Source of the DNA: Methanococcoides methylutens
Lineage (GTDB): Archaea; Halobacteriota; Methanosarcinia; Methanosarcinales; Methanosarcinaceae
DNA length: 64,000 nucleotides
Direction: 5' to 3'
NCBI RefSeq assembly: GCF_000765475.1
Contig: NZ_JRHO01000014.1
Span: 513,687-577,686 of the forward strand
Shown here: positions 1 through 64,000 of the stretch, one piece after another
Position numbering within the stretch: position 1 is the first letter of the stretch
Layout of the letters: the number at the start of each line of letters is the position of its first letter
Notes under the pieces: model-generated
What the model was told of the DNA's origin: nothing
What the model saw: only the letters and a program-made list of their open reading frames with translations
The model's database searches: none
Position numbers and translations under genes: made by a program

Positions 1-1549
1 GTTCGGTCTCAATTCCGAGATCCTTAGCAAGATTTACCATCTTAGGCGGCAACTCCTTCCAGCGCCACAACCCATGCCTCACATATTCATCTGAAAGCCC
101 TCTGGAACGTGCCCACTTCAGGAGATAGTCATTCCACCTGCCATATAGCGATGGATGGATCTCATGCAACCTTTCATATTCTGCAGACAATTCTGCAGGG
201 CACAGGTAGCAGCCCACCCGCTCAAAACCCCTATCATAGAGAGGATTGTACTCCAGCCCGCGCCAGTGTATGTAAAGCCATACCTCAATAGCACGCCAGT
301 CCCTTATCGGGAAGATGTTCAACTGGTCGGGAACAAAGGGATTCTTTTCACTGGCAGCAATATTTGCCCTGGAAAATGACTCATGCTTTCGCTTTCCATC
401 GATGGTCAGGCACACACCACCACCTTCAGTACAACGGTCGATCACACGCCCTGCAGGAGCAAGCTTACATACCTTGCAGCACCAGCGGAAATCCTTTGCA
501 GGAGGACCGAAGCTCTCAAGGTTATCCCAGAAAGCATTTTCTGCTTTTTCTTCGATAAGTTCAATACCCCGTTTTTCACAGTGGTCGTGCACAAAATCCA
601 CAGTCTCCGGAAACTCGATCCCGGTGTTCAGGAAGAAAGCACTTACATCCCTGCTCTTAAGAGCACTCAATGTCAGGTCCAGGACCACAAGACTGTCCTT
701 TCCCCCACTGAAAGATACATGCACAGGCAATTTCCGGTAATCTTTCTGGTTTGCAATGCCCTTGATGGTGTTCATTGCATTCTTCCCTAATTGCCTCAGG
801 TGAGGGAGATTGGCCTTTATTGCATCATCCATTACGGAGATCTTTGGGCTTAACATCATAGTATTGGCCAGAATTTTTCTTACCCGAATAACCGGGCCTT
901 CTGCCTGACCCATGTCCTCACTGTTGCACAAAGCAATACCCGAACCAACGAGATTACCAGACACCACGATCACAGGATCTCCTTTTTTGATGTCATTACT
1001 AAAGTGATCCAGCAGCTCTGCCTGCACTTTCTTGCCATTGAGATGGGACCTTGTCTTCTTCAGGACAACCGTTCTGCTGTCGGTCACCGAGTGGAGTAAC
1101 TGCGCACCAGTTGCAGATAGCTCGAAACGATATGCCATCACATGCATGTCATAGAACAACACACCGACCTTCAGCCCGTCGACGATCACCTCATCGGTCT
1201 TATCATCGCCGGGAATTTTGTTAAGAAGGACCAGATGCTCACCAATAGGATCGCAGCCATATTCGGACAAAAGCAGATCCCCAAGTACCCCACGTTCATA
1301 AGGCGAACAGAAACGTATGTCACCTGACCCTGAGAGTTTCACTTCAAGGATCTCGCCATCACAGGAACCACATTCTGGTTTGAGAAGAGGTACATTGCAT
1401 TCCTTGCACCAGAATATACGAGGATTCTCCTGTCCGGCAGGTTTCCTGAAACCTTTTTTCTTTTCACGAGAACCTTTGTTGCTTTTATTGCCTTTTTTAG
1501 AAGGAGATTTATGCATCTGTGAGTCGGCCTTTTTTAAGTGCATTGACAT
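1..1549 (-). CDS. PAPS reductase-like PP-loop protein with zinc ribbon and PUA domain (3' end cut off)
   Basis: Open to the left edge of the window, so the C-terminus is missing. The translated part (about 516 residues) has a basic N-terminus, a zinc ribbon (Cys48, 51, 60, 63), a PUA-like region at about 150-235, and a PP-loop SGGKDS at 281-286 that binds ATP/adenylyl groups in the PAPS reductase/ThiI-type superfamily. Further Cys motifs follow (WCCKVCK and CYLCP). Archaeal relatives are annotated as phosphoadenosine phosphosulfate reductases, often with a C-terminal ferredoxin domain that would lie outside this window. The PUA domain suggests RNA modification as easily as sulfate reduction, so the substrate is open. 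The start is set at 1549 because a TATA-like element at 1570-1577 sits about 25 bases upstream and no Shine-Dalgarno is visible, which fits a leaderless mRNA. Confidence 0.85.
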   Translation of the reverse strand, partial: MSMHLKKADSQMHKSPSKKGNKSNKGSREKKKGFRKPAGQENPRIFWCKECNVPLLKPECGSCDGEILEVKLSGSGDIRFCSPYERGVLGDLLLSEYGCDPIGEHLVLLNKIPGDDKTDEVIVDGLKVGVLFYDMHVMAYRFELSATGAQLLHSVTDSRTVVLKKTRSHLNGKKVQAELLDHFSNDIKKGDPVIVVSGNLVGSGIALCNSEDMGQAEGPVIRVRKILANTMMLSPKISVMDDAIKANLPHLRQLGKNAMNTIKGIANQKDYRKLPVHVSFSGGKDSLVVLDLTLSALKSRDVSAFFLNTGIEFPETVDFVHDHCEKRGIELIEEKAENAFWDNLESFGPPAKDFRWCCKVCKLAPAGRVIDRCTEGGGVCLTIDGKRKHESFSRANIAASEKNPFVPDQLNIFPIRDWRAIEVWLYIHWRGLEYNPLYDRGFERVGCYLCPAELSAEYERLHEIHPSLYGRWNDYLLKWARSRGLSDEYVRHGLWRWKELPPKMVNLAKDLGIETE

Positions 1550-1693
1550 AAAAATGGGAGTTGTGGTTCATAAATACTTCCATAACACATCATTAATACC
1601 TGCATCCAATCGAAACTTACAGTTAATTACTGATCGAAAAATAAATATAAAAAAATGCAGATCGCTATGACCTGCTTCAAGTATTCCTCAGAC

Positions 1694-3064
1694 TTATTTT
1701 GAAAGGTAATCGTTGATGGTCTCTGCAGCCTGTTTGCCTGCACCCATCGCACTGATAACTGTAGCCGCACCGGTCACAGCATCCCCGCCTGCGCAGACCC
1801 CTTCAAGGGAGGTTACACCAGCCTCGTTCACAACAATGGTTCCCCATGGAGTGACCTCAAGACCTTTTGAACCATCAAAGATTATTGGATTCGGAGAAGT
1901 ACCGATCGCAATTATCACAATATCTGCATCGATCACGTGCTCGGAGCCATCCACTGCCACAGGTCGCCTGCGTCCAGATTCATCCGGTTCGCCAAGCTCC
2001 ATCTTGATGCATTCCACACCATTGACGGACATGTTCTCACCTTCAAGGATGCGAACAGGGTTGTTCAGAAGACGGAAGATGATACCCTCCTCCTTTGCGT
2101 GCTCGATCTCCTCGCGCCTTGCAGGAAGTTCATCATCACTGCGTCTGTACACAATGCTGACCTCATCAGCACCAAGCCTTCGAGCACTGCGTGCTGCATC
2201 CATTGCAACATTGCCGCCACCAACCACGATGACATGGCTTCCTCGTTTGATAGGAGTATCAGATTCAGGGAAACGGTATGCTTTCATCAGGTTAACGCGG
2301 GTCAGGAACTCATTTGCAGAGTAAACACCATTCAGGTTCTCCCCCTCGATACCCATGAACTTTGGAAGACCTGCACCGGTTCCAAGGAAAACTGCATCAA
2401 ACTCATCTTCGAGCTGGTCAAGGGTCTTTATGCGACCGATCACATAGTCGACCTTAAGTTCCGCTCCGAGCTTCATGATGTATTCGACCTCTTCCTTTAC
2501 AATTGCCTTTGGAAGCCTGAATTCAGGGATACCATAGATCAATACGCCACCGGCCTCATGCAGAGCTTCGAACATGGTCACAGAATGACCCGCCTTTGCA
2601 AGATCCGATGCTGCAGTAAGCCCGGCAGGACCGGTACCTACGATAGCAACTTTCTTGCCGGTTGGCTCGGCAACCACTGGATCCTTTACACCAGCCTCGC
2701 GCTCACGGTCCGCACAGAATCTTTCAAGACGTCCAATAGAAATAGGTTCACTCTTCTTGCCAAGGATACAGAGCTTCTCACACTGCTCTTCCTGCGGACA
2801 CACACGGCCGCAAACTGCAGGAAGGGTGTTCGTTTTCTTGATAACACCGATAGCTTCCTCGAAATTGCCTTCTTTCATCTTAGAGACAAAGCCAGGAATG
2901 TCGATGTTCACAGGGCAGCCTTCCACACACTTTGGTTTTTTGCATTCGAGGCAACGTTCTGCTTCAAGCATAGCCTGATCTTCAGTGTAACCTAATGCAA
3001 CCTCCTCAAAGTTATGAATACGTTCATCAGCAGGTTGTTCAGGCATTTCCTGTGTTATTGACAT
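1694..3064 (-). CDS. gltA: GltA-like FAD/NAD(P)H oxidoreductase, NfnB/SudA-type large subunit
   Basis: 456 residues. The N-terminal quarter carries two Cys clusters (CLEC...CVEGCP near 39-51 and CGRVCPQEEQCEKLC near 85-99) that bind [4Fe-4S]. Then come an FAD-binding GTGPAGLTAA motif near 143 and a second NAD(P)-binding GGGNVAMDAA motif near 283. This is the small-subunit-of-glutamate-synthase family. With the overlapping upstream gene it forms the pair known as sulfide dehydrogenase SudAB or electron-bifurcating transhydrogenase NfnAB. The ATG is preceded by GGATGAT and lies 10 bases inside the upstream gene, so translation is probably coupled. It is likely a cytosolic heterodimer moving electrons between ferredoxin and NAD(P)H. 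True glutamate synthase activity is unlikely without a large subunit nearby; the exact reaction cannot be read from sequence. Confidence 0.92.
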   Translation of the reverse strand: MSITQEMPEQPADERIHNFEEVALGYTEDQAMLEAERCLECKKPKCVEGCPVNIDIPGFVSKMKEGNFEEAIGVIKKTNTLPAVCGRVCPQEEQCEKLCILGKKSEPISIGRLERFCADREREAGVKDPVVAEPTGKKVAIVGTGPAGLTAASDLAKAGHSVTMFEALHEAGGVLIYGIPEFRLPKAIVKEEVEYIMKLGAELKVDYVIGRIKTLDQLEDEFDAVFLGTGAGLPKFMGIEGENLNGVYSANEFLTRVNLMKAYRFPESDTPIKRGSHVIVVGGGNVAMDAARSARRLGADEVSIVYRRSDDELPARREEIEHAKEEGIIFRLLNNPVRILEGENMSVNGVECIKMELGEPDESGRRRPVAVDGSEHVIDADIVIIAIGTSPNPIIFDGSKGLEVTPWGTIVVNEAGVTSLEGVCAGGDAVTGAATVISAMGAGKQAAETINDYLSK

Positions 3065-3906
3065 TTACAATCATCCCCGCAGCCTTTTTTATAAGTCTCA
3101 AGAGATTCCATTTCCTCTTTTCGATATAATGATAAGCGACTCATGAGAAGGTTGAAGTCAACGTCCTTTGCATTGAACTCAGGACCATCAACACATGCGA
3201 ACTTGGTCTCGCCACCAATGTTCACACGGCATCCGCCGCACATACCGGTACCATCTACCATGATCGGGTTAAGGCTTACAATGGTCTCCACATCATAAGG
3301 ATCAGTGACACCTGCAACTGCACGCATCATTATAGGAGGACCAATGGCTACGATCCTATCTATCTTCTCGTCACCATCAAGAAGTTCCTTGACAAGGTCT
3401 GTGACAAAACCGTGGTGACCTTTAGAACCATCGTCCGTTGCCACAAGAAGCTCGTCACTTACAGCATTCATCTCATCTTCAAGGATAAGCAGGCTTTCAT
3501 TGCGAGCCCCAATTATGGAGATCACCTTGTTGCCGATCTCGCGGTATGCCCTTGCCTGAGGATAAACAGGAGCAATTCCAACCCCTCCACCCACAAGCAC
3601 TACAGTGCCGATCTTCTCGATCTCGGATGCTTTGCCCAGAGGACCTACGAAGTCCTGAAGCTCATCCCCTGCAGCCATTTTAGCGAGTTGTTTTGTTGTC
3701 TTGCCCATTTCCTGGAAGATGATAGTAACAAAACCCTCGTCTACATCATAATCTGCAATTGTCAGAGGGATCCTTTCACCCTCTTCATCAATACGAAGAA
3801 TAATGAACTGACCGGGCTTTGCAGCCGCAGCCACATCAGGAGCCTCGATGTTCATCAGGTGCACATCCGGCACCAACTGACGTTTCTCTACTATTTTGTA
3901 TGCCAT
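3055..3906 (-). CDS. Ferredoxin-NADP reductase-like subunit, NfnA/SudB type
   Basis: 283 residues from the ATG at 3906 (MAYKIVEKRQ), chosen over an in-frame ATG 21 bases upstream because AGTGAT stands just before it. It has an FAD-binding barrel, the nucleotide-binding motif VLVGGGVGIAPVYP near 102-115, and a C-terminal [2Fe-2S] motif in which Asp and three Cys are expected ligands (DGTGMCGGCRV followed by FACVDG). The tail is unusually Cys-rich (KKGCGDDCKCQ). It is the partner of the overlapping downstream GltA-like subunit. The promoter lies at about 3928-3965 with a perfect palindrome between TATA and the expected start site. Sulfide dehydrogenase, dihydroorotate dehydrogenase electron-transfer subunit and NfnA share this fold; pairing with GltA favours NfnAB/SudAB. 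Confidence 0.9.
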   Translation of the reverse strand: MAYKIVEKRQLVPDVHLMNIEAPDVAAAAKPGQFIILRIDEEGERIPLTIADYDVDEGFVTIIFQEMGKTTKQLAKMAAGDELQDFVGPLGKASEIEKIGTVVLVGGGVGIAPVYPQARAYREIGNKVISIIGARNESLLILEDEMNAVSDELLVATDDGSKGHHGFVTDLVKELLDGDEKIDRIVAIGPPIMMRAVAGVTDPYDVETIVSLNPIMVDGTGMCGGCRVNIGGETKFACVDGPEFNAKDVDFNLLMSRLSLYRKEEMESLETYKKGCGDDCKCQ

Positions 3907-3927
3907 TAGATCACTTTCATAATGCAA

Positions 3928-3966
3928 TAGGAAGTACGCGTACTTTTCACCAATATATTAATGTTA
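3928..3966 (-). promoter_or_regulatory. Promoter of the NfnAB/SudAB-like operon with palindromic operator candidate
   Basis: Read on the minus strand, a TATA-like ATTAATATATT lies at about 3951-3961. A perfect 14-base palindrome, AAGTACGCGTACTT, occupies 3932-3945, between the TATA element and the predicted start point near 3928. A repressor bound there would block initiation; the protein is unknown. Confidence 0.5.
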
Positions 3967-4092
3967 CCCAAGAAATATTCATCTTATTTTAAGTTTTCTG
4001 TATAACTCAGAAAACAGTACCCTAAGACTCTTTCAGAGAATAATTAAAGGATGAACTGGAGGTTAATGGTAATAGTTTAAAGTTGATAAGTA

Positions 4093-4141
4093 TTTGTAAA
4101 AATTAGAAAATATTTACCGACAAAATTTGCCGGTAAAATTG
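4093..4141 (-). terminator. Terminator after tRNA-Asp
   Basis: Just 3' of tRNA-Asp, the arms TTTACCG and CGGTAAA flank an A/T-rich loop, followed on the minus strand by T-rich sequence. The region down to 3967 holds no gene. Confidence 0.5.
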
Positions 4142-4143
4142 TA

Positions 4144-4216
4144 CGCCCGAACCGGGATTCGAACCCGGGTCGGAGCCTCGACAGGGCTCCATGATAGGCC
4201 TCTACACTATTCGGAC
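4144..4216 (-). tRNA. tRNA-Asp (GTC)
   Basis: The 73-nt sequence folds as a cloverleaf. The acceptor GTCCGAA pairs with TTCGGGC (one G-T pair) with discriminator G. The anticodon stem GAGCC/GGCTC encloses the loop CTGTCGA with anticodon GTC, and the T arm is CCGGG TTCGAAT CCCGG. CCA is not encoded. It lies 79 bases downstream of tRNA-Tyr on the same strand and has its own TATA element in between. Confidence 0.95.
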
Positions 4217-4256
4217 ATTGCGTTTGATTGCTGTTGTGAGCACACCCTAATACGCT

Positions 4257-4280
4257 GCCAGATATATATACCTTTCGCGT
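4257..4280 (-). promoter_or_regulatory. Promoter of tRNA-Asp
   Basis: On the minus strand the sequence CGCGAAAGG followed by TATATATATC is a good archaeal BRE plus TATA box about 45 bases before the tRNA 5' end, so the precursor would have a leader of about 20 bases. Confidence 0.65.
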
Positions 4281-4295
4281 TTTTAGGATGTTTAG

Positions 4296-4404
4296 TCCCG
4301 CCTCCCAGACTCGAACCGGGGACATCGCGGTGCCTGCGCGGTATGTGCGACAAGTCGCATGAACCATACTACAGCCGCGCACTCTACCACTGAGTTAAGG
4401 CGGG
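4296..4404 (-). tRNA. tRNA-Tyr (GTA) with intron after position 37
   Basis: The exons fold as a tRNA: acceptor CCCGCCT pairs with AGGCGGG with discriminator A, giving the C1-G72 pair typical of archaeal tRNA-Tyr. The anticodon stem is CGCGG/CCGCG, anticodon GTA, and the T arm CCCGG TTCGAGT CTGGG. The anticodon loop is interrupted after G37 by a 37-nt intron (about 4332-4368) rich in self-complementary sequence (GCGAC TT GTCGC), as needed for bulge-helix-bulge processing. The mature tRNA is 72 nt. The exact splice points could shift by a base or two. Confidence 0.93.
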
Positions 4405-4564
4405 CCTCGCTGAACTTAGCATCCATTACACCCCACCACTGTGAGATGCAACCCCTCCATATCCATAATCATACTTATTCTTTTCGCCGACTGAGCGAAA
4501 ACAAGCCAAATAATGGAATAAATGACAATGAAATCTGGCAAAAAGGAGTATTAAATACAAAAGA

Positions 4565-4629
4565 AAAGGACCACAAATACAAAAAACAAAAAGAAATGGC
4601 AGTTACAAGGCCTTTTACCAGTAACTGCC
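4565..4629 (-). terminator. Terminator of mat
   Basis: Nine-base arms GGCAGTTAC (4598-4606) and GTAACTGCC (4621-4629) flank a 14-base loop. On the minus strand the hairpin is followed by ATTTCTTTTTGTTTTTTG, a good fit to an archaeal T-run terminator 28 bases after the mat stop. Confidence 0.7.
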
Positions 4630-4657
4630 CACATTTTAAAGAATTATTCCGATTTTC

Positions 4658-5863
4658 TCAGAAGGTCATGACATCGCCGTTGACGACCATATCAGTGATC
4701 TTTGTGATGTTCTCAAGCCAGTCGTCAATGACAACTTCTGCCTCAGATCTTATGTTAGCGAAGTTTGCACCTTCTTCAGGAATAATACGGGCATTTGCCA
4801 CCAATGGCTGGTCAATAGGCTGTCCTATCTGAGAGAGCAACTTCACATGAACATCGCTGACCTCATCCACTGCACTTACGACATCCCTTGCCATCTGTGT
4901 GGACAGGATATTGTAGATCTTACCAATGTGATTGATCGGATTCTTACCACTTGTTGCTTCCATGCTCATTGGCCTGTTTGGAGTGATAAGACCGTTAGAA
5001 CGGTTTCCACGTCCGACTGAACCATCGTCACCCATCTCTGCAGAGGTTCCTGTAACGGTAAGGAAAACACAGTCGCATCCACCTTCAACATCATCCGCAG
5101 TATTGATGTGGGCGAATACATTCCTTTCAGTATACTTGGTAGCAAGGTCAAGGACGTACTCGGTCATCTCTTCCTTTGCATTGATATAGTGGTCCATATC
5201 ATCAATGTGCTTTCCCACCATACCACAGCAGATGGTAAGGGAAATGTCATCTTTGTCCCTCAGGCCCATTACTTTGATATCCTCTCCAATTCCAGGGATC
5301 TTCTTCTTTTTAAGATCGGTAAGAAGCTGCCTCTCGGTATTGTAAACGATCTGCTCAAGTTCTGAGAAAGGAGCATGACCCACACCAAATGATGTGTCGT
5401 TTGCCATAGGCACGTGGTCCCTGTGGAAAACATCCCTGAGATCAGAAGACCCGGTTCCAAGCTTACAGTCGATGATCATGTCGCGCTCCATGTCCATATC
5501 AACAATCGTGTTTCGGACATAGTCACGTGCAGCTTCAAGAGCAACTGCCTCAACAGGGATCTCCATGCCATCGAATGTCTTGGTTGCCCTTCCTACAAGG
5601 AGAGTGTAGATTGGCTTGGTGACCTCTCCGCCACCAAACTGAGGATTAGACCTCCCTGCAACGATCTGAGTCTCATCGGTGTTGTGGTGAAGTACTGTAC
5701 CGCACTTGTTGATGTATTCCTTACAAAGGGCACGGCTTACAGCCTCTGCCAGACCGTCACTGATACTGTCCGGATGACCTATACCTTTTCTTTCTACAAG
5801 TTCGATTTCCTGCTTCTCGATTGGGGTCTCGTGAAGGTGTTCAACTTTGATATTTCGTATCAT
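4658..5863 (-). CDS. mat: S-adenosylmethionine synthetase, archaeal type
   Basis: 401 residues, the usual length of the archaeal methionine adenosyltransferase family (PF01941), which is very divergent from bacterial MetK. It makes S-adenosylmethionine from ATP and methionine in the cytosol, feeding methyl transfer and radical SAM enzymes. The hallmark [14 protein letters not shown] lies near 28-41, and other conserved stretches ([19 protein letters not shown]) are present. A GAGAGG ribosome binding site and a TATA element 40-50 bases upstream support the ATG at 5863. It is a single-gene unit with its own terminator, transcribed divergently from the his genes. Confidence 0.97.
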
Positions 5864-5903
5864 ATTTAGCCTCTCATAGTAAGTTTAAGACGAACAAGAT
5901 TGA

Positions 5904-5918
5904 GATTTATATAAATTG
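5904..5918 (-). promoter_or_regulatory. mat promoter TATA box
   Basis: TTTATATAAA at 5906-5915 on the minus strand; start of transcription is expected near 5885, leaving a leader of about 20 bases containing GAGAGG. Confidence 0.6.
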
Positions 5919-6078
5919 AATGGTCTATGGAATTAGCCTATAAGATGAATAAATTATATAAAATCATTACTACTCGAGTTTTATTTAATTACTATTGGTT
6001 ATAATGCCACATATATACAAGAAATATAGCAAATGAAAGAAACGGGAAAGAGGAAAGTAACTCAGAACTATCCATGCA

Positions 6079-6092
6079 ATACTTATAAAGGA
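6079..6092 (+). promoter_or_regulatory. his operon promoter TATA box
   Basis: ACTTATAAAGG at 6081-6091 is the best archaeal TATA match upstream of hisG. Transcription would begin near 6112, leaving a leader of about 70 bases. No attenuator-like hairpin was recognised in the leader. Confidence 0.45.
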
Positions 6093-6184
6093 TAAATGTG
6101 TTTCAGAACATAATTCCCAAAAAAATTAGACTAATCGATCATTATCAAAAATACAGATCGTTCCGATCTTCAGAAGGACTTCAA

Positions 6185-7039
6185 ATGATACGTATTGCAA
6201 TACCCAACAAAGGGAGATTACACGACCCCACAGTAGAACTGTTCAAAGAAGCAGGACTTCCGGTACTCGGAGGATCTAACAGAAAACTGTTCGCAAAGAC
6301 CACAGACCCGGAAATAACATTCCTTTTCGCAAGGGCTGCAGACATTCCTGAATATGTACAGGATGGTGCCGCAGATGTAGGTATCACCGGACTTGATCTT
6401 ATATCTGAGACCGAATCAGACGTAGAGATCCTGCTTGACCTGAAATATGGAGGAGCAGACCTTGTACTCGCTGTTCCGGAAGATTCGGAGATATCATCTT
6501 CAAAGGACCTTGAAGGTATGAGAGTAGCAACTGAATTCCCGGGGATCACAGCCAGATACTTTGAGAACATGGGAGTGGATATCGACGTTGTAAAGGTTAG
6601 CGGCGCCTGTGAAATGACACCACATGTCGGCATTGCTGACGCAATTGTGGACATTTCAAGCTCCGGAACCACGCTCACCATGAATCATCTGAAGATGATC
6701 GAAAAAGTATTTACTTCATCCATCTACCTCATAGCCAACCATAAAACACTGGAAACAGAGGAGAAGATCCAGCACATCAAGACAGCCCTTGAAAGTGTTC
6801 TCCATGCCAAGCAAAAGAGATACCTGATGATGAATGTGCCCTCAGACAAGCTTGAGAAAGTAAAAGAAGAGCTTCCCGGACTTGCCGGCCCTACAATAAT
6901 GAAAGTGGAATCCAAGAAGGATATTATGGCAGTCCATGCTGTAGTCGATGCAGACATCATATTTGCCACCATCAACAAGCTCAAAGCTGCAGGCGCATTT
7001 GACATACTGGTCGTACCTATTGAGAGAATGATCCCCTGA
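6185..7039 (+). CDS. hisG: ATP phosphoribosyltransferase (long form)
   Basis: 284 residues from the ATG at 6185 (MIRIAIPNKGRLHDP). An earlier in-frame ATG would add 29 residues with no family similarity, while AGAAGGA precedes the chosen start. It catalyses the first step of histidine synthesis, joining ATP and PRPP. It begins with the conserved IAIPNKGRL, and the PRPP-binding region DIVDISSSGTTL is near 157-168. The C-terminal ACT-like regulatory domain (about 205-284) marks the long, hexameric, histidine-inhibited form that needs no HisZ. First gene of hisG-hisA-hisB, 12 bases before hisA. Confidence 0.97.
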   Translation: MIRIAIPNKGRLHDPTVELFKEAGLPVLGGSNRKLFAKTTDPEITFLFARAADIPEYVQDGAADVGITGLDLISETESDVEILLDLKYGGADLVLAVPEDSEISSSKDLEGMRVATEFPGITARYFENMGVDIDVVKVSGACEMTPHVGIADAIVDISSSGTTLTMNHLKMIEKVFTSSIYLIANHKTLETEEKIQHIKTALESVLHAKQKRYLMMNVPSDKLEKVKEELPGLAGPTIMKVESKKDIMAVHAVVDADIIFATINKLKAAGAFDILVVPIERMIP

Positions 7040-7051
7040 TGAGGCTACAAA

Positions 7052-7792
7052 ATGAGCTTTGAAGTTATCCCTGCAGTTGATATGAAAGGTGGGAAATGTG
7101 TCCAGCTTGTCCAGGGCGTCCCAGGAAGCGAAATGGTTTCACTTGATGATCCCGTACAAGTTGCCCTTGATTGGGTGTCACAGGGAGCAAAGACATTGCA
7201 CCTTATCGACCTTGACGGTGCGATCGAGGGAACTCGCACAAATGCACCAATCATCAGGAACATCGTCGAAAAATGCAAGCCACAGGGGATATACATACAG
7301 GTTGGAGGAGGCATACGTTCCTTTGAGGACGCTGCTACACTACTTGAGATCGGTGTTGACAGAGTCATCCTCAGTACCGCTGCATTAAAGGATCCCGAAC
7401 TTATCAGCAGGCTTTCCACTGAGTTTGGAAGTGACAGCGTCAATGTTGCCCTGGATTCGAAGAATGGGAAGATATCCATCGAAGGCTGGACAAAAGAATC
7501 CGAGCACACAGCAGTGGAGATGGGGTCCCTGTTCGAAGAGAAAGGAGCTGGCACTATACTGTTCACCAATATAGACACAGAGGGGCTTTTGAGCGGAGTT
7601 GACCCAAAACCAACTGAAGAGCTTGTAAAAGCCGTTACCATACCAGTGATCGCATCTGGCGGGGTCACAACACTTGAGGACATAATAACCCTAAAGAACA
7701 CAGGAGCCAGCGGGGTTGTTGTGGGAAGTGCCCTCTACAAGAAAAATTTCACATTGACGGAAGCAATAAATACGATCACTAATGAAATTTAA
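7052..7792 (+). CDS. hisA: ProFAR isomerase (HisA)
   Basis: 246 residues, normal length. A TIM barrel that isomerises ProFAR to PRFAR, the fourth step of histidine synthesis. The first catalytic Asp is in VIPAVDMKGGKCVQL, the phosphate-binding motif VGGGIRS is near 88-94, the second catalytic half is ALDSKNGKISIEGW near 129-142, and the C-terminal phosphate site is ASGGVTTLEDI and GVVVGSALYK. It lies 12 bases after hisG and 24 before hisB. Tryptophan-pathway dual function (PriA) is unlikely in this lineage but not excluded. Confidence 0.96.
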   Translation: MSFEVIPAVDMKGGKCVQLVQGVPGSEMVSLDDPVQVALDWVSQGAKTLHLIDLDGAIEGTRTNAPIIRNIVEKCKPQGIYIQVGGGIRSFEDAATLLEIGVDRVILSTAALKDPELISRLSTEFGSDSVNVALDSKNGKISIEGWTKESEHTAVEMGSLFEEKGAGTILFTNIDTEGLLSGVDPKPTEELVKAVTIPVIASGGVTTLEDIITLKNTGASGVVVGSALYKKNFTLTEAINTITNEI

Positions 7793-7816
7793 ATACAGAT
7801 CGGCAAGAGGAACACT

Positions 7817-8392
7817 ATGAGAAATGCAAAGATCGAACGAAAGACGAAAGAGACGGACATTCGCATGGAACTTGACCTGGACGGCACAGGTTCATCAGAG
7901 ATCAATACAGGGATCGGGTTCTTTGACCATATGCTCACGTCCTTTGCAAGGCATGGAAGTTTTGATCTGAAGATCGACGCAACCGGCGACCTGATCGTTG
8001 ATGAACACCACCTCATAGAAGATACTGCTATTGTCCTTGGCCAGGCGATCGCAAAAGCAGTCGGCGATAAGAACGGGATCGCAAGATTCGGAGAGGCACG
8101 CATACCCATGGATGAAGCCCTGGCAGATGTGGTCCTTGATCTGGGCGGTCGAACTTACCTTGTGATTAATGCCGAATTCGAATCACCACGCGTGGGCGAG
8201 ATGAATACACAGCTGGTAAGGCATTTCTTTGAGTCTTTAACAGAGAATGCAAAAATGAACCTGCATGCAACTGTTACAGGCTACAATGACCACCACAAGA
8301 TAGAGGCACTTTTCAAAGCCTTTGCCTATGCACTACGCCGTGCAGTAAAAGTAGAAGGTGACGGTATTAAAAGCACAAAAGGCGTGCTTTAA
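7817..8392 (+). CDS. hisB: Imidazoleglycerol-phosphate dehydratase
   Basis: 191 residues, a stand-alone dehydratase without the bacterial phosphatase fusion. It removes water from imidazoleglycerol phosphate. The manganese-binding histidine motifs are present: [13 protein letters not shown] near 34-46, DEHHLIEDT near 62-70, VRHFFESL near 135-142 and [15 protein letters not shown] near 156-170. Last gene of the his cluster, ending before a shared terminator with the convergent MutS-like gene. Confidence 0.97.
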
Positions 8393-8413
8393 AGTTAATT
8401 ATCAAAATGTACT

Positions 8414-8460
8414 TTCCAGATAAGCCCTGAGTAACAGAGGCTTACTGGAACTTTTCTTTT
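8414..8460. terminator. Bidirectional terminator between hisB and the MutS-like gene
   Basis: TTCCAGATAAGCC and GGCTTACTGGAA form a nearly perfect stem (one bulged base) around a 12-base loop, followed on the + strand by CTTTTCTTTT. The 3' arm includes the TAA stop of the MutS-like gene. Confidence 0.65.
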
Positions 8461-10544
8461 AATTTCCTATAGAACTCTTGTTCAATGCCATCAGACCTTC
8501 TTGAGAGTCTTTCAACTATGAGCTCAGGCGTGCTCTTTGCCACATAATTGTATCTTGGAGTCCTCTCCACGATCAAATTAAGGTCCTTGTCAAGACCACT
8601 TGCTTCAATTCCATCAACACGCACAGGGCATTCTGTATTCTCAAGAATAAGCTCCGAAAGATGTGATACGAATATAGACATACTATTGCTGTTCTCTGAA
8701 AGGACCTCAAGAATACCACCTATGATCTTTGCAGAAGCACCCGGCTCAGTAATGGATTCAAGTTCATCCGCAAGCACGATCTTGGGAGAGTTGTTAGCAA
8801 CTACCGAAAAATCAACAAGTGTAGTTTCAAATGCACCTGCATCCAATGTTCCCTTGGATTTTCCAAAATAATAGAAGCCTTCTGTAAGACCGATCTCAAG
8901 ATACTTTGCAGGAGTCGGGAAACCCATGTGAGCCAGAATTATACATTGTGCCACCAACTCGAGCATAGAGGTCTTACCACCGGAATTCACACCACTCAAT
9001 AATACAACGCCGCTTTTGCTCCCATCGGGATCGCGTGTAGTCCCTCCAACTGAATAATCAATAGGTACCACTGAACCATGCCGTGTTTTTATGAAAAGGT
9101 TCGTAGCATCTTCAAATGCAATACCGCAACTTTCGATCAGGTCCGGCATCTGGAGATCGAACTCCCTGGCAAAACAACCTATGGAAAAACCAACATCGAA
9201 ATCCAGGGCTTCACGCACCATTTTTTGTGCAATATCGTGATACCTGGAAAGTGCCTTTGCAATATTGCGTTTGTGCTGGACCTTCTTCCTCTTTATCTGG
9301 TTGGCGATCTGCTGCTTGAAAGCATAAAGGTGTTCCTGCTGCACTTCCAGTGGATGTGAGATCTCTTCGGGGAAAAAGGATTCCAGAAGCAATAACTCAC
9401 CTTTCTCAAGACAAAGTTCATTTACAAGCCTAGCCTTTGCATCCTTTACAACAGAATTATAGGAATGGTAAAGCTCCTTTTCAAGCAGGTCCTTTATCTC
9501 TATTTTACCATTCATGACCTTCAGCATATCCTGTCCGCTGAGAGTAAGTTTACTTTGTTCAAGACATGAATCAAGGGTTGTGTTTGCACCGGATATTACT
9601 TCCGAAACACATTCATCTACCTTATCAGAGATAAGAACAAGGCGATCGATAGCAATATCTGACCCGGCTTTCACATCCCCGCTACCATCAATAAGAGAAA
9701 GTGTGCTTTTGAGATCCTCAAGGTCATTGTCCCCGATCTCCCCCACAAAGCCGATCCCTGATGCACGCAACATCTGTGCCATTTGGATAGTACTTTCAAG
9801 AGAAACGAGATTCTTTGCGAAGAATGCGACCTCAAGTTCAGGGACCATATACCACATATCAACTTTCTGAACATCCATTAGAAATTCAGGATCAATGTCT
9901 TCAGGAAGATCGAAAGCCATGCATTTATCATCTGCTGCCACAACATGTGAATAACCTCTTGCGACATCCACAAATTCCCCGCCCCCCTTGACAAGCTGGA
10001 CGTCCATCAGTTCACCATAGATCTGCTTTGCGACCTGATACTGTTTGCTGTCGGTCGTCAATATGGCACGATCACGTATCTTCGGGACCGGACATTTACA
10101 TTCAAGTGTCTTGATACATGACAGCAGGGACAACAGGTCCTCATTGTCACCCATTATGCGAGCTGTTTCCATGTAGCCTGCTGTAGCCGTGCGTACTTCC
10201 TCGATCTTATCTCTTTTACTTTCCGGATAGGGTATATAGACATGCAGCTTGTCCTTTGCATACTTTGTATGACTGAACTGCTTAATGATATCAAGAAGAC
10301 GTTCATAGATATCAACACCCTCTTTTGTCTTTAGAAAATCGTTCATAGTAACCCCTTCGAACTGCGCCCGAACCTCATGCACCAGGGAGATAGCATAACG
10401 CTGACCGACACCTTCAACTTCGGATATACCTGCAATATCCCCACCCAGAATAGCTTCAAGAGCAGCATCTTCACTGCCAAAATGCTCTTCAAACCTCTTC
10501 GCCATCTTCTCCCCTATACGCGGAATATCCTGTAGACCTTTCAT
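8442..10544 (-). CDS. MutS-family ATPase with N-terminal helix-hairpin-helix
   Basis: 700 residues. The N-terminus has tandem helix-hairpin-helix elements (DIPRIGEKMAKRF; EVEGVGQRYAISLV), which bind DNA backbones. A long helical central region follows. The C-terminal MutS ATPase domain has Walker A SGVNSGGKTSM near 516-526, a Walker B-like IVLADELESI near 592 and the FVSHLSEL segment. No N-terminal mismatch-recognition domain is visible, so this is an archaeal MutS2/MutS5-like clamp protein rather than classical MutS. Its role may be recombination or structure-specific DNA binding. GGTGAT precedes the ATG. It follows the TIGR03915-type gene by 23 bases in what looks like a three-gene operon. 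Confidence 0.88.
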   Translation of the reverse strand: MKGLQDIPRIGEKMAKRFEEHFGSEDAALEAILGGDIAGISEVEGVGQRYAISLVHEVRAQFEGVTMNDFLKTKEGVDIYERLLDIIKQFSHTKYAKDKLHVYIPYPESKRDKIEEVRTATAGYMETARIMGDNEDLLSLLSCIKTLECKCPVPKIRDRAILTTDSKQYQVAKQIYGELMDVQLVKGGGEFVDVARGYSHVVAADDKCMAFDLPEDIDPEFLMDVQKVDMWYMVPELEVAFFAKNLVSLESTIQMAQMLRASGIGFVGEIGDNDLEDLKSTLSLIDGSGDVKAGSDIAIDRLVLISDKVDECVSEVISGANTTLDSCLEQSKLTLSGQDMLKVMNGKIEIKDLLEKELYHSYNSVVKDAKARLVNELCLEKGELLLLESFFPEEISHPLEVQQEHLYAFKQQIANQIKRKKVQHKRNIAKALSRYHDIAQKMVREALDFDVGFSIGCFAREFDLQMPDLIESCGIAFEDATNLFIKTRHGSVVPIDYSVGGTTRDPDGSKSGVVLLSGVNSGGKTSMLELVAQCIILAHMGFPTPAKYLEIGLTEGFYYFGKSKGTLDAGAFETTLVDFSVVANNSPKIVLADELESITEPGASAKIIGGILEVLSENSNSMSIFVSHLSELILENTECPVRVDGIEASGLDKDLNLIVERTPRYNYVAKSTPELIVERLSRRSDGIEQEFYRKLKEKFQ

Positions 10545-10567
10545 AATATCACCTTATAGTCAATCGA

Positions 10568-11401
10568 TCATGCAAAACTGTCCAGCCTGCAACTGGATAT
10601 ACCTCTCTCGACCTTGTACCGATCCCTCTTCGCCATCTTGCTCATGGAAGCTGAGAGCTTTGGCTGCACCTTCTTTGCGAGACCTATATTTCGACGTGAT
10701 TCTATCATCTGCGAATCATAATAGACATCCCACAGATCATCAACATCATCTGATCCTGATGTTGACTGGAGACTTTCAATAAAAGCTGACTTTATCTTTG
10801 CAAAGCGATCAAGTCCTATGAGATCACCATTGCCTACCCATGCCACGGAATTAACCATAACAGCAACAGGAACATCAGGGTTCTTCCTTGCCAGCCAACC
10901 GCAGAAAAGTTCGCCTATATCGTGTGGTGAATCGACCACAACAGATAATATCCCACCTTTGAACTCCGGTCGTGAGAACATGCACAGTCTTTCATATGCT
11001 CTTGACACATCACGCATGTAATTGTAGTACCTTTTTGCAAGTCTTCCCTTGCCGGAATAAAGCTGATCGGTATCCCCATTACATGAAACGATCAATTGTA
11101 CCAGCTCAACCGGGTCACAGTCCTTGTGCCTGAGAAGAAGATCCACATAACGTGTCGGATTCGGATCAAAGCGTGCCATTCGTGCCTTTCGTTTGCCAAA
11201 TATCTCTATTGAAAGTGATTCGGCCTTTCCGCAAGGAGTAAAACCTAATCTCCGGACTTGCGCATTAGAACCTGAAAAACTAAGTTTGCGATCAAGCTCC
11301 CCTACGTCCTTTGCAAAGATCAGTTCAGCATCTAGATCATCCCTAAAACATAAACATGCAAGAAGGATGCCATCCACAGTAGGATTAAATGCTATTATCA
11401 T
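10568..11401 (-). CDS. Probable DNA-metabolism protein, TIGR03915 type (partner of radical SAM protein)
   Basis: 277 residues from the ATG at 11401, which forms an ATGA overlap with the preceding stop; an ATG six bases earlier is also possible. The N-terminus (AFNPTVDGILLACL) resembles the TIGR03915/DUF4130 family start. Central segments match that family's pattern (LLRHKDCDPVELVQ; RKNPDVPVAVM). In bacteria this family is encoded beside the radical SAM protein TIGR03916 and often fused to or next to uracil-DNA glycosylase-like domains, suggesting DNA modification or repair; biochemical function is unknown. Here no glycosylase domain is attached. Assignment rests mostly on context with the overlapping upstream gene. 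Confidence 0.75.
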   Translation of the reverse strand: MIIAFNPTVDGILLACLCFRDDLDAELIFAKDVGELDRKLSFSGSNAQVRRLGFTPCGKAESLSIEIFGKRKARMARFDPNPTRYVDLLLRHKDCDPVELVQLIVSCNGDTDQLYSGKGRLAKRYYNYMRDVSRAYERLCMFSRPEFKGGILSVVVDSPHDIGELFCGWLARKNPDVPVAVMVNSVAWVGNGDLIGLDRFAKIKSAFIESLQSTSGSDDVDDLWDVYYDSQMIESRRNIGLAKKVQPKLSASMSKMAKRDRYKVERGISSCRLDSFA

Positions 11402-12537
11402 GAACATGCCCCCATGAAAGATGCCAGATTTGACTGGCCTGAACCATTTATCGATATATAGGGCCTTGCATGAGTAACAACAACACCCATACGTGCGAGT
11501 TCCTGTTCAGAAGCTATGGGCCGTGTACGTATTATCCTGTTCGCACTTATCGGACCGATACCGGGTACCAGAAGCAGATCGGACATGTCCGCAGAATTGA
11601 TGTCCACCGGGAATCGATCAGGTTGCGATTGTGCGAGCATTACTTTAGGATCAGAATTTCCAAGAAAACCATATTCATCATAGATATCATCAAAATCATT
11701 TGCATTTAACCCATAATCTTTCAGCAGGAAAGACATTTGATACAATCTCTGTTCACGCCATTTCGGTGAGGGGGTACCGTCCTCAAGCGGAGTATCAGGA
11801 ACAGGGTCAAAGCTCATAAAATATGGTCTTCGAAGCTCATATTTGTCCATGAACTTATCAACGGTTCTCACAATATCCTTATCAGATTCCGACACCGCAC
11901 CAACCACGAACTGGGTATCGTTAGCCCCGACCAACCTGCCCATCCCGGAATATTCTTTCCTCTTCTTTTGTATGAGGTCCTTTGTCCATTTGAGTCTCTG
12001 GAGAACATCGTTCTTGTAATCAAAATTCGGGCAGATCTCCGAATAGTTAATTGAATTTGTGGTCTCTGCATTTACACCGAACTTATTTGCATGTTCAGCT
12101 ATCTGCTCAAGTAAGTATTTGGGAGTACCTGGCATCACCCGTATGTTGATGTAACCCTTGAAACCCTGCCCCCTCAAAAGTTCAACAACTTCCAGTTGCT
12201 TCTGCGAAGTCTGCTCGGCATCGCCCATTATACCAGAAGAAAGGAACAATCCCTCGATAGCGTTCCTTCTGTAAAAAGACCAGGTGATCTTTGCGATCTC
12301 CTCAGGAGAAATTGTTGCCCTCATAGTATCCCGTTCACAGCGATTAGGGCAATAAGCACACTCGCCTGAACAGGAATTTGATAATAACGTCTTATAAAGT
12401 TGTATGCATCTTCCATCGGGACCGAACGCATGGCAGACTGCACTCTGGTTGCAACTGTCATATTTAGTTCCTGAGGAGAGTAATTTCATTCTCTCCGATA
12501 ATGTCAGGTGTTGTTCGTTCCTTCCCTCAGCAATCAT
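11398..12537 (-). CDS. Putative DNA modification/repair radical SAM protein (TIGR03916 type)
   Basis: 379 residues. The radical SAM [4Fe-4S] motif is CSGECAYC (CX3CX2C) near 56-63, with extra Cys nearby (CNQSAVC and CPNRC). A (beta/alpha) barrel follows, and the C-terminus holds a ComEA-like helix-hairpin-helix (VDINSADMSDLLLVPGIG near 305), so DNA is the expected substrate. The ATG at 12537 lies about 27 bases downstream of a TATA element and lacks a Shine-Dalgarno, fitting a leaderless mRNA. An internal ATG (MKLLSSGTKY) preceded by GGAGAGA is an alternative. First gene of the set with the TIGR03915-like and MutS-like genes. Confidence 0.88.
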   Translation of the reverse strand: MIAEGRNEQHLTLSERMKLLSSGTKYDSCNQSAVCHAFGPDGRCIQLYKTLLSNSCSGECAYCPNRCERDTMRATISPEEIAKITWSFYRRNAIEGLFLSSGIMGDAEQTSQKQLEVVELLRGQGFKGYINIRVMPGTPKYLLEQIAEHANKFGVNAETTNSINYSEICPNFDYKNDVLQRLKWTKDLIQKKRKEYSGMGRLVGANDTQFVVGAVSESDKDIVRTVDKFMDKYELRRPYFMSFDPVPDTPLEDGTPSPKWREQRLYQMSFLLKDYGLNANDFDDIYDEYGFLGNSDPKVMLAQSQPDRFPVDINSADMSDLLLVPGIGPISANRIIRTRPIASEQELARMGVVVTHARPYISINGSGQSNLASFMGACS

Positions 12538-12555
12538 CAATTGATAGATTGCAGC

Positions 12556-12574
12556 GTAGCTATATAACCGACAG
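12556..12574 (-). promoter_or_regulatory. Promoter for the radical SAM operon (leaderless)
   Basis: TCGGTTATATAGC on the minus strand is centred about 27 bases before the ATG at 12537, placing transcription start at or next to the start codon. Confidence 0.55.
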
Positions 12575-12615
12575 CCAAGCGGAGTGAAAGTATTATTACC
12601 AAAAAAAAGAGAAGG

Positions 12616-13131
12616 TTATTCCTTCACATGTATGTCAAGTTTGATCTTTGTGACAGGTTCCAGCTTCTTCCATTCTATTGTCGTGTCTTCATCAAGAACA
12701 CAGTTCTGAACAGATTTTTCTGAGAACTCACCGTTTATCTCATAGACATAAAGACCTTCTTCGCCATCTGTCGAAACGATAACTTCACGGTCACCTTTCT
12801 TCTGGACTTTGATGGCCGCAACCCCTCGAAGAGCGTCAAGTAACGTTGTACCTTTTTCTACCTCTATTGATTTTGTAGGTGCGAACACATTCATAGCAAG
12901 GTAGATATTCTCCCTGTTTGGCTTCAGAACATGTGTTTTACCGAAGATCTTTCGCTCAACAAGGTCAGCCTCTTCCAGTATCTTAACATGTTTTGCAGCC
13001 ACAGGCACGGAAATACCTAACATTCTGGCAAGTTCAGAGATGTGCTTCTCCCCTTCATCAAGCAATTCAAGCATCCTGACACGTGTATCGCTTCCCAGGG
13101 CATGGAATACTTTATTATCTAACTGACTCAT
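12616..13131 (-). CDS. ArsR-type winged-helix regulator with DUF4430-like C-terminal domain
   Basis: 171 residues. Residues 1-75 form an ArsR-like winged helix (LGSDTRVRMLELL; ISELARMLGISVPVAAKHVKIL). From about 92 to 160 the sequence resembles DUF4430, the transcobalamin-like beta-grasp family: KGTTLLDALRGV, then YVYEINGE, then VLDEDTTIEWKKL. That combination implies a cytosolic one-component sensor, but the ligand is unknown. No ArsR-type metal-binding Cys is present in the recognition helix. Its own promoter would give an almost leaderless mRNA. The DUF4430 match is from pattern only. Confidence 0.75.
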   Translation of the reverse strand: MSQLDNKVFHALGSDTRVRMLELLDEGEKHISELARMLGISVPVAAKHVKILEEADLVERKIFGKTHVLKPNRENIYLAMNVFAPTKSIEVEKGTTLLDALRGVAAIKVQKKGDREVIVSTDGEEGLYVYEINGEFSEKSVQNCVLDEDTTIEWKKLEPVTKIKLDIHVKE

Positions 13132-13147
13132 AAGTTTAAAGGGAGTT

Positions 13148-13170
13148 TTATCATATATAAACTTGTTGTC
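13148..13170 (-). promoter_or_regulatory. Promoter of the ArsR-type regulator
   Basis: AAGTTTATATATGATA on the minus strand places transcription start within a few bases of the ATG at 13131. Partly symmetric AGTTTAT...ATAAAACT sequence overlaps the TATA box and could serve autoregulation. Confidence 0.45.
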
Positions 13171-13218
13171 ACAGCGTGAACTCTATGCTTGTTTTTCTAA
13201 TGTCCGTTGAGCAGAGTT

Positions 13219-13944
13219 TCATTTAATACCCATTAGATGAAGTGCTTCCAAACTTTTGAGAACATCCTCTTCACACTTATTTTCTATGACCTTAATCGCT
13301 TTATTTTTGTTAAGCAAATCTGAAAATGATGGAAAATCAATATTCCCCCCACCAATAAAGAGATGCTCATCAATTGCCCCATTGTTGTCGTGTAAGTGAA
13401 AATGTGAAATAGAGTCCCCCATTTCAAGGAAATCATTCAGGTTTCCCAGTGTATTCGCATGCCCGATATCCAAAGTGAAACCATTACCTCCCAGATCAAG
13501 ATCCGGATTCCTGAGCAAAAAGCAATCCCATTTTGGCATGTTCTCAATACACATCATGACACCCGTATCCCTTGATATATCCTCAAGATCAACAATTGAC
13601 CTCTCAAATGCCCTCTGTGCATGCACCATATCCACAGGATAAGAAAAATATCCGGGATGAACAACCAGAACATCAGAATCCAGCTCATTGCATATGTCAG
13701 CCATCCCTTTGGCCAGACCAATGGCTGCAAGGCGTATAGGTTCTCTCAGGCTGGACAGGTTCATATCAGTACTTGGGGCATGAACAGTGTATTTCAAGTC
13801 ATAGGAATATGCCAGTTCTTCCTCACGGAAAAGATCATGTGCCCCTTCAGAAAAGATCTCGGCACAATCTGCAATTGGTTCTATTTTTTCCAGTGCCTCC
13901 GAAAGTGGGAGCTCGTGAAAAGCAAAGGATGATACGCCTATCAT
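13219..13944 (-). CDS. Sugar phosphate isomerase/epimerase family TIM-barrel protein
   Basis: 241 residues. AP endonuclease 2/xylose isomerase-like barrel: MIGVSSFAFHELPL at the start, the metal-binding pattern VHPGYFS near 118, a conserved Glu in CIENMPKW near 151, Asp/His in LDIGHANTLGN near 178 and FHLHDNNG near 197. Divalent-metal isomerase, epimerase or endonuclease activity is possible; the substrate cannot be inferred. AAGGAGT lies before the ATG and a TATA-like ACATAAATAGG about 40 bases upstream. It is 87 bases upstream of the ArsR-type gene but each has its own promoter. Confidence 0.8.
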   Translation of the reverse strand: MIGVSSFAFHELPLSEALEKIEPIADCAEIFSEGAHDLFREEELAYSYDLKYTVHAPSTDMNLSSLREPIRLAAIGLAKGMADICNELDSDVLVVHPGYFSYPVDMVHAQRAFERSIVDLEDISRDTGVMMCIENMPKWDCFLLRNPDLDLGGNGFTLDIGHANTLGNLNDFLEMGDSISHFHLHDNNGAIDEHLFIGGGNIDFPSFSDLLNKNKAIKVIENKCEEDVLKSLEALHLMGIK

Positions 13945-14143
13945 GTTAAAAGTTACTCCTTATAGACCTCAAAACTGTGAACCTATTTATGTCTACTTAA
14001 AAAAACAAGGAGAATTAGGATATTACAATAATCATTCCGACCAAATGGTGTACTCTTATTGAACAACACAGAGTTCCTTGTTAATGATACCATCCCCGAG
14101 GGATTATCTCGAACTAGTAGCAACAGATGGAATAATGACAACA

Positions 14144-15310
14144 TCAAGGAAGTATTACCTCGACCTGTCTTGTTGTTATCCATACCGTCCTATTGTGGAA
14201 AGATGAATAAACCGTATCATCCTCGATCCTCGTATCATTAGCCATTGATATAAAGAATTTGTTCCACGCATCGGCCTGTTCTGAACTTATTTCCATGCTT
14301 GTGTTGCTGACATTGGAATAAAAATAATCCACAGCCCCAACAACTCGAAGATTTACGATCGAATTCCCATTTCCACTAATACTGGATTTTTTACCGGTAA
14401 TATTAAAGACAGACATATGGAGTAAAGAACCATTGTTCTCAAACGATATGAAAGGATAGGATCTTATCTCCGAATTACGACCTTGTTTCAGTATTACTGC
14501 ACCATTCTCAAAGATCAGCTCCTGATCGATCCAATAATTGTTAGATGCCCGGTATTTGAAATATCCTGTACTTATGTTCAACGTTTCGTTTACCGGTGTG
14601 TAAGTTACCTGAAAGGATCCGTTGAAAGTTAAAGAGAAAGGAGAAGGACCAGTGTGGTTGTTGTAAGTGTTGTTCAGTATCACAGGAAATTCAGATTGGT
14701 TCATATTCAAAAGATCCATACCAAACGTATTTCCGAGTATCAGGGAGTTAGACGAACCTCCGTACCTTAAGTTAATCGGAAGAAGGGTTGAATTATTAGC
14801 AAATGTTTCAGTTCTCAGGCCACCGTCCGGATCCACAAATATTGAAGTCCTGTTCTCAGTATTATTATTGATAAAGACCGTATACTCACCCGGTTCCAGA
14901 TTATCGGTCCACATCCTTAAGGACGAGACATTGGTGATATTGTGGATAGTAGTGACACCATCAACATCCTTACTGACCTCAGAGATATTTTCCAGGGATA
15001 TATTGATGCTACTACCACCTGGGTCCAGAGTCATCATACCGCTTGAAGAAAGTGATGAATAGAAAGGCAAACCGCCATCTCCAAGGGGCATATGGACAAC
15101 ACCGCTTGAAGTATCCGAACATGCTTTGGCAGCGAATTCAGTAAAGCTCTTGTGGACCTCCTGCATGTGATCGATCTCGTGCTCTGCAGCAAGAGCAGGA
15201 ATATAATAAGCGCGTATGGCCGTAACAAAGGTTGTGAGAACCACCAGAATAAGAAGTACTGATACCACTGCTGTTACTGCCTGACGGTCACGGAACAAAG
15301 CAATTACCAT
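14144..15310 (-). CDS. Pilin-like secreted protein (minor pilin candidate)
   Basis: 388 residues, last gene of the pilus operon. The N-terminus has a short charged segment (FRDRQAVTA) followed by one hydrophobic helix (about 11-34), the layout of archaeal pilin-like proteins. The rest is extracellular, with many Asn-X-Ser/Thr sequons consistent with N-glycosylation. It is much larger than the major pilins, so a tip or adhesive role is plausible but not shown. Its start overlaps the preceding gene by 7 bases. No catalytic motif was recognised. Confidence 0.7.
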   Translation of the reverse strand: MVIALFRDRQAVTAVVSVLLILVVLTTFVTAIRAYYIPALAAEHEIDHMQEVHKSFTEFAAKACSDTSSGVVHMPLGDGGLPFYSSLSSSGMMTLDPGGSSINISLENISEVSKDVDGVTTIHNITNVSSLRMWTDNLEPGEYTVFINNNTENRTSIFVDPDGGLRTETFANNSTLLPINLRYGGSSNSLILGNTFGMDLLNMNQSEFPVILNNTYNNHTGPSPFSLTFNGSFQVTYTPVNETLNISTGYFKYRASNNYWIDQELIFENGAVILKQGRNSEIRSYPFISFENNGSLLHMSVFNITGKKSSISGNGNSIVNLRVVGAVDYFYSNVSNTSMEISSEQADAWNKFFISMANDTRIEDDTVYSSFHNRTVWITTRQVEVILP

Positions 15311-15732
15311 ACAGGCCTCACCTCTGCTGTTGCAAGAACTGCTCTGGGGTGTACTACAGAAATCTCTGTAATGTTCGTAAGACTGGTATTCAAGTGAAGC
15401 GTATCGCCGAACTTCCAGTATTCCATATAGGTATCATTTTCCCATGATCCCGAAGTCCGGTTCATCTTCCATATGGACTTTCTATCATTCAGTTTTATTT
15501 CAGGGTATGTCCCACTGGAATTAGATACAAGAATTGTTATATATGTGGAATGTACCGGATCACCACCAACATGCGTAATATCGGCCGAAGATGACGTTAC
15601 GTTAGTTATTTCAATCTCAACATAAGGCACCCTTTCATCAGGCATGTTTCCATATACTGCTATTGAGAGCAATGATACCAGCGCTACTGCTATCGCAAGC
15701 TTCAACATTTCCCCAATTATCTCTGACACCAT
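15304..15732 (-). CDS. Type IV pilin-like protein
   Basis: 142 residues. An N-terminal hydrophobic helix (about 8-28: EMLKLAIAVALVSLL) with Glu just before the hydrophobic core, then a beta-rich domain with THVGGDPV, the same motif (HLGGDPI, HISGDSI) seen in the two pilins at the front of the operon. That shared motif, typical of the archaeal pilin family PF07790, supports the call even though the usual SPVIG signal is missing. It overlaps the following pilin-like gene and lies 13 bases after the TadC-like gene. Confidence 0.75.
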   Translation of the reverse strand: MVSEIIGEMLKLAIAVALVSLLSIAVYGNMPDERVPYVEIEITNVTSSSADITHVGGDPVHSTYITILVSNSSGTYPEIKLNDRKSIWKMNRTSGSWENDTYMEYWKFGDTLHLNTSLTNITEISVVHPRAVLATAEVRPVW

Positions 15733-15745
15733 TTATTATCACCAC

Positions 15746-17557
15746 TTAATAACCCATTAGCATAGTAAACGATGCATATGTCAACAACAAACAAAGAATG
15801 GAATGTTTTAATCCATGCAGGACACTACCTTCAGCCATTTCACCAAGTATAAGACCTGAAAAAAAGCCAAGTATGCCACATGTATTGAACATCGTTGTCT
15901 TTATGTGCTCCACATCAAGCAAATTCTGTCCCCCAAGACTGGTAACAGAAGGTAGGAACTGGGTAGAGAAAGAATAGCAGACATAAAGGAATGTTCCAAA
16001 TGCGAGATATACAGTTGCTATGTAAATAATACTGGTTTCAAGCCTTTGTTTTCTCAAAGACAACATGTTCTCAGCATCTTCTGCAGCGATGAGGAGGACA
16101 TCCCTTGTATCCTCACTTACAAGACTGGCATTTACAATAAGAGTTACCGCACGCCTTAGCGAAGGAGTGCCTATTCGGTTCTCAAAACGTACCAGCGCAT
16201 CTTTCATCTCACCTCCCCACTCCATATCAAGCCATACCCTGTTTATTTCTCCTGAAAGGCGACCAATATCCGATTTTAATAGCATGCCTATTGCATTGTT
16301 CAATGTCAGACCCATTTCGTTGATCTCTGCAAGACGACGAAGGAAATCAGGAACCGCTTTATCTAGCTTTGCAAGTGTCCTCATCTTGTATTCATAAGCT
16401 GCTGCCACTGGAAAAAGTGCAAGAATTGCCGAGATCAGAATCTGCTTGTTGATGCCCAGATCAAGATAGATAAATGGTATCAGCATCAAAGGAATACTTA
16501 TGACAGAAGCCTTGAGAGGTTCTCTGAGAATCGGCTCCAGTGGATTCTTCAGTTGTTTTAATATTTTCTTATAGAGCTTTTTCTTGTTATAGAATTTTAA
16601 TTTTGTTGCATATTCATTTTCATTTATATCTTCTTCATCTATAGACATTGATTTTCGCAATACTACTTTCTCAACATACCTCATACCAAGATCTTCTTTG
16701 GGAGAGATGGAATCCAGCAATATTATCAATGCAATAGAGCCTACTGGCAATCCTATGTAAAGTGCCTGGAAAAGGTAAGGTGCCTGTTCCAGATTTAGCA
16801 AACCGATCGTCACAAGAGTTATTAAAAGGAATATGGGAACTGCCACAAAAGCTACAACATAGACCTCCGAGATCAGCTCAAGGGTCTTAAGGAACATCTC
16901 CTGAGTTTTTCTTGCATGCTCAAAATACTGATTGGTCTTTATTTCAAAATAATGATGGATGTTACTACCACCTTCCATCATAGGGATCAAATTTTCCAGA
17001 AAGTCTTTGAATACAGGAGAAGGACTTACATTTGCAGTATTCTTTAGTGCAGTGACAAGGTCTTTACCCATCATATCCACATCCCTGACAACATATGATG
17101 CCTCTGTTGCGATCTCACCATAAATGTGAGGGTTCTTCATAAGTTCCTTGAATATCTCATATATGGATGAACCTCCTTTGCTCATTCCAAAGCAGAATGA
17201 TGCGGCATAGGGAAGAACCATGTCAATCTTTGTTTTGCGTGATTTTGCCGTAAAGGAGGGATACATTAGATAGAGGCGGAAAATCGAAACCCCGACCACA
17301 AGGGGAACAACTGCCAAAACCAGATCAGAAGTAATGATCGAACTGTATGGCTCCAAAATTAAAAAATAAGGTGTTAAGAACATATAAGGAGTCAAAAAGA
17401 AAAAAATGAACATCAGAATATATGTCTGAACTCCATAGGATACAGCCTTCTCATAAAAAGTGGAATAGTGCATGTCCATCCTTGCAGACCTGATGGACAT
17501 TTGGAGATCAGTATATTTGCCAGGATACCTTCTCACATAACGACTGATAAAACTCAT
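15746..17557 (-). CDS. Type II secretion F/TadC-like pilus membrane protein
   Basis: 603 residues from the ATG at 17557, which overlaps the ATPase stop as ATGA and is preceded by AGGGGAT; a start 36 bases upstream is less likely. It has two repeated T2SF halves, each with a cytosolic helical bundle (KMSFGMSKGG-like FGMSKGGSSIYEIF near 150; LAEINEMGLTLNNAIGML near 410) and several membrane helices. This is the archaeal FlaJ/TadC platform protein that works with the upstream ATPase to assemble pilin subunits. Archaeal T4P platforms of this double type are usual. Confidence 0.88.
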   Translation of the reverse strand: MSFISRYVRRYPGKYTDLQMSIRSARMDMHYSTFYEKAVSYGVQTYILMFIFFFLTPYMFLTPYFLILEPYSSIITSDLVLAVVPLVVGVSIFRLYLMYPSFTAKSRKTKIDMVLPYAASFCFGMSKGGSSIYEIFKELMKNPHIYGEIATEASYVVRDVDMMGKDLVTALKNTANVSPSPVFKDFLENLIPMMEGGSNIHHYFEIKTNQYFEHARKTQEMFLKTLELISEVYVVAFVAVPIFLLITLVTIGLLNLEQAPYLFQALYIGLPVGSIALIILLDSISPKEDLGMRYVEKVVLRKSMSIDEEDINENEYATKLKFYNKKKLYKKILKQLKNPLEPILREPLKASVISIPLMLIPFIYLDLGINKQILISAILALFPVAAAYEYKMRTLAKLDKAVPDFLRRLAEINEMGLTLNNAIGMLLKSDIGRLSGEINRVWLDMEWGGEMKDALVRFENRIGTPSLRRAVTLIVNASLVSEDTRDVLLIAAEDAENMLSLRKQRLETSIIYIATVYLAFGTFLYVCYSFSTQFLPSVTSLGGQNLLDVEHIKTTMFNTCGILGFFSGLILGEMAEGSVLHGLKHSILCLLLTYASFTMLMGY

Positions 17558-19296
17558 TCTATCCCCTGTGAGACCAGCATTTCGTTTTCGCATTCATCGA
17601 TATCCAGAAGGCAATTCCCTGAAAGTATGGAATGCATTGGATCGGAACCATCCCCATCTAAAAGAGATAGCGTATCAACAGGATTTTTACAATATGCATT
17701 GATCCAGCGAACGACACTATCATAGTCCCGAATACCACGTTCAATTAGCTTTAGCAGGAACTTTGAACGCATTTGCAGGATATCTTCAATTTCTTCGGCA
17801 CTCCAACCCCTGCGCCTCCCGATATCTTCGAGTACGCCAGAACCTGCAAAATTGAGACCATCTGCCACAACATCCCAGTGGAAGATATCTTTTGTATGAA
17901 CATCTCTCCCTACTCCAGTAACCTCTGCAACCACTGATACTTTTCTTTTTTCAGCTCCATTTTCATAGGAATTACTCAACATGCAAATCACATCAAGAGC
18001 AGTGAACATTGCAGCAGGCACGCTGATCGGTGGGTTCGTGAACCTGTTGATGACCTCTTTGGGCGTTCCGGCATGGAAGGTCGAACAGGTTGCATGGCCT
18101 GCATTCATTGCCTGGAACAATATCTCGGCCTCCCTGCCCCTTACTTCCCCGACAAGGAGATACTCAGGCCTTTGCCTGAGGGATGCACGGAGCAGGTCTT
18201 CCAGGTCGATGGTTGCAGCATCGATGCTGGAAACACCATCCCTGGTCACAGTCGGGATCCAGTTCTCGTGAGGAAGCTGGATCTCACGCGTATCCTCCAG
18301 AGTCACAATACGTATGGTCAGGGGAATGAACATACAGATAGCATTAAGAGCAGATGTTTTGCCCGTTGCAGTTCCACCACACATCAATATGTTCTTGCGG
18401 TTCTCCATACAGAGCCAGAAATATGCCATCATTTCAGCTGAAAATGATTTCCATGCAATCAGGTCCAGGGGTGTAAGAGGAACCTTTTTCTGCCTGCGTA
18501 TACTGAAAGAACTACCCAGAGGACTTATGTCATGCCCATAGGTTATATTGATACGAGACCCATCTTTCATGACCGTATCAAGAATAGGGTTGGACTTGGA
18601 CAGATGTCTGCGAGCCTGTTGTGCAATGCGCATGACAAAAGAATCAAGCTCATCGTCCGTACTGAATACGATGCTCGTTGGAAGATCTCCATAACCGGAA
18701 TGGTAAACATAGATCGGAATACCAACTCCATTGCACCATACATCTTCCACACTATGATCACGCATTATAGCACTGATCTTACCAAACTCTACAAAGTCAC
18801 GTTTTACATAGTAGAATATCTTTTCAAAAGATCTGGTATCAAGTTTAGAATACTCCGAAAGGATGCCAGATGTTTTTTCTCTCAAAAGTTCAGATCTGTC
18901 GACACTCTCAAGCTCATCTATATTGTCAACACCCTTTAAGCTCAGAACATCCTCAAGCATCATCATGACCTCTTCAAGGAGAGTCTTCTCGAACCTGTTG
19001 AGCTTTGGCTCGACCACGACATATTTTGTGTCGCTGCGGATTGTGTCATACAGGATCGATACAAATGAATAGGGTTCATCCACCCAGTACCTTTCAAGCT
19101 CATCGAAACCTTCCGGTATATTGAAAGATAAAAGGCCCTCAGCTATCGGACAATCCTTTTCATCGGATATATTCGATTTAGTAATAGGCAAACGAAAGCT
19201 GAGATTTTTCAATGAGCCGGTTAATTTGGATGAAATACTCCCTTTTTTATTGGAATTTGGACAGTATTTTTTGACACAATCGATAATTTGATTCAT
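17554..19296 (-). CDS. Type II/IV secretion ATPase (archaeal pilus assembly, FlaI/VirB11-like)
   Basis: 580 residues. Walker A GGTATGKTSALN is near 310, an Asp box follows, the Walker B-type RQRPEYLLVGEVRG near 377, and a His box ATCSTFHAG near 400. The hexameric ATPase powers pilin insertion or extraction. The N-terminal 130 residues are variable, as is usual. A TadC-like platform gene follows with ATGA overlap and two pilin genes precede it, so it serves this pilus. No archaellum genes (flaB, flaF-H) are nearby, so an archaellum is unlikely. Confidence 0.93.
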   Translation of the reverse strand: MNQIIDCVKKYCPNSNKKGSISSKLTGSLKNLSFRLPITKSNISDEKDCPIAEGLLSFNIPEGFDELERYWVDEPYSFVSILYDTIRSDTKYVVVEPKLNRFEKTLLEEVMMMLEDVLSLKGVDNIDELESVDRSELLREKTSGILSEYSKLDTRSFEKIFYYVKRDFVEFGKISAIMRDHSVEDVWCNGVGIPIYVYHSGYGDLPTSIVFSTDDELDSFVMRIAQQARRHLSKSNPILDTVMKDGSRINITYGHDISPLGSSFSIRRQKKVPLTPLDLIAWKSFSAEMMAYFWLCMENRKNILMCGGTATGKTSALNAICMFIPLTIRIVTLEDTREIQLPHENWIPTVTRDGVSSIDAATIDLEDLLRASLRQRPEYLLVGEVRGREAEILFQAMNAGHATCSTFHAGTPKEVINRFTNPPISVPAAMFTALDVICMLSNSYENGAEKRKVSVVAEVTGVGRDVHTKDIFHWDVVADGLNFAGSGVLEDIGRRRGWSAEEIEDILQMRSKFLLKLIERGIRDYDSVVRWINAYCKNPVDTLSLLDGDGSDPMHSILSGNCLLDIDECENEMLVSQGIE

Positions 19297-19357
19297 AGTT
19301 AATCATGCATTCATAAATGGACAGATTGGATTTTTTAAATATCTCAAAAAAGAGGTA

Positions 19358-19861
19358 TTAGGGTTGCATTACGATCTGTGTTGAATATATTGCCTGATCG
19401 GTTTCACGATCAACTATTGAAACCTGGAAGGGAGTGCCAATATATATCCACTGACGCGCAATATCAGCATGTTTGTCTGTGTCCTCTGTTTCAAAACTGA
19501 TCTTTGCAACATTACCAGGACCCAATACTGAAGGTGCGAAGGCCGAAGATGATGAAGAATAGAAAGTTACATTCTCCCTCTCCACATAATTGGACATTTT
19601 AGGCCTCCCAGAAGTTATTTCGAACTTCACGAAATCTTCGATTATTGGGTCCCCGCCCAGATGTTCAATTGTAATGCTCTGTTCAGAATACGAAGCAGAA
19701 ATCCTGAAAGTTGCCTGGGGTATTGTATCTTTTTGAGATATACTTCCTGAGAAAGAACTTACTGCTGCTGCCAGAATGACAGTAACAACTATCATAAGCA
19801 TGACACCGATAACGGGACTTACACCCTTATCTTCACGGCTAAATGATCTAGATCCATCCAT
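19358..19861 (-). CDS. Archaeal type IV pilin
   Basis: 167 residues. A short charged leader ending KGVSPVIG and a hydrophobic helix (VMLMIVVTVILAAAVSSF) form a class III signal cut by a prepilin peptidase. A beta-domain follows with HLGGDPI (PF07790-type). The ATG overlaps the end of the first pilin's GGGTGATCTGAT region, giving a ribosome binding site inside the upstream gene. Extracellular pilus subunit. Confidence 0.9.
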   Translation of the reverse strand: MDGSRSFSREDKGVSPVIGVMLMIVVTVILAAAVSSFSGSISQKDTIPQATFRISASYSEQSITIEHLGGDPIIEDFVKFEITSGRPKMSNYVERENVTFYSSSSSAFAPSVLGPGNVAKISFETEDTDKHADIARQWIYIGTPFQVSIVDRETDQAIYSTQIVMQP

Positions 19862-19862
19862 A

Positions 19863-20549
19863 TCAGATCACCCTTACATCTGAGTCAAAGATCACTTTCT
19901 GACTTGGATTGTGAACGATTTTAACATTGACGTAGTCACCACTTTCAAGACTATACCAATCTGCAAACATGGCCTGCATACCTGTTATGCGATCATTTTC
20001 AGGATTTATTTCATCAGCATCCGCGTTCTCATACTTCCCCTCATCTGGAACCCATTTTGCATCGGGATTATAATTAGAATATTCATCAGCAAGCATGCTA
20101 CTACCAGGTTCTAGTGTATAGTCACCAAAGAATATACCTTCTGAGTCATCATTGATGAGATCTCCCCGATTCCACATGGGCATTGCACCAGTATAAAATG
20201 GAGTGTGTGTATTATTTACATTGGGAAGAATTTCCATCATCTTTGTGTCACCACGCGCTTGGGGATTAATGGTAACTATTTTTATGTCTGCAGTATCAAT
20301 CGAATCACCTGAAATGTGCCTTATGGACATATAGGACATATTGCCAGAACTACCCATGTTGCTGTTTATATTTTTAACGATCTCAACGCTAAATACAGCA
20401 GAAGGAGCCTGTTCTACTCCGTCAAGAATTCCCTGTGAAGAAGAACTTACTGCAGCAGCCAGAACTACAGTAACAACTACCATAAGCATGACACCAATAA
20501 CTGGCGAAACTGCTCTGGAATCACTTATAATATTCATTTTTCTGATCAT
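19863..20549 (-). CDS. Archaeal type IV pilin
   Basis: 228 residues, first gene of the pilus operon. The leader ends SRAVSPVIG and the hydrophobic helix is VMLMVVVTVVLAAAVSS, almost the same as in the next pilin, so the two are paralogues. The beta-domain contains HISGDSI and a longer C-terminal part. GAGGCGGT lies before the ATG. Being first and preceded by the promoter, it is probably a highly expressed subunit. Confidence 0.9.
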   Translation of the reverse strand: MIRKMNIISDSRAVSPVIGVMLMVVVTVVLAAAVSSSSQGILDGVEQAPSAVFSVEIVKNINSNMGSSGNMSYMSIRHISGDSIDTADIKIVTINPQARGDTKMMEILPNVNNTHTPFYTGAMPMWNRGDLINDDSEGIFFGDYTLEPGSSMLADEYSNYNPDAKWVPDEGKYENADADEINPENDRITGMQAMFADWYSLESGDYVNVKIVHNPSQKVIFDSDVRVI

Positions 20550-20577
20550 TACTAGACCGCCTCAATAATAGGTCATA

Positions 20578-20600
20578 TCCAAATATACTAATAAGATTTA
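20578..20600 (-). promoter_or_regulatory. Promoter of the type IV pilus operon
   Basis: On the minus strand TTATTAGTATATTTGG lies about 40 bases before the first pilin start. The 284 bases between this gene and the divergent propeller gene are A/T-rich with no gene. Confidence 0.4.
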
Positions 20601-20833
20601 CCATACAGAAGGAAGTGTGTAATCATCAAAATATATAAAGCTTAGTGTTTTTATAACATAAAAAACCTTTAAAGAATAATTTTAAATCAATAAACATTAA
20701 ATATAAGTTTAAATTAAGCTATTTGCGTTAGTAATTAAAGTTATAAAAGTATATTAAACCGAATAAATATGGTTATTTTAATCGAAGCAATTTGAACCAT
20801 AAGAAGGTATTTTAAAAATAATCGGTGGCTGAT

Positions 20834-23689
20834 ATGAATACTAAAACATTAAAAAACATCATAAAACTAGCAATTGTGTTGACATGCATAGTAACAATGT
20901 CATCTAATGTAATAGCTACAGACTGGACAAAGTTCCATGCAGACCCATATAATACAGGAGTTACACCCGACAAAGCACCCATTGATAAAGATCTACTGAC
21001 CTTATGGGATGTTTCGACGGCATCTTCAGCAATGGCAGGCATTGATGCCGAACCTGTAATAGTAGGAGATACTATCTACGTGATAGGTGATAAGGGAACT
21101 TTACTAGCAATTGACAAGAACGATGGGACGGTTTTGTGGACAAGTAAAACAAACCATGGAAGCGATTCATGGTCACTTGGAGCCCCATGTTATGGAAATG
21201 GAAAAATTTTTGTTACAACTAATAATGGAATGATATATACATTTGATGCAGAAACAGGAGTAGAACTCTGGAATGATACTGCTATTAGCGACAATCCGAA
21301 TTTCACTCAGATGAATACGCCTGTTACCTATGAGAACGGAAGGATATACTTTGGAGGATGGCTTCCTTTTGGAGGTGCCAGCCAGTATTATTGCTACGAT
21401 GAGGATGGTACACGAATATGGAATAGAGAATCCACCAGTGGCGGATACTACCGTGCAGGATGCGTAATATTAGGAGATCATCTTATTTTCGGCGATGAAA
21501 ACGCAAATTTGACATCAGTCTATAAATCAAATGGCACAACTGTTGATGAACTTGATGTATCTGCAGAGTTCAACATCGATGCACTAAGAATCAGATCTGC
21601 AGTTACATATGATGAAGATTCGGAGAGGATATATGCAGCTACAGAAGGTGGTTATTGTGTAGCTCTGGGAATGAACGAAGATGGAACATTCAACAGGTCA
21701 GACAAACTTCTTAGTGCACAGGTAGCTAATAAGTTCACTACAACTCCTGCAATATACAACGGAAGATTATATGTTGGCACAGGAGATAGTTATACAGATG
21801 GAACCTTTTACTGTCTTGATGCATCAGACCTGACCGAAATATGGTCATTCTATATACCTGAAGGAGGAGTTCAGGGATCAGCAGCTATCTCAACATATTA
21901 TGATGACGGAGATGGTGAGGTATATGTTTATTTTACAGTGAATGATTATAACTGTAAACTTTATTGTCTTAAAGACTGGCCAAGTAATATGGAAATGCTT
22001 TCTGAAGAATGGTATTTCCAGCCAGAAGAAGAAAAACTACAATTCTCACTCCCAGGTCCGATAATCTCAGAAGGATCAGTATATTTTGCAAATGATGCAG
22101 GATATCTATTTGGAATATCTGAAAAGGAAGGAAACCCTTCAATTGAACCTGTCATGGAAGATGAATGGCACCAGTTCCAAAAGGATGCACAACACACAGG
22201 ATTTACAAATTCTGATGCACCAGATACCAATACACTACTATGGGAAAGCATTGATATCGATGCAACAACTGCGTCTTCACCAGTAGTCGCCGATGGAAAG
22301 CTATATATCAATTGTGCGGACTGGGTGAAGATTCTTGATATGTATACCGGAGAATATTTAGGAGCTACACAAGTTCCAGGAAATAATCTTTTGGATTCAT
22401 GGACACCTGTATCATACAATGAAGGAAGGGTATGGTGCGGTCATTCTCGAGGCATAAATGGTGGTACATTGATAGCTAATGGAAAATATTACCATGGAGA
22501 CTATGAGGGCAATAAATATTATTGCTATGATGAAAGCAATGATGTAGAGCTATGGAGTTTTACAGTCGAAGGAATGGCACAGAGTACGCCGGCATATAGT
22601 GATGGAAATATCTACCTGACAGGCTGCGTATATGAAAACGGCGGAAACGTCTATTGTGTAGATGCTGAAACCGGAAATCAAGTATGGAGCATTGAAGTCG
22701 CCAATGATCCCTGCGGAAGTTTTAGTGTACAAGGAGACATAGCATACTTTACTACATATAACTGGTACACTAGTGGCGATATTTATGCATTGGATAAGAA
22801 CACCGGGGAAATTCTCTGGACAAAAGTGATACAGAGAACAGATGCTGTCCCAACCATTGCATATGGTAACGTTTACGTATCATCAGGTTGCTATTCAGTT
22901 TCCGAATTGCAAACGTATTGTTTCAATGCGACTACCGGTGAAGAGATATGGAATGTTACTGGTGTTGGAGATTGGAAATGTTCAGCTGTGGTCGCTGATG
23001 GAAAGGTCTTCGTAGGAAAACCTGATTCATTCTATACATACGCATCCATGTACGCTCTAAATGCATTTGATGGAACAGAAATGTGGCATTATGGAAGAGG
23101 AGGATCAGCAGCTGCCATATCAGATGGCATTGTGTTTACGGTCGGGAGATCTGGAAAAGTCTATGCCTATGCTGAAACAGCACCGGATCTCGAAACGTCA
23201 GCCATTGTACAATCACAGGTATCTGCCGGACAATCAAATGATATAACTGTGCAGATCGCAAACCATGGTAACGTGGATGCAGGTTCTTTTGAAGTCACCA
23301 TGCTAGTCGATGGTGTCACATTGGATACAAGAACAGTAACATCCCTTTCAAAGGCTTCAAACACAGAAGTCACTTTTGAATGGACGCCTGAAGCCGAAGG
23401 AGAGTATGAACTGCAGGTAGCTATGGACACACAGAATAGCATCGATGAAAGGGATGAAGCCAATAATTACTTCATCTCAACTGCTACGACTGCTATCGAA
23501 GACTGGAACCCGTGGAACGATCCTGATTCTGAAGGGTTACCTGATGGAACATACATTACTTTAACAGAAGTAATCGATGCGTACAACTGTTTCAGAAATG
23601 GAGAGCCTGCACCAGAAACTGGAGCTAGTATCGACCTCACGAGAGTGATAGATCTCTACAATGCATTCAGATACACAACAGCTATGTGA
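20834..23689 (+). CDS. Secreted double PQQ-type beta-propeller protein with CARDB and dockerin-like module
   Basis: 951 residues from the ATG at 20834, preceded by GGTGG; a GTG nine bases upstream is also in frame. Signal peptide 1-28 (cut near NVIA/TDW). Two propeller regions each begin with a W-F-D-NTG-AP opening (DWTKFHADPYNTGVT near 29; EWHQFQKDAQHTG near 443) and contain many GE(I/L)W blade motifs. Residues 782-885 form a CARDB-like domain. The last 62 residues (890-951) are the shared dockerin-like module. No PQQ-enzyme catalytic residues were recognised, so it is probably a binding or scaffold protein. It has a strong terminator and its own upstream region. Confidence 0.88.
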   Translation: MNTKTLKNIIKLAIVLTCIVTMSSNVIATDWTKFHADPYNTGVTPDKAPIDKDLLTLWDVSTASSAMAGIDAEPVIVGDTIYVIGDKGTLLAIDKNDGTVLWTSKTNHGSDSWSLGAPCYGNGKIFVTTNNGMIYTFDAETGVELWNDTAISDNPNFTQMNTPVTYENGRIYFGGWLPFGGASQYYCYDEDGTRIWNRESTSGGYYRAGCVILGDHLIFGDENANLTSVYKSNGTTVDELDVSAEFNIDALRIRSAVTYDEDSERIYAATEGGYCVALGMNEDGTFNRSDKLLSAQVANKFTTTPAIYNGRLYVGTGDSYTDGTFYCLDASDLTEIWSFYIPEGGVQGSAAISTYYDDGDGEVYVYFTVNDYNCKLYCLKDWPSNMEMLSEEWYFQPEEEKLQFSLPGPIISEGSVYFANDAGYLFGISEKEGNPSIEPVMEDEWHQFQKDAQHTGFTNSDAPDTNTLLWESIDIDATTASSPVVADGKLYINCADWVKILDMYTGEYLGATQVPGNNLLDSWTPVSYNEGRVWCGHSRGINGGTLIANGKYYHGDYEGNKYYCYDESNDVELWSFTVEGMAQSTPAYSDGNIYLTGCVYENGGNVYCVDAETGNQVWSIEVANDPCGSFSVQGDIAYFTTYNWYTSGDIYALDKNTGEILWTKVIQRTDAVPTIAYGNVYVSSGCYSVSELQTYCFNATTGEEIWNVTGVGDWKCSAVVADGKVFVGKPDSFYTYASMYALNAFDGTEMWHYGRGGSAAAISDGIVFTVGRSGKVYAYAETAPDLETSAIVQSQVSAGQSNDITVQIANHGNVDAGSFEVTMLVDGVTLDTRTVTSLSKASNTEVTFEWTPEAEGEYELQVAMDTQNSIDERDEANNYFISTATTAIEDWNPWNDPDSEGLPDGTYITLTEVIDAYNCFRNGEPAPETGASIDLTRVIDLYNAFRYTTAM
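23501..23689 (+). repeat. 189-bp dockerin-like module, copy 1
   Basis: Encodes the last 62 residues and stop. Variable positions here: RNGEPAPETG, IDLTRVIDLY and the end TTAM. Confidence 0.9.
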
Positions 23690-23708
23690 TAACGAAAGCA
23701 AAGTTTGG

Positions 23709-23752
23709 AAATAAGGCATGGTTACAAAGCCATCCTTATTTCTCTTTTTTAT
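23709..23752 (+). terminator. Terminator after the first propeller gene
   Basis: AAATAAGGCATGG and CCATCCTTATTT form a 12-pair stem with one bulge and an 8-base loop, followed by CTCTTTTTT. Confidence 0.75.
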
Positions 23753-23888
23753 TTCTAAGAAATGTCATCAGGAAATTTAGTATCAGTTCTTATTTTTTAG
23801 TTATAATTAAGAGATAGATCAATTTAATCAAAATGGCATCCAGTAATATGATGTTACCATGTAAGATAATAGATAATATCTTAAAAGC

Positions 23889-23903
23889 AACCTTTTTATA
23901 GGG
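23889..23903 (+). promoter_or_regulatory. Promoter of the BtuFCD-type operon
   Basis: CCTTTTTATAGGG at 23891-23903 is a TATA-like element about 50 bases before the start at 23947. No known riboswitch fold was recognised in the leader. Confidence 0.45.
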
Positions 23904-23946
23904 ATGTGTCGATTGATTGTAAGTTTAAGAAAATAGAGGGAAAATA

Positions 23947-24972
23947 ATGTTCAAAGGTTGTTATGTCTTATTTTTGATCCTTATACTAATATCGACTTCA
24001 TGCGCAAGTGCAGTAGAAGCCAGTATGACAGAATATCCACTTACGATAGTGGATAATATGAATAATACTATTACAATAGAAACCAAACCTGAAAGGATAT
24101 TGTCCACGATGCCAAGCAACACAGAGATCCTTTTTGCTGTCGGTGCCGGGGACAATGTTGTTGGAGGCACGATCCATGATGAGTATCCACCTGAAGCTGT
24201 AAATATCTCGAAGGTAGGAGGATATACCAATCTTGACTTTGAGGCAATCGTCAACCTTGAACCTGATGTCGTGTTTGCTTCTGAAGCAAACGGTGAAGAT
24301 GCTACCAATATGCTGAAGGACCTGGGATTCACTGTGATAATCCTGGAACCAAAAACTATCGATGACATCATGAGCAACATAGAACTTATAGGAGAAGTGA
24401 CTGGAAATAAAGAAACAGCACTCTCTGTCACCGATGACATGAAAGCACAAATGGATGCCATCACGAGCAAAACAGAAGATGTGCCTACTGAGGAACGTCC
24501 TCGTGTACTTTATCTGATATGGCACGATCCAATGTACTCTGCCGGACTTGATTCATATCCTGATGACCTCATAGCAATGGCTGGAGGAAACAATATACAG
24601 AAAGCTGAAGGATGGCCTGTTATCAATCTTGAAGATGTCATCGCCAGCAATCCACAGATCATAATCTGTTCCGGAATGGGAGGTGGATCGTACACAATAA
24701 TGGAATCGATCAAGAATAACGATGCTCTGGTTCAGACAGATGCCATAAAGAATAACAAAGTTTACCCTATCGAGGACCCCAGCATCATCGAGATCCCTGG
24801 CCCGAGGATCGTGGAAGGACTAAAAGAATTGCACGGATACATTGGACCTGAAATCAAGGTCAATGAAGAGGAAACGGGTGAGGAAGCACCAGTGAACAAC
24901 ACGCCCGGATTTGGTGTTCTGGCCGCATCCTGTATGTTGGTGGCAGGCTACCTTAGGGCAAAGCGTTCCTGA
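23947..24972 (+). CDS. BtuF/FecB-type solute-binding protein with PGF-CTERM anchor
   Basis: 341 residues. Signal peptide 1-23, then the periplasmic-binding fold typical of cobalamin, heme and iron-chelate receptors (KPERILSTMPSNTEILFAVGAG; LEPDVVFASEANG; AEGWPVINLEDVIASNPQIII). The C-terminus has a linker, then TPGFGVLAASCMLVAG and the basic AKRS, a PGF-CTERM signal for archaeosortase processing and lipid anchoring, so the receptor is tethered outside the membrane. GAGGG precedes the ATG. Permease and ATPase genes follow. In a methylotrophic methanogen corrinoids are a likely substrate, but iron chelates fit equally by sequence. Confidence 0.88.
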   Translation: MFKGCYVLFLILILISTSCASAVEASMTEYPLTIVDNMNNTITIETKPERILSTMPSNTEILFAVGAGDNVVGGTIHDEYPPEAVNISKVGGYTNLDFEAIVNLEPDVVFASEANGEDATNMLKDLGFTVIILEPKTIDDIMSNIELIGEVTGNKETALSVTDDMKAQMDAITSKTEDVPTEERPRVLYLIWHDPMYSAGLDSYPDDLIAMAGGNNIQKAEGWPVINLEDVIASNPQIIICSGMGGGSYTIMESIKNNDALVQTDAIKNNKVYPIEDPSIIEIPGPRIVEGLKELHGYIGPEIKVNEEETGEEAPVNNTPGFGVLAASCMLVAGYLRAKRS

Positions 24973-25001
24973 ATATAAATACGGAATAGGAAAAGGTAAA
25001 G

Positions 25002-26027
25002 ATGGCAAGAGATGGAAGAACTGTAATGGTCCTGCTGTCAGTGTTGCTGGTAGCCATGATCGCCAGCAATACTGCAATAGGTAGCAGCGACATTTCCCCT
25101 ATTGACACCGTAAAGATAATTGTTAATGCCATTGCTGAAAAATTAACGCTCGAAGATATCCTGTCTTTCGAGAAAGTATGGACCGATAGCCAGGGAACCA
25201 TCATAATGAACATCCGACTACCAAGGGTCCTCCTTGGAGCATTAGTGGGTGCAGCACTGGCAACTGCCGGATGTGCCATGCAGGGTTTGCTTAAGAATCC
25301 CATGGCAGACCCTTATATAATAGGAATGTCATCCGGCGCCGGTCTTGGCGCAGCTCTTGCTTTTGCACTGATGTTACCCTTGCAGCTCCTTGCTTTTGTG
25401 ACAGCAGCTGGATCCATATTCATAGTATACAATATATCGAGGATCGGAGAAAGAGTGCCTACAGAAACACTTTTGCTTGCAGGAATTGCTGTCGGATTCT
25501 TTCTTTCATCAGTGACATCGTTCATCATTTTTCTGTCCCAGTCACCCCACCAGATAATATACTGGTTGATGGGAGGACTATGGACTGCCAGCTGGAATAA
25601 AGTGAAGATCACATTCCTGATGATACTGGTGGGAATTTTCATGCTCTACAGGCAATCATGGAACCTGAATGTCATGCTCCTTGGTGAGGAACAGGCACAG
25701 TGCATGGGAGTGGATATAGAGAAAGTAAAACGTAGCGTACTTGTATTCTCATCACTTGTTACCGCAGCTGCTGTATCTGTTAGTGGGATCATCGGTTTTG
25801 TGGGACTTATCATACCACATATTATGAGGATCATCGTAGGACCTGATCATCGGATACTCATTCCCACATCAACCCTCATGGGCGCAATCTTCCTCGTATT
25901 TTCAGACACTATTGCAAGAACGATACTCGAATCTACCGACCTGCCTGTAGGAGTAGTGACCGCATTTTTCGGAGCTCCTTTCTTCATTTACCTATTAAGG
26001 AAGAGGAGGAAGACGATCTATGCTTGA
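25002..26027 (+). CDS. BtuC/FecCD-type ABC transporter permease
   Basis: 341 residues, the normal length with about ten membrane helices. Family motifs include RLPRVLLGALVGAALATAGCAMQG near 69-92, the coupling segment LKNPMADPYIIG, and FVGLIIPHIMR near 265-275. It imports vitamin B12, heme or iron chelates with the adjacent receptor and ATPase. It is 29 bases after the receptor gene and overlaps the ATPase gene by 8 bases. AAGGT lies before the ATG. Confidence 0.93.
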   Translation: MARDGRTVMVLLSVLLVAMIASNTAIGSSDISPIDTVKIIVNAIAEKLTLEDILSFEKVWTDSQGTIIMNIRLPRVLLGALVGAALATAGCAMQGLLKNPMADPYIIGMSSGAGLGAALAFALMLPLQLLAFVTAAGSIFIVYNISRIGERVPTETLLLAGIAVGFFLSSVTSFIIFLSQSPHQIIYWLMGGLWTASWNKVKITFLMILVGIFMLYRQSWNLNVMLLGEEQAQCMGVDIEKVKRSVLVFSSLVTAAAVSVSGIIGFVGLIIPHIMRIIVGPDHRILIPTSTLMGAIFLVFSDTIARTILESTDLPVGVVTAFFGAPFFIYLLRKRRKTIYA

Positions 26028-26799
26028 GATCAAAGATCTTAATGTGAGCTATGGCAGCCGAAAGATACTGGAAGACATAAATATCTCTGCTGAAAAAGGC
26101 GAGTTCCTGGGCATACTTGGGCCAAACGGGTCCGGCAAGACAACGTTGGTCAAAGCCATAACCAAAGTTATCAAACCCGATTCAGGAGACATAACATTTA
26201 ACGGAAGATCTATTCAACATATGAATGGCACAGAAATTGCCAGACATATAGCAGTGGTCTCACAGGTGATCTCTATCAATTTCGAGTTCGCTGTAAAGGA
26301 TATCGTTATGATGGGACGCACACCCTACATACATGGTAATGAATCACCCGAAGACTTTGACATCGTTGAAGAATCCATGGAGAAAACTAAAACCGATTTC
26401 CTGAAGGATAGGCTTGTCACACAGCTGAGTGGCGGTGAACTGCAACGTGTCATCATAGCAAGGGCTCTTGCACAGCAAACAGATATCCTGCTTCTCGATG
26501 AACCTACATCACATCTTGATATCACGAACCAGATCGATATACTGAACCTTGTCAAAGATGAATCAAGAAAGGGAAAGCTTGTAGTTGCAGTGGTACATGA
26601 CCTGAACCTTGCAGCATATTACTGTGATAAGATAGCCCTCATAAGGGATGGGAAACTTGTATCGCTGGGCACACCAGCAGAAGTGCTCACCCCGGAAACT
26701 ATTGGAAAAGTATACAATTTGCCTGTAGAGGTTGTCACCAATGAGATCACAAATTCCCTGTATGTGATACCAAAGCTTGAGCCTTTGCCACATCCTTGA
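26020..26799 (+). CDS. BtuD/FecE-type ABC transporter ATPase
   Basis: 259 residues. Walker A GPNGSGKTT near 35-43, signature LSGGELQRV near 137-145, Walker B LLLDEPTSHLD near 156-166 and the H-loop VVHDLNLAA near 189. Cytosolic energising subunit of the importer. It overlaps the permease by 8 bases and the operon ends at a bidirectional terminator shared with the convergent surface-protein gene. Confidence 0.95.
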   Translation: MLEIKDLNVSYGSRKILEDINISAEKGEFLGILGPNGSGKTTLVKAITKVIKPDSGDITFNGRSIQHMNGTEIARHIAVVSQVISINFEFAVKDIVMMGRTPYIHGNESPEDFDIVEESMEKTKTDFLKDRLVTQLSGGELQRVIIARALAQQTDILLLDEPTSHLDITNQIDILNLVKDESRKGKLVVAVVHDLNLAAYYCDKIALIRDGKLVSLGTPAEVLTPETIGKVYNLPVEVVTNEITNSLYVIPKLEPLPHP

Positions 26800-26823
26800 A
26801 CTCTCATATTTAACAATAAAAAC

Positions 26824-26853
26824 AGGGGCTAGCACCCCTTTCCAAAATTTTTA
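26824..26853. terminator. Bidirectional terminator after the ABC transporter operon
   Basis: AGGGG and CCCCT arms around CTAGCA, followed by TTTTTATTTTT on the + strand and GTTTTTATTG on the minus strand; it serves both converging units. Confidence 0.6.
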
Positions 26854-26856
26854 TTT

Positions 26857-27633
26857 TTAAGTTTTTTGTTGTCTTTTTGCCATATAAACAGACATCAGCA
26901 CTCCGCTGACTGCTAATATCATTTCAAAACCAGGGACCTTTGGTTCAGACTCTTGGTTTTCAGAATCCTGAGATTCAGTATCATCTACAGGCTGTACCAC
27001 CGAATTATCCTCAGCGATCACATTTTCTATAACAATTTTACTTTCATTCCCTTCAGAAATTACCCCCGTTTCCTGCTCCACATCAGATACTTGTGGATTT
27101 ATTGAAGAAGAACTGCCAGAGAATGTATTGTCCGGGATACCAGTCGTTTTAGTAAGTGAAGAGGAAGCAGCAATAACAGTAAGTTGCGTATCACCAACAC
27201 CATTGTAACCAGCACTATTACTGCTATCCAAGTATCGACCTGCAAGATCATATACACCGACAACAGTGCCTGCACCTACATTGAGATCATATTTTACAGT
27301 ATAATCGCTTGCAGGAAGTGCTCCACTCATGAAATTGCGTGAAAAGTAGTGAATACCATTAGAATTTTGATGAGTATCCAGTTCTGGAGGACATTCTACA
27401 TTAGATACTGTCCAATCAGCCATTTCTGTTGCACTGTAATCTTCTACAAGTGCGTTTAAGCTTTCTTCATTCACATAATTTGTCAACTCAAGTGTTACAT
27501 GAACAGTTTCACCCGGACTCACCATTGTATCGCTCAAAGTTCTTGTCATTATAGGATCTGCAGCGGCAGGAGATAAAATTGTGACCAGCAGCATAAGTAT
27601 ACATATTACAAATTTGAATGTGTTTTTATTCAT
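26857..27633 (-). CDS. PGF-CTERM surface protein, short paralogue
   Basis: 258 residues. Signal peptide 1-25 (PAAADP cut region). Residues 26-165 form a beta-rich domain of unknown function that is closely similar to the N-terminal domain of the larger protein encoded just upstream on the same strand (shared TRTLSDT, VTLELTNYVNEE, SNVECPPELD, DTQLTV). A Ser/Glu-rich linker follows, then VPGFEMILAVSGVLMSVYMA and KRQQKT, a PGF-CTERM anchor. Extracellular, probably lipid-anchored. It looks like a duplication that lost, or never had, the PKD and DUF4430-like part. Confidence 0.8.
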   Translation of the reverse strand: MNKNTFKFVICILMLLVTILSPAAADPIMTRTLSDTMVSPGETVHVTLELTNYVNEESLNALVEDYSATEMADWTVSNVECPPELDTHQNSNGIHYFSRNFMSGALPASDYTVKYDLNVGAGTVVGVYDLAGRYLDSSNSAGYNGVGDTQLTVIAASSSLTKTTGIPDNTFSGSSSSINPQVSDVEQETGVISEGNESKIVIENVIAEDNSVVQPVDDTESQDSENQESEPKVPGFEMILAVSGVLMSVYMAKRQQKT

Positions 27634-27874
27634 AGTTTACTCCGTTGTTATTTTGTTTGTTATTATTTTGTACAAGATAGGAAAGAAACAGAACCAAACG
27701 CGCACCTTTAATTACAACATATAGAAGATGTGTAGAAAATATCTGACTTATACACATTTCCAGACCGGGAAAAATAACAAACTCCTTCCTATCAGGAATG
27801 GTTTTTCAGACATACAAATAAAAGGCAAATGAAATATATCGATAATAGCCCATGCCAAAATGATATTATCTAAA

Positions 27875-27903
27875 TTAAAAAAGAAAGGGATAAACATCCC
27901 TTT
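27875..27903 (-). terminator. Terminator of the large PGF-CTERM gene
   Basis: AAAGGGAT and ATCCCTTT with a 4-base loop; on the minus strand the hairpin is followed by CTTTTTTAA. The rest of 27634-27972 is A/T-rich spacer with the promoter of the short paralogue. Confidence 0.7.
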
Positions 27904-27972
27904 CAGAACGTTTCATGGAAATTAGTCCATTTGCACATAAACAGACAGCAGTTCCTCTGATTTTTAAGTCTT

Positions 27973-29982
27973 TTAATGTCTCTTAGCCAGATATACGGAC
28001 ATCAACAATCCGATCACAGCAAAGATCATTTCAAAACCAGGAGTATTCGGATCAGATTCCTGCTGTGCAGGTTCCTGATATTCGCCATCACCCTGTGAAT
28101 CGGAATCATCTGCATCCGGTTCTGAAGAGTCGCCATCATTGCCATTGTCTTCAACAATTACATCTGGGTCTTGCTCCTCCACAGGAGGTAATGGTGTCTC
28201 AGTGGAAGATATAATTCGAGCAGATCCTGTGCCACTACCTCCACCACCACGGGTTGACGTCTTTTCAACTACTTCAATCGTTACAACATACCTTTGGTCA
28301 AGCATGTTTGGTTCCCACATTTCACCGGTGTAAGAGGAATAGACGTATTCCAGAACATCGCTTTCATTAAGGGAATTGCTTCCAAATGAACCAGCCAATT
28401 CACCGTTGAGCCAGATAGACCAACCAGAGCTTGTTTCAGGTTCATTAGAGAAATCATTTGCAATATCGTCTATTGAATTAAGGAAATTGCCAGTTGCATT
28501 GTAATCAAGACCAGTTGCATTGAGTGCATCCATGTCATTCATATCTGAGATCAGGTAGATCTGATCATTGAATAATTCAACAGGAGGTGCAACATTAGCA
28601 GTGATTGTTACAACATACCTCTGGTCAAGCATGTTTGGTTCCCACAGATCCCCGGTATAAGAGGAATAGACGAATTCTACAACATCACTTTCATTAAGGG
28701 AATTGCTTCCAAATGAACCAGCCAGTTCACCGTTGAGCCAGATAGACCAACCTACACTCTCTTCAGGGGTAGTGCCATAAGATGCTACAATACCATCGAT
28801 AGTGTCAATGAAACCACCCGGTGCATTGTAATCAAGACCAGTTGCATTGAGTGCATTCATGTCATTCATGTCTGAATAGGAAAGGTAGACTGAATCATTG
28901 AATAATTCAACAGCAGGTATAATATTGACATTGATCGTTACAACATACTGCTGATCTATCATGTTTGGTCCCATCATATCATCCATACCAATAAGGATGA
29001 ATTCTACGGTATCGCCATCAGCAAGTGCTTGTGATCCAAAACCAAACAGATCATTAACCTGCACTCCGTTGATAAACGTATACCAGTTAGATCCGGTACC
29101 AGGGCCTGCAAAATTCTCGTACAGATGTCCATCAACACTAGTAAGCTGACTACCAGACACAATGTAGTCAAGTCCTGTTGCGTTGAGTGCAGCTCCATCG
29201 TTCATATCTGCATAGTAAAGGGATACTTCACCATCGTAAAGAACGATTGGAACGTTTGTAACAGTGATCAAATCTGTTTTTGTAACACTGTCTTCACCAA
29301 AATCATTGCTGATGTTCAAAGAAACAGTGTAGATCCCCTGAGTACTAAATATATGTTCCGGACTTTGTTCAGTTGAATCAACCAAACCATCGTTGTCAAA
29401 GTCCCATTCCCATGCCTCAGCATTAATTGAGTTGTCTGTGAATTGAACAGTCAGAGGTATTGAACCCGATATTACGTCTGATTCAAAGTCAGCTACAGGA
29501 AGAGGAATGTTAACAGTAAGCTGGGTGTCACCAACAGCAGGCCCGTATCCAGCAGAGTTGCCGCTGTCCTTATATGTGCCGATTAGGTCATATGTGCCAG
29601 TTTCAGTGTCTGCATCTACAGTGAGGTCATATTCTACAGTGTAATCCCCAACTGGCATCGCTCCACTCATCAAATCACGTGAGAAGTAGTGAACACCACT
29701 AGTGTTTATGTAGGCATCCAGTTCTGGAGGACATTCTACATTAGATAATGTCCAGCCAGCCATTTCTGTTGCACTGTAGTCTTCCATAAGTGCATTTAGA
29801 CCTTCTTCATTTACATAACCGGTCAATTCAAGTGTCACATGAACAGTATCCCCTGGAACTACTGTTGTATCACTCAATGTTCTTGTCATTACAGGGTCTG
29901 CAGCTGCAGGAGATGCTATAAGTGCAACTGAGATCAGCAACAGAAGTGCTAGAATTCCAGATTTGAATATATTTTTATTCAT
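27973..29982 (-). CDS. PGF-CTERM surface protein with PKD and three DUF4430-like repeats
   Basis: 669 residues. Signal peptide 1-28; residues 29-167 match the short paralogue's domain; 168-250 is a PKD domain (WEWDFDNDGLVDS). Three repeats of about 105 residues follow (251-570), each with an opening such as VELFNDSVYLSYSDMND, a W-IWLNGE core and D-VEF/EYVYSSYTG, resembling the transcobalamin-like DUF4430 fold. An acidic linker leads to TPGFEMIFAVIGLLMSVYLA and KRH, a PGF-CTERM anchor. The last two repeats are nearly identical, pointing to recent duplication. DUF4430 relatives and the adjacent BtuFCD-type importer make corrinoid capture a reasonable but unproven idea. Confidence 0.8.
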   Translation of the reverse strand: MNKNIFKSGILALLLLISVALIASPAAADPVMTRTLSDTTVVPGDTVHVTLELTGYVNEEGLNALMEDYSATEMAGWTLSNVECPPELDAYINTSGVHYFSRDLMSGAMPVGDYTVEYDLTVDADTETGTYDLIGTYKDSGNSAGYGPAVGDTQLTVNIPLPVADFESDVISGSIPLTVQFTDNSINAEAWEWDFDNDGLVDSTEQSPEHIFSTQGIYTVSLNISNDFGEDSVTKTDLITVTNVPIVLYDGEVSLYYADMNDGAALNATGLDYIVSGSQLTSVDGHLYENFAGPGTGSNWYTFINGVQVNDLFGFGSQALADGDTVEFILIGMDDMMGPNMIDQQYVVTINVNIIPAVELFNDSVYLSYSDMNDMNALNATGLDYNAPGGFIDTIDGIVASYGTTPEESVGWSIWLNGELAGSFGSNSLNESDVVEFVYSSYTGDLWEPNMLDQRYVVTITANVAPPVELFNDQIYLISDMNDMDALNATGLDYNATGNFLNSIDDIANDFSNEPETSSGWSIWLNGELAGSFGSNSLNESDVLEYVYSSYTGEMWEPNMLDQRYVVTIEVVEKTSTRGGGGSGTGSARIISSTETPLPPVEEQDPDVIVEDNGNDGDSSEPDADDSDSQGDGEYQEPAQQESDPNTPGFEMIFAVIGLLMSVYLAKRH

Positions 29983-30431
29983 CGTTTACTCCGTTGTTAT
30001 TTTTAATTAGTGTGTAACCGAATTACCGCATGCGAGAACAGCTCTTTGAAAGAAGCAATTGATTATTATGATTCCAGAAATCATGGCCAAGTATAAATGA
30101 CACATATTTGATTTTCCTGAAAATTTTAAAAGCCATCTTACCAAACAAACTACTAATTCTTGCATTAAAGTATCATTACATAAACTTATAATTATACAAT
30201 TATAGCAAAAAACTAAGTTTAAATAAGTAAAAAAGCTTTTTACCATATTGTAAATACCATACAATTGTAATCTAATATAAACGTATCTTTTGAAGTAGCA
30301 GATATTATCTTAAAAGATAAAGGTAATAGAACATTCGCGTACAGATTACATATTCAGGGTAGATAAAAGAAAAATACAACACAAAAGAGTTGGCAGCACA
30401 TCCATTATGATTGAAAAGATGAGATGAAAAG
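29983..30431. other. 449-bp A/T-rich intergenic region between divergent surface genes
   Basis: No open frame of note. It should carry the promoters of both the PGF-CTERM gene (minus) and the propeller gene (plus); AATTATACAATTATAG around 30190 and several TATA-like runs are present, but no single promoter stands out. Confidence 0.5.
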
Positions 30432-31952
30432 ATGAAAAAATATAATAAAATAATATCCATAGGCATATTTGTGTTCATAACAATTATTGCATCCTGTACA
30501 CCAGTAATTGCATCTGACTGGATGACTTTCCTTAAAGACAACTCCAACACCGGCGTCACAGCAGACGAAGCACCAATCACCACCCCGGAAAATTCGGTGA
30601 GCTGGGCTAAAAAAGTAGGTTATGCCAATACTGCTCCAATGGTAGTCGGCAACAATATCTATGTTGCAAGCAAGCAAAATGTCTTAGCAATTGATAAGAT
30701 CACAGGAGATACCATCTGGCAATCTGACATGCATAATCTGGATATCATTGGAAACCCGGCATATGGTAACAACAAAATATTCATACCCACATCAAGTGGC
30801 TATATTTATACATTTGATGCTACAACCGGAGAAGAACTATGGAACATATCTGTAGGGAAGTCTAGATATCTCCTTTCACCTATAAAATATGAAGATAACA
30901 AAATATATTTTGCAGATAGTACAGACTGGAGTGGATCTGATGGTACATATTATTGCTATGATGAGACTGGAAACCAGATTTGGGCATACAGTTCCACAGC
31001 TTCTGGCAGCACTGGATATTACTTTGCAGGTGCAGCCTTAATAAATGACTATATAGTATTTGGCAATTCAAATGGGAATCTGACTTCCCTTTACAAGATC
31101 AACGGCACCACGGTTGATGAAGCAGATATTAGAACAATATGGGGTGATTCTGATGCATGTTTCATACGTTCATCCATGACATATAGTGAAAATAACAAAA
31201 GGCTGTACTTTACTTCCACAGAATCAGGCATGGAACCCGAAAAAGGTTATTGCTCTGCAATTGGATTTAATCCTAGCACAGGGACTTTCGACACTTCTGA
31301 TACAGTAAGAGCTTATATTGGGCCCACAACTTCAACGCCTGTAATTTTCAATAACAGGGTTTACGTTGGAAATGCAACTACATGGGGCTCAGCAACGGGA
31401 ACCGTGTTCTGCCTTGATGGAACAGATCTTTCGAAAATATGGACATTTACTCCGGAAGGAGATGCTAAATTCCAATCATCAGCTGCCATATCAACAAGAT
31501 ATGTCGATACTGACGGAAGCGTTTACATATACTTTACAAGCAATACCGCGGATGGAAGCCTCTACTGCCTGAAAGATTACGAAGGGAACACAAATCCGAT
31601 CCATAGATATACATATCTGCCTTCTTCCACAATGCAACAATTTACACTCGGAAGCCCGGTTATATCCGATGGAAGAGTATATTATACTAATAATGAAGTG
31701 GTAGGAAATGGTGGATACCTGTTCTCACTCGCAACAGCAGAATCTTTGGATCCGGACACTGTGGACTGGAACCCATGGAATGATCCTGATTCTGAAGGTA
31801 TGCCAGATGGAACATACATCACTTTAACAGAGGTAATCGATGCATACAACTGTTTCAGAAATGGAAAGCCTGCACCGATAACAGGAGCCAGTATCGACCT
31901 CACAAAAGTGATCGATATGTACAACAATTTCAGGTATTCCACATCGATGTGA
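30432..31952 (+). CDS. Secreted PQQ-type beta-propeller protein with dockerin-like module
   Basis: 506 residues. Signal peptide 1-27 (cut near VIAS/DW), the family opening DWMTFLKDNSNTGVT, and a single propeller to about 440 with blade motifs such as DKITGDTIWQ and DATTGEELWN. The dockerin-like module is 445-506. Blade sequences resemble the first propeller of the 951-residue protein (YYCYDE; GNLTSLYKINGTTVDE), so the two come from one ancestor. No anchor of its own. It ends at a hairpin terminator. Confidence 0.87.
   Translation: MKKYNKIISIGIFVFITIIASCTPVIASDWMTFLKDNSNTGVTADEAPITTPENSVSWAKKVGYANTAPMVVGNNIYVASKQNVLAIDKITGDTIWQSDMHNLDIIGNPAYGNNKIFIPTSSGYIYTFDATTGEELWNISVGKSRYLLSPIKYEDNKIYFADSTDWSGSDGTYYCYDETGNQIWAYSSTASGSTGYYFAGAALINDYIVFGNSNGNLTSLYKINGTTVDEADIRTIWGDSDACFIRSSMTYSENNKRLYFTSTESGMEPEKGYCSAIGFNPSTGTFDTSDTVRAYIGPTTSTPVIFNNRVYVGNATTWGSATGTVFCLDGTDLSKIWTFTPEGDAKFQSSAAISTRYVDTDGSVYIYFTSNTADGSLYCLKDYEGNTNPIHRYTYLPSSTMQQFTLGSPVISDGRVYYTNNEVVGNGGYLFSLATAESLDPDTVDWNPWNDPDSEGMPDGTYITLTEVIDAYNCFRNGKPAPITGASIDLTKVIDMYNNFRYSTSM
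31764..31952 (+). repeat. 189-bp dockerin-like module, copy 2
   Basis: Differs from the other copies at EGMPDG, RNGKPAPITG and YNNFRYSTSM. Confidence 0.9.
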
Positions 31953-31970
31953 GATAGGCAATGAAAGCAT

Positions 31971-32003
31971 AAGGTCAGAAACTGCTGACCTTACTATTTT
32001 GTA
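31971..32003 (+). terminator. Terminator after second propeller gene
   Basis: AAGGTCAG and CTGACCTT, 6-base loop, then ACTATTTTG. The remaining spacer to 32268 is A/T-rich with no gene seen. Confidence 0.6.
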
Positions 32004-32268
32004 ACCCATTATAGAAACGATTAAAGCTAGTTTGGCAAAGCAAAAATCAGTAACATCATCTTTTTTACTAATATATATTATGTTACCATAAATTATTAAT
32101 AAAATAATTCCTTGTTTTCATTATCTTTTTAACAAATATGAGTAAGCTAAAGCGCAAATTCTCAATAAATTACAGGCAGCAAAAATAAAGTATTGCAGAT
32201 AAAAAGTTCTAAAACTGGAACCTCAATTCTGAACAGTATCTTTCTGCCACCTGAGAAACGGTGAGAAA

Positions 32269-34224
32269 ATGATCGAAACATTTAAAAAATCTAGCAAACT
32301 ATTTTGTTTTGGAATAGCCATAGCTATTCTGATAATGACTGCAAGCACAGCAGTAGCAGAAACTCCGGAAATGTATTTAGTAATAGAAGACGGTGCTGGA
32401 GATGGTAGCGGAGATTCATACTCCGAAGTGGTTAATGTCTACATGGCTAACACGGCAGAAGATCTTTATATTGATATTGAAATGGAAAATGGACCTTATA
32501 CTAATGCGTATATGAGCCTTCGCCCTGAATTCGACCTTGATATGAATTCTTCTACAGGTGATCAGGATTGGTCTTATACGTTTGGTGCTGACTATTCAGG
32601 TTCATTTGCTTTTATGCATGGTTATATGCGTCTGATCAATGAATCAAACGGTGAATACATAAGTATCCCTTATACAACTGAAGGATCCACATACAAGATA
32701 ATAATACCATTTTCTGAATTGGAAAACAAGAAATATTTTGGTTTTAAAGTTCACTGTAGCGCCCCAACTGGTGGAGATGAGACCCAGATTATTACATATC
32801 GTGACCAAACTTCATGGAACCAGTTCCTGAATAGTGCACAACATACCGGATCACCACTTCGCAGCGCTCCGGATACGAACAACATGCTATGGTCAGCCAA
32901 ACCGCTCAATGCAGATCAGTCATTGGTATCTGGCTCATCAGTAGCCATTGCTGAGGGAAAGGTCTTTGCAAATTGTGTTGGAGAAATTGATATGTACGGG
33001 AACCCACTAGGCGAAATTGGAGCTCTTGTTGCTTTTGATAAAGATACAGGAAAAGAGATATGGAATGCAACCATTGATGTTGCTGAATGGGGATCCTGGT
33101 CAGCACCAGCTTACAACGATGGAAAAGTATTCACCTCAACCGGACAGGATACAAACTGTATCGATGCTGCTACCGGTAATATTCTGTGGACATTCACAAA
33201 CCCTACCGGAGAAGCATCATGTAATGGAGGACCTGCAATAGCAGATGGTAAAGTAATATGCAGTGATTGGCAGGGAAATCACTATTATTGTCTTGATGAG
33301 AATACAGGTAACGAACTTTGGAATCATACCGTTAGCGGCAATGCTCAATCCACACCAGCGATCTTTGATGGAAAGATAGTTCTGACAGGCTGGAATGAGG
33401 TATACTGTCTGGACATGGATGGAAACCTTTTGTGGACAGTACCAAATCCTTCAAAATCAGGCAATCTTTGTGGAAGTCCTTCAATTTCTGATAGTAGTCA
33501 CCCGACTACACAGCTAACCGATTATATCAAGGGAGATTATGATTCCTATGGATATTCTATGGTCTACCTGACCACATATGATTTCTATGGAGATTCAAAC
33601 CCTGCATTATTCGCATTGAATTTAACTGATGGTAGCCAGATATGGAATGCAACCATACAGAGGACAGACAATACGCCCACAATTGCTTATGGTAACCTCT
33701 ATGTCAGCGGCGGATGTTCTGGATTTTCTGAAAGCCAAACATTTTGCTTTAACGCTACTAGTGGAGAACTTATCTGGAGTACAGCCAAAGAGATGAATGG
33801 AATTGGGGACTGGACATGTTCACCCACCGTAGCTGATGGAAAAGTATTCATTGGAAAGCCATCCGGGGCTTACGTGGGACAGAATGGACTCGTGGCACTG
33901 AATGCATTTACAGGAGAGATTATATGGGAATCTCCTAATGGAGGGGGAACTTCAGCTATTGCCGATGGTGTTGTCTACTCCATCGGAGGATCAGCAACAG
34001 ACGTTACACTGTATGCTTTTGGTGAAGAAACAGGAGATTGGAACCCATGGAACGATCCTGATTCAGAAGGATTGCCTGACGGGACATACATAACTTTGAC
34101 AGAGGTAATTGATGCATACAACTGTTTCAGAAATGGAACACCTGCACCAGGAACCGAAGCTAGCATAGATCTCACAAAAGTGATCGACATGTACAATGCA
34201 TTCAGATACGAATCCCCTATGTAA
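32269..34224 (+). CDS. Secreted propeller protein with N-terminal CBM9/DOMON-like domain and dockerin-like module
   Basis: 651 residues. Signal peptide 1-33. Residues 35-190 are a beta-sandwich-like domain (ENGPYTNAYMSLRPEFDLDMN; YKIIIPFSELENKKYFGFKV) reminiscent of CBM9/DOMON domains, which bind sugars or heme; this match is weak. The propeller runs 190-588, opening SWNQFLNSAQHTGS and closely resembling the second propeller of the 951-residue protein. The module is 590-651. It has its own terminator, 19 bases before the next gene. Confidence 0.85.
   Translation: MIETFKKSSKLFCFGIAIAILIMTASTAVAETPEMYLVIEDGAGDGSGDSYSEVVNVYMANTAEDLYIDIEMENGPYTNAYMSLRPEFDLDMNSSTGDQDWSYTFGADYSGSFAFMHGYMRLINESNGEYISIPYTTEGSTYKIIIPFSELENKKYFGFKVHCSAPTGGDETQIITYRDQTSWNQFLNSAQHTGSPLRSAPDTNNMLWSAKPLNADQSLVSGSSVAIAEGKVFANCVGEIDMYGNPLGEIGALVAFDKDTGKEIWNATIDVAEWGSWSAPAYNDGKVFTSTGQDTNCIDAATGNILWTFTNPTGEASCNGGPAIADGKVICSDWQGNHYYCLDENTGNELWNHTVSGNAQSTPAIFDGKIVLTGWNEVYCLDMDGNLLWTVPNPSKSGNLCGSPSISDSSHPTTQLTDYIKGDYDSYGYSMVYLTTYDFYGDSNPALFALNLTDGSQIWNATIQRTDNTPTIAYGNLYVSGGCSGFSESQTFCFNATSGELIWSTAKEMNGIGDWTCSPTVADGKVFIGKPSGAYVGQNGLVALNAFTGEIIWESPNGGGTSAIADGVVYSIGGSATDVTLYAFGEETGDWNPWNDPDSEGLPDGTYITLTEVIDAYNCFRNGTPAPGTEASIDLTKVIDMYNAFRYESPM
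34036..34224 (+). repeat. 189-bp dockerin-like module, copy 3
   Basis: Begins GATTGG rather than GACTGG. Variable residues: RNGTPAPGTEAS and RYESPM. Confidence 0.9.
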
Positions 34225-34251
34225 CATAGATAAAAAATACAGAATGGAATA

Positions 34252-34288
34252 AAGGATAGTAAGGCAACTATCCTTGTTTTTTATTTTT
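34252..34288 (+). terminator. Terminator after third propeller gene
   Basis: AAGGATAGT and ACTATCCTT around AAGGCA, then GTTTTTTATTTTT. Confidence 0.75.
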
Positions 34289-34306
34289 AAAATGTGGTGG
34301 TAAATA

Positions 34307-36040
34307 ATGATCACTAAATTGAAAATACCTTATCTAAAGACTTTTATTTTCTGTGCCATACTCCTTCTTTCAACATTGCCAATGGCATCAGCAAACATTT
34401 CAGATGAAGATCCGGATGTTTTCTGGACACAGTTCCAGCATAATGCATTGAAAACAGGTACTACATACTCTTCCGCACCATATTCGGACCCGGCAGTACT
34501 ATGGAGAGGAACTACGAACCCGTCACAATCTGCTGTCAGTGTCACGCCGGTGATAACAGATGAAATGGCATACATACTCATATCAGGAGGAAATGTATGT
34601 GCTTACAATAAGACCAGCGGGGATCTTGTCTGGAGCTCAGGAACAAAGGACGGATCACTTCAAACATCGATCCCGGCCTATGGAAACGGAAAAGTGATTG
34701 TTGCTGTGAACGATCATTATAACAGCGGTTACCTTTTCGCTTTTAATGCAACTAATGGTGACGAACTCTGGAACGTTTCAGTAACAGAAGGGAATTTTGC
34801 ATGTCCTGTGACATATTTCGACCATCGCATATATGTTGCAGATGGGCTTAAAGGTGGAATTTCCACAAAATATTATTACTGTTATGATGACAACGGAAAC
34901 CTACTCTGGAAACATGCAAACAATGATACTGCGGGCTTCCTCTGGTGTGGTGCTTCAATTGTTGAAGATTACATTATCTATCCAACCCATGAAGGAAAGC
35001 TTGTCAGCCTTTACAGGACCAACGGGACATTTGTCGATGAAGTAGATATTACAACAGACCTTTCATTCTCCAAACCGGATCTGGGAAGGATAAGAGCATC
35101 GGTTTCTTACAGTGACGGATATATATACACGACTTCAGAAGATACATTCACAGAAGGTTATATCTGGAAAGTTGGATTTGACCCTGTAAATGGAGTTTTC
35201 ATCGATGATGGGTGGGGTATCAGGCGAGGATTCAGCACATCAACCCCGGTAGTACACGATGGAAAAGTCTATGTGGGTCAGGGAGAGCATGGATATACAG
35301 GCGATCTTACATGTCTTAACGATTCAGATGGCAGCCTGTTATGGTCATATCCTACAGATGCAGGAGTAAAATGTTCACCTGTGATATCAATACAGAAAAA
35401 TTCCGCATACGTGTACTTTACAGGTGCAAAGACTAACAGTAGTCTCTATTGCGTGGATCAGGACGGACAGCTTGCATGGCAGTATAATCCACTTGATGAT
35501 TATGGATATATCCTGCAGGGAGCTGCCATATCTGACGAAAAGGTCTTTTTCGGAACAGATGGAGGATATCTTTATTGTCTTGAAGAAGCCCCACACGAAC
35601 CACCTATACCGGATTTTACTGCAGATCCCACATCAGGATATGACAAGCTTTCTGTTGATTTCACCGACCATTCAACGAATTATCCAACCTCATGGAACTG
35701 GGATATGGATAATGACGGTATCATTGATCATACTGATCAAAACCCGACACATTACTATGATACTTCTGGCGTTTATACCGTGACCCTCAACGTTAGTAAT
35801 GTCTATGGTAACAATATTCTCTCAAAAACTGACTACATTGTTGTGGAAGCGGACTGGAACCCCTGGAACGATCCAGATTCTGAAGGATTGCCTGACGGGA
35901 CATACATCACTTTAACAGAGGTTATCGATGCGTACAACTGTTTCAGAAATGGAACACCTGCACCAGGAACCGGATCTATTATAGACCTTACAAAAGTGAT
36001 CGATATGTACAATGCATTCAGATATGAAAATCCGATATAA
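34307..36040 (+). CDS. Secreted propeller protein with PKD domain and dockerin-like module
   Basis: 577 residues. Signal peptide 1-29 (cut near PMASA). Propeller about 38-425 with opening FWTQFQHNALKTGTT; PKD domain 431-515 (SWNWDMDNDGIIDH; SGVYTVTLNVSN); dockerin-like module 516-577. The PKD plus module arrangement is the same as at the end of the 866-residue protein further downstream. It starts 19 bases after the previous gene's terminator, and AATGTGGTGGT lies before the ATG. Confidence 0.87.
   Translation: MITKLKIPYLKTFIFCAILLLSTLPMASANISDEDPDVFWTQFQHNALKTGTTYSSAPYSDPAVLWRGTTNPSQSAVSVTPVITDEMAYILISGGNVCAYNKTSGDLVWSSGTKDGSLQTSIPAYGNGKVIVAVNDHYNSGYLFAFNATNGDELWNVSVTEGNFACPVTYFDHRIYVADGLKGGISTKYYYCYDDNGNLLWKHANNDTAGFLWCGASIVEDYIIYPTHEGKLVSLYRTNGTFVDEVDITTDLSFSKPDLGRIRASVSYSDGYIYTTSEDTFTEGYIWKVGFDPVNGVFIDDGWGIRRGFSTSTPVVHDGKVYVGQGEHGYTGDLTCLNDSDGSLLWSYPTDAGVKCSPVISIQKNSAYVYFTGAKTNSSLYCVDQDGQLAWQYNPLDDYGYILQGAAISDEKVFFGTDGGYLYCLEEAPHEPPIPDFTADPTSGYDKLSVDFTDHSTNYPTSWNWDMDNDGIIDHTDQNPTHYYDTSGVYTVTLNVSNVYGNNILSKTDYIVVEADWNPWNDPDSEGLPDGTYITLTEVIDAYNCFRNGTPAPGTGSIIDLTKVIDMYNAFRYENPI
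35852..36040 (+). repeat. 189-bp dockerin-like module, copy 4
   Basis: Variable residues: RNGTPAPGTGSI and RYENPI. Confidence 0.9.
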
Positions 36041-36900
36041 GGAGTAGAAACAATTGAATTTGGGAATGGTCAGGTTATCATTCCCTTCTTTTTGGTTTTG
36101 TAGAACTTCTTTTTTCCAAATCCATTCAATTATCTAAGTTTACAGATGAAAGTTTACCCGCATATGTTTGCATCACAAACATAAGGGATTGGTTGTGATT
36201 TTTAACCATTTATACTTAATTCTTGCAGATATTGCAATTCAAGCAACAGGATAATCAGATTTCTTACTTTATTATTTTTAAATACTCAAAATAAACATAC
36301 ACAACATAAGTTATTGACACTTATTTGTTTATAAAATATGGTTCTCTTTAAGGTCGTGTGGGTAAACTGAGTTTACCTGCCATCAAGAATATCATTGAAT
36401 TCCTATTATTCTCAGTTTTTAACCTACATGCCAATTGAATTGAGAAGACAAATATTAAATAAACAGCTCAATGTTGAGGAGATCTATTTTTATTATTTAT
36501 TAGCATTGTTATTGAATTGAATAATTTATGTATTCTATATAGGTAACTATATATAGCATTGTGTTGGAGTGCCTATGACTGTGTAATTTATTGGGATGGA
36601 GATTTGTTAATGTATACAGGAGTATAAATTAATTATTCGTATCCATTTAGATAACATAGATCAGAGCCATTAGTCCATATCTCTGGAAATACTCCGAAAA
36701 ATCCGGAGATGAAAAGCTACTATGAAATGGTCAACACTGAATTAATGGTCAGGTGGAAACGTTAGTTCTCATTAATGGCATAGCGTAAGCTGTCTAAAAA
36801 TGAGAGGCAGACAAAGGACACAAACATTTAAAGCTGAGTCCATGCCCTTAAAATGCGTTTCACCTTCGACTGAAAAAATAGATCGAGAAGTGAGAATTTA
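36041..36900. other. 860-bp intergenic region with terminator, palindrome and possible gene remnant
   Basis: It begins with a terminator (GGGAATG and CATTCCC at 36062-36085, then TTCTTTTT). GTTTAC half-sites lie near 36138 and 36152, and the perfect inverted repeat GGTAAAC TGA GTTTACC is at 36361-36377. A short frame ending at the TAG near 36767 (about 34 codons, containing SGNTPKNPEMKSYYEMVN) looks protein-like and may be a remnant. Everything else is A/T-rich; the promoter of the 1438-residue protein must lie here. Confidence 0.5.
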
Positions 36901-39900
36901 ATGAATCAATTAAAAAAACCCAACACGGTAAAAATTTTTGTTGGGATGTTGCTTGTAATGTTATTAATACCAGCAGCATCTGCAACGGATTGGAGTTCTT
37001 TTCAAGAGGACAACTACAATAAAGGATTGACATCAGACAAAGCTCCTATAACCGATCCATATGGAAACGGCATCTCATGGGAGAGCTCGTATACACTCGG
37101 AAGCTCATGGTCAGGTTTCGATAATGCACCTCTGGTAATAGGTAACATTGTATACGTGGCCGGTGACGATAACAGGTTACGGGCACTGTACAAGACCAAC
37201 GGCACTGAAAAATGGGTGACCGCCACAAGCGGTGGCCGCGTGCTCGGAAACATGGCTGCAGGCAACGGCAGTATATTTGTTCCGACCAGCGATGGAAAGG
37301 TGTACGCTATCGATATGAACACAGGTGTTGAGCAGTGGCGGGCAATTGAATCAGGTCAACTGATCACTCCTGTGGTCTATGAAGACAATAAGATATACTT
37401 CGGTAGCTGGGAAAGCAAGAAATATTATTGCTACCACGACAACGGAACAATGTGTTGGAACCGCACTTCTACCAGTGGGGACGGTTACTACTGGGCAGGT
37501 GCTGCGATAGTAGGCGATTACCTGATCTATGGAGACGATGCTGGCGTCCTAACTTCCGTGTATAAAGTTGATGGCACCACTAAGGACACGCTGGACGTAT
37601 CCACTGAATTTGGCGTCACGGCAAATCAGATCAGGTCATCCATCAATTATGTTGAGGATCTGGAACGCATATACTTCACATCCAAAGGCGGCTATATATA
37701 CGCTCTCGGTATGAATCCGGACGGAACCTTCAATACCGCTGACAAGGCTAATGCAAACATCGGTTACAGCACATCCACACCTGCTGTCTATAACGGCAAG
37801 GTGTATGTCGGTAGCAGCAGCTACTTTACCTGCCTTTTCGCAAACGATCTTACGATGGACTGGTGTTTTTCAGTAGATGGACAGATCCAGTCATCCCCTG
37901 TGATCAGTACGGCATACGATGACGGTGATGGCGAGATCTATATCTACTTCACCGAGAACTGGGGAGGAGTAGGCGTACACTGCCTCAACGAAAATGGAGT
38001 TGAGCAGTGGTCCTGGGGTCCGACTGCAAAGACGGAGTTTACCCTGGCCGGTGTGGCAATATCGGACGGCTGGATCTTCTTCGGCACCGATGCCGATTAT
38101 GTGTTCGGATTTGCAACAGATGAGTCACTGCGTGAACCCATAATGCTCAACCCGGGAGATTCCCTGCAGGAAGCGATCTATGGTGCAAACAACGGTGACA
38201 CCATCATGATGGCACCGGGTACCTACAGTGTCTCGTACATAAACAAGAGTGACCTGACCTTCATGGCTGACGGCGGTGAAGTTATCATAACAGGTGGCTC
38301 CAGCATTGCTTTTGGCCTGGCAGACGCAGATGATACTATAGGTTGCGATGCTTCAGGAATAACTTTCAACGGAATTACTTTTAGTGGTTTCAACATGTTA
38401 GTCAAAGACCTTGACTACCCGAAGCCCAATCAGATTGTTAACAATCTGACATATGATGGATGTACATTCTCTGGCAATGATTATTTGTATCTGTATGATG
38501 ACTCAGCTGTACTGGGTTGTACAGTCGATGATCTTGGTCTCAGGGTGTATGGAGACAATGTAAGATTTGAGGACAACATAGGTAGCGCTGGAAGCATAGG
38601 TGACGGGAAAACATGCTCTGGTTTAATCGTAAGGAACAACTCGATCAGTTCATTTGGTATATCCGTAACTTATTCAGAAATGTTAATGGAAGACAATGTT
38701 TTTGAGGCGATTTCGAGTCTTTCCTCCAATGAGGCGGCTATTATTCATGATAATGTGTTCGCCAACAGCAGTGAGTATTTAGATATGGGTGGGCAGGTTT
38801 ACGAGAATACATTTTTGAGTTGTACTATGCTTTCAGGTTCTTACTATACGTCTGGATCTTACTACCTCAATAACTTCATAGACTGCGGCACTATATATAT
38901 GTGTGATTGCGATACGAGTGCTGAAGATATTGGAATTTATAACACGTCCACACCAGTAACCTACACCTATGGCGGTGCAAGTTACACCGGCTATCTCGGC
39001 AACTACTACTCCGAGTATGCAGGCAGTGATGCCGATGGCGATGGCGTTGGTGATAATCCAGTCTCATCCACAAGTACTTTTAGTGAGACTAGCGGTGTTG
39101 ATTCCTATCCACTCATGGGTGCATGGGACGTCGCAACTGACACGATTGAAGAACCGGAAATAGTTCCACAGCCACCTGAAGCCCCCACAGCTTTAGAATG
39201 TTCAGGGGTTGACAGATGCGTATGTCTTAGCTGGGATACACCTGCAAGCGATGAAGCAATAACTTCATTCAATGTTTACAGGGCTACCATTTCAGGAGCA
39301 GAAACACTGTACGAAACAGTTTCTGCAGACACAACTGTATTCGCAGATCATGACGTTACCAACGATCAGACATACTACTATCAGGTAAGTGCTGTCAGCA
39401 GCATTGGAGAAGGAGATATTTCAACAGAGATCACCGGTACGCCTGTTGCAGAGGTTATCAGTGACAGCTGGGAACACTTCATGGGAGATCTGCAGCACAC
39501 AGGATACTCTACTACACCCGGACCTAAGACCAACAATACTATCTGGGAATCAGCAGACATCGATGCAGAAGATGGTGCATCAATCACTATTGCTGATGAT
39601 CTTGGGCTTATGTTCGTGATCAGTGATGCAAAGGAAAGTTCATGGTCCACTGACGGCTATAACAACCTTTCAGCCATCAACCTTGAAGATGGTTCAGTGG
39701 TATGGGATGTCACATTCGGAAATGGTGACAATTACAATTCCATGGATTCATGGTCCACTCCTGCCTACCACAACGGTATTGTATTCACAGCCGGTGATGG
39801 TGCAAGATATGCCAACAACGGTACCCTCAAATGGGGATCACTTCCAATGAACACTAACGGAGGTCCTCTTGTTGCTGAAGGCAAGGTCATTGTGGGCAAC

Positions 39901-41217
39901 TGGGACGGAAAACAGTACTTCTGCTTCGACGAGGAAACAGGAGCTGAGCTCTGGAATATCTCTGTGAATGGAAATGCACAGGGCACCCCTGTTTACAACG
40001 ACGGCCACATGATCCTTACCTCATACGAAGAGGTTAACTGCGTTGACATGGACGGTAATGTGCTATGGACCCAGGCAATTGCTCAAAGTGTCTGTGGTTC
40101 AGCAAGCATACAATATGATAATGTCTACATTACGATCTACGATATGAACTACGGTGCTCAGTACGTATATGCACTGGACGAGTCCACAGGTAATATCGTA
40201 TGGCAGGCAACCATGTCCAATCAGATGATGATGGGTACAGACTGCACACCAGCAGTTGCATATGGATATGTATATGTCACTGCCGGTATGGCTATGATCG
40301 ACCAGAACACCTACTGCTTCGATGCTTTCACAGGAGATAGCGTCTGGGCATCCAGTGAAACTGGATCCTGGTTCACATCACCTGTAGTCTCTGACGGTGT
40401 TGTATATGCAGGCGCAGAGGATTATTTCTCCGGTGCCGGTGGCATGGGATCCTTCACACGCACAGTTGCACTGGATGCATTTGATGGAAGCCTGATCTGG
40501 GAATCTGATGTTGGTGGTTCAACACCGGCACTCTATGATGGAGTACTCTATACAGTAGGCTTCCAGAAAGTGTATGCATTTGGACCAGGTCTTTCCCTGG
40601 TACCCGAAGATGCTTCCGTGATCAAGGGGCAGCAAACCCAGATCAGGATCATGGCAAGCGAATTCCCTGATGGTCTTTCCGGTTACAATCTGACCATCGA
40701 TATTGCCGATCCGGCTGTTGCCGAGATCGTAGATATTGATATTCCTGAATGGGCTACGCTCAATGATTCTTCTTCCATGCCCGGAGCTTCCGTTTTCCTG
40801 AGGGCTGTTGACAGTGGAAAAGGTGTTCAGGCAGGAGCACAGGATGTTGTACTTGCAACCCTTACGGTCTCAGGAAACAGCGTTGGTTCCACGGATCTTG
40901 TTCTTGGCGTTGAAAGGCTGGACGATGACAATGGTGATCATATCGATATGGTTCTTTCAGCAGGAACTCTTGAAGTTATTATGACACCGATACCGGGTGA
41001 GACCATGTCACCACAGGATCTTGACGGTGACGGATGCTATGAAGACCTGACCGGAAACGGCGATTGCAGTTTCGCGGATGTCGTGCTCTTCTTCCATGAG
41101 ATGGAGTGGATCGAGGCAAATATGCCTATGGGATACACTGATTTCAACGGAAACGGCAGGATCGACTTTGACGATGTCATAAAGCTGTTTGACATGGTGG
41201 GCCCTGTGGGACAATAA
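36901..41217 (+). CDS. Giant secreted protein: two propellers, beta-helix, Fn3, cohesin-like domain and canonical dockerin
   Basis: 1438 residues, the largest gene here. Signal peptide 1-28; first propeller 29-405 (DWSSFQEDNYNKGLT); right-handed beta-helix of the NosD/pectin-lyase type 410-735 (PGDSLQEAIYGANNGDTI); Fn3 domain 757-850; second propeller 855-1225 (SWEHFMGDLQHTGYS). The cohesin-like domain is 1231-1360 (FPDGLSGYNLTIDIADPAVAEI). A C-terminal pair of Ca-binding dockerin loops is 1371-1438 (DLDGDGCYEDLTGNGDCSFADV and DFNGNGRIDFDDVIKLF patterns). Unlike the other propeller proteins it lacks the 62-residue module. Cohesin plus dockerin in one chain is the design of an adaptor scaffold. 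Base composition is somewhat more G/C-rich than its neighbours. Confidence 0.85.
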   Translation: MNQLKKPNTVKIFVGMLLVMLLIPAASATDWSSFQEDNYNKGLTSDKAPITDPYGNGISWESSYTLGSSWSGFDNAPLVIGNIVYVAGDDNRLRALYKTNGTEKWVTATSGGRVLGNMAAGNGSIFVPTSDGKVYAIDMNTGVEQWRAIESGQLITPVVYEDNKIYFGSWESKKYYCYHDNGTMCWNRTSTSGDGYYWAGAAIVGDYLIYGDDAGVLTSVYKVDGTTKDTLDVSTEFGVTANQIRSSINYVEDLERIYFTSKGGYIYALGMNPDGTFNTADKANANIGYSTSTPAVYNGKVYVGSSSYFTCLFANDLTMDWCFSVDGQIQSSPVISTAYDDGDGEIYIYFTENWGGVGVHCLNENGVEQWSWGPTAKTEFTLAGVAISDGWIFFGTDADYVFGFATDESLREPIMLNPGDSLQEAIYGANNGDTIMMAPGTYSVSYINKSDLTFMADGGEVIITGGSSIAFGLADADDTIGCDASGITFNGITFSGFNMLVKDLDYPKPNQIVNNLTYDGCTFSGNDYLYLYDDSAVLGCTVDDLGLRVYGDNVRFEDNIGSAGSIGDGKTCSGLIVRNNSISSFGISVTYSEMLMEDNVFEAISSLSSNEAAIIHDNVFANSSEYLDMGGQVYENTFLSCTMLSGSYYTSGSYYLNNFIDCGTIYMCDCDTSAEDIGIYNTSTPVTYTYGGASYTGYLGNYYSEYAGSDADGDGVGDNPVSSTSTFSETSGVDSYPLMGAWDVATDTIEEPEIVPQPPEAPTALECSGVDRCVCLSWDTPASDEAITSFNVYRATISGAETLYETVSADTTVFADHDVTNDQTYYYQVSAVSSIGEGDISTEITGTPVAEVISDSWEHFMGDLQHTGYSTTPGPKTNNTIWESADIDAEDGASITIADDLGLMFVISDAKESSWSTDGYNNLSAINLEDGSVVWDVTFGNGDNYNSMDSWSTPAYHNGIVFTAGDGARYANNGTLKWGSLPMNTNGGPLVAEGKVIVGNWDGKQYFCFDEETGAELWNISVNGNAQGTPVYNDGHMILTSYEEVNCVDMDGNVLWTQAIAQSVCGSASIQYDNVYITIYDMNYGAQYVYALDESTGNIVWQATMSNQMMMGTDCTPAVAYGYVYVTAGMAMIDQNTYCFDAFTGDSVWASSETGSWFTSPVVSDGVVYAGAEDYFSGAGGMGSFTRTVALDAFDGSLIWESDVGGSTPALYDGVLYTVGFQKVYAFGPGLSLVPEDASVIKGQQTQIRIMASEFPDGLSGYNLTIDIADPAVAEIVDIDIPEWATLNDSSSMPGASVFLRAVDSGKGVQAGAQDVVLATLTVSGNSVGSTDLVLGVERLDDDNGDHIDMVLSAGTLEVIMTPIPGETMSPQDLDGDGCYEDLTGNGDCSFADVVLFFHEMEWIEANMPMGYTDFNGNGRIDFDDVIKLFDMVGPVGQ

Positions 41218-41279
41218 GATAAAAAAATGTAGAATAAGCAGTTGAAGAATAAAAAAAGAAGAGAAGTGAAAGAAGAGAT

Positions 41280-41332
41280 AAGGGAATGAAAATGAATATT
41301 ATTAAATTCCCTTTATTCCCTTCTTTCCATCT
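41280..41332 (+). terminator. Terminator after the giant scaffold gene
   Basis: AAGGGAAT and ATTCCCTT arms around an 18-base A/T loop, followed by TATTCCCTTCTTTCC. Long loop, so moderate support. Confidence 0.45.
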
Positions 41333-41403
41333 TCTTTTGTATTTTTTACAACTGTCACAGAAAGCATTTGATGATAAAATATAACGTATTTTAAGGTGAT
41401 ACA

Positions 41404-42213
41404 TTGAAAAATAGATATGGAATTATCGCATCGATTTTTTTAGTTTTTACCCTCATTTTTTCAACCGGTATCTGCATGGGGCTTGCAGGAGCATCTTCCT
41501 CCCTTGTTATCGAACCTTCAGACCAGATATCCCTTGAAGCAGGGGAAACCATGGAACTGTCCCTGAGTGTGGACGAGTTACCCGACGGGCTTATGGGCTA
41601 TTTTCTGACAGTGGAACTGGATGATCCTGACGTTGCCCGGATCGAGAACGTTGACTTCCCTGCATGGGCAAGCCCGAATGACATGTCAGAACTTCCCGAT
41701 TCCTCCGTGTGGCTGAAGGCAGCAGACCTTCAATTTGCCGTAGGAGAAGGAGCTAAAGACACTGAACTTGCAACCCTCACATTAAAGGGAATGGAGGGCG
41801 GCTCTACAGGGATTACGGTAACGATATCCAGGCTGGATGACGAGTCTGAAAACGCGATCATACTCGAAAAAGCGGAATATCCGGAAGAAGAGGAGGAAGA
41901 GGAAACCGGAGATGAAAATCCACCTGCTGATGAGAGTTTCGAATCTTCAAGATCCACAGATCAAAGGAGTAGTTCTAAGGTCGAAATATCGGAAGATGCA
42001 GAATCCGAAAATCCAGAAGAAAGTCAGGATGAAAACTCAGAAAATCAGGTGACGTCCCAAAACCCGGAAACAGAGTCAATTGAAAACGCAAATGTTGAAG
42101 TGGAAGATACCGGTGGAAATACACTCCCAGGGTTCGGATCTGCCCTTTCAGCATCAATTTTCGTGATCATGGGGATTGTCAGTAGAAGATCGACTAAACT
42201 CAGGAGAAAATAA
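41404..42213 (+). CDS. PGF-CTERM-anchored cohesin-like protein (anchoring scaffoldin candidate)
   Basis: 269 residues starting at TTG, supported by AGGTGAT three bases upstream and no suitable ATG. Signal peptide about 1-30; one cohesin-like domain about 33-155 (LPDGLMGYFLTVELDDPDVARI; SSVWLKAADL; ISRLDDESENAI); a long Glu/Ser/Asn-rich linker 158-240; then LPGFGSALSASIFVIMGIV and RRSTKLRRK, a PGF-CTERM anchor. This is the architecture of a bacterial anchoring scaffoldin, with archaeosortase lipid anchoring in place of SLH or sortase. It is followed 14 bases later by a propeller gene that also has a cohesin-like domain. Binding of the dockerin-like modules is inference. Confidence 0.82.
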   Translation: MKNRYGIIASIFLVFTLIFSTGICMGLAGASSSLVIEPSDQISLEAGETMELSLSVDELPDGLMGYFLTVELDDPDVARIENVDFPAWASPNDMSELPDSSVWLKAADLQFAVGEGAKDTELATLTLKGMEGGSTGITVTISRLDDESENAIILEKAEYPEEEEEEETGDENPPADESFESSRSTDQRSSSKVEISEDAESENPEESQDENSENQVTSQNPETESIENANVEVEDTGGNTLPGFGSALSASIFVIMGIVSRRSTKLRRK

Positions 42214-42227
42214 GTGGAGATAAATTC

Positions 42228-44828
42228 ATGGTAAAATTACAGAGAAAACAAACAGGAAAAAAGTTGACACCCGGCAGGTGGTCAGTAAAGGCTAGCATCA
42301 CAATCCTCTTGCTCCTGTTCTGTCTTGGAACCGGTATGGCTGCGGCTCAGGAGATCTACTTTGAACCCGGAGACACGACCCTTGCCGGGGTGGGCCAAAC
42401 AGAAGCACTGAACTTCTACCTTGACCAGTTACCTGCCGGGCTTTCCGGTTATAATCTCACCCTTGGCATAAGCGATCCTTCAGTTGCCAGAATAACAGGA
42501 GTCGAATTCCCTGACTGGTCAGGCACACTACATACGAACTCACAACTTCCAGCAAATTCAATTTGCATCAAAGCTATCGACCTGAACAAAAATGTGAATG
42601 CCGGAGATGCAAATATCCTACTGGGCACGGTGACCGTAGAATCCCTTGCTATTGGGGAAGGGAACATCACGGTATCGATCAACCGTCTGGAAGATGATAA
42701 CGGAAATACATTCCCCGTAGATATCAGGGAAGCAAAAATGTCAGTAATGGACACAGTCGTTGAGCCTAATGGAATACGAAGCATTGAGCCTAATTCTATT
42801 GAGCCGGAAAATGCCTTTACGGTGACTGTTGTACTCTCCGCAGGTGATACGGATGTCGAATCCATATTGCTGGAAGAAAAACTTCCGGATGGATGGACAG
42901 TAACACCTGTCCGGAATGACGGTATGAGTTACTCAATAACAGGTGATCTGCATACCTGGCATGAAACTTCGAATATACTTGAATCTGGAAGCAGTAAAAC
43001 AATAGTCTATGATGTTACCGTACCGGCTGAAACAAGTGGTGGGATCTATAATATTGATGGCTGGTTTTCCGCATATGAAGCGAATAAATTCCCATTGGTG
43101 TATCATCACAACGAAGTCAGCGGTGAAAACACAGTAGAGGTTATCGGCGAGCAGATATTCACTTCCACAGACTGGCCCCTGATCGGCAAAGGCCTGTACA
43201 ACAACGCAGTCACAAGCGACAGGGCACCGATACAGGAACCAAATGATTCAGGATCCTGGTCCACCATGACCCAAGGGGCAGGATTTTCCGGAATAGATGT
43301 ACACCCCCTTGTAGTTGGAGATCTGGTTTATGTGACAACACCGAGTTCCGTATTTGCAGTTGACAGGAACACAGGAGAGATCGAATGGCAAAATGATATT
43401 ATCGAAGGTGCCACCGCTCCTCTGGGAACCCCGGCTTATGGTAATGGGAAATTGTTTGTTACTGCTTTTAGTAAATTATATGCCTATGACGCCATATCAG
43501 GTAATGAGCTATTGAACGTTACTATTGATAGTGAAAACCAGGAATTTACACAGATGAATACTCCTGTTATGTATGAAGATGGCAGGATCTTCTTTGGTGA
43601 ATGGATCCCCTATGGCGAGTATAACCGCAAATACTATTGCTATAATGAAGACGGCACTCTGGAATGGACCTATGTTACTCCTACCGGCAAGGGCTATTAC
43701 TGGGCAGGTTCTGCGGTTGTAGGAAGGTATCTGGTCTTTGGGGACGATGCTCTCCACCTAACATCACTGGACAAATATGACGGAGAAGTTGTTGATGAAA
43801 TAAATGTTTCTGAATTATTGGAAATTGGATACAACGGTGAAAGGGAAGAGATCAGGAATTCCATAACATATAGTCCTGATACGGGACGTATATATTCTGC
43901 CTCCGAAGCTGGGTATTGCTTCTCCATTGGTTTTAATGTAGATGGTACATTCAATACAGCAGATGCTCAGAAATCCTATATAGGAAAAAGCACATGCACC
44001 CCAACTATTTACAATGGCAGAGTATATGTCGGCACAGGCACTCACACAGGAACCGGTGATGTATATTGCCTGAACGAAGAGGATCTCTCGGAAATCTGGA
44101 AGTACACTCCAAACGGTGGTGTACAGGGCTCTCCGGTAATATCAACTGCTTATGATGACGGAGATGGGGAAGTATACATCTACTTCACCACAAATGTCTT
44201 GGATGCAAGGGTCTATTGTCTAAAAGATTATACAGGCAATACTGTGCCTGAACTTCAATGGTATTACGAGGCCCCACCTGAAAAGAATGAATACACACTA
44301 CATGGTGTCACTATAAAGGACGGACGTATATTCTACGGCAATGATCGGGGTTATTTATTCGGGCTTTCCGATGTTGGAAACAATATAGTAACTCCGCCAG
44401 AAGCCAACTTCAGCTCTGATCTGGTTTCCGGATATGCACCGCAGACCGTCCAGTTCACCGACCTGTCCACAGATGCTGCAGGCTGGTCCTGGGATTTTGA
44501 CAACGACGGGATCGAGGATTCCATCGAGCAGAACCCACAGTTCACTTATACAGCTCCTGGAACATACACAGTGAGCCTCACCGTGAACAACGCAGCAGGT
44601 AGTGACACCGAGACCAAGATAGACTACATCGCTGTCAATGACTGGAACCCATGGAATGATCCTGATTCTGAAGGACTTCCAGATGGAACATACATCACTT
44701 TAACAGAGGTGATTGATGCATACAACTGTTTCAGATATGAAACACCTGTACCGGAATCTGGAACGAATATCGATTTTACAACTGTGATCGATATGTATAA
44801 TGCATTCAGATATGGAAATCCGATGTGA
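42228..44828 (+). CDS. Secreted protein: cohesin-like domain, propeller, PKD, dockerin-like module
   Basis: 866 residues, ATG preceded by GGAGAT. Signal peptide 1-41. The cohesin-like domain is 42-175 (LPAGLSGYNLTLGISDPSVARI). A beta-domain of the DUF11/NEW3 kind is about 178-310. The propeller is 315-715 (DWPLIGKGLYNNAVT; close to the first propeller of the giant protein), PKD 724-803 (WSWDFDNDGIEDS), dockerin-like module 805-866. With an interaction domain at each end it could link partners in a chain. Co-transcribed with the anchored cohesin-like gene 14 bases upstream. Confidence 0.86.
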   Translation: MVKLQRKQTGKKLTPGRWSVKASITILLLLFCLGTGMAAAQEIYFEPGDTTLAGVGQTEALNFYLDQLPAGLSGYNLTLGISDPSVARITGVEFPDWSGTLHTNSQLPANSICIKAIDLNKNVNAGDANILLGTVTVESLAIGEGNITVSINRLEDDNGNTFPVDIREAKMSVMDTVVEPNGIRSIEPNSIEPENAFTVTVVLSAGDTDVESILLEEKLPDGWTVTPVRNDGMSYSITGDLHTWHETSNILESGSSKTIVYDVTVPAETSGGIYNIDGWFSAYEANKFPLVYHHNEVSGENTVEVIGEQIFTSTDWPLIGKGLYNNAVTSDRAPIQEPNDSGSWSTMTQGAGFSGIDVHPLVVGDLVYVTTPSSVFAVDRNTGEIEWQNDIIEGATAPLGTPAYGNGKLFVTAFSKLYAYDAISGNELLNVTIDSENQEFTQMNTPVMYEDGRIFFGEWIPYGEYNRKYYCYNEDGTLEWTYVTPTGKGYYWAGSAVVGRYLVFGDDALHLTSLDKYDGEVVDEINVSELLEIGYNGEREEIRNSITYSPDTGRIYSASEAGYCFSIGFNVDGTFNTADAQKSYIGKSTCTPTIYNGRVYVGTGTHTGTGDVYCLNEEDLSEIWKYTPNGGVQGSPVISTAYDDGDGEVYIYFTTNVLDARVYCLKDYTGNTVPELQWYYEAPPEKNEYTLHGVTIKDGRIFYGNDRGYLFGLSDVGNNIVTPPEANFSSDLVSGYAPQTVQFTDLSTDAAGWSWDFDNDGIEDSIEQNPQFTYTAPGTYTVSLTVNNAAGSDTETKIDYIAVNDWNPWNDPDSEGLPDGTYITLTEVIDAYNCFRYETPVPESGTNIDFTTVIDMYNAFRYGNPM
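44640..44828 (+). repeat. 189-bp dockerin-like module, copy 5
   Basis: The most divergent copy: RYETPVPESGTNIDFTTVIDM and RYGNPM, while the first half is unchanged. Confidence 0.9.
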
Positions 44829-44844
44829 AGTGGACCAGTGATCA

Positions 44845-44878
44845 TTGGAGGGTATCCCCTCCAAATTTCTTTTTTACA
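44845..44878 (+). terminator. Terminator ending the surface island
   Basis: TTGGAGGG and CCCTCCAA around TATC, then ATTTCTTTTTT. It separates the island from the convergent kinase genes. Confidence 0.75.
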
Positions 44879-44937
44879 AAACAGAATGAATTTACTACAT
44901 TAGTTTCAAATTCGGAACTTAAAGTAGATCAAACGAA

Positions 44938-46281
44938 TCACAACTCATTCTTACCAAGTTCCAGCCACCTCAAGAAAGTAGCTGAAGACACAGTATCCCC
45001 AAGCCCCACAGTGGACACCGGCTTTTCACAGATAATGGTCGGAAGGACACACACAGAAAACTCCCTGTATTCCCCACATATGCCACCCTCGAACTCATCA
45101 CCATGGATGAGGTCCTGCATTTTACCTGCCTGTATCATTCCTTCTTCACTTCTGGCAAGACCACTAACAGAATCTTCAAGTTGTGACCGCTCAGGCAGTT
45201 CCCCTGATGCTGCAAAAGCTGCCGCACACATAACGCCGAACTGCATGCTCTCCACCTCACGAACCGGGCTGGAAGCCCCTTCTGCAAAAATACTCATCAT
45301 GAAGTTACGGGTATGAAGGACGATCTTCTTCAAGCCCGTTGATGAAGCACACCTCACACAGGCATCGAGGATCGCACAGGCATCCATTTTCCGTACCATG
45401 TCCGATGGAACACCATGCAGTTCAGAAAGCATGACCAGTTCATCCTCGTTCATTCCAATGCTATCCACCGTACCGGCAAGTTCGTTGAAGATGGACACCC
45501 CCATTTCCATGCTCATGAAATGACCCAGTTCAACATGGATGGGGAGATCAGGATTGAGTGCTTTCCAATCCTTTAATTGCGAATGTGCCTTTTCAAAGCG
45601 TTCGGAATAACCGGAACCGTCAGGATAGCTTTTCTGCAACTGGTTGAAACCGGAAATGATAGCCCCATCCATCCCACATACATGGTCACGGCTGTACTCT
45701 TCGAACTCATGAGTGATAGTCAGCTCAGTATTGATATCATCATACGTGGCAATGAAACGGTTTTCTCTGGGCACTATTACCTCTGTGCCAAAAAGATCGA
45801 AACGAGTTCCACTACTAAAATCAAAAACAAAGTGGATTATCTCATTCCCATCCTTGGAAATTGAAGCATCCTGTACAGACTCACCTGAAAAAACAATGTT
45901 CCCGCCTGACATCAATGGCCTTATTGCACCGATATCACCAACTGCATTCATGACGACCTGCTCTGCACCCATATGGGACATGACGTTTGCCATTATCCCC
46001 ATATTACCCCCCAGGCGGACCTCGCTTTTATCGTAATAACGGCCTTTCAGGAAACGGAAAAAATCATCCGAATGAATGAACCACTCCCCGCCTGTGCCCT
46101 GATGCATGTGCAGCACAAGTCCTGCCACAAGATCGGAAAGGGATCTGATCTCTACCGGAGTATCAAAGATCTTTTCCACCAGCTCCTTCTTATCCACCAG
46201 ATCCACCAGGTCAGAGATCTCTTCGGCGGTCATTCGGTACACGGCATCGATGTTAACATTATATCCGCAAAGGACCTTCAT
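44938..46281 (-). CDS. ADP-dependent sugar kinase paralogue (ADP-PFK/GK family)
   Basis: 447 residues. Family features: N-terminal GYNVNIDAVYRM, RLGGNMGIMANVMSHMGA near 90, the Mg-binding region PIHVELGHFM near 245, and the catalytic GLGD in STVGLGDTVSSA near 425. ADP-dependent kinases phosphorylate glucose or fructose 6-phosphate with ADP as donor. It lies 9 bases after the typical ADP-phosphofructokinase gene and is clearly its paralogue, about 40 residues shorter. The catalytic Asp is kept, so it is probably active, but the substrate is not evident; a different sugar or nucleoside is possible. Confidence 0.85.
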   Translation of the reverse strand: MKVLCGYNVNIDAVYRMTAEEISDLVDLVDKKELVEKIFDTPVEIRSLSDLVAGLVLHMHQGTGGEWFIHSDDFFRFLKGRYYDKSEVRLGGNMGIMANVMSHMGAEQVVMNAVGDIGAIRPLMSGGNIVFSGESVQDASISKDGNEIIHFVFDFSSGTRFDLFGTEVIVPRENRFIATYDDINTELTITHEFEEYSRDHVCGMDGAIISGFNQLQKSYPDGSGYSERFEKAHSQLKDWKALNPDLPIHVELGHFMSMEMGVSIFNELAGTVDSIGMNEDELVMLSELHGVPSDMVRKMDACAILDACVRCASSTGLKKIVLHTRNFMMSIFAEGASSPVREVESMQFGVMCAAAFAASGELPERSQLEDSVSGLARSEEGMIQAGKMQDLIHGDEFEGGICGEYREFSVCVLPTIICEKPVSTVGLGDTVSSATFLRWLELGKNEL

Positions 46282-46290
46282 GCAAATCCC

Positions 46291-47751
46291 TCACTTAAGC
46301 TTAGAAAGAAATCCCACAAATGAAGCCGCAGAGATAGCATCTCCAATACCCACGGTTGCAACAGGTTCACTTACCACCTTTGTCGGGACAATGATCGCAT
46401 CATACCATGGAGTGCAGATACATCCGTTTTCGAAATCCTCCATGCTGGACATACCGCTTCTTACAAGGTGTTTCTCAAGCTTTTCAAGCTCCCCATGCCC
46501 TTCGTCGGATACAGGAACCTTAAGACCTGACTCCGTACTTTCCAGGGAAAGGATCTCACCCAGGGATGCCTTTGCAGCTGCAACCGTTGATCCGAACAAC
46601 AGGGCATTGCGATGGTCCTCAACGGATACCGGGCATTCCTTCGATACAAGACAGATATAAAACCCAAGGGAATGGATGTGCACCCTTTCAAGTTTAAGGT
46701 CTCTCAGGAGCTTCACCGCACCCTCGTAAAGGGAAATGATAGCATTCTCACCCTTATTGATGACAGAATAGGCCAGCTCCTCAAAACCGAGAACATTAAG
46801 TGCATTGGCAACCTCAACGGTATCAAGTCCAAGGGAATGCACATGCTTCCGGACGATATGGTTGAGTATTGCCGTCCTGATCACCTTGTTCTGTATCGAG
46901 GTGAATTCCACATGTATACGGATGTCAGGATTGCCCTCCTTGAGCTCTTCGATGACACTTACGGCCTTCTCGACATAGTCCATATAGGTGGAACCGTCTT
47001 CATATTCTTCCCTTATCATCTGATAACCTGCAAGTATGGCACCGTCAATGTTCGCTTTCAACTGAGGTATCTTTTCGTAAAGCTCAGGATCCATCTCGAT
47101 ACGTATCCAATTTGGGCGGGAAGAGATGATAAGACGATTATCCCTTGGAATGACAAAATGCTCTCCCGCGAACTTCACCTCCATTCCCTTTGAGAATTCC
47201 AGTATCCAGTTGACCTTTGGACTGTTATCGGGATCAAATGCCTCTTTTGGATGCTTTAGAACAAGCTCCCCGTTTTCCACCACAGGAAACAGCAGGTTCT
47301 CAGAATCAACAAAGTACTCTGCCTGCTCCTCAGAAAGCCATGGTACATAGGTAATGACCTTTTCAACTCCCATGGATGCAAGAAGATTGGAGATAATTCC
47401 TGCCTGCCCACCCATTCGTGCAGAATCAAAGACCAGATGGTCAGTAAGCCAGTCATGGATGTCGGTCGTATTAGTTGGCACCTCTGCAGCCTTTCCATCA
47501 CGCATAGCGATGATAAGTCTTGCAACAAGATCAGAAGGAGAATCTATCTGGCGCGGATACTCGAAAACCTTCTCCCGCACCTCTGAGATATCCACATTCA
47601 TCAGCAGATGCTCAATATCCTCCGCGCCGATGTGCTTGACGGCATCGATATTGCTGTTATATGCAACAAATATTCCCCTGACATTTCCAATAGACGAAAG
47701 AATGTCCTCATAGGACTTATGATAAACAGAATCCCACTCCCTTATTTCCAT
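46291..47751 (-). CDS. pfkC: ADP-dependent phosphofructokinase/glucokinase
   Basis: 486 residues, family-typical length. Conserved segments are VAYNSNIDAVKHI, RMGGQAGIISNLLASMGV near 116, RIHVEFTSIQNK near 273, and the catalytic GIGD in ATVGIGDAISAA near 466. It makes fructose 1,6-bisphosphate from fructose 6-phosphate with ADP in the archaeal modified Embden-Meyerhof pathway; glucokinase activity is also known in this family, so specificity is inferred. GGTGATC precedes the ATG. Other enzymes of this pathway in the window (pgk, class II FBPase) lie in separate units. Confidence 0.9.
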   Translation of the reverse strand: MEIREWDSVYHKSYEDILSSIGNVRGIFVAYNSNIDAVKHIGAEDIEHLLMNVDISEVREKVFEYPRQIDSPSDLVARLIIAMRDGKAAEVPTNTTDIHDWLTDHLVFDSARMGGQAGIISNLLASMGVEKVITYVPWLSEEQAEYFVDSENLLFPVVENGELVLKHPKEAFDPDNSPKVNWILEFSKGMEVKFAGEHFVIPRDNRLIISSRPNWIRIEMDPELYEKIPQLKANIDGAILAGYQMIREEYEDGSTYMDYVEKAVSVIEELKEGNPDIRIHVEFTSIQNKVIRTAILNHIVRKHVHSLGLDTVEVANALNVLGFEELAYSVINKGENAIISLYEGAVKLLRDLKLERVHIHSLGFYICLVSKECPVSVEDHRNALLFGSTVAAAKASLGEILSLESTESGLKVPVSDEGHGELEKLEKHLVRSGMSSMEDFENGCICTPWYDAIIVPTKVVSEPVATVGIGDAISAASFVGFLSKLK

Positions 47752-47789
47752 AAGATCACCTTCAAATTTAAAAAGCCGGATCGGCCATT

Positions 47790-48974
47790 TTACGTAGTAT
47801 ATTCGGCATTGATCCTCACATAATCGTACGTCAGATCACAGCCCCATGCTGTCGCACAGGAGTCACCCATGTGGATATCTACCTTAATAATTACTTCCGG
47901 GCTACCCATGATAGAGCCCAGCTTTTCTAGCAGCTCATTGTCCTCTGATACGATCTTACCATTGTCAACCAGAACTGCAGAATCAGAACCGTTGGAAAAT
48001 GCAAGCGATATCTTATCCTGATCAACATCCGCACCGGAATAACCTGCTGCTGCCACAACTCTTCCCCAGTTAGGATCCTTCCCGAAAACTGCAGATTTGA
48101 CAAGTGGAGACCTGACAATAGCCTTTGCAACAAGTTTGGCATCTCCTTCTGAAACTGCACCTCTTACCTGTGCTTCGATCAGCCTTGTAGCGCCTTCTCC
48201 ATCTTTTGCGATCTGTTTTGCAAGATCTGTCAGGACATGCTCAAGCCCCTGCTGGAACTCGTTCATATCAGGTTTGATCCCGGAAGCACCTGTGGCTGTA
48301 AGCAACACCATGTCGTTGGTACTGGTATCCCCGTCCACCACAACCATATTGAAGCTCTTGTCCACAGCTTTTTTCAGGCAACTATCAAGAACATCGGTAG
48401 CAACTTCAGCGTCCGTGTAGACAAAACCGAGCATAGTACCCATGTTCGGTTCGATCATTCCTGAACCTTTGCCAATACCACCAATACAAATACCAGTATT
48501 AAGTTCAACAGCAGCCATCTTCGGAACAGTGTCCGTCGTCATAATAGCGCGTGCAGCCTGGCTGTTTCCCTGAGGAGATGATGTCAGTGAATCCACAACT
48601 TCATCGATATTGTCCTTTATCCAGCCAACATCAAGTTTCCTTCCGATCACACCTGTGGATGCCACGCCAATAAGCTCACTGTCAACCCCAAGTTTCGTCG
48701 AAAGGACAGATGCCATCTCCCTGGCATCGGCCAGACCTTCCTCACCTGTAAAAGCATTTGCATTGCCACTGTTAGCAATTATAGCAGCCAGCTTGCCGTT
48801 CTTCTGAAGTGCTTCGCGGGTCACGATCAGAGGAGCAGCTATAACTTTATTTCTGGTAAAAACGCCTGCTGCATTCCCTTCACCTACGATAACCGCAAGC
48901 CCCATCTTTCCCGGCTTGATGCCGTAAGAACGTACACCTTTTACTGAACAGATCCCGCCATCTATAATTTTCAT
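47790..48974 (-). CDS. argJ: Glutamate N-acetyltransferase (ArgJ)
   Basis: 394 residues. Transfers the acetyl group from acetylornithine to glutamate, recycling it in arginine synthesis. The proenzyme self-cleaves before a conserved Thr, here Thr180 in KGSGMIEPNMGTMLG. Most family members have Ala-Thr at this point; this has Gly-Thr. The active-site stretch DGDTSTNDMVLLTATGAS and the C-terminal GCDLTYDYVRINAEYTT are intact. Third gene of argC-CBS-argJ on the minus strand, 10 bases after the CBS gene. Whether it also uses acetyl-CoA cannot be told. Confidence 0.96.
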   Translation of the reverse strand: MKIIDGGICSVKGVRSYGIKPGKMGLAVIVGEGNAAGVFTRNKVIAAPLIVTREALQKNGKLAAIIANSGNANAFTGEEGLADAREMASVLSTKLGVDSELIGVASTGVIGRKLDVGWIKDNIDEVVDSLTSSPQGNSQAARAIMTTDTVPKMAAVELNTGICIGGIGKGSGMIEPNMGTMLGFVYTDAEVATDVLDSCLKKAVDKSFNMVVVDGDTSTNDMVLLTATGASGIKPDMNEFQQGLEHVLTDLAKQIAKDGEGATRLIEAQVRGAVSEGDAKLVAKAIVRSPLVKSAVFGKDPNWGRVVAAAGYSGADVDQDKISLAFSNGSDSAVLVDNGKIVSEDNELLEKLGSIMGSPEVIIKVDIHMGDSCATAWGCDLTYDYVRINAEYTT

Positions 48975-48984
48975 TTAAACCACA

Positions 48985-49449
48985 TTAAATACCTGCAAGA
49001 CCGCGAATTATATCCCCACGTGTGATTATACCCACAAGCTTATCGCCATCGAGAACCGGAAGCCTGTTCACTTTATGCTTTGTCATAGATCTGGAAGCAT
49101 CTTCAACTGAACTTTCAAGGCTCACAGTGATAATCTCTTTCTCCATGATATCACTGACCGGTTTTGAACCGACATCTGAAAGCATCTTCTTGGTATCCTC
49201 CCAGCTGATAAGTTCACGTATGGGTATCTCTATGACCTCAAATGGACTGGGAAGCCACAGACCGCCATGTTCAGGGATCTCCAGAAGTTTTAGAAGGTCA
49301 CCTTCTGAGACAATACCCATGACATTACTGCCAGAAACAACAGGAACGCCACTTATGTCCTCTTTCTTCAGCAACTGTGCGACACTACTGATGGAATCTT
49401 CAGGACTGCATACAATAACACTGCTGCTCATAATATCCTTTACTTTCAT
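48985..49449 (-). CDS. CBS-domain protein
   Basis: 154 residues from the ATG at 49449 (MKVKDIMSSS), favoured because AGGAGAT is seven bases before it; an ATG six bases further upstream is too close to that site. It consists of two CBS domains (VKDIMSSSVIVCSPEDSI; VSDIMEKEIITVSLESS) with the usual GIVSEGDLL and GIITRGDII endings and nothing else. Such Bateman modules bind adenine nucleotides or SAM. Being between argC and argJ, it may sense energy state for arginine synthesis; this is inference. Confidence 0.88.
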   Translation of the reverse strand: MKVKDIMSSSVIVCSPEDSISSVAQLLKKEDISGVPVVSGSNVMGIVSEGDLLKLLEIPEHGGLWLPSPFEVIEIPIRELISWEDTKKMLSDVGSKPVSDIMEKEIITVSLESSVEDASRSMTKHKVNRLPVLDGDKLVGIITRGDIIRGLAGI

Positions 49450-49471
49450 GATCATATCTCCTTTTCGTTAT

Positions 49472-50494
49472 TTATGGTGAAGTTGCCGGAGTCCAGATAC
49501 CTGTGATCTCATCGAGTCCACACATCACGTTCATATTCTGGATCGCCTGCCCTGAAGCACCTTTTACAAGATTGTCTATCGCTGAGATCACAACAATGCG
49601 ACCATTATTAGCATCCACTTCAAATCCGATGTCACAGAAATTCGAACCCCTTACAGCACCAAGGGATGGTATGTCATCCAGCACCCTGACAAAGGGTTTG
49701 TCCTTGTAGAAATCTGTATAAATATCCCTGACATCCTCAACTGACAAGCTGTCATTTACGAACAGGTGGGCTGTTGTCAGAATTCCACGAATTGATGGAA
49801 TAACATGTGGAGTAAAACTAACGTCAGTAAGTTTACTGTCCAGACGATTCAGTTCCTGGAAGATCTCCGCCCTGTGCCTGTGGGTAGTCAGCTTGTATGC
49901 CTGCACATTCTCTGCCATGTTAGGATAATGGGATGCTGGTGTTGGATTGATACCAGCACCTGTAATTCCTGATTTGGAATCGAATATAGCCATTTTGAGA
50001 AGACCGGCAGCAGCAAGTGGAGCTGCAGATAGAGTTGCCCCTGTGGGATAGCATCCCGGATTTGCAATGAATGACTGATCCTTTATCTCAGGATGAAGCT
50101 CGACAAGCCCAAATACCGCATCCCTGGGATCTGCATGTTCTATTCCATAGACCTCTTCGAAAATGTCCGTCTTCAAACGATAATCTGCACTCAGGTCGAT
50201 TACCTTCACATCGCTGTCGATAAGCTCAGGGACTATGTTCATTGCGGTTCCATGGGGAACGGCCACAAAAACAACATCACATCGCTCTTTGATCTCTTCC
50301 GGACCAAGATCTTCGAACTTAAGGTCAGAAAAACCACGCAGGTGTTTGTGAGTATCACTTACAGCCTCCCCTGATAATCTGCGGGACGTTGCTGCTTCAA
50401 TGTTAACTTTAGGATGGTTCAAAAGCAGGCGCATCAGTTCGCCACCTGTGTAACCGGAGGCACCGACTATTCCTGCATTGATCATATCGGTCAT
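49472..50494 (-). CDS. argC: N-acetyl-gamma-glutamyl-phosphate reductase
   Basis: 340 residues from the ATG at 50494; MINAGIVGASGYTGGEL nine bases later is the other choice, and an upstream extension has no family similarity. NADPH-binding GASGYTGGEL is at the N-terminus, and the catalytic Cys in FIANPGCYPTGATL is near 147. Reduces the acylphosphate in arginine synthesis. First gene of the argC-CBS-argJ unit. No clear Shine-Dalgarno, so the mRNA may be leaderless. Confidence 0.95.
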   Translation of the reverse strand: MTDMINAGIVGASGYTGGELMRLLLNHPKVNIEAATSRRLSGEAVSDTHKHLRGFSDLKFEDLGPEEIKERCDVVFVAVPHGTAMNIVPELIDSDVKVIDLSADYRLKTDIFEEVYGIEHADPRDAVFGLVELHPEIKDQSFIANPGCYPTGATLSAAPLAAAGLLKMAIFDSKSGITGAGINPTPASHYPNMAENVQAYKLTTHRHRAEIFQELNRLDSKLTDVSFTPHVIPSIRGILTTAHLFVNDSLSVEDVRDIYTDFYKDKPFVRVLDDIPSLGAVRGSNFCDIGFEVDANNGRIVVISAIDNLVKGASGQAIQNMNVMCGLDEITGIWTPATSP

Positions 50495-50539
50495 GCATTT
50501 ATGTATAGTTCCAATATTAATTAAGGTTGTTATTTTCAC

Positions 50540-50891
50540 AGTACTTTTATCCGGTTGTACTTAATCTCTAATCTTGAAATTTTTGTCACACATACAACCA
50601 TGACAGCAACTGAAAACGTTTGTGACTTGCTTCTTTGAAGCATAATCAAACCACGTTTCTTTACTTCAACCTACACACGAATATTTTATCTGCTTTTGAG
50701 CTTATTGTAATTATATAATAATTATACAGAATTTAGTCAAAGTGTTTATAAAGTCAGTATGTATTTGTATTAGTAGTTTTTTGCATTTGAACTGCAAACG
50801 TTGAATGCTGCATAGAACTTTTTAGCTAAATTTATAAAGCATGGCATATAAATTAGGTATGTAGCAAAACATAACCCATTGAGAAGTAACA
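50540..50891. other. 352-bp divergent promoter region between argC and DUF1616 gene
   Basis: A/T-rich with no gene. It contains a TATA box GCATATAAATTAGG at 50844-50857 for the + strand gene and an inverted repeat TTTGCA N7 TGCAAA at 50780-50798. The argC promoter should lie just above 50500. Confidence 0.5.
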
Positions 50892-51776
50892 ATGAAATAT
50901 CGAAATAATATACCCTCTGATATTCAGGTTGTCATAGCACTTGTTCTACTTACCTGCATATTCATAATGGTTCCCACTTTGAGCAACACGACCATACGAA
51001 CTGTCCTTGGGCTTCCAATGGTACTCTTCTTACCAGGTTATGCATTGATAGCAGCACTTTTCCCAGCCAGGGATGACCTGGATGGGATCGAGAGATTCGC
51101 ACTTAGTTTTGGCTTGAATATTGCAGTAGTTCCCCTTATTGGTCTTGCACTCAACTATACACCATGGGGAATCAGGCTTTATCCAATACTAATATCACTT
51201 TCTGCCTTCACCATCATAATGTGTATAGTAGCAGTGTTCAGGAGAAAATCCTTCCCCGAGGAAAACCAGTTCAACGTATCTTTTTCCTCAACATATATTT
51301 CATTGAAAGATGAGATCTCAAAAAAGCCAGAGAACAAACTTGACCAGATCCTGACAATCCTTCTGGTGTTATCAATAGTAGCCTCAATCGTAACTCTTGC
51401 ATACGTGGTTGTCACACCAAAGGAAGGAGAAAAATTTACTGAATTCTATATCCTTGGACCTGACAGAATGGCTGATGGATATCCCACAGACCTACAGCTT
51501 GGTCAAAATGGTACCGTGATCGTTGGAGTTGTAAACCATGAATATGCAGATACTGAATATTCCATAAAGCTAATGCTTGATAATAGTTCACAACCAATTG
51601 ATCAGGAACTACTCCACATAACCCTTCCACACAACGAAACGTGGGAGAAAGAAGTAACTTTTATACCAGCATCTGCAGGTGAAGATATGAAACTGCAATT
51701 CCTGCTCTACAAAGATAAGAACATGGCAGAGTCATATAGAGACCTCCATTTATGGCTCAATGTAAACGAGGTTTGA
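50892..51776 (+). CDS. DUF1616 membrane protein
   Basis: 294 residues. Three or four membrane helices in the first 120 residues (IQVVIALVLLTCIFIMV; VLGLPMVLFLPGYALIAALF), another at about 155-178, then an extracytoplasmic beta-domain (YILGPDRMADGYPTDLQLGQNG) typical of DUF1616 proteins with predicted Asn-linked sequons. The family is common in archaea near cell-surface glycan genes; function unknown. It is one base before the CPBP protease gene, so they are translated together. Confidence 0.85.
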   Translation: MKYRNNIPSDIQVVIALVLLTCIFIMVPTLSNTTIRTVLGLPMVLFLPGYALIAALFPARDDLDGIERFALSFGLNIAVVPLIGLALNYTPWGIRLYPILISLSAFTIIMCIVAVFRRKSFPEENQFNVSFSSTYISLKDEISKKPENKLDQILTILLVLSIVASIVTLAYVVVTPKEGEKFTEFYILGPDRMADGYPTDLQLGQNGTVIVGVVNHEYADTEYSIKLMLDNSSQPIDQELLHITLPHNETWEKEVTFIPASAGEDMKLQFLLYKDKNMAESYRDLHLWLNVNEV

Positions 51777-51777
51777 A

Positions 51778-52614
51778 ATGGAAACTGAAACTGAAGTTAA
51801 AGCTATTGTTGTAGAGGACAAACTCCTTAACAAAATAAGGAGAATGGACCAATTACAGATTGATCTTCTTGTTATAGCCATCCCTTCATTAATGATAATA
51901 ATCGCGGAAATGTCATTATTTTCTGGCATGACAAAATTCACGATATGGACACATTTGATCCTGCTGACAATGTTAACGTTGTCTACAATGATATTTAACG
52001 ATAAGAACAGACAACATATAGCATATGCATTTATTCTTCTGTCCTTACTGAGGATACTCAATCTATCAATGCCAGTGTTCTTTGAGATGACACTTCATTC
52101 CTATGTATTCATCTATGCAACTCTAGCAATACCGATATATATTCTTGTAAAGGATCAGAACATCTCACTTTCACACCTTGGGATTAACAAGAATATAAGG
52201 TACTATGACCTCCCTCTTGTCCTGATAGCAAGTATTGTGATCGCAGCAGGAGAGTTCTTTATCATCAAGCCCGGTTACCTTATACCGGATATATCATTAT
52301 TGAACTTACTTAAGATATCCATCATCATGATATTTTTTGTAGGTCTGATCGAAGAGCTTGTATTCAGATCAATACTGCAAACGAAACTTGAAGAAATGAT
52401 AGGGAAGTACCAGGGACTTGTTCTTGCAACTATACTTTTCGCAGTTATGCATTCCGGATATGGTACGCCATATGAAATAGCATTTTCCGGGTTTGCAGGT
52501 TTTGTGCTTGGAACCATGTATTTAATAAGAAGAAATCTATTCCTTGTGACGATGACACAGGGATTTGTGAACATACTACTCTTTGGACTGCTCCCTCACA
52601 TAATAACTCCCTAA
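51778..52614 (+). CDS. CPBP-family intramembrane metalloprotease
   Basis: 278 residues with about eight membrane helices. The family's glutamate motif is EELVFRS (EExxxR) near 197-203, and a metal-binding His lies in AVMHSG near 222-227. Related to CAAX prenyl proteases and bacteriocin-immunity proteins. Paired with the DUF1616 gene, so it may process surface or membrane proteins; the substrate is unknown. Confidence 0.85.
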   Translation: METETEVKAIVVEDKLLNKIRRMDQLQIDLLVIAIPSLMIIIAEMSLFSGMTKFTIWTHLILLTMLTLSTMIFNDKNRQHIAYAFILLSLLRILNLSMPVFFEMTLHSYVFIYATLAIPIYILVKDQNISLSHLGINKNIRYYDLPLVLIASIVIAAGEFFIIKPGYLIPDISLLNLLKISIIMIFFVGLIEELVFRSILQTKLEEMIGKYQGLVLATILFAVMHSGYGTPYEIAFSGFAGFVLGTMYLIRRNLFLVTMTQGFVNILLFGLLPHIITP

Positions 52615-52854
52615 TTGAATACTCCAGAGTTAGCTACAGAAAATACCAAGTTGATAGTTGGGCTAAAATTCTTGATCTTATCAATTGCTTCAATCGGATT
52701 TATGAATTAAGAAGAAATAATCAGTCAAATGAAAACATTCTTTTGACATATATCATAGATCTATTTTAATTAATAATAAGACATATAACAAATATAATTT
52801 CATAAAATCCTTATAGTATATTACTAATGATTTAATTAGGAGATAATGTAGCAA

Positions 52855-53106
52855 ATGCTAACTAGCATAATTTCAACTACTACTGCAGTATCATCTACTG
52901 TAGTATCAATGATGACAGATATAGGATTAACTGAATATGATATACCAACATTCATTGTTTTTATATTTCTAGTGTCCGCAAAAGAGATCTTATCTGTTTC
53001 AAAGTACTCCAAAAAAGCGTTAGCTACATCTCTTAATATGAGCATATTTACACTTCTCGTAGTCATTACAAGCATTGTGATCTTCAAGATCACAGAAATA
53101 ATTTAA
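52855..53106 (+). CDS. Small two-helix membrane protein
   Basis: 83 residues with hydrophobic segments at about 28-44 (IPTFIVFIFLVSAKEIL) and 58-80 (MSIFTLLVVITSIVIFKI), and a Ser/Thr-rich N-terminus. No family recognised. TTAGGAGATAATG stands upstream of the ATG, a good ribosome binding site, and TATA-like TTATAGTATATT lies about 45 bases before it, so it is probably a real gene. Confidence 0.6.
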   Translation: MLTSIISTTTAVSSTVVSMMTDIGLTEYDIPTFIVFIFLVSAKEILSVSKYSKKALATSLNMSIFTLLVVITSIVIFKITEII

Positions 53107-53131
53107 AATTCGTATCAAGTTAGCAGGAAAG

Positions 53132-53284
53132 TTATCGCCCCAACTTTTTGACTTTCTTTGCTATTTCTTGCACATGAGCATCTTGAGAAATAGCCTCTAC
53201 AAGTACATCTTCAAAGAAATTTTTTAAAATGAATTCAACCCTATTTTCAACTGTATTTAAAAAATTTGAACGCCCTCCTTGCAA
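53132..53284 (-). pseudogene. Possible gene remnant (C-terminal fragment)
   Basis: A 50-codon frame ending in TAA reads like a real soluble protein end (NTVENRVEFILKNFF; DVLVEAISQDAHVQEIAKK; KLGR). It has no ATG, and upstream sequence is closed by stops in this frame while neighbouring frames stay open briefly, suggesting decay by frameshift. It cannot be assigned to a family. The rest of 53107-53438 has no gene. Confidence 0.35.
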
Positions 53285-53438
53285 AAGGGATCCAGATCAA
53301 TAACATCAGTAACCAACTAAAACTAGCAATCGGAAATTGAGTTTATCAACAAAAGTTCAGCTACATTTAAAGTCTCCAGAATGATTATGAATCTTAACTT
53401 ACATTATTAGAAGGCAAAATTAAGACAAAGGAGATAAA

Positions 53439-53867
53439 ATGAGCATAACTAAAAAAATATACCTTGCAGCACCCCTGTTCTCCGAAGCTGAACAAGAATT
53501 CAACAAAAAGCTGGAAACTGCACTGAAAGAGATTGGATTCACGGTCTTTGTACCCCAAGAGGATTCGAATGATACAGAAGCAGCAAGAGAGGATATGGAT
53601 TCCAGTAATATCTTCCAGTTAAATGTTGAAGCCATCGATGCCTGTGACATAGTGGTCGCTGTTCTTGATGGTGGCACTGATGTCGATTCCGGGACAGCAT
53701 GGGAGATCGGATATGCCTATGCAAAGAACAAGACGGTAATAGGTATTAAAACCGATTTCAGGACACTGGGACCCGAAGGTCTTGTAAACCTCATGATAGG
53801 AGAATCTGCCAATGAGCTTGAGACCAGTGTCAAAGCCCTTCTGAAAAAGATGGAAAAATACAGTTAA
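53439..53867 (+). CDS. Nucleoside 2-deoxyribosyltransferase family protein
   Basis: 142 residues. KIYLAAPLFSEAEQEF at the start, then VVAVLDGGTDVDSGTAWEIGYAYA near 68-91, where Glu is the catalytic residue of this family. It may exchange bases between deoxynucleosides or hydrolyse nucleoside monophosphates (DNPH1/RCL-like) in salvage. GGAGAT lies before the ATG. Single gene, convergent with the AMMECR1 gene. Confidence 0.88.
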   Translation: MSITKKIYLAAPLFSEAEQEFNKKLETALKEIGFTVFVPQEDSNDTEAAREDMDSSNIFQLNVEAIDACDIVVAVLDGGTDVDSGTAWEIGYAYAKNKTVIGIKTDFRTLGPEGLVNLMIGESANELETSVKALLKKMEKYS

Positions 53868-53885
53868 GAGGAATCTACACCCTCT

Positions 53886-54512
53886 TCACTTACAACATGA
53901 ATTGAACTTTTCTTCTTCAACGTCGCCCCGCGGGCTTATTTCTTTGAATATCTGTCCTTCGAACCAGTACATCTGTGCACCTGTAAGCCAGGCATCGTGC
54001 GCCAGACCGGCCTTTAAGCAGGTATGGGTCAAAAAGTCAATAGCATCAAAATCGTTCTCAGGTGCCACCTGTGGAAGCAGCAACCCCTGGTATGGACCGT
54101 CCTTAGCAATAAGACCGTGTCGACCTATCTCGATAATTTCCGGTAGCTTTTGCGGAGGCACATCGATAAGTTCGGGTTGTGTCAGTATAGTTACCTCCAC
54201 AACAATGTCACCCATCTCTGAGATATCCACTGCAGGGAAACGGGGATCCCTTGTTGCTGCTGAGATAGCAGAATCAATGATAGCATCACTCAAAGGAGAA
54301 TCCGGATACGGATGACCGATACAGCCTCTCAGATCACCTTCGATGGTCAAGGTCACAAAGACTCCGCGCAGTTCATTGAAAACTTCCGGCAAATCGGATA
54401 CCTGCATTTTTTTTCCATTCTCAAGGAACAGTTCAATAGTATCCCTTGCAAGACTTACAGCCTTTCTACCTTCGGAATCACTGAGCATACTCAACCCCCA
54501 TGCCACATTCAT
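53886..54512 (-). CDS. AMMECR1-domain protein
   Basis: 208 residues with the conserved LRGCIGHPYPDSPL motif near 60-73, in the usual AMMECR1/TIGR00296 length. Widely conserved in archaea and eukaryotes; function unknown. Its ATG overlaps the pgk stop as ATGA; MLSDSEG at 54488, preceded by GGGGTTGA, is an alternative start. Coupling to pgk is the only functional hint here. Confidence 0.9.
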   Translation of the reverse strand: MNVAWGLSMLSDSEGRKAVSLARDTIELFLENGKKMQVSDLPEVFNELRGVFVTLTIEGDLRGCIGHPYPDSPLSDAIIDSAISAATRDPRFPAVDISEMGDIVVEVTILTQPELIDVPPQKLPEIIEIGRHGLIAKDGPYQGLLLPQVAPENDFDAIDFLTHTCLKAGLAHDAWLTGAQMYWFEGQIFKEISPRGDVEEEKFNSCCK

Positions 54513-55750
54513 TCAGTTTCAAGATATCTCTTTGCAGCCACCTTTAAGGCCTCTATACCGGGTAGTGTATCCCCGGCAAGGAAATCGATACATGCACCGC
54601 CACCGGTACTTATGTGAGAGAACTTGTCCTCATAGCCGATATTGCGCACCTCAGCAGTAATATGGCCACCGCCAGCGATCGAATATTCAGCGTTCGCTGC
54701 AGCCTTTATTATCTCAAAGGTCCCGATCTCAAAACCATCGATCTCCGAAACACCTGCAGGACCATTCAGAACAACGGTCTTTGCGTTCTCGATCTCACCG
54801 GAATATGCAACAATCGTCTCAAGACCAATATCGTTTATCGGAAGGTTCGCTGAAGCGACCTCTTCAATACTGACATCGATCCGCTTGCCACCGTCATTCA
54901 ATGCAGCATCGCGAGGCAGACCGATCTTCCCTTCGAACCTGTCAAGGACTTGTTTTGCTTTATCGATCTGTTCCAGGTAACCCTGGGATTCAATGAACTT
55001 CATATTGGGTTCACCAATATCAACACCCGATGCAGCAAGCATGACGTTTGCCACAACACCTGTGACAAGAACCCTGTCAGCACCACCACTGGAGAGAACG
55101 TTCTCTGCAACTTTGATAGAATCATCCGCTTTTGCGCCACCAAGTACGAATATGCATGGGTATTCGTTCCCTTTCAGACTCTTTTCAAGAGCTGTGATCT
55201 CACGCTCCATCAAACGCCCGGCACCACATGGAAGCAATCCGGTAAAGCCAACGATGGACAATTGTGACCTGTGAGATACTGCAAAAGCATCATTGAGGAA
55301 AATATCAAATAGTGGAGCCAATTGTCTTACCATGTGAGTGCCCTGCTGTTCGCTTACAGGTCTTTTCAGGGATTCTTCCGAATAGAAACGCACATTCTCA
55401 AGAAGTATAACATCCCCATTCTCCATTGTAGATATACTTGTCCTTGCATAAGTGCCAAAGATATCATCAATATAGGTCACCTTGCGACCAAGGAGTCTGG
55501 ACATTATCCGTGCATGTGCCTCCATAGTAGAGAAATCGTTCTTCCCGGGCCGGCTCTGGTGGGCAAGAAGTACGACCTTTGCGTTCTCAAGAGCCCTCAG
55601 AGTGGGAATATGGCTATTGATCCTCATGTCATCAAGAATGCCACCCTCCGGATCCATTGGGGAGTTCAGGTCAACCCTCACAAGAATTGTTCTATCCTCA
55701 ATGTCAAAATCGTCGATCGTGAGAAAATCTTTAGCAGTCAAGGTATTCAT
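54509..55750 (-). CDS. pgk: Phosphoglycerate kinase
   Basis: 413 residues from the ATG at 55750 (MNTLTAKDFL), which matches archaeal enzyme length; a longer hydrophobic extension has no family similarity. Substrate motif RVDLNSPM and DDMRINSHIPTL, AHQSRPGKNDF near 65, and the C-terminal nucleotide loop STGGGACIDFLAG near 382. Interconverts 3-phosphoglycerate and 1,3-bisphosphoglycerate in glycolysis/gluconeogenesis. A TATA-like GGTATATAG is about 70 bases upstream. The AMMECR1 gene follows with a 4-base overlap. Confidence 0.97.
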   Translation of the reverse strand: MNTLTAKDFLTIDDFDIEDRTILVRVDLNSPMDPEGGILDDMRINSHIPTLRALENAKVVLLAHQSRPGKNDFSTMEAHARIMSRLLGRKVTYIDDIFGTYARTSISTMENGDVILLENVRFYSEESLKRPVSEQQGTHMVRQLAPLFDIFLNDAFAVSHRSQLSIVGFTGLLPCGAGRLMEREITALEKSLKGNEYPCIFVLGGAKADDSIKVAENVLSSGGADRVLVTGVVANVMLAASGVDIGEPNMKFIESQGYLEQIDKAKQVLDRFEGKIGLPRDAALNDGGKRIDVSIEEVASANLPINDIGLETIVAYSGEIENAKTVVLNGPAGVSEIDGFEIGTFEIIKAAANAEYSIAGGGHITAEVRNIGYEDKFSHISTGGGACIDFLAGDTLPGIEALKVAAKRYLETE

Positions 55751-55868
55751 CACCAGTATCAATATTTGGATTAGTAAGATAATTTTGTTTTTAATCGAAA
55801 TGAATGCGATGCACGACACTATATACCAATTTTATATTTATCTATATCCATCTGAAATGTAGCAGAGA

Positions 55869-56936
55869 TCATAGACCTATAATTGATAACAAGCTATTAA
55901 TGTCCACATTGTTCTCGATAAGCTCGACAATACGATCAAGTTTATGCTCTTTCCTGAACCTTGAGTGTCCGATCAGGCCTTCCATTCTGCCTATAGTTGA
56001 CATGGTGTCACCACGAACAAGCACCACAGGAATTCCTGCTTCATCCGCACTTCCCAGCACCGCACCACTCGGCTGGAGATTGCCGGTAAGTACAAGGCAT
56101 TTCACACGCGCTTCAATGGCAGCCATCTGAATATCTGCCCTGTCACCTCCGGTGATGACAACTGAGCCAGGGTTGCGTCGGAAATACTTGATAGCCGAGT
56201 TAACCTCCATTGCACCTACAAGATAATGCTCCACAAGCTCTTCAAGATGCTCTGAACCAGCAAGGACCTCAGCATGCAGATCCTCCACGATCTCGGAGAT
56301 AGGAACTGAACGAAGTGTTGAGTCCTTTGGTAAAACACCAACGACCTTGATACCCTTACTCTCCAGGAAAGGAACCACCAGTTCGCAAACATACGTCATC
56401 TGGCCCTCATCTACCTCGTTTAGTATAATGCCTGCAAGCATATCAGGATCATTTATCAATTTGATGTCACAGAGAATGCGATCCACAGCATAGACAGAAT
56501 CATAACGCGTCACCAGAAGCATCTTTGTTCCAAGTATAGAACTGACCTGAGGATCAGAAAGACCATACATCGCGCCTCCCCCAATGCCACCCGTACCTTC
56601 AATGAGAACGACATCCTTGTCTTTCGAAACTTCAGCGAATGCATTGCTAAGGGTCCTGTCAAAATGTTTCTCAACACCTGCAAGAGCATCTTCTGCAAGG
56701 TTGTCAGTCAGCAATATAGGAGTGATACGATTGATATCGTCCTTCAGGTCGAAGACCTTTCGCATCTGTTCTGCATCCTCATCAGAGAGGACACCGTTAA
56801 CATCCACCAGCATGTTACCTATCGGTTTCATGTAACCAACAGAATAACCCTTGTTCCGGAGGATGATACCAATTCCCGTACAAAGGGAGCTTTTACCCGA
56901 GTATTTTTCAGAGGAACTTATCAATATAGATGCCAC
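55869..56936 (-). CDS. BioD/phosphotransacetylase-N-like P-loop protein with DRTGG domain
   Basis: 355 residues from a GTG at 56936, preceded by AGGTGG at five bases; a GTG nine bases upstream overlaps that site. The N-terminal dethiobiotin-synthetase-like P-loop is SSSEKYSGKSSLC near 7-19, with EGTGGIGGGAMYGL near 110. A central DRTGG domain (about 215-330: GSVVITGGDRADIQMAA) follows. This family resembles the N-terminal regulatory half of long phosphotransacetylases. It lies 49 bases downstream of the ADP-forming acyl-CoA synthetase gene, which suggests a role in acetyl-CoA/acetate metabolism, not proven. Confidence 0.82.
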   Translation of the reverse strand: MASILISSSEKYSGKSSLCTGIGIILRNKGYSVGYMKPIGNMLVDVNGVLSDEDAEQMRKVFDLKDDINRITPILLTDNLAEDALAGVEKHFDRTLSNAFAEVSKDKDVVLIEGTGGIGGGAMYGLSDPQVSSILGTKMLLVTRYDSVYAVDRILCDIKLINDPDMLAGIILNEVDEGQMTYVCELVVPFLESKGIKVVGVLPKDSTLRSVPISEIVEDLHAEVLAGSEHLEELVEHYLVGAMEVNSAIKYFRRNPGSVVITGGDRADIQMAAIEARVKCLVLTGNLQPSGAVLGSADEAGIPVVLVRGDTMSTIGRMEGLIGHSRFRKEHKLDRIVELIENNVDINSLLSIIGL

Positions 56937-56985
56937 AATAACCACCTTTGTCGTTCAATTATCTCAAATGTCAATGCCAGCATGT

Positions 56986-59076
56986 TCATTCACTCCCGAG
57001 GGTCAGCCTGATGTCCATTGCAACACAGCCCTGGCCTTCAGGTAACACCATCAGCGGGTTGATCTCAAATTCAAGGATCTCCGGGAAATCCATTACAAGC
57101 TGTGATACCTTGCAAAGAGTATCAACTATTGAATTAATATCAGAAGAACTTTCACCACGCACACCCGTCAGGATCGGATAGGTCTTGATCGAAGAGACCA
57201 TCTTTCGGGAGATATCCTTTCCAATAGGAGCAACACTAAAGGATACGTCCTTAAGAACTTCCACATAGGTACCTCCAAGACCGAACATTAGCAGAGGACC
57301 AAACTGTACATCCCTGTTCATGCCAATGATCACTTCTTTTCCACCTGTGACCATCTTCTGAATCTGCACACCCGATATAACGGCGTTTGGCATATATCGC
57401 CTCACATCCGACATCATGGTATGGTATGCTCTTTCAACATCATCCCGATTCTCCAGGCCAATGCGAACACCTCCGACATCGGTCTTGTGGGATATATCAG
57501 CAGAAAGTACTTTCATTACCACAGGATATCCCATCTCCTCACAGGCATCGATCGCCTCCTGCAAGGTCTTCACGTTGGAAGTTCCCACAATGGGAATACC
57601 ATATGCTTTCAGGATATCAAACGATTCCAGTCCAAGTGTATGCCTGTTCTCAGAAAGTGCTTTTTTCAATATGGAAGATACAGCTTCCTTATCTGCATCG
57701 ATCTTTTCAGATTCCAGATGAACGCGTTTTTTTATCACACCATAGTTACACAGCGCTGCCATGCTTGAAACTGCCCTTTCCGGGAAAGCAAAATTCGGGA
57801 TGTGATTCTGATCAAGTATGTCCTCGCCTTCCTCGATCCTGGTGCCACCGACAAAGCTGCATAGGATGGGCTTTTTAGAAGCAACGGCCTTCTCTGCAAC
57901 CACTTCAGCGATGTTCTTAACATCCGTCATTGCCTGTGGTGATGTCAGTACGATTATGCCATCAACATTTGGGTCATCAAGGATCGTTTCAAGTGCATAC
58001 CCATAGATATCCGAAGGTGCATCACCAAGCACATCCACCGGATTGTAGAGATTCGCCGCAGGAGATAGTTTCTCCCGAAGGCGATCTATCGTAGATTCAT
58101 CAAAGGAAGAAAGTGAAAGACCTGCATAATGACAGGCATCGGCTGTCAGTATGCCCAGACCGCCAGCATTGGTAACTATGGCAATGTTCTTACCATCCGG
58201 CACTGGCTGACTGGAAAATGCACGTATGTAGTCGAGCATCTGCTCAACGGAATCCGCCCGCATCACACCGCTCTGCGCAAATGCTGCATTATAGGCCTCA
58301 TCTGAACCCGCCAGCGTACCGGTGTGAGAGGATACTGCTCTTGATCCCACAGCAGTCCTACCGGATTTTACCACAATTATAGGCTTCTTGTGTGATACCT
58401 CGCGGGCGATCTCCATGAACTTTGGCCCGTCCTTCACACCTTCAAGATAAGCTGCTATTACCGATGTGTTATCATCATCAGCCATCTCCAGCAGGAAATC
58501 GTTCTCAGAAAGGTCTGCCTTGTTCCCAAGACTGATGAATTTTGAAAAGCCGACACCTCTGGAATCAGCCCAGTCAAGCGTGGAAGTGCATATCGCACCG
58601 GACTGGGACATCATTGCAATATTGCCTTTCTTTGCCATGGATGCAGCAAAGGAAGCATTCAGACCGGAACCTGTGTCAATGATACCAAGACAGTTGGGAC
58701 CGACCATTCGCATGCCATGTTCCCTGACAATATCAGCACATCTTCGTTCCAGTTTCGCTCCTTCGATACCCGACTCCTTGAAGCCTGCGGAGATCACGAC
58801 AACATTACTTACACCTGCAAGACCACATTTTTCCAGTGCATCAGGAACCATTGCTGCAGGCAAAACAACTACTGCAAGCTCTGCTGCATAGGGGGCATCC
58901 AGAATTGTCGGATAGCAGCGCAGGCCAAGGATCTCATCAGCCTTCGGATTTATAGGAATTATCTCGCCGTTATAGCTCTCGATAAGATTATCAAGTACCG
59001 CCCGCCCCACTTTGCCCTTAGTACGGGAGGCACCAATTACCGCCACAGAAGTTGGTTCAAATAATTTTTCAAGCAT
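56986..59076 (-). CDS. Acetate-CoA ligase (ADP-forming), fused alpha and beta subunits
   Basis: 696 residues. CoA-binding Rossmann domain at the N-terminus (TSVAVIGASRTKGKVGR), succinyl-CoA-ligase-like domains with the phosphohistidine stretch SSHTGTLAGSDEAYNAAF near 252-269, and a C-terminal ATP-grasp domain (about 465-690: GIPIVGTSNVKTLQEAI; VVMKVLSADISHKTDVGGV). Converts acyl-CoA, ADP and phosphate to acid, CoA and ATP, an energy-conserving step. Some archaea split these subunits; here they are one chain. AGGT lies before the ATG. The acyl range is not predictable. Confidence 0.93.
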   Translation of the reverse strand: MLEKLFEPTSVAVIGASRTKGKVGRAVLDNLIESYNGEIIPINPKADEILGLRCYPTILDAPYAAELAVVVLPAAMVPDALEKCGLAGVSNVVVISAGFKESGIEGAKLERRCADIVREHGMRMVGPNCLGIIDTGSGLNASFAASMAKKGNIAMMSQSGAICTSTLDWADSRGVGFSKFISLGNKADLSENDFLLEMADDDNTSVIAAYLEGVKDGPKFMEIAREVSHKKPIIVVKSGRTAVGSRAVSSHTGTLAGSDEAYNAAFAQSGVMRADSVEQMLDYIRAFSSQPVPDGKNIAIVTNAGGLGILTADACHYAGLSLSSFDESTIDRLREKLSPAANLYNPVDVLGDAPSDIYGYALETILDDPNVDGIIVLTSPQAMTDVKNIAEVVAEKAVASKKPILCSFVGGTRIEEGEDILDQNHIPNFAFPERAVSSMAALCNYGVIKKRVHLESEKIDADKEAVSSILKKALSENRHTLGLESFDILKAYGIPIVGTSNVKTLQEAIDACEEMGYPVVMKVLSADISHKTDVGGVRIGLENRDDVERAYHTMMSDVRRYMPNAVISGVQIQKMVTGGKEVIIGMNRDVQFGPLLMFGLGGTYVEVLKDVSFSVAPIGKDISRKMVSSIKTYPILTGVRGESSSDINSIVDTLCKVSQLVMDFPEILEFEINPLMVLPEGQGCVAMDIRLTLGSE

Positions 59077-59180
59077 TGTTATACCTGTAATTTTCTAACT
59101 AATATTGACGATAAAGGTAGATAATGGTTTTTATTAGATCTTGCTTAAAATATTATGGACGGATGATAAGACATTCAGCA

Positions 59181-59200
59181 AAGAAGAAGAAGAAGAAGAA
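59181..59200. repeat. Short AAG tract
   Basis: Six and two-thirds copies of AAG in the leader region between the acyl-CoA synthetase gene and the flavoprotein gene; possible slippage site. Confidence 0.7.
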
Positions 59201-59301
59201 CTTCTATAAAAACTGTTAATCAAAAGGTTTAAGGAGTTACAGCCCGGAAACGATACCAAAATGCTAGTAATAAAGCACTAAATATGCATATCGGTGATTA
59301 T

Positions 59302-59865
59302 ATGAAGATACTAGGAATATCCGGAAGCCCTACAAAAGAAGGCAACAATGAGAAGATCATAAACGTGGTTCTTGAGATCGCAGGAACAAAAGGTTTTGAA
59401 ACAGAAAGCATACTGCTCTCCGAAAATAAGGTCAACCCATGTATCGCATGCGGGACCTGTGCACGCGGAGAGAAATGTCCTATCAATGATGACATGCAGA
59501 ACATATACGCCAAGCTCGCAGAAGCAGATGCTATCGTGTTCTCATCCCCGGTCTACTTTGGTGGAATGACAGCACAACTCAAAGCACTGTTCGACAGGAG
59601 TGTCCTTCTCAGAAGACAGGGATTCCAGCTCAAAGGCAAGTTCGGTGCAGTCATGGCAGTAGGAGGATCACGTAATGGCGGACAGGAAAAGACTATACAG
59701 GGCATCCATGACTGCATGCTTGTCCACGGCATGATGCCTGTGGGAGACGGTGCACACTTTGGAGGCATTGCGCAGAAACCAGTAGACGATGATGAGATCG
59801 GAATGAAAACGGTCATTGATACCATCGAGAACCTTTGCGAGACACTGGGAAGACTGGAAGCCTGA
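59302..59865 (+). CDS. Iron-sulfur flavoprotein (Isf type)
   Basis: 187 residues from the ATG at 59302 (MKILGISGSPTKEG), with GGTGAT three bases before it; the upstream in-frame ATG lacks a site. Flavodoxin-like FMN fold, with the compact cluster motif CIACGTCARGEKC (CX2CX2CX5C) near 47-59 that is the hallmark of Methanosarcina Isf. Isf accepts electrons from ferredoxin and can reduce oxygen or peroxide. SSPVYFGGMTAQLKALFDR is the FMN-binding region. Single gene with a hairpin terminator. Confidence 0.93.
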   Translation: MKILGISGSPTKEGNNEKIINVVLEIAGTKGFETESILLSENKVNPCIACGTCARGEKCPINDDMQNIYAKLAEADAIVFSSPVYFGGMTAQLKALFDRSVLLRRQGFQLKGKFGAVMAVGGSRNGGQEKTIQGIHDCMLVHGMMPVGDGAHFGGIAQKPVDDDEIGMKTVIDTIENLCETLGRLEA

Positions 59866-59898
59866 ACAGGCGTTGTCCACATATATTAATTGTACAAA

Positions 59899-59924
59899 AG
59901 AGCAGGGATTCCTGTTCTTTTTAA
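59899..59924 (+). terminator. Terminator of the Isf gene
   Basis: AGAGCAGG and CCTGTTCT (one G-T pair) flank a 4-base loop, followed by TTTTTAATT. Confidence 0.65.
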
Positions 59925-59978
59925 TTCATTCTTGATGGCTCTTCCAAAGAACCATTTAGTGTTTCTAAGAGGCGCTTC

Positions 59979-61718
59979 TTGAACAACAGGTTCTCAAAAT
60001 CGAACATAAGGGATGCACTATTCAAAAGACTGCATTCTGAACCAGGAATATCAAATAATCTGGCAGTACTGATAGGTATCTTCACAGGCCTTACTATCGT
60101 TGCATATGATCTTTGCCTGAAATATGTAGAAGGGGTGTTCTGGAATGGAGGAATTTCAGGCCAATATTATGTGATATTTATCCCTGCAATCGGAGGATTG
60201 TTCGTAGGGCTTGTTACCCACCTATACAAAGATCTGAAACGATGCAATGTAGCTGAAGTTATCGAAGGTACTGCATTACACGGAGGAAGGATCCGGATAC
60301 GTGAAGCTTTCCGGGAAGTCCTTTTGTCCATTGTATCGATCGCAACAGGCGGTTCCGTAGGAAAGGAAGCACCAGGGATCCTTGCCGGAGCAGGTATTGG
60401 AACCATTTTTGCAAAAGCGATCAATGCACCTGACAACCGTTACAGGATATTTCTTGGCTGTGGTGCTTCCGGAGGCATAGCTGCGGCATTCAACGCCCCT
60501 CTTGCAGGAGTTGTCTTTGTAGTAGAAGTTATATTTGGAGAACTTGAAACAAGGACGTTCATACCCATCGTACTTTCCTCGGTATTTGCGACACTTGTTG
60601 CAAACCTCATTTTCGAAGTACACCCAATCGAAGTTTCCTATTACGGGCTTGTAGACCCCATCAGGGAATCCGGCCTGTATCTTGTACTGGGAATCCTTTG
60701 TGGCATCACATCTGTAATACTGATACGAACCCTCTACATAACCCATGATACCTTCCGGAAAATCCCGGTACACCCTGCATTCAAACCTGCTATTGGCGGA
60801 CTTTTTGTGGGCATCATTGGATATTCCTACCCGCAGGTTAGAGGCATAGGATATGATGTGATCACAGAAGTTCTGGCTAACAACTTCACCCTTCAGTTGC
60901 TGTTGATACTTCTTGTCCTTAAGATCCTTGCATTTTCGTTCACCATAGGATCAGGAAATGCAGGAGGTTCCATAGTCCCTTCAATGTTCGTAGGTGCCAT
61001 GCTGGGTGGTGCATACGGAACCATCGTGCATGAACTATTTCCCGCAAGTACAGCCGTATCCGGAGCCTATGCACTGGTCGGAATGGCAGCAACCCTTGCC
61101 GGTACCGCCAGAGCTCCCCTTACATCCATGCTTATCCTCTTTGAGCTCACAAAGGACTATAATCTGATTCTTCCGCTGATGTTTGCCTGCGTTGTTAGTA
61201 ATACGATCGCAAACGGACTTCATGAGGAATCCATATTCACAGAAGTACTCAAAAGACGTGGGTTCACAATCCGCCGGGGAAAGGAGATCAACGTAATGGA
61301 ATCCATGCTTGTAAGAGGCAACATGAGAAACGATGTCCATACGATCTCAATGAACGATACTGCAAAGGACCTTCTTGACCTTATGCAGTCAAGCCGTCAT
61401 GCAGGATTCCCGGTTCTTGATGATGATAAAAAGCTACGCGGCATTGTGACCCTGGAAGATATGCGTGAAAAAGTGAATTACGGAGAACTTGACACGAAGA
61501 TCAGTGACATTGCAACCCTTGATCCTGTGGTAGCATATCCTGACGAATCCCTGGATATTGTACTCAAAAGACTTGCAATGAAGGACATTGGAAGACTGCC
61601 GGTGGTTTCCAGAACTGATGAAACTGAACTGCTTGGAATAATCACAAGAAGTGATGTTGTCAAATCCTATAACAAGGAAATAGTCAAGAACGTTCACGAG
61701 AAAGATGTTATAAAATAA
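59979..61718 (+). CDS. ClC-type chloride channel/transporter with CBS pair
   Basis: 579 residues from a TTG; AGAGG lies six bases upstream and no in-frame ATG occurs before the conserved domain. The first 420 residues are a ClC membrane domain: GGSVGKEAPGILAGAG (selectivity filter with the gating Glu; the usual GKEGP is GKEAP here), GASGGIAAAFNAPLAG, and GSGNAGGSIVPSMFVGAMLGG. Residues about 440-575 are two CBS domains that may bind ATP. It moves chloride, probably in exchange for protons as the gating Glu is kept. The gene ends just before the (AATC)16 tract. Confidence 0.92.
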   Translation: MNNRFSKSNIRDALFKRLHSEPGISNNLAVLIGIFTGLTIVAYDLCLKYVEGVFWNGGISGQYYVIFIPAIGGLFVGLVTHLYKDLKRCNVAEVIEGTALHGGRIRIREAFREVLLSIVSIATGGSVGKEAPGILAGAGIGTIFAKAINAPDNRYRIFLGCGASGGIAAAFNAPLAGVVFVVEVIFGELETRTFIPIVLSSVFATLVANLIFEVHPIEVSYYGLVDPIRESGLYLVLGILCGITSVILIRTLYITHDTFRKIPVHPAFKPAIGGLFVGIIGYSYPQVRGIGYDVITEVLANNFTLQLLLILLVLKILAFSFTIGSGNAGGSIVPSMFVGAMLGGAYGTIVHELFPASTAVSGAYALVGMAATLAGTARAPLTSMLILFELTKDYNLILPLMFACVVSNTIANGLHEESIFTEVLKRRGFTIRRGKEINVMESMLVRGNMRNDVHTISMNDTAKDLLDLMQSSRHAGFPVLDDDKKLRGIVTLEDMREKVNYGELDTKISDIATLDPVVAYPDESLDIVLKRLAMKDIGRLPVVSRTDETELLGIITRSDVVKSYNKEIVKNVHEKDVIK

Positions 61719-61766
61719 AGGAACATCGACCAATTGGTCGAAAAATAATTCAACGACGAATAAACG

Positions 61767-63113
<1,347 letters not shown>

Positions 63114-63124
63114 TTTTAAAAAAA

Positions 63125-64000
63125 TTACAGACGCAACGGAGTATCCTCTTTGTCCCCGATATAGATAGAATCGGTGAACTTTACAACACCGGAACTTCCC
63201 ATGGAAATACTGTTCACTCTTGCATCACCGCCACCAAAGAGGTTGACCTGATGCAGGAACTGACCTGGAGTGATACCTGATGCTGCAAAGATAACATCCT
63301 TGCCAGGCACAAGTTTGTCTGTGTCAAGTATATCATTTATGTTCTCTTCGGTAATACCCATGGTCTTGAGCCTTGGCATTTTCTCTGCCTTTTCCTTTTC
63401 GATCTCTTCATCAGACATTCCATTAGCAACTGATGGAAGGACAAGCCTTGCAAGGACCTTGCCGCCGAGTATCTTTATAGCAGAGGCCGTAAGGACTGCC
63501 TCACCTGAACCGCCTGAACCCATGACAACATGCACACCTGAACCCCTGATAGCCGTTGAAACACCAGGCATCAGGTCACCGTCAGTAACAAGGCTCACAC
63601 GTGCACCGGTTGCACGGATCTCCTTGATCTTGCTCTCGTGGCGTTCCCTGTCAAGGATGACTACGACCAATTCCTCGATGTCCCTGTTAAGTGCCTTTGC
63701 AACGATCTCTAGATTCTGCTTAACAGGAGCATCAAGATCGATCTTCTCATCAGGGTGTTCCTTCTCGTACTTTACGACCTGAGAACCTACCACGATCTTG
63801 TCCATATAGACATCCGGACCGTGGAACAATCCACCTGGTTCTGCCATTGTCATGACCGAGATAGAACCGGGAGTTCCGTCAGCAGTAAGGTTCGTTCCCT
63901 CAAGAGGGTCCACTGCAATATCCACTGCAATGTCACCTTCACCGGTACCGACTTCCTCACCTATGTACAGCATAGGAGCCTCATCGCGCTCACCCTCACC
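63125..64000 (-). CDS. glpX: Fructose-1,6-bisphosphatase, class II (GlpX) (5' end cut off)
   Basis: The frame remains open to the right edge (upstream codons read GEGERDEAP before MLYIGEEVG), so the N-terminus is outside the window; 291 residues are visible. Typical GlpX features: RDEAPMLYIGEEVG, the metal-site DPLEGTNL, GDLMPGVSTAI, GSGGSGEAVLTASAI and FAASGITPGQFL. Dephosphorylates fructose 1,6-bisphosphate in gluconeogenesis. It is followed by e-MtaB at 11 bases, an unrelated function. Confidence 0.93.
   Translation of the reverse strand, partial: GEGERDEAPMLYIGEEVGTGEGDIAVDIAVDPLEGTNLTADGTPGSISVMTMAEPGGLFHGPDVYMDKIVVGSQVVKYEKEHPDEKIDLDAPVKQNLEIVAKALNRDIEELVVVILDRERHESKIKEIRATGARVSLVTDGDLMPGVSTAIRGSGVHVVMGSGGSGEAVLTASAIKILGGKVLARLVLPSVANGMSDEEIEKEKAEKMPRLKTMGITEENINDILDTDKLVPGKDVIFAASGITPGQFLHQVNLFGGGDARVNSISMGSSGVVKFTDSIYIGDKEDTPLRL

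Follow-up and report, generated by a model that had tools for sequence, protein, structure and literature searches.

In a 64,000-nucleotide stretch of the Methanococcoides methylutens genome (the window), the three adjacent genes P0006, P0007 and P0008 probably constitute a cell-surface docking cassette that uses a divergent archaeal cohesin-dockerin pair. The initial annotation had proposed an anchored modular display system, and this is still the best reading of the locus, but it had the propeller proteins plugging into cohesins through a shared 62-residue module (MOD), which our analysis did not bear out. Instead, sequence comparisons indicate that the cohesin-like domains (COH) almost certainly have as their plug the EF-hand dockerin (DOC) that ends P0006, and not MOD.

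The locus and its parts

The host genome measures 2.51 Mb in 15 contigs. The cluster is flanked on the left by archaeal type IV pilus genes and on the right by two ADP-dependent sugar kinases, and its features are as follows (coordinates in the window, strand, description).

20825-23689 (+): P0001, two propellers, CARDB and MOD (23501-23686)
23947-26799 (+): BtuFCD/FecBCD-type ABC importer whose binding protein has a C-terminal tail of PGF type; outside the docking claim
26857-29982 (-): P0013 and P0002, two PGF-CTERM surface proteins with an Ig-like N-domain; P0002 also with PKD and DUF4430
30432-31952 (+): P0003, propeller and MOD (31764-31949)
32269-34224 (+): P0004, propeller and MOD (34036-34221)
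34307-36040 (+): P0005, propeller, PKD and MOD (35852-36037)
36901-41217 (+): P0006, "payload"; signal peptide, PQQ-type propeller, NosD-like beta-helix, fn3, second propeller, COH and DOC
40585-40977 (+): COH of P0006, aa 1229-1359, by predicted fold and profile match
41017-41199 (+): EF-hand dockerin (DOC) of P0006, aa 1373-1433, 13-residue linker to COH
41236-41358 (+): long imperfect inverted repeat in the payload-anchor gap, candidate 3'-end/processing stem-loop
41404-42213 (+): P0007, anchored cohesin; signal peptide, COH, acidic stalk, LPGFG, hydrophobic tail and basic end
41491-41889 (+): COH of P0007, aa 30-162
42124-42210 (+): PGF-CTERM-like membrane/sorting tail of P0007, read from sequence
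42228-44828 (+): P0008, proposed adaptor; signal peptide, COH, Ig-like (NEW3/DUF11-like) domain, propeller, PKD and MOD
42342-42746 (+): COH of P0008, aa 39-173, missing in the G024 orthologue
44640-44825 (+): MOD of P0008

As first annotated, there are six secreted propeller proteins of the PQQ/BamB type, all matching PF13360 (E 4e-19 to 1e-53) and each with an N-terminal signal-like sequence, and five of them carry MOD at the C-terminal end, in copies 79-87% identical to that of P0001. Across the whole 2.5-Mb genome, MOD occurs only in these five proteins and COH only in P0006, P0007 and P0008, with the COH of P0006 and P0007 sharing 33-37% identity with the P0008 copy. The domain search found no glycosidase or glycoside hydrolase family among proteins of the interval, in line with the earlier claim, nor among the payloads of relatives. 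The interval also holds the importer and the two PGF-CTERM surface proteins, which had gone unmentioned.

At its C-terminus P0007 has an acidic stalk rich in Ser and Glu, followed by LPGFG, a hydrophobic segment and RRSTKLRRK. Its proposed anchoring through PGF-CTERM was upheld in part, as the tail reads as PGF-CTERM by eye and P0007 is a probable membrane anchor, but searches of domain libraries gave no match to the PGF-CTERM model (PF18204, TIGR04126). Role-equivalent anchors in two relatives (G059 and G061) carry the PGF-pre-PGF domain TIGR04213, scoring 181 and 187 bits where the cut-off is 28.

The inverted repeat between P0006 and P0007 (z -6.2) is the strongest at the 38 gene ends in the window and has no second copy in the genome. 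In relatives, this gap holds hairpins with z of -4.0, -3.0, -2.7, -1.6, -0.3 and -0.1, only some of which exceed chance, and consensus folding across them gave weak covariation on a poor alignment. Sub-threshold Rfam matches here were rejected as reflecting the inverted repeat and not those RNAs. Stem-loops placed in this way determine the stoichiometry of the clostridial cellulosome (PMC4423207), and we treat the likeness as a lead only.

The cohesin-like domain and the dockerin

The three related cohesin-like domains of the initial annotation proved to be cohesins by fold and profile. Using AlphaFold2 with nine sequences, we obtained a COH model with a pLDDT of 92 and a pTM of 0.84, and its PDB fold matches at ranks 1-38 were all cohesins (E 1.5e-9 to 3e-5), among them, at rank 9, 2xdh from Archaeoglobus fulgidus (Foldseek, TM 0.77). 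The proposed comparison with the PF00963 family had a divided outcome, as the Pfam search gave no match for P0006-P0008 at E<=1, while profile-profile alignment of COH (20 homologues) with 15 PF00963 cohesins in hhalign scored 95.2% (E 2.5e-8, 130 columns), with controls (PKD, CARDB, DUF11-like and DUF4430) all below 4%. Weak PF00963 matches were present in 3/20 members of the COH family (best 1.2e-4), one COH anchor reached 20.8 bits against the cut-off of 24.1, and PDB sequence searches with single family members returned nothing informative. By its predicted fold and its homology, COH is a genuine divergent cohesin that lies below Pfam thresholds. Of 393 genomes sampled from the phylum, 106 gave COH-profile matches, although the weaker matches may include ordinary cohesins. 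Relatives were surveyed in 112 Methanosarcinaceae genomes (labelled by G-numbers), 68 of which contain PF00963 cohesins; such cohesins are also encoded elsewhere in the host genome and could be alternative partners.

P0006 was said to combine a cohesin-like domain with canonical dockerin loops, and it does: its DOC has the paired Ca-binding loops DLTGNGDCSFAD and DFNGNGRIDFDD, read from sequence, the latter a canonical EF-hand/dockerin loop. Within the DOC family, 7/9 members weakly matched Dockerin_1 (PF00404) and 8/9 matched EF-hand; the P0006 DOC scored 15.9 bits against a PF00404 cut-off of 22.9, and a homologue in G006, with its dockerin directly behind its COH, passes that cut-off. Likewise, PDB profile matches of DOC included the dockerins 2y3n_B and 5lxv_B, ranked below EF-hand proteins.

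COH and DOC occur together, in 14 and 16 of the 112 genomes respectively, and DOC is present in all 14 COH genomes and absent from 96 of the 98 others (Fisher 5e-16), a co-occurrence of which a large share stems from their fusion in one ORF. The linker measures 13-15 residues in 37/40 fused proteins, and DOC lies <=5 residues from the C-terminus in 56/56 proteins. Furthermore, in six genomes of the genus Methanosarcina a DOC-ending gene directly adjoins a COH-beginning gene (L108-L111, L113 and L114). Copy numbers over 31 genomes correlated for COH and DOC (Spearman 0.81) but not for COH and MOD (0.03), with the two values lying closer (0.59 versus 0.53) when only COH genomes were considered. 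It is because of the 14/14 co-occurrence, the usual fusion and the adjacent genes where the two are unfused that we assign DOC as the partner of COH; binding between them would presumably depend on Ca.

Alternatively, COH could have lost dockerin binding and serve as a structural Ig/jelly-roll spacer, with DOC acting as a cap, stabilised by Ca, on that protein. The constant COH-DOC adjacency with its short linker could be a fixed structural unit of this kind, and COH is mostly single copy per protein, but COH is also kept alone on short anchors and on N-terminal adaptors beside DOC genes, the six Methanosarcina-genus genomes have the two domains on separate neighbouring genes, and COH forms role-specific clades (see below). 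In addition, the archaeal relative of solved structure, 2xdh, is the cohesin of a binding pair. We regard the spacer reading as improbable. Archaeal cohesin-dockerin binding has been reported (PMC9012536).

The 62-residue module

MOD is an internal duplication whose halves match at 97%, and it sits at the extreme C-terminus in 76/83 proteins. Its predicted structure has two helices (pLDDT 84). We found no detectable homology between MOD and dockerins with hhalign (0.17% and 0.26%), and no dockerin match among 32 MOD members. Ca-loop-like segments number at most one, the first loop being only partly EF-like and the second repeat (PETGASIDLTR) having no D/N Ca ligands. A scan of viral contigs with the MOD profile revealed no relative.

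MOD was found in 26 genomes, 16 of which have no COH; G060 has 13 MOD and 0 COH, and G005 has six MOD with neither COH nor a PF00963 cohesin. Likewise, the P0008 orthologue in the congener G024 (71% identity over 540 aa) keeps the Ig-like domain, propeller and MOD, with COH absent, in a genome that has no COH or DOC of this family and at a locus that lies between the same importer and kinase genes as those of the window. COH was therefore apparently grafted onto a MOD protein, or lost in G024.

It is most unlikely that MOD is a dockerin for COH through which the five propellers would attach to P0006, P0007 and P0008. Its duplicated two-helix build and C-terminal position are dockerin-like, its top PDB fold match is the dockerin chain 5g5d_B (E 2.9, non-significant) and it interchanges with DOC on one protease family, but it has no profile similarity to dockerins, its second repeat has no Ca ligands, its copy number does not follow that of COH over the 31 genomes, and many MOD genomes, like the G024 orthologue of P0008, do without COH. 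Distribution, profile comparison and the G024 orthologue together led us to reject MOD as the partner of COH.

The best reading of MOD from its sequence context is that of a second, separate C-terminal docking or retention/sorting tag. Secreted papain-like (C1) proteases with a PF18560 lectin-like domain end in DOC in some cases and in MOD in others, are 46-51% identical elsewhere, and occur in both types within a single genome (G081); it is this swap that makes MOD look like a second docking/retention tag. As a lead, the Ig-like, PGF-anchored P0002 and P0013 are candidate surface partners of the MOD system; their family is widespread (48/112 genomes), and its co-occurrence with MOD is therefore uninformative.

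Conservation, proposed assembly and possible functions of the cassette

The P0006-P0007-P0008 cassette is conserved in Methanococcoides and Methanosarcina. The gene order of a payload with COH and DOC, an anchor with COH, stalk and tail, and a protein with an N-terminal COH was found in the window, in G021 (a congener, taken to be Methanococcoides seepicolus), in G080 and twice in G074, while G059 and G061 have the payload and anchor pair. In a tree of 64 COH, the anchors of three genera, P0007 included, formed one group (support 99/99) and the P0008-type COH another (100/98), with a few short or cut P0008-type proteins marked as anchors in the tree labels. As these role-specific clades extend across genera, the division of roles is older than the genera themselves.

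The scale of the family is shown by G074 (5,751,492 bases, the genome size of M. acetivorans C2A). With its two cassettes, this genome has 30 COH and 26 DOC, and about 24 COH-DOC payloads of about 1000-4000 aa with PKD, LRR, NosD, DUF3344, CARDB and propeller domains. For M. acetivorans, the counts in a published InterPro table appear to be 2 for cohesin and 5 for dockerin domains, with column order taken from the legend (PMC5244752). Standard domain annotation misses the COH/DOC family, at 30 + 26 against an apparent 2 + 5.

Cohesin-dockerin pairs are the "plug and socket" known from cellulose-degrading bacteria, and in Archaeoglobus fulgidus a protein with both a cohesin and a dockerin lies beside a cohesin protein. 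What we describe here is a divergent variant of known archaeal cohesin-dockerin systems. It shares with the bacterial cellulosome (PF00963, PF00404) the cohesin fold, an EF-hand dockerin, a surface anchor and modular payloads, but differs in lacking glycoside hydrolases, in its apparently PGF-type anchoring and in the COH-DOC tandem on the payload itself; there is no long multi-cohesin scaffoldin, with one COH per protein in the window and at most two in the relatives examined. Like the non-cellulosomal A. fulgidus pair (2xdh) it is archaeal, non-cellulolytic and of cohesin fold, but it belongs to a divergent clade below Pfam thresholds. It has a cohesin dedicated to anchoring, its payloads are large propeller proteins, its proposed adaptor is fused to another module, and in one genome the payloads have expanded to about 24. 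The initial annotation had spoken of isolated pairs in archaea; such pairs exist, but this is an understatement given the frequency of PF00963 cohesins in Methanosarcinaceae and the published counts for ANME-1, where one metagenome can have about 80 cohesin domains (PMC5244752). The ANME networks likewise comprise many extracellular proteins with cohesins and dockerins but no cellulases, have a presumed role in building the cell surface, and include scaffoldins with up to 5 cohesins (PMC9012536, PMC5244752), whereas here mostly one COH is fused to one DOC per payload, the hosts are methanogens, and a three-gene cassette is conserved.

We propose that P0007, the membrane-anchored cohesin, forms the base, and that the secreted payload P0006, with its two propellers and beta-helix, would plug its C-terminal DOC into the COH of P0007. 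The COH of P0006 would then stay free for another DOC, and the 13-residue linker argues, though not decisively, against docking in cis within one protein. Copies of P0006 could in this way stack head to tail, as the architecture suggests, and since the host genome has one DOC of this family for three COH, stacking would be mostly of P0006 on P0006. P0008 may serve as an adaptor, where an N-terminal COH on an older propeller-MOD protein can accept the DOC of P0006 and so couple the cohesin-dockerin chain to the MOD proteins. In its broadest form, which we advance tentatively, this would be an extensive and hitherto unrecognised system of surface assembly in methanogens, in which interchangeable payloads of up to about 4000 aa, each ending in a COH-DOC tandem, polymerise head to tail from an anchored cohesin, MOD is an orthogonal docking module that serves the same surface, and P0008-like adaptors join the two.

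As for function, adhesion or cell-envelope display (aggregation, biofilm or partner contact) through large interchangeable payloads is quite plausible, if short of probable. The payloads, long proteins of the PKD, LRR, beta-helix and propeller kinds, reach about 4000 aa. Within the genus the cluster varies (COH in 2 and MOD in 4 of 11 genomes), and archaeal pilus genes flank it, although this reading is drawn from architecture. It is compatible with the docking mechanism.

Capture of a ligand (corrinoid, haem or metal chelate) that feeds a BtuFCD-type importer, with propellers as surface binders like BtuG/BtuH, is also compatible with docking, and we consider it unlikely but worth weighing. 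The cluster contains such an importer, a PGF-tailed binding protein and a DUF4430 surface protein, the importer also lies beside MOD clusters in G021 and G024, and ANME dockerins are carried by ABC binding proteins (PMC9012536). In Bacteroides, the cobamide-capture system BtuG/BtuH similarly combines propellers at the surface and PKD domains with a nearby BtuFCD importer, and propeller and PKD proteins bind B12 (PMC8941943), but the present locus is archaeal, its proteins are candidate binders only, and payloads elsewhere are LRR, NosD, PKD or protease proteins and not one-ligand binders. Furthermore, no cobalamin riboswitch was found, and the MOD and COH clusters examined in other genera lack the importer; cobamide uptake as the function of the locus was rejected on these two grounds, and the neighbouring importer suggests possible ligand capture in Methanococcoides only.

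If the proposed assembly is right, one short anchored cohesin and one type of dockerin would account for dozens of displayed payloads, and the attachment of many large archaeal surface proteins becomes testable. As M. acetivorans is genetically tractable, the assembly could be tested directly in that organism, and the swap between DOC and MOD offers a route to identifying a new archaeal docking or sorting tag.

Exchange of C-terminal modules and a candidate receptor

The EF-hand dockerin and the 62-residue module of the propeller proteins are swapped at the C-terminus of a secreted protease family (C1 protease plus PF18560), which ends in the dockerin in some copies and in the module in others:

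L113:6395-8191, swap-family locus, genome G081
L090:9140-11344, swap-family locus, genome G081
L108, L110, L073 and L074, further swap-family loci

A candidate receptor for the module is the Ig-like N-domain family of the PGF-anchored proteins P0013 and P0002 (window 26857-29982), which aligns weakly with cohesins (hhalign 54%, 45 columns). Using the module model A4, we also observed two module-bearing frames in G059 (C2:701661-701828 and 693356-693520) that run through one TGA, which may reflect sequencing error, a pseudogene or recoding.

Genes and a hairpin in or beside the cluster

Two gene sets lie in or beside the cluster:

23947-26799, BtuFCD/FecBCD-type importer with PGF-tailed binding protein, within the cluster
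44938-47751, two ADP-dependent phosphofructokinase/glucokinase genes in tandem (products of 447 and 486 aa), adjoining

The kinase pair is retained in the congeneric genomes G024 and G021, and an importer of this type is conserved beside module clusters in these two only. The gap between payload gene P0006 and anchor gene P0007 holds an imperfect long inverted repeat (41236-41358; z -6.2), present once in the whole genome, and similar hairpins occupy the payload-anchor gap in some relatives.

Cohesin and dockerin domains beyond the cluster

G074 encodes ~24 giant payload proteins carrying divergent cohesin and dockerin domains, plus two anchor cassettes, most of which are missed by Pfam PF00963/PF00404:

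C1, 2.11-2.16, 5.22-5.31, 0.99-1.00, 4.55-4.57 and 5.65-5.66 Mb, payloads and cassettes (L123-L140)

Outside the window, the M. methylutens genome itself encodes three ordinary PF00963 cohesins and one PF00404 dockerin (C14:98799-99885 and C10:17492), possibly a second docking system.

Follow-up and report, generated by a model that had tools for sequence, protein, structure and literature searches.

Five proteins encoded in one gene cluster of Methanococcoides methylutens end in the same short module, which is probably a divergent dockerin-like docking domain that would tether its carriers to NEW3-like sockets on PGF-anchored proteins, a reading drawn from sequence comparison and predicted structures. 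Two mutually independent lines, a plug-like fold and a socket-like fold, converge on one set of genomes and gene clusters, and a divergent dockerin-cohesin-like system is the economical reading. On the best reading, the principle is the known one of dockerin and cohesin, and what is new are parts that the sequence models of dockerins and cohesins do not recognise. It is largely an open question how methanogens retain what they secrete, enzymes and large propeller proteins alike, at the S-layer. If the reading is true, many proteins annotated as 'hypothetical' or 'PQQ-binding-like' gain a location and a partner, and the cohesin-dockerin principle is broader than its sequence models reveal.

Five proteins share a C-terminal module

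In the window, the 64,000-nucleotide stretch of DNA analysed here, five plus-strand open reading frames (ORFs) share a C-terminal module with the motif D-W-N-P-W-N-D-P-D-S-E-G ... Y-I-T-L-T-E-V-I-D-A-Y-N-C-F ... I-D-L-T-x-V-I-D-x-Y-N-x-F-R-Y. As the first-pass annotation had proposed, all copies lie within 23501-44828 and each closes its ORF. Carrier 1 (20825..23689, 954 aa) consists of PQQ-type propellers, a CARDB domain and module 1 (23501..23689), in which helix 1, ITLTEVIDAYNCF, is encoded at 23555-23593 and helix 2, IDLTRVIDLYNAF, ends at 23668. Carrier 2 (30432..31952, 506 aa; module 2 at 31764..31952) and carrier 3 (32269..34224, 651 aa; module 3 at 34036..34224) each comprise a PQQ-type propeller and the module, carrier 4 (34307..36040, 577 aa; module 4 at 35852..36040) comprises a PQQ-type propeller, a PKD domain and the module, and carrier 5 (42228..44828, 866 aa; module 5 at 44640..44828) is built of an A3 cohesin-like domain, a NEW3-like domain, a propeller, a PKD domain and the module. 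The modules had been described as following propellers, and propellers do lie upstream, but a CARDB domain in one protein and a PKD domain in two sit between propeller and module.

With the invariant Asp that precedes W-N-P-W taken as its start, each copy has 62 residues, or 189 bp with the stop codon; counted from the Trp at which it was originally said to begin it has 61, so that the length was right and the start off by one. In the alignment of the five window modules 44 of 62 columns are invariant, and the modules are indeed more alike than the parts they follow, with pairwise amino-acid identities of 76-92%, compared with 23-46% where the upstream parts align best. No sixth copy was found in the 2.51 Mb genome, the five being the only ones detected.

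The suspicion that the module is not a named family was borne out by searches of Pfam, NCBIfam and PDB sequences. No Pfam family, the dockerin model included, matched any of the five window modules at E ≤ 10, and the NCBIfam and PDB sequence searches found no family. A PDB row at E 0.12, a cytochrome b5 domain protein, was taken as a chance match. Viral predicted structures contained no match at E ≤ 0.001, and no description of the module was found in the literature (open papers, searched by titles, keywords and motif letters).

Distribution of the module and its carriers

A profile search of archaeal genomes from the host family, order and class, as the first pass had suggested, placed the module beyond this genome: 41 of the 111 family genomes have it, as do 43 of 185 in the order and 43 of 237 in the class, family genomes without a listed row being counted as negative in this and the other presence/absence tallies. 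Outside the order, no further module genome was found among the 237 genomes of the class. The genera of the host family with the module are Methanosarcina, Methanolobus and Methanococcoides; it is patchy in Methanococcoides (3/11) and Methanolobus (6/27), but present in 27 of 30 Methanosarcina genomes, where the Methanosarcina label of that group and the genus assigned to G089 and G090 are presumptive. A scan of GTDB contigs added Candidatus Methanoxibalbensis and Methanosarcinales bins. The 107 profile hits were reduced to 100 with an aligned span of at least 40 residues, to 99 with both 13-residue helix segments, and to 39 representatives by collapsing at 70% identity.

Whether the module is always C-terminal on secreted proteins was one of the checks proposed, and nearly always it is. 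The stop lies no more than 16 aa past the end of 97 of the 107 hits in the fetched loci, and a hydrophobic segment occurs within the first 75 aa in 82 of the 91 hits with a complete N-terminus versus 70 of 139 control ORFs, the controls being other ORFs of at least 300 aa from the same loci, many of them surface proteins themselves. The other ten hits comprise the leading modules of proteins that have two, an internal copy, an alignment that stops early, and three proteins with pilin heads. An anchor of their own, in the form of a C-terminal hydrophobic helix with a basic end (PGF-CTERM type), is absent from all 95 carriers. The carriers include papain-like proteases with lectin-like and PKD domains, subtilases (subtilisin-like), NosD-type beta-helix proteins, DUF4430 proteins and propeller proteins. 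In family f3 the module is likewise terminal in the fetched loci and its first loop is degenerate. Most Methanosarcina genomes encode a single module protein, the papain-like protease.

The three pilin-head proteins are secreted Methanolobus proteins (L042:1103-3283, L055:4318-6153 and L064:16758-18911) with two archaeal pilin-like heads each, whose Pfam Pilin_N identity was tested for L042 and L064. A lone module-type helix of the ELQ dialect stands before each head, replacing the membrane helix. These half-modules may be candidate partners, or further parts of the system.

Fold of the module and comparison with dockerins

The fold of module 3 was predicted with AlphaFold2 from 99 homologues (alignment A2, 99 of 100 sequences with one fragment omitted), as the annotation had advised. 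The model is a confident two-helix fold (pLDDT 95.4, pTM 0.82) with helices at residues 22-34 and 47-58. When it was compared with the PDB by Foldseek, the top four chains were dockerins, at weak E values of 2.2-4.4. A second comparison with a rigid aligner (VIA) gave dockerins in 10 of 13 rows, including the first eight, the best being 5lxv_B (Z 3.7 over 52 residues). Individual dockerin matches are weak, as would be expected for a domain of 60 residues. EF-hand and other small helical proteins in the PDB far outnumber dockerins, and the point of the fold comparison is that dockerins top the list despite being outnumbered.

Like the type I dockerin (Pfam PF00404), known from cellulosomes and archaea, the module has about 60 residues, is C-terminal on diverse exported proteins, consists of two similar loop-helix units, has dockerins, albeit through weak matches, as its nearest PDB folds, and has halves that match at most of the contact positions given in PMC4728124. 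It differs in its single acidic loop, in a first loop that is longer and contains an invariant Ser, in its Trp-rich W-N-P-W start, and in the lack of a match to the Pfam model at E 10. In an hhalign comparison with 16 canonical archaeal dockerins of the same genomes there was no profile match (probability 0.2). A dockerin has two duplicated F-hand units; the module has two helices, but a calcium-type loop with Glu at position 12 only before helix 1, which agrees with the original observation that only the first helix is preceded by an acidic loop. At EF-loop position 12, helix 1 has Glu in 39/39 representatives, and helix 2 mostly has Arg (22/39). The lone Cys that had been pointed out is kept in all five window modules but is not general, occurring in 25 of the 39 representatives of the wider family. 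Of the features that define dockerins, the module lacks recognition by the Pfam model, a second calcium loop and a profile match, and for this reason we do not class it among the dockerins, although it most likely works like one.

The two helices of a module match each other

Each module contains two 13-residue helix segments, and these resemble each other more than they resemble those of other modules. Their identity within the same module is 0.507, compared with 0.249 when the halves are shuffled among the 99 modules (0/5000 shuffles), and 0.497 compared with 0.252 among the 39 representatives (0/5000). When shuffling was restricted to modules of one genome, the shuffled values rose to 0.365 (99 modules) and 0.351 (39 representatives), still with 0/5000. 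These matches, together with the fold comparison, support the earlier description of the helices as dockerin-like.

Half-to-half identity is in strong excess (0.32-0.52) at EF-loop positions 10, 11, 13, 14, 18 and 21 and in moderate excess at 15, 17, 20 and 22, whereas positions 8, 12 and 16 show none. Calcium position 12, which is Glu in all first helices, thus shows no excess match. In the Clostridium thermocellum dockerin, cohesin is contacted by positions 11, 12, 18, 19, 22 and 23 of each F-hand, and the duplicated halves permit two binding orientations, according to PMC4728124. By these contacts, an internal two-fold symmetry is present at cohesin-contact positions of the module, with excess at 10, 11, 18, 21 and 22, where the numbering may be shifted by one relative to the C. 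thermocellum dockerin. With the same residues exposed on helix 1 and helix 2, the module may bind in either of two orientations, half a turn apart, as type I dockerins do.

Identical codons were used at 116 of 276 matched residues (0.42), compared with 0.39 expected. Gene conversion between the two helices is not supported as an explanation, codon agreement being no higher than expected. As residues match and codons do not, the halves are kept alike by protein selection rather than by DNA copying. The half-to-half code, or 'dialect', varies among the proteins of a single genome. Across the family of modules the dialects include LTEVIDAYN, TTAELQEAI, SLAEIRNAI, TTSELF..., SNSEIQ... and SQDEVM....

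Matched halves would likewise arise if the two helices packed symmetrically against each other or on another module, which would close the carriers or join them as dimers with no need for a receptor, and some of the coupled positions (13, 17 and 20) do look core-like. We regard such self-association as improbable, because the polar, variable loop positions 10, 11, 14 and 18 match as strongly as the core-like ones, there is mostly one module protein per Methanosarcina genome, and the association with NEW3-like domains described below would be left unexplained.

The NEW3-like domain as candidate socket

Cohesin-like and PGF-CTERM proteins had been guessed as neighbours of the module, and both are present in the window. 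Candidate receptor 1 (26857..27633, minus strand, 258 aa) has a signal, one NEW3-like domain (27169..27558, minus strand), an acidic, Ser-rich linker and a PGF-CTERM anchor, and candidate receptor 2 (27973..29982, minus strand, 669 aa) has a NEW3-like domain (29506..29898, minus strand), PKD and DUF4430 domains and a PGF-CTERM anchor; neither contains the module. A third NEW3-like domain lies within carrier 5 (42762..43142, plus strand). Module clusters, this one among them, code for short anchored proteins without the module, made up of a beta-sandwich, an acidic or Ser-rich linker and a PGF-type or transmembrane tail, and in most of them the beta-sandwich is a NEW3-like domain. In Candidatus Methanoxibalbensis and genome G004, the NEW3-like domain is on the ORF directly after the module ORF.

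At E ≤ 1e-20, 39 of the 41 module genomes have the NEW3-like domain, as do 5 of the 70 other genomes of the family, with a profile seeded from module gene clusters, a cut set after the list had been viewed, and a Fisher test that ignores kinship; at 1e-12 eight more non-module family genomes match. Module and module-free genomes also separate within genera, with 6/6 versus 0/21 in Methanolobus and 3/3 versus 0/8 in Methanococcoides. The way the profile was seeded does not dictate that the domain be absent from the 21 Methanolobus genomes without the module, and none of the profile's 22 rows (A4) derives from Methanosarcina, yet the pair is almost always present there. On the side of the exceptions, three module genomes have only a weak NEW3-like match (G005, with 8 modules, at 5e-11; G132, with 9, and G133, with 22, at 4e-6 at best), the NEW3 gene of module genome G087 is interrupted by unread bases, and G007, G068-G070 and G094 have the NEW3-like domain without a detected module.

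In Methanosarcina the NEW3 protein consists of a signal, the NEW3-like domain, a PKD domain, a PGF_pre_PGF domain (TIGR04213, E 1.6e-59 in L139) and a tail. Eight such NEW3-PKD-PGF_pre_PGF proteins were read (seven from Methanosarcina and that of G006), and seven have a hydrophobic tail, L130 ending differently. The simplest case is Methanosarcina, in which a single tagged protease is paired with a single anchored NEW3 protein.

With the AlphaFold2 model of the NEW3-like domain of candidate receptor 1 (pLDDT 95.1, pTM 0.88) as query, Foldseek placed cohesins in the first seven ranks of PDB chains, at E about 1e-5 and with the archaeal cohesin of A. fulgidus among them, and cohesins account for 18 of the 28 chains at E ≤ 1e-3. 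Against PDB sequences, the best matches of the NEW3-like profile are Ruminococcus cohesins (E 0.0037-0.0077), and cohesins fill 4 of 6 rows when a larger alignment is used; in hhalign the profile matches the archaeal Pfam cohesins that these genomes encode, across 49 columns and with 82% probability. Like cohesin (Pfam PF00963), the NEW3-like domain is modelled as a beta-sandwich and sits on cell-anchored proteins. Unlike it, the domain is closer in sequence to NPCBM_assoc/NEW3, the nearest Pfam model for 19 of 22 members, and to DUF11, and its genomic spread differs from that of Pfam cohesins. For the 22 members, Pfam Cohesin does not appear among the 25 of 35 matching families that were listed. 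With the rigid aligner, Ig-like domains of pilins, adhesins and integrins (Z 11-13) are level with or above cohesins (about 11). Given this ranking and the Pfam assignment, an Ig-like surface domain is also a possible reading; our provisional reading is that the NEW3-like domain belongs to the Ig-like beta-sandwiches and, within them, is cohesin-like.

NEW3-like domains also occur inside carriers, and hence may be ordinary companions of the module instead of its receptor; in 12 of 100 cases the domain ends 3-4 residues before the module. The X-module-dockerin dyad is known from CipA and R. flavefaciens. An Ig-type domain so shortly ahead of the module resembles that dyad; a difference is that here the NEW3-like domain sits on anchored proteins as well.

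The A3 domain, classical dockerins and plain cohesins

A different cohesin-like domain, A3, could take the place of the NEW3-like domain as partner of the dockerin-like module. It is carried, for example, by an anchored protein at 41404..42213 (plus strand, 269 aa), which lies between window carriers, lacks the module and has an acidic linker and a C-terminal LPGF...hydrophobic...RRK tail. A3 is restricted to module genomes (14/41, against 0/70 module-free genomes), and its profile, built from three sequences only, aligned with archaeal Pfam cohesins over the full length (hhalign, 118 columns, 48%). An A3 partner nevertheless does not seem likely. No A3 match was found in 27 of the 41 module genomes, and of 21 hits to the canonical-dockerin profile in the fetched loci, all 0-5 aa from the ORF end, 20 come from A3 genomes, which suggests that this dockerin is A3's own partner. 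The classical archaeal dockerin (DLDGDG...DFNGNG) was seen in A3 genomes at 40588-41217 of the window and in L051, L052, L059, L069, L076 and L102. In the window it belongs to a propeller protein without the module (36901..41217, plus strand, 1438 aa), which has an A3 cohesin-like domain at 40588-40962 and the canonical two-F-hand dockerin at 41011-41199; these features are predicted to give the cluster another docking pair, of the classical kind.

The plain Pfam cohesin was also considered. It is equally common with the module (26/41 genomes) and without it (42/70), and for want of any association was rejected as a general partner.

Proposed mechanism

With the NEW3-like domain as the favoured socket, carriers would leave the cell via the general secretory route and then fold. 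The C-terminal module would plug into the cohesin-like NEW3-like beta-sandwich and so hold the carrier at the cell surface, the sockets being on proteins presumably fixed to the membrane through their PGF-CTERM or transmembrane tails. Calcium would be bound by the single acidic loop before helix 1, the loop of helix 2 having apparently been lost. Of the two functions first proposed, a docking tag agrees with the fold comparison, the helix-to-helix matching and the co-occurrence of the partner, from which we infer the binding itself. The other, a sorting or secretion signal read and perhaps removed by a dedicated machine, as PGF-CTERM or type IX secretion tags are, would suit a C-terminal element on unrelated exported proteins that is highly conserved inside a genome, but is very improbable for a confidently folded domain with a hydrophobic stretch and basic tail in 0/95 carriers and a half-to-half code that differs within a genome, which a single processing machine would not require. 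PGF-CTERM tails are found on the candidate receptors in the window and not on the module carriers.

A bolder version, possible but doubtful, is that module and socket form a second, so far unrecognised plug-and-socket system on methanogen cell surfaces beside classical cohesin-dockerin, in which cluster-specific dialects of matched halves are an address code separating the surface assemblies of a single cell. If the main reading is true, the dialects would already offer natural orthogonal plug-socket pairs.

Evolution of the tag and surrounding genes

The upstream parts of the five carriers are 75-91% identical to their counterparts in M. seepicolus (G021). Nucleotide identity of the modules is 0.81-0.86 for orthologous M. 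seepicolus pairs versus 0.79-0.88 between different carriers of the window. Orthologous modules are thus no closer than paralogous ones, and the copies of the tag in a cluster appear to evolve in concert, which would suit interchangeable plugs that serve shared sockets; carriers may have exchanged whole modules by conversion or shuffling.

Several other genes adjoin the carriers. Just ahead of carrier 1, at 17554-20549 (minus strand), a T2SSE/PilB3-like ATPase of type IV pili is encoded together with two Pilin_N genes. Amid the carriers, 23947-26799 encodes a FecCD-type ABC importer (a binding protein with a PGF-like tail, a permease and an ATPase), possibly for cofactor or metal uptake, adjoined by a DUF4430 PGF-CTERM protein. 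Directly past the last carrier, at 44938-47751 (minus strand), lie two adjacent paralogues of ADP-dependent phosphofructokinase/glucokinase.

Follow-up and report, generated by a model that had tools for sequence, protein, structure and literature searches.

Introduction

The closest described systems are the anchoring scaffoldins of bacteria, which are attached to the cell surface through SLH modules or by sortase, as stated in excerpts of PMC12484212. Archaeal genomes, those of ANME among them, have been surveyed for the numbers of their cohesins and dockerins, without a worked-out assembly. The excerpts of PMC9012536 and PMC5244752 contain no description of an archaeosortase-anchored cohesin, and the listings of the literature on scaffoldins or dockerins of methanogens, Methanosarcina and Methanococcoides hold nothing on an anchored cohesin. 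Archaeal proteins with a PGF-CTERM tail are cleaved and then lipid-anchored according to excerpts of PMC8875312 and PMC11641113, and a 50-residue spacer that joins an S-layer protein to the membrane is described in the latter excerpt.

The window analyzed here is a stretch of 64,000 nucleotides of the genome of Methanococcoides methylutens. The original prediction was that the gene at 41404-42213 follows the logic of an anchoring scaffoldin, and this is upheld by the predicted cohesin fold of its product, by an archaeosortase (ArtA) encoded in the genome, and by a dockerin-like module that tracks the cohesin across genomes and ends the upstream gene. On sequence comparisons and structural models, it is likely that the anchored cohesin is an archaeal surface socket resembling an anchoring scaffoldin, which would dock the upstream product (36901-41217) by its dockerin-like module. 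The features on which this reading is built, including the propeller proteins that end in a module named WNPW, are the following:

36901 to 41217, plus strand: upstream gene, 1438 aa, with PQQ-type propellers and NosD/beta-helix-like, fn3-like, cohesin-like and dockerin-like parts (domain scans, profiles)
40603 to 40950, plus strand: cohesin-like module at residues 1235-1350 of the upstream product (profile, predicted fold)
40957 to 41199, plus strand: dockerin-like module at residues 1353-1433 of the upstream product, with a pair of F-hand repeats; its family has no other copy in the genome (alignment, profile)
41248 to 41347, plus strand: imperfect inverted repeat between the upstream and anchor genes, arms 41248-41278 and 41317-41347, 71% complementary
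41393 to 41400, plus strand: ribosome-binding site AAGGTGAT, 3 nt before the TTG (read in the sequence)
41404 to 42213, plus strand: anchored-cohesin gene, 269 aa, TTG start (open reading frame list, alignment, purifying selection)
41404 to 41496, plus strand: predicted N-terminal hydrophobic signal sequence, residues 1-31 (hydropathy alone)
41500 to 41868, plus strand: module with a predicted cohesin fold, residues 33-155, of which the profile covers 37-154 (profile, AlphaFold2, Foldseek, VIA)
41869 to 42123, plus strand: acidic flexible linker, residues 156-240 (composition, pLDDT about 40-60, Ka/Ks 0.58 and indels)
42124 to 42210, plus strand: PGF/hydrophobic/basic tail, PGF codons at 42127-42135 (read in the sequence; Ka/Ks 0.195; without a profile match)
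42228 to 44828, plus strand: downstream gene, with N-terminal cohesin-like, NEW3-like, propeller, PKD and C-terminal WNPW parts (scans, profiles)
42363 to 42719, plus strand: cohesin-like module at residues 46-164 of the downstream product (profile)
44643 to 44825, plus strand: WNPW module of the downstream product; co-occurrence does not link it to the cohesin (profile)
20825 to 23689, 30432 to 31952, 32269 to 34224, 34307 to 36040 and 42228 to 44828: WNPW-ended propeller proteins (profile)

Start, layout and selection of the anchor gene

The layout proposed for the anchor gene is fully recovered in the 269-residue reading frame, in which a signal sequence, a single binding domain, an acidic linker and a PGF/hydrophobic/basic tail follow each other. 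The domain limits given at the outset, residues 33-155, agree closely with the family profile match. The linker has 85 residues, 35% of them D or E and four K or R. In the profile search, the protein joins a cohesin to surface attachment and has no dockerin-like match of its own.

The start had been proposed to be a TTG served by a strong ribosome site, and the site found 3 nt upstream has an equivalent in relatives: a TTG preceded by (A/G)AGGTGAT is common to all seven Methanosarcinaceae anchor proteins compared, that of the window included. This arrangement is kept at 41404 and in the orthologs of L054 (M. seepicolus), L034, L035, L036, L037 and L039. For the anchor genes of G123 and G061, the conserved TTG is the inner one and not that of the longest frame. 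No in-frame ATG occurs before codon 25, which lies beyond the signal sequence, and an ATG-only caller would therefore truncate the gene and lose the signal, in line with the expectation that automated callers may misplace this start. The conserved TTG may hint at a limited expression of the anchor. An inverted repeat similar to the one that precedes the gene is also present in L054.

Comparison with the M. seepicolus ortholog gives an overall Ka/Ks of 0.30, indicating purifying selection. By part, the values are 0.19 for the cohesin, 0.58 with indels for the linker, and 0.195 for the PGF tail. Constraint on the cohesin and the tail with a looser linker is what would be expected of a folded module and a functional tail that are joined by a spacer.

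Predicted fold of the binding domain

The Pfam and NCBIfam scan names no cohesin in the anchor protein. PF00963 gives no match to it at E<=1 and none at 0.01, and phmmer and profile searches of the PDB with the module found no cohesin. Within the family, Pfam cohesin matches occur in two of 38 members, below threshold and with a best E of 2.8e-4; the anchor protein of G123 reaches 20.8 bits, the cut-off being 24.1. The AlphaFold2 model of the anchor domain (14 rows) has a pLDDT of about 76-93 over most of the domain, and cohesins are its top Foldseek matches (best E 7.8e-7). In the VIA comparison, the predicted domain matches Clostridium perfringens cohesins with Z 13.4 over 127 residues at 2.9 A, and cohesins or cohesin-like modules fill the top 45 of the 50 matches listed; the lower ones include non-cohesin beta-sandwiches, with Z 9.4-9.8. 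The homologous module of the upstream protein reaches Z 14.6 to cohesins, also as a predicted fold. Given that cohesins lead the matches of the predicted fold, the anchor domain has, on its model, a cohesin fold and belongs to a divergent family that is not filed under PF00963. Since their cohesin falls outside the Pfam profile, anchor-type cohesin proteins would escape annotation based on PF00963.

A tree was built from 55 of 71 cohesin modules, with six of the 22 G132 dyads kept. The anchor and downstream cohesins are grouped in it (90/95), apart from the dyad cohesins (94/92); both forks are drawn open, and class-level monophyly of these groups is therefore not claimed.

The tail and its likely processing

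The assignment of the tail to PGF-CTERM stood in part. The tripartite pattern is there, with PGF, a hydrophobic stretch (hydropathy 2.0) and a basic end, and ArtA is encoded in the genome (TIGR04125, E 4.6e-84, 281.9 bits against a cut-off of 75); the profiles TIGR04126 and PF18204, on the other hand, gave no match to this tail at E<=10. One or both of these profiles match three other PGF tails within the window. The window has three PGF-tailed proteins besides the anchor, at 23947-24972, 26857-27633 and 27973-29982; by eye, the first resembles an ABC substrate-binding protein of the metal/cobalamin type. Six of the seven Methanosarcinaceae anchor proteins compared retain the PGF triplet, and a PGF-pre-PGF domain precedes the end of the G123 and G061 orthologs (E 2e-55 and 2e-53). 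We infer, on the strength of its tripartite pattern, the ArtA gene, the constraint on the tail and the PGF-pre-PGF orthologs, that the window protein would be cleaved by ArtA and anchored through a lipid.

Relatives outside the Methanosarcinaceae mostly have a plain transmembrane helix as anchor. The protein of G043 ends in Dockerin_1 (3.8e-9) in place of an anchor. Since the anchors vary between PGF tail, PGF-pre-PGF and transmembrane helix, and one relative is dockerin-ended, the tail looks like an exchangeable localization part. The dockerin-ended form is seen at L040 8184-9116, where the positional homologue of the anchor gene has a canonical Dockerin_1 end and no membrane anchor; judged by its sequence, it is a natural adaptor. 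The use of the S-layer spacer described in the excerpt of PMC11641113 is like that proposed here for the anchor linker.

The neighboring genes

A profile search finds three copies of the cohesin family in the genome, all of them in three consecutive genes. In the alignment, the dockerin-like module that ends the first of these has two repeats, of which the second keeps the canonical loop spacing. Of the 20 members of the dockerin-like family, 17 are matched by Dockerin_1 at E<=1 (best 9.9e-8), and the window module alone scores 16.5 bits, under the cut-off of 22.9. Its AlphaFold2 pLDDT is about 40-60, and the fold matches cover residues 1-133 of the model only. A reading of the X-Doc type, in which the upstream cohesin would merely stabilize the adjacent dockerin, was considered less likely because a PKD-like stretch of about 90 residues separates the two modules in L057.

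The downstream gene begins 14 nt past the anchor gene, and its product carries no dockerin of the cognate family. Further on, at 44938-46281 and 46291-47751 on the minus strand, two adjacent related genes resemble, on visual inspection, ADP-dependent sugar kinases in tandem.

Elsewhere in the genome, three canonical cohesins exceed the PF00963 cut-off. Two genes 19 nt apart (L132 3125-4988, contig about 98124-99987) encode a 218-residue protein with cohesin and dockerin (Coh-Doc), and then a cohesin followed by PGF-pre-PGF and a C-terminal hydrophobic stretch. The third canonical cohesin (L134) looks by eye like the anchored protein of L132, and a dockerin-bearing beta-helix/PKD/CBM9-like protein is encoded at L131. 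The claim that the protein under study is the only anchored one with a cohesin thus holds for the window, where it is one of three cohesin reading frames; in the genome as a whole it is not the only one, two canonical cohesins with C-terminal parts of the PGF-pre-PGF type lying elsewhere, the second of them judged by eye. The canonical pair is alike in having a Coh-Doc gene followed by an anchored cohesin gene; it differs in that its cohesins exceed the PF00963 cut-off and its Coh-Doc protein is a bare adaptor of 218 residues without propellers. Read from its genes, the genome is one that repeats the order of Coh-Doc and anchored cohesin with two different cohesin types.

Co-occurrence and gene pairing in related genomes

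The distribution of the two families was followed in 149 genomes of the order, a dockerin match with E<1e-15 being taken as strong. By profile search, the cohesin family is present in 17 of these genomes, and the dockerin-like family in 21 at E<=0.001, with 17 strong. Sixteen of the 17 cohesin genomes have a strong dockerin and 16 of the 17 strong-dockerin genomes have the cohesin (Fisher 2e-19 over the 149 genomes, uncorrected for phylogeny). The exceptions are G059, where the cohesin is accompanied by a weak dockerin hit only (3e-4), and G097, which has the dockerin without the cohesin. Neither family is present in eight other genomes of the genus, and the system is thus, by gene content, accessory in the genus.

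Gene order is also shared. The succession of Coh-Doc, anchored cohesin and N-terminal cohesin is found in M. seepicolus, twice in G132 and once in G140, and G123 and G061 hold the first two genes of the trio. In L045 and L049, which are of the Methanosarcina type, a long PGF-tailed protein carries the cohesin, and the dockerin is encoded by a neighboring gene of its own. The two are likewise on separate genes in L046-L048, where the PGF end was not found.

G132 carries two anchors and over 20 Coh-Doc proteins. Its Coh-Doc dockerins (22 of 23 loci) have a mean identity of 95.5% and a minimum of 89%, and the accompanying cohesins 86%; the dockerin identity suggests homogenization. Fifteen of the 23 loci lie within 55 kb of either of the two anchor genes. 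The clusters, at about 5.218-5.314 Mb and 2.109-2.156 Mb, each contain Coh-Doc genes with near-identical dockerins and one anchor gene. The other domains differ among the Coh-Doc proteins scanned (one of G132, two of G123, one of G140), which carry propellers and PKD, LRR, or CARDB and FG-GAP.

Across the phylum, the cohesin family occurs in 97 of 392 genomes. Fetched stretches of 63 genomes were inspected, 57 from among those 97 and six from the order. Within these stretches, a short cohesin protein (<=450 aa) with a C-terminal hydrophobic anchor is found in 25 of the 63 genomes and was not found in 38. It lies less than 1 kb from a same-strand dockerin gene in 20 of the 25 genomes, and this neighbor also carries a cohesin in 19 of the 20; for five of the 25, the fetched stretch shows no dockerin gene. 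When limited to best-hit regions, the count is 17 of 63. A hydrophobic C-terminus is present in 27 of 37 short dockerin-less cohesin reading frames versus 47 of 312 background frames, in four of 30 longer dockerin-less ones, and in none of 54 with both cohesin and dockerin, the last count being partly so by construction because the dockerin occupies the C-terminus.

From co-occurrence and adjacency, we infer that the dockerin-like family would be cognate to the cohesin. Together with the split gene pairs, these patterns of sequence fit a receptor and its ligand. The upstream product (36901-41217) is most likely the partner of the anchor cohesin, and is the best supported one by these comparisons.

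Proposed mechanism

In the mechanism proposed, ArtA would cut the tail and the protein would be fixed to the membrane by a lipid, or else be held there by a transmembrane helix. The acidic stalk would carry the cohesin outward from the cell, where it would bind, in a calcium-dependent manner, the dockerin-like module, with its two repeats, that ends the upstream product. This exported propeller protein would thereby be held on the cell, and given that it carries a cohesin of its own, it could present a further docking site. The downstream product, with its N-terminal cohesin, would be a further acceptor or an adaptor.

It is possible, if rather doubtful, that this describes a two-gene display unit used in several families of the phylum. 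Chains would then start at a single anchored cohesin, with no multi-cohesin scaffoldin, and each Coh-Doc protein would both dock and offer a cohesin. Propeller, PKD or LRR proteins would be displayed in a heterogeneous order, and the tail (archaeosortase tag, transmembrane helix, or a second dockerin type as in L040) would be exchangeable. In other families of the phylum, three and two tandem family cohesins are encoded beside an anchored cohesin gene at L082 8036-10285 and L087 1485-4868, respectively; by domain content, these tandem-cohesin proteins are scaffoldin-like.

Alternative readings

The failure of both PGF-CTERM profiles on the window tail, and the plain transmembrane helix with which relatives outside the family mostly end, would also suit a socket that is simply anchored by a transmembrane segment, without archaeosortase processing. 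We regard this as unlikely, given the PGF triplet in six of seven Methanosarcinaceae proteins, the low Ka/Ks of the tail (0.195), the ArtA gene and the PGF-pre-PGF domain on two orthologs. The identity of the ligand can also be read differently, with the anchored cohesin as a receptor for the WNPW-ended propeller proteins. Five of these are encoded in the window, one of them just downstream of the anchor gene, and WNPW is found in 11 of 17 cohesin genomes versus 20 of 132 others (Fisher 3e-5), with both families clustering in one taxonomic family. The module, of 61 residues and C-terminal, shows by eye two repeated helix-like halves, and on that impression its repeats could be a degenerate dockerin; it has no Pfam match, its best PDB match is no better than E 0.48, and hhalign gives a probability of 3.9% for a relation to the dockerin-like family. 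It occurs in 31 of the 149 genomes of the order, with about 20 copies in one genome and two in some reading frames. Twenty of the 31 lack the cohesin family, among them genomes with 15, 8, 7 and 6 copies, and a genome of the same genus has six copies and no cohesin of the family. Judged from this distribution, WNPW is probably not what the anchor cohesin was made for, and a WNPW receptor seems improbable. Of the propeller proteins originally named as partners, the one at 36901-41217 is retained, with its cognate dockerin-like module, and the WNPW set is not.

It could further be argued that the module serves a surface protein only as an Ig/cohesin-like structural spacer, with no dockerin as ligand. 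The Pfam cohesin profile fails on the window protein, non-cohesin beta-sandwiches appear among the lower VIA matches, and for five of the short anchored cohesins the fetched stretch shows no dockerin. There is little probability in this reading when set against the near-perfect co-occurrence and adjacency with the dockerin-like family, and against the gene pairs of L045 and L049, which place cohesin and dockerin on separate proteins. The authors of the ANME genome papers propose, in the excerpts of PMC5244752 and PMC9012536, a role in cell-to-cell contact, and the socket might by analogy work between cells, holding dockerin proteins of neighbors or partner species in adhesion and not only its own. 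This appears very unlikely here, the cognate dockerin being encoded next door in the same genome, so that no second cell is needed.

Comparison with known systems

The cohesin of Archaeoglobus fulgidus (PDB 2xdh) is, like the present module, archaeal and non-cellulosomal and of the same fold as predicted here (VIA Z 12.6, 117 residues, 2.1 A); it differs in sequence, with 13% identity over the 117 aligned residues. The ANME proteins with cohesins and dockerins, as described in the excerpt of PMC9012536, are also archaeal surface proteins, some with several cohesins and a dockerin; a single-cohesin protein anchored by archaeosortase or a transmembrane helix and paired with a Coh-Doc gene is not described in that excerpt. 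The locus differs from a cellulosome in that the four window proteins scanned have no glycoside-hydrolase catalytic family among their Pfam matches at E<=1. The conserved pair of anchored-cohesin and Coh-Doc genes would amount to a minimal receptor-ligand system, accessible to tests in a methanogen.

The closest likeness is to the bacterial anchoring scaffoldins, namely ScaE of Ruminococcus flavefaciens (LPXTG) and SdbA, OlpA and ScaF of Clostridium thermocellum (SLH). These share with the predicted socket one or a few cohesins, a linker, surface attachment, and genes that are encoded with dockerin-bearing partners, and the cohesins of SdbA, OlpA and ScaE figure among the fold matches of the anchor domain. 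The differences lie in the cohesin, which here is outside PF00963; in the presumed cargo, which is a propeller protein and not an enzyme scaffold; and in the attachment, for which an archaeosortase-type or transmembrane tail takes the place of LPXTG or SLH.
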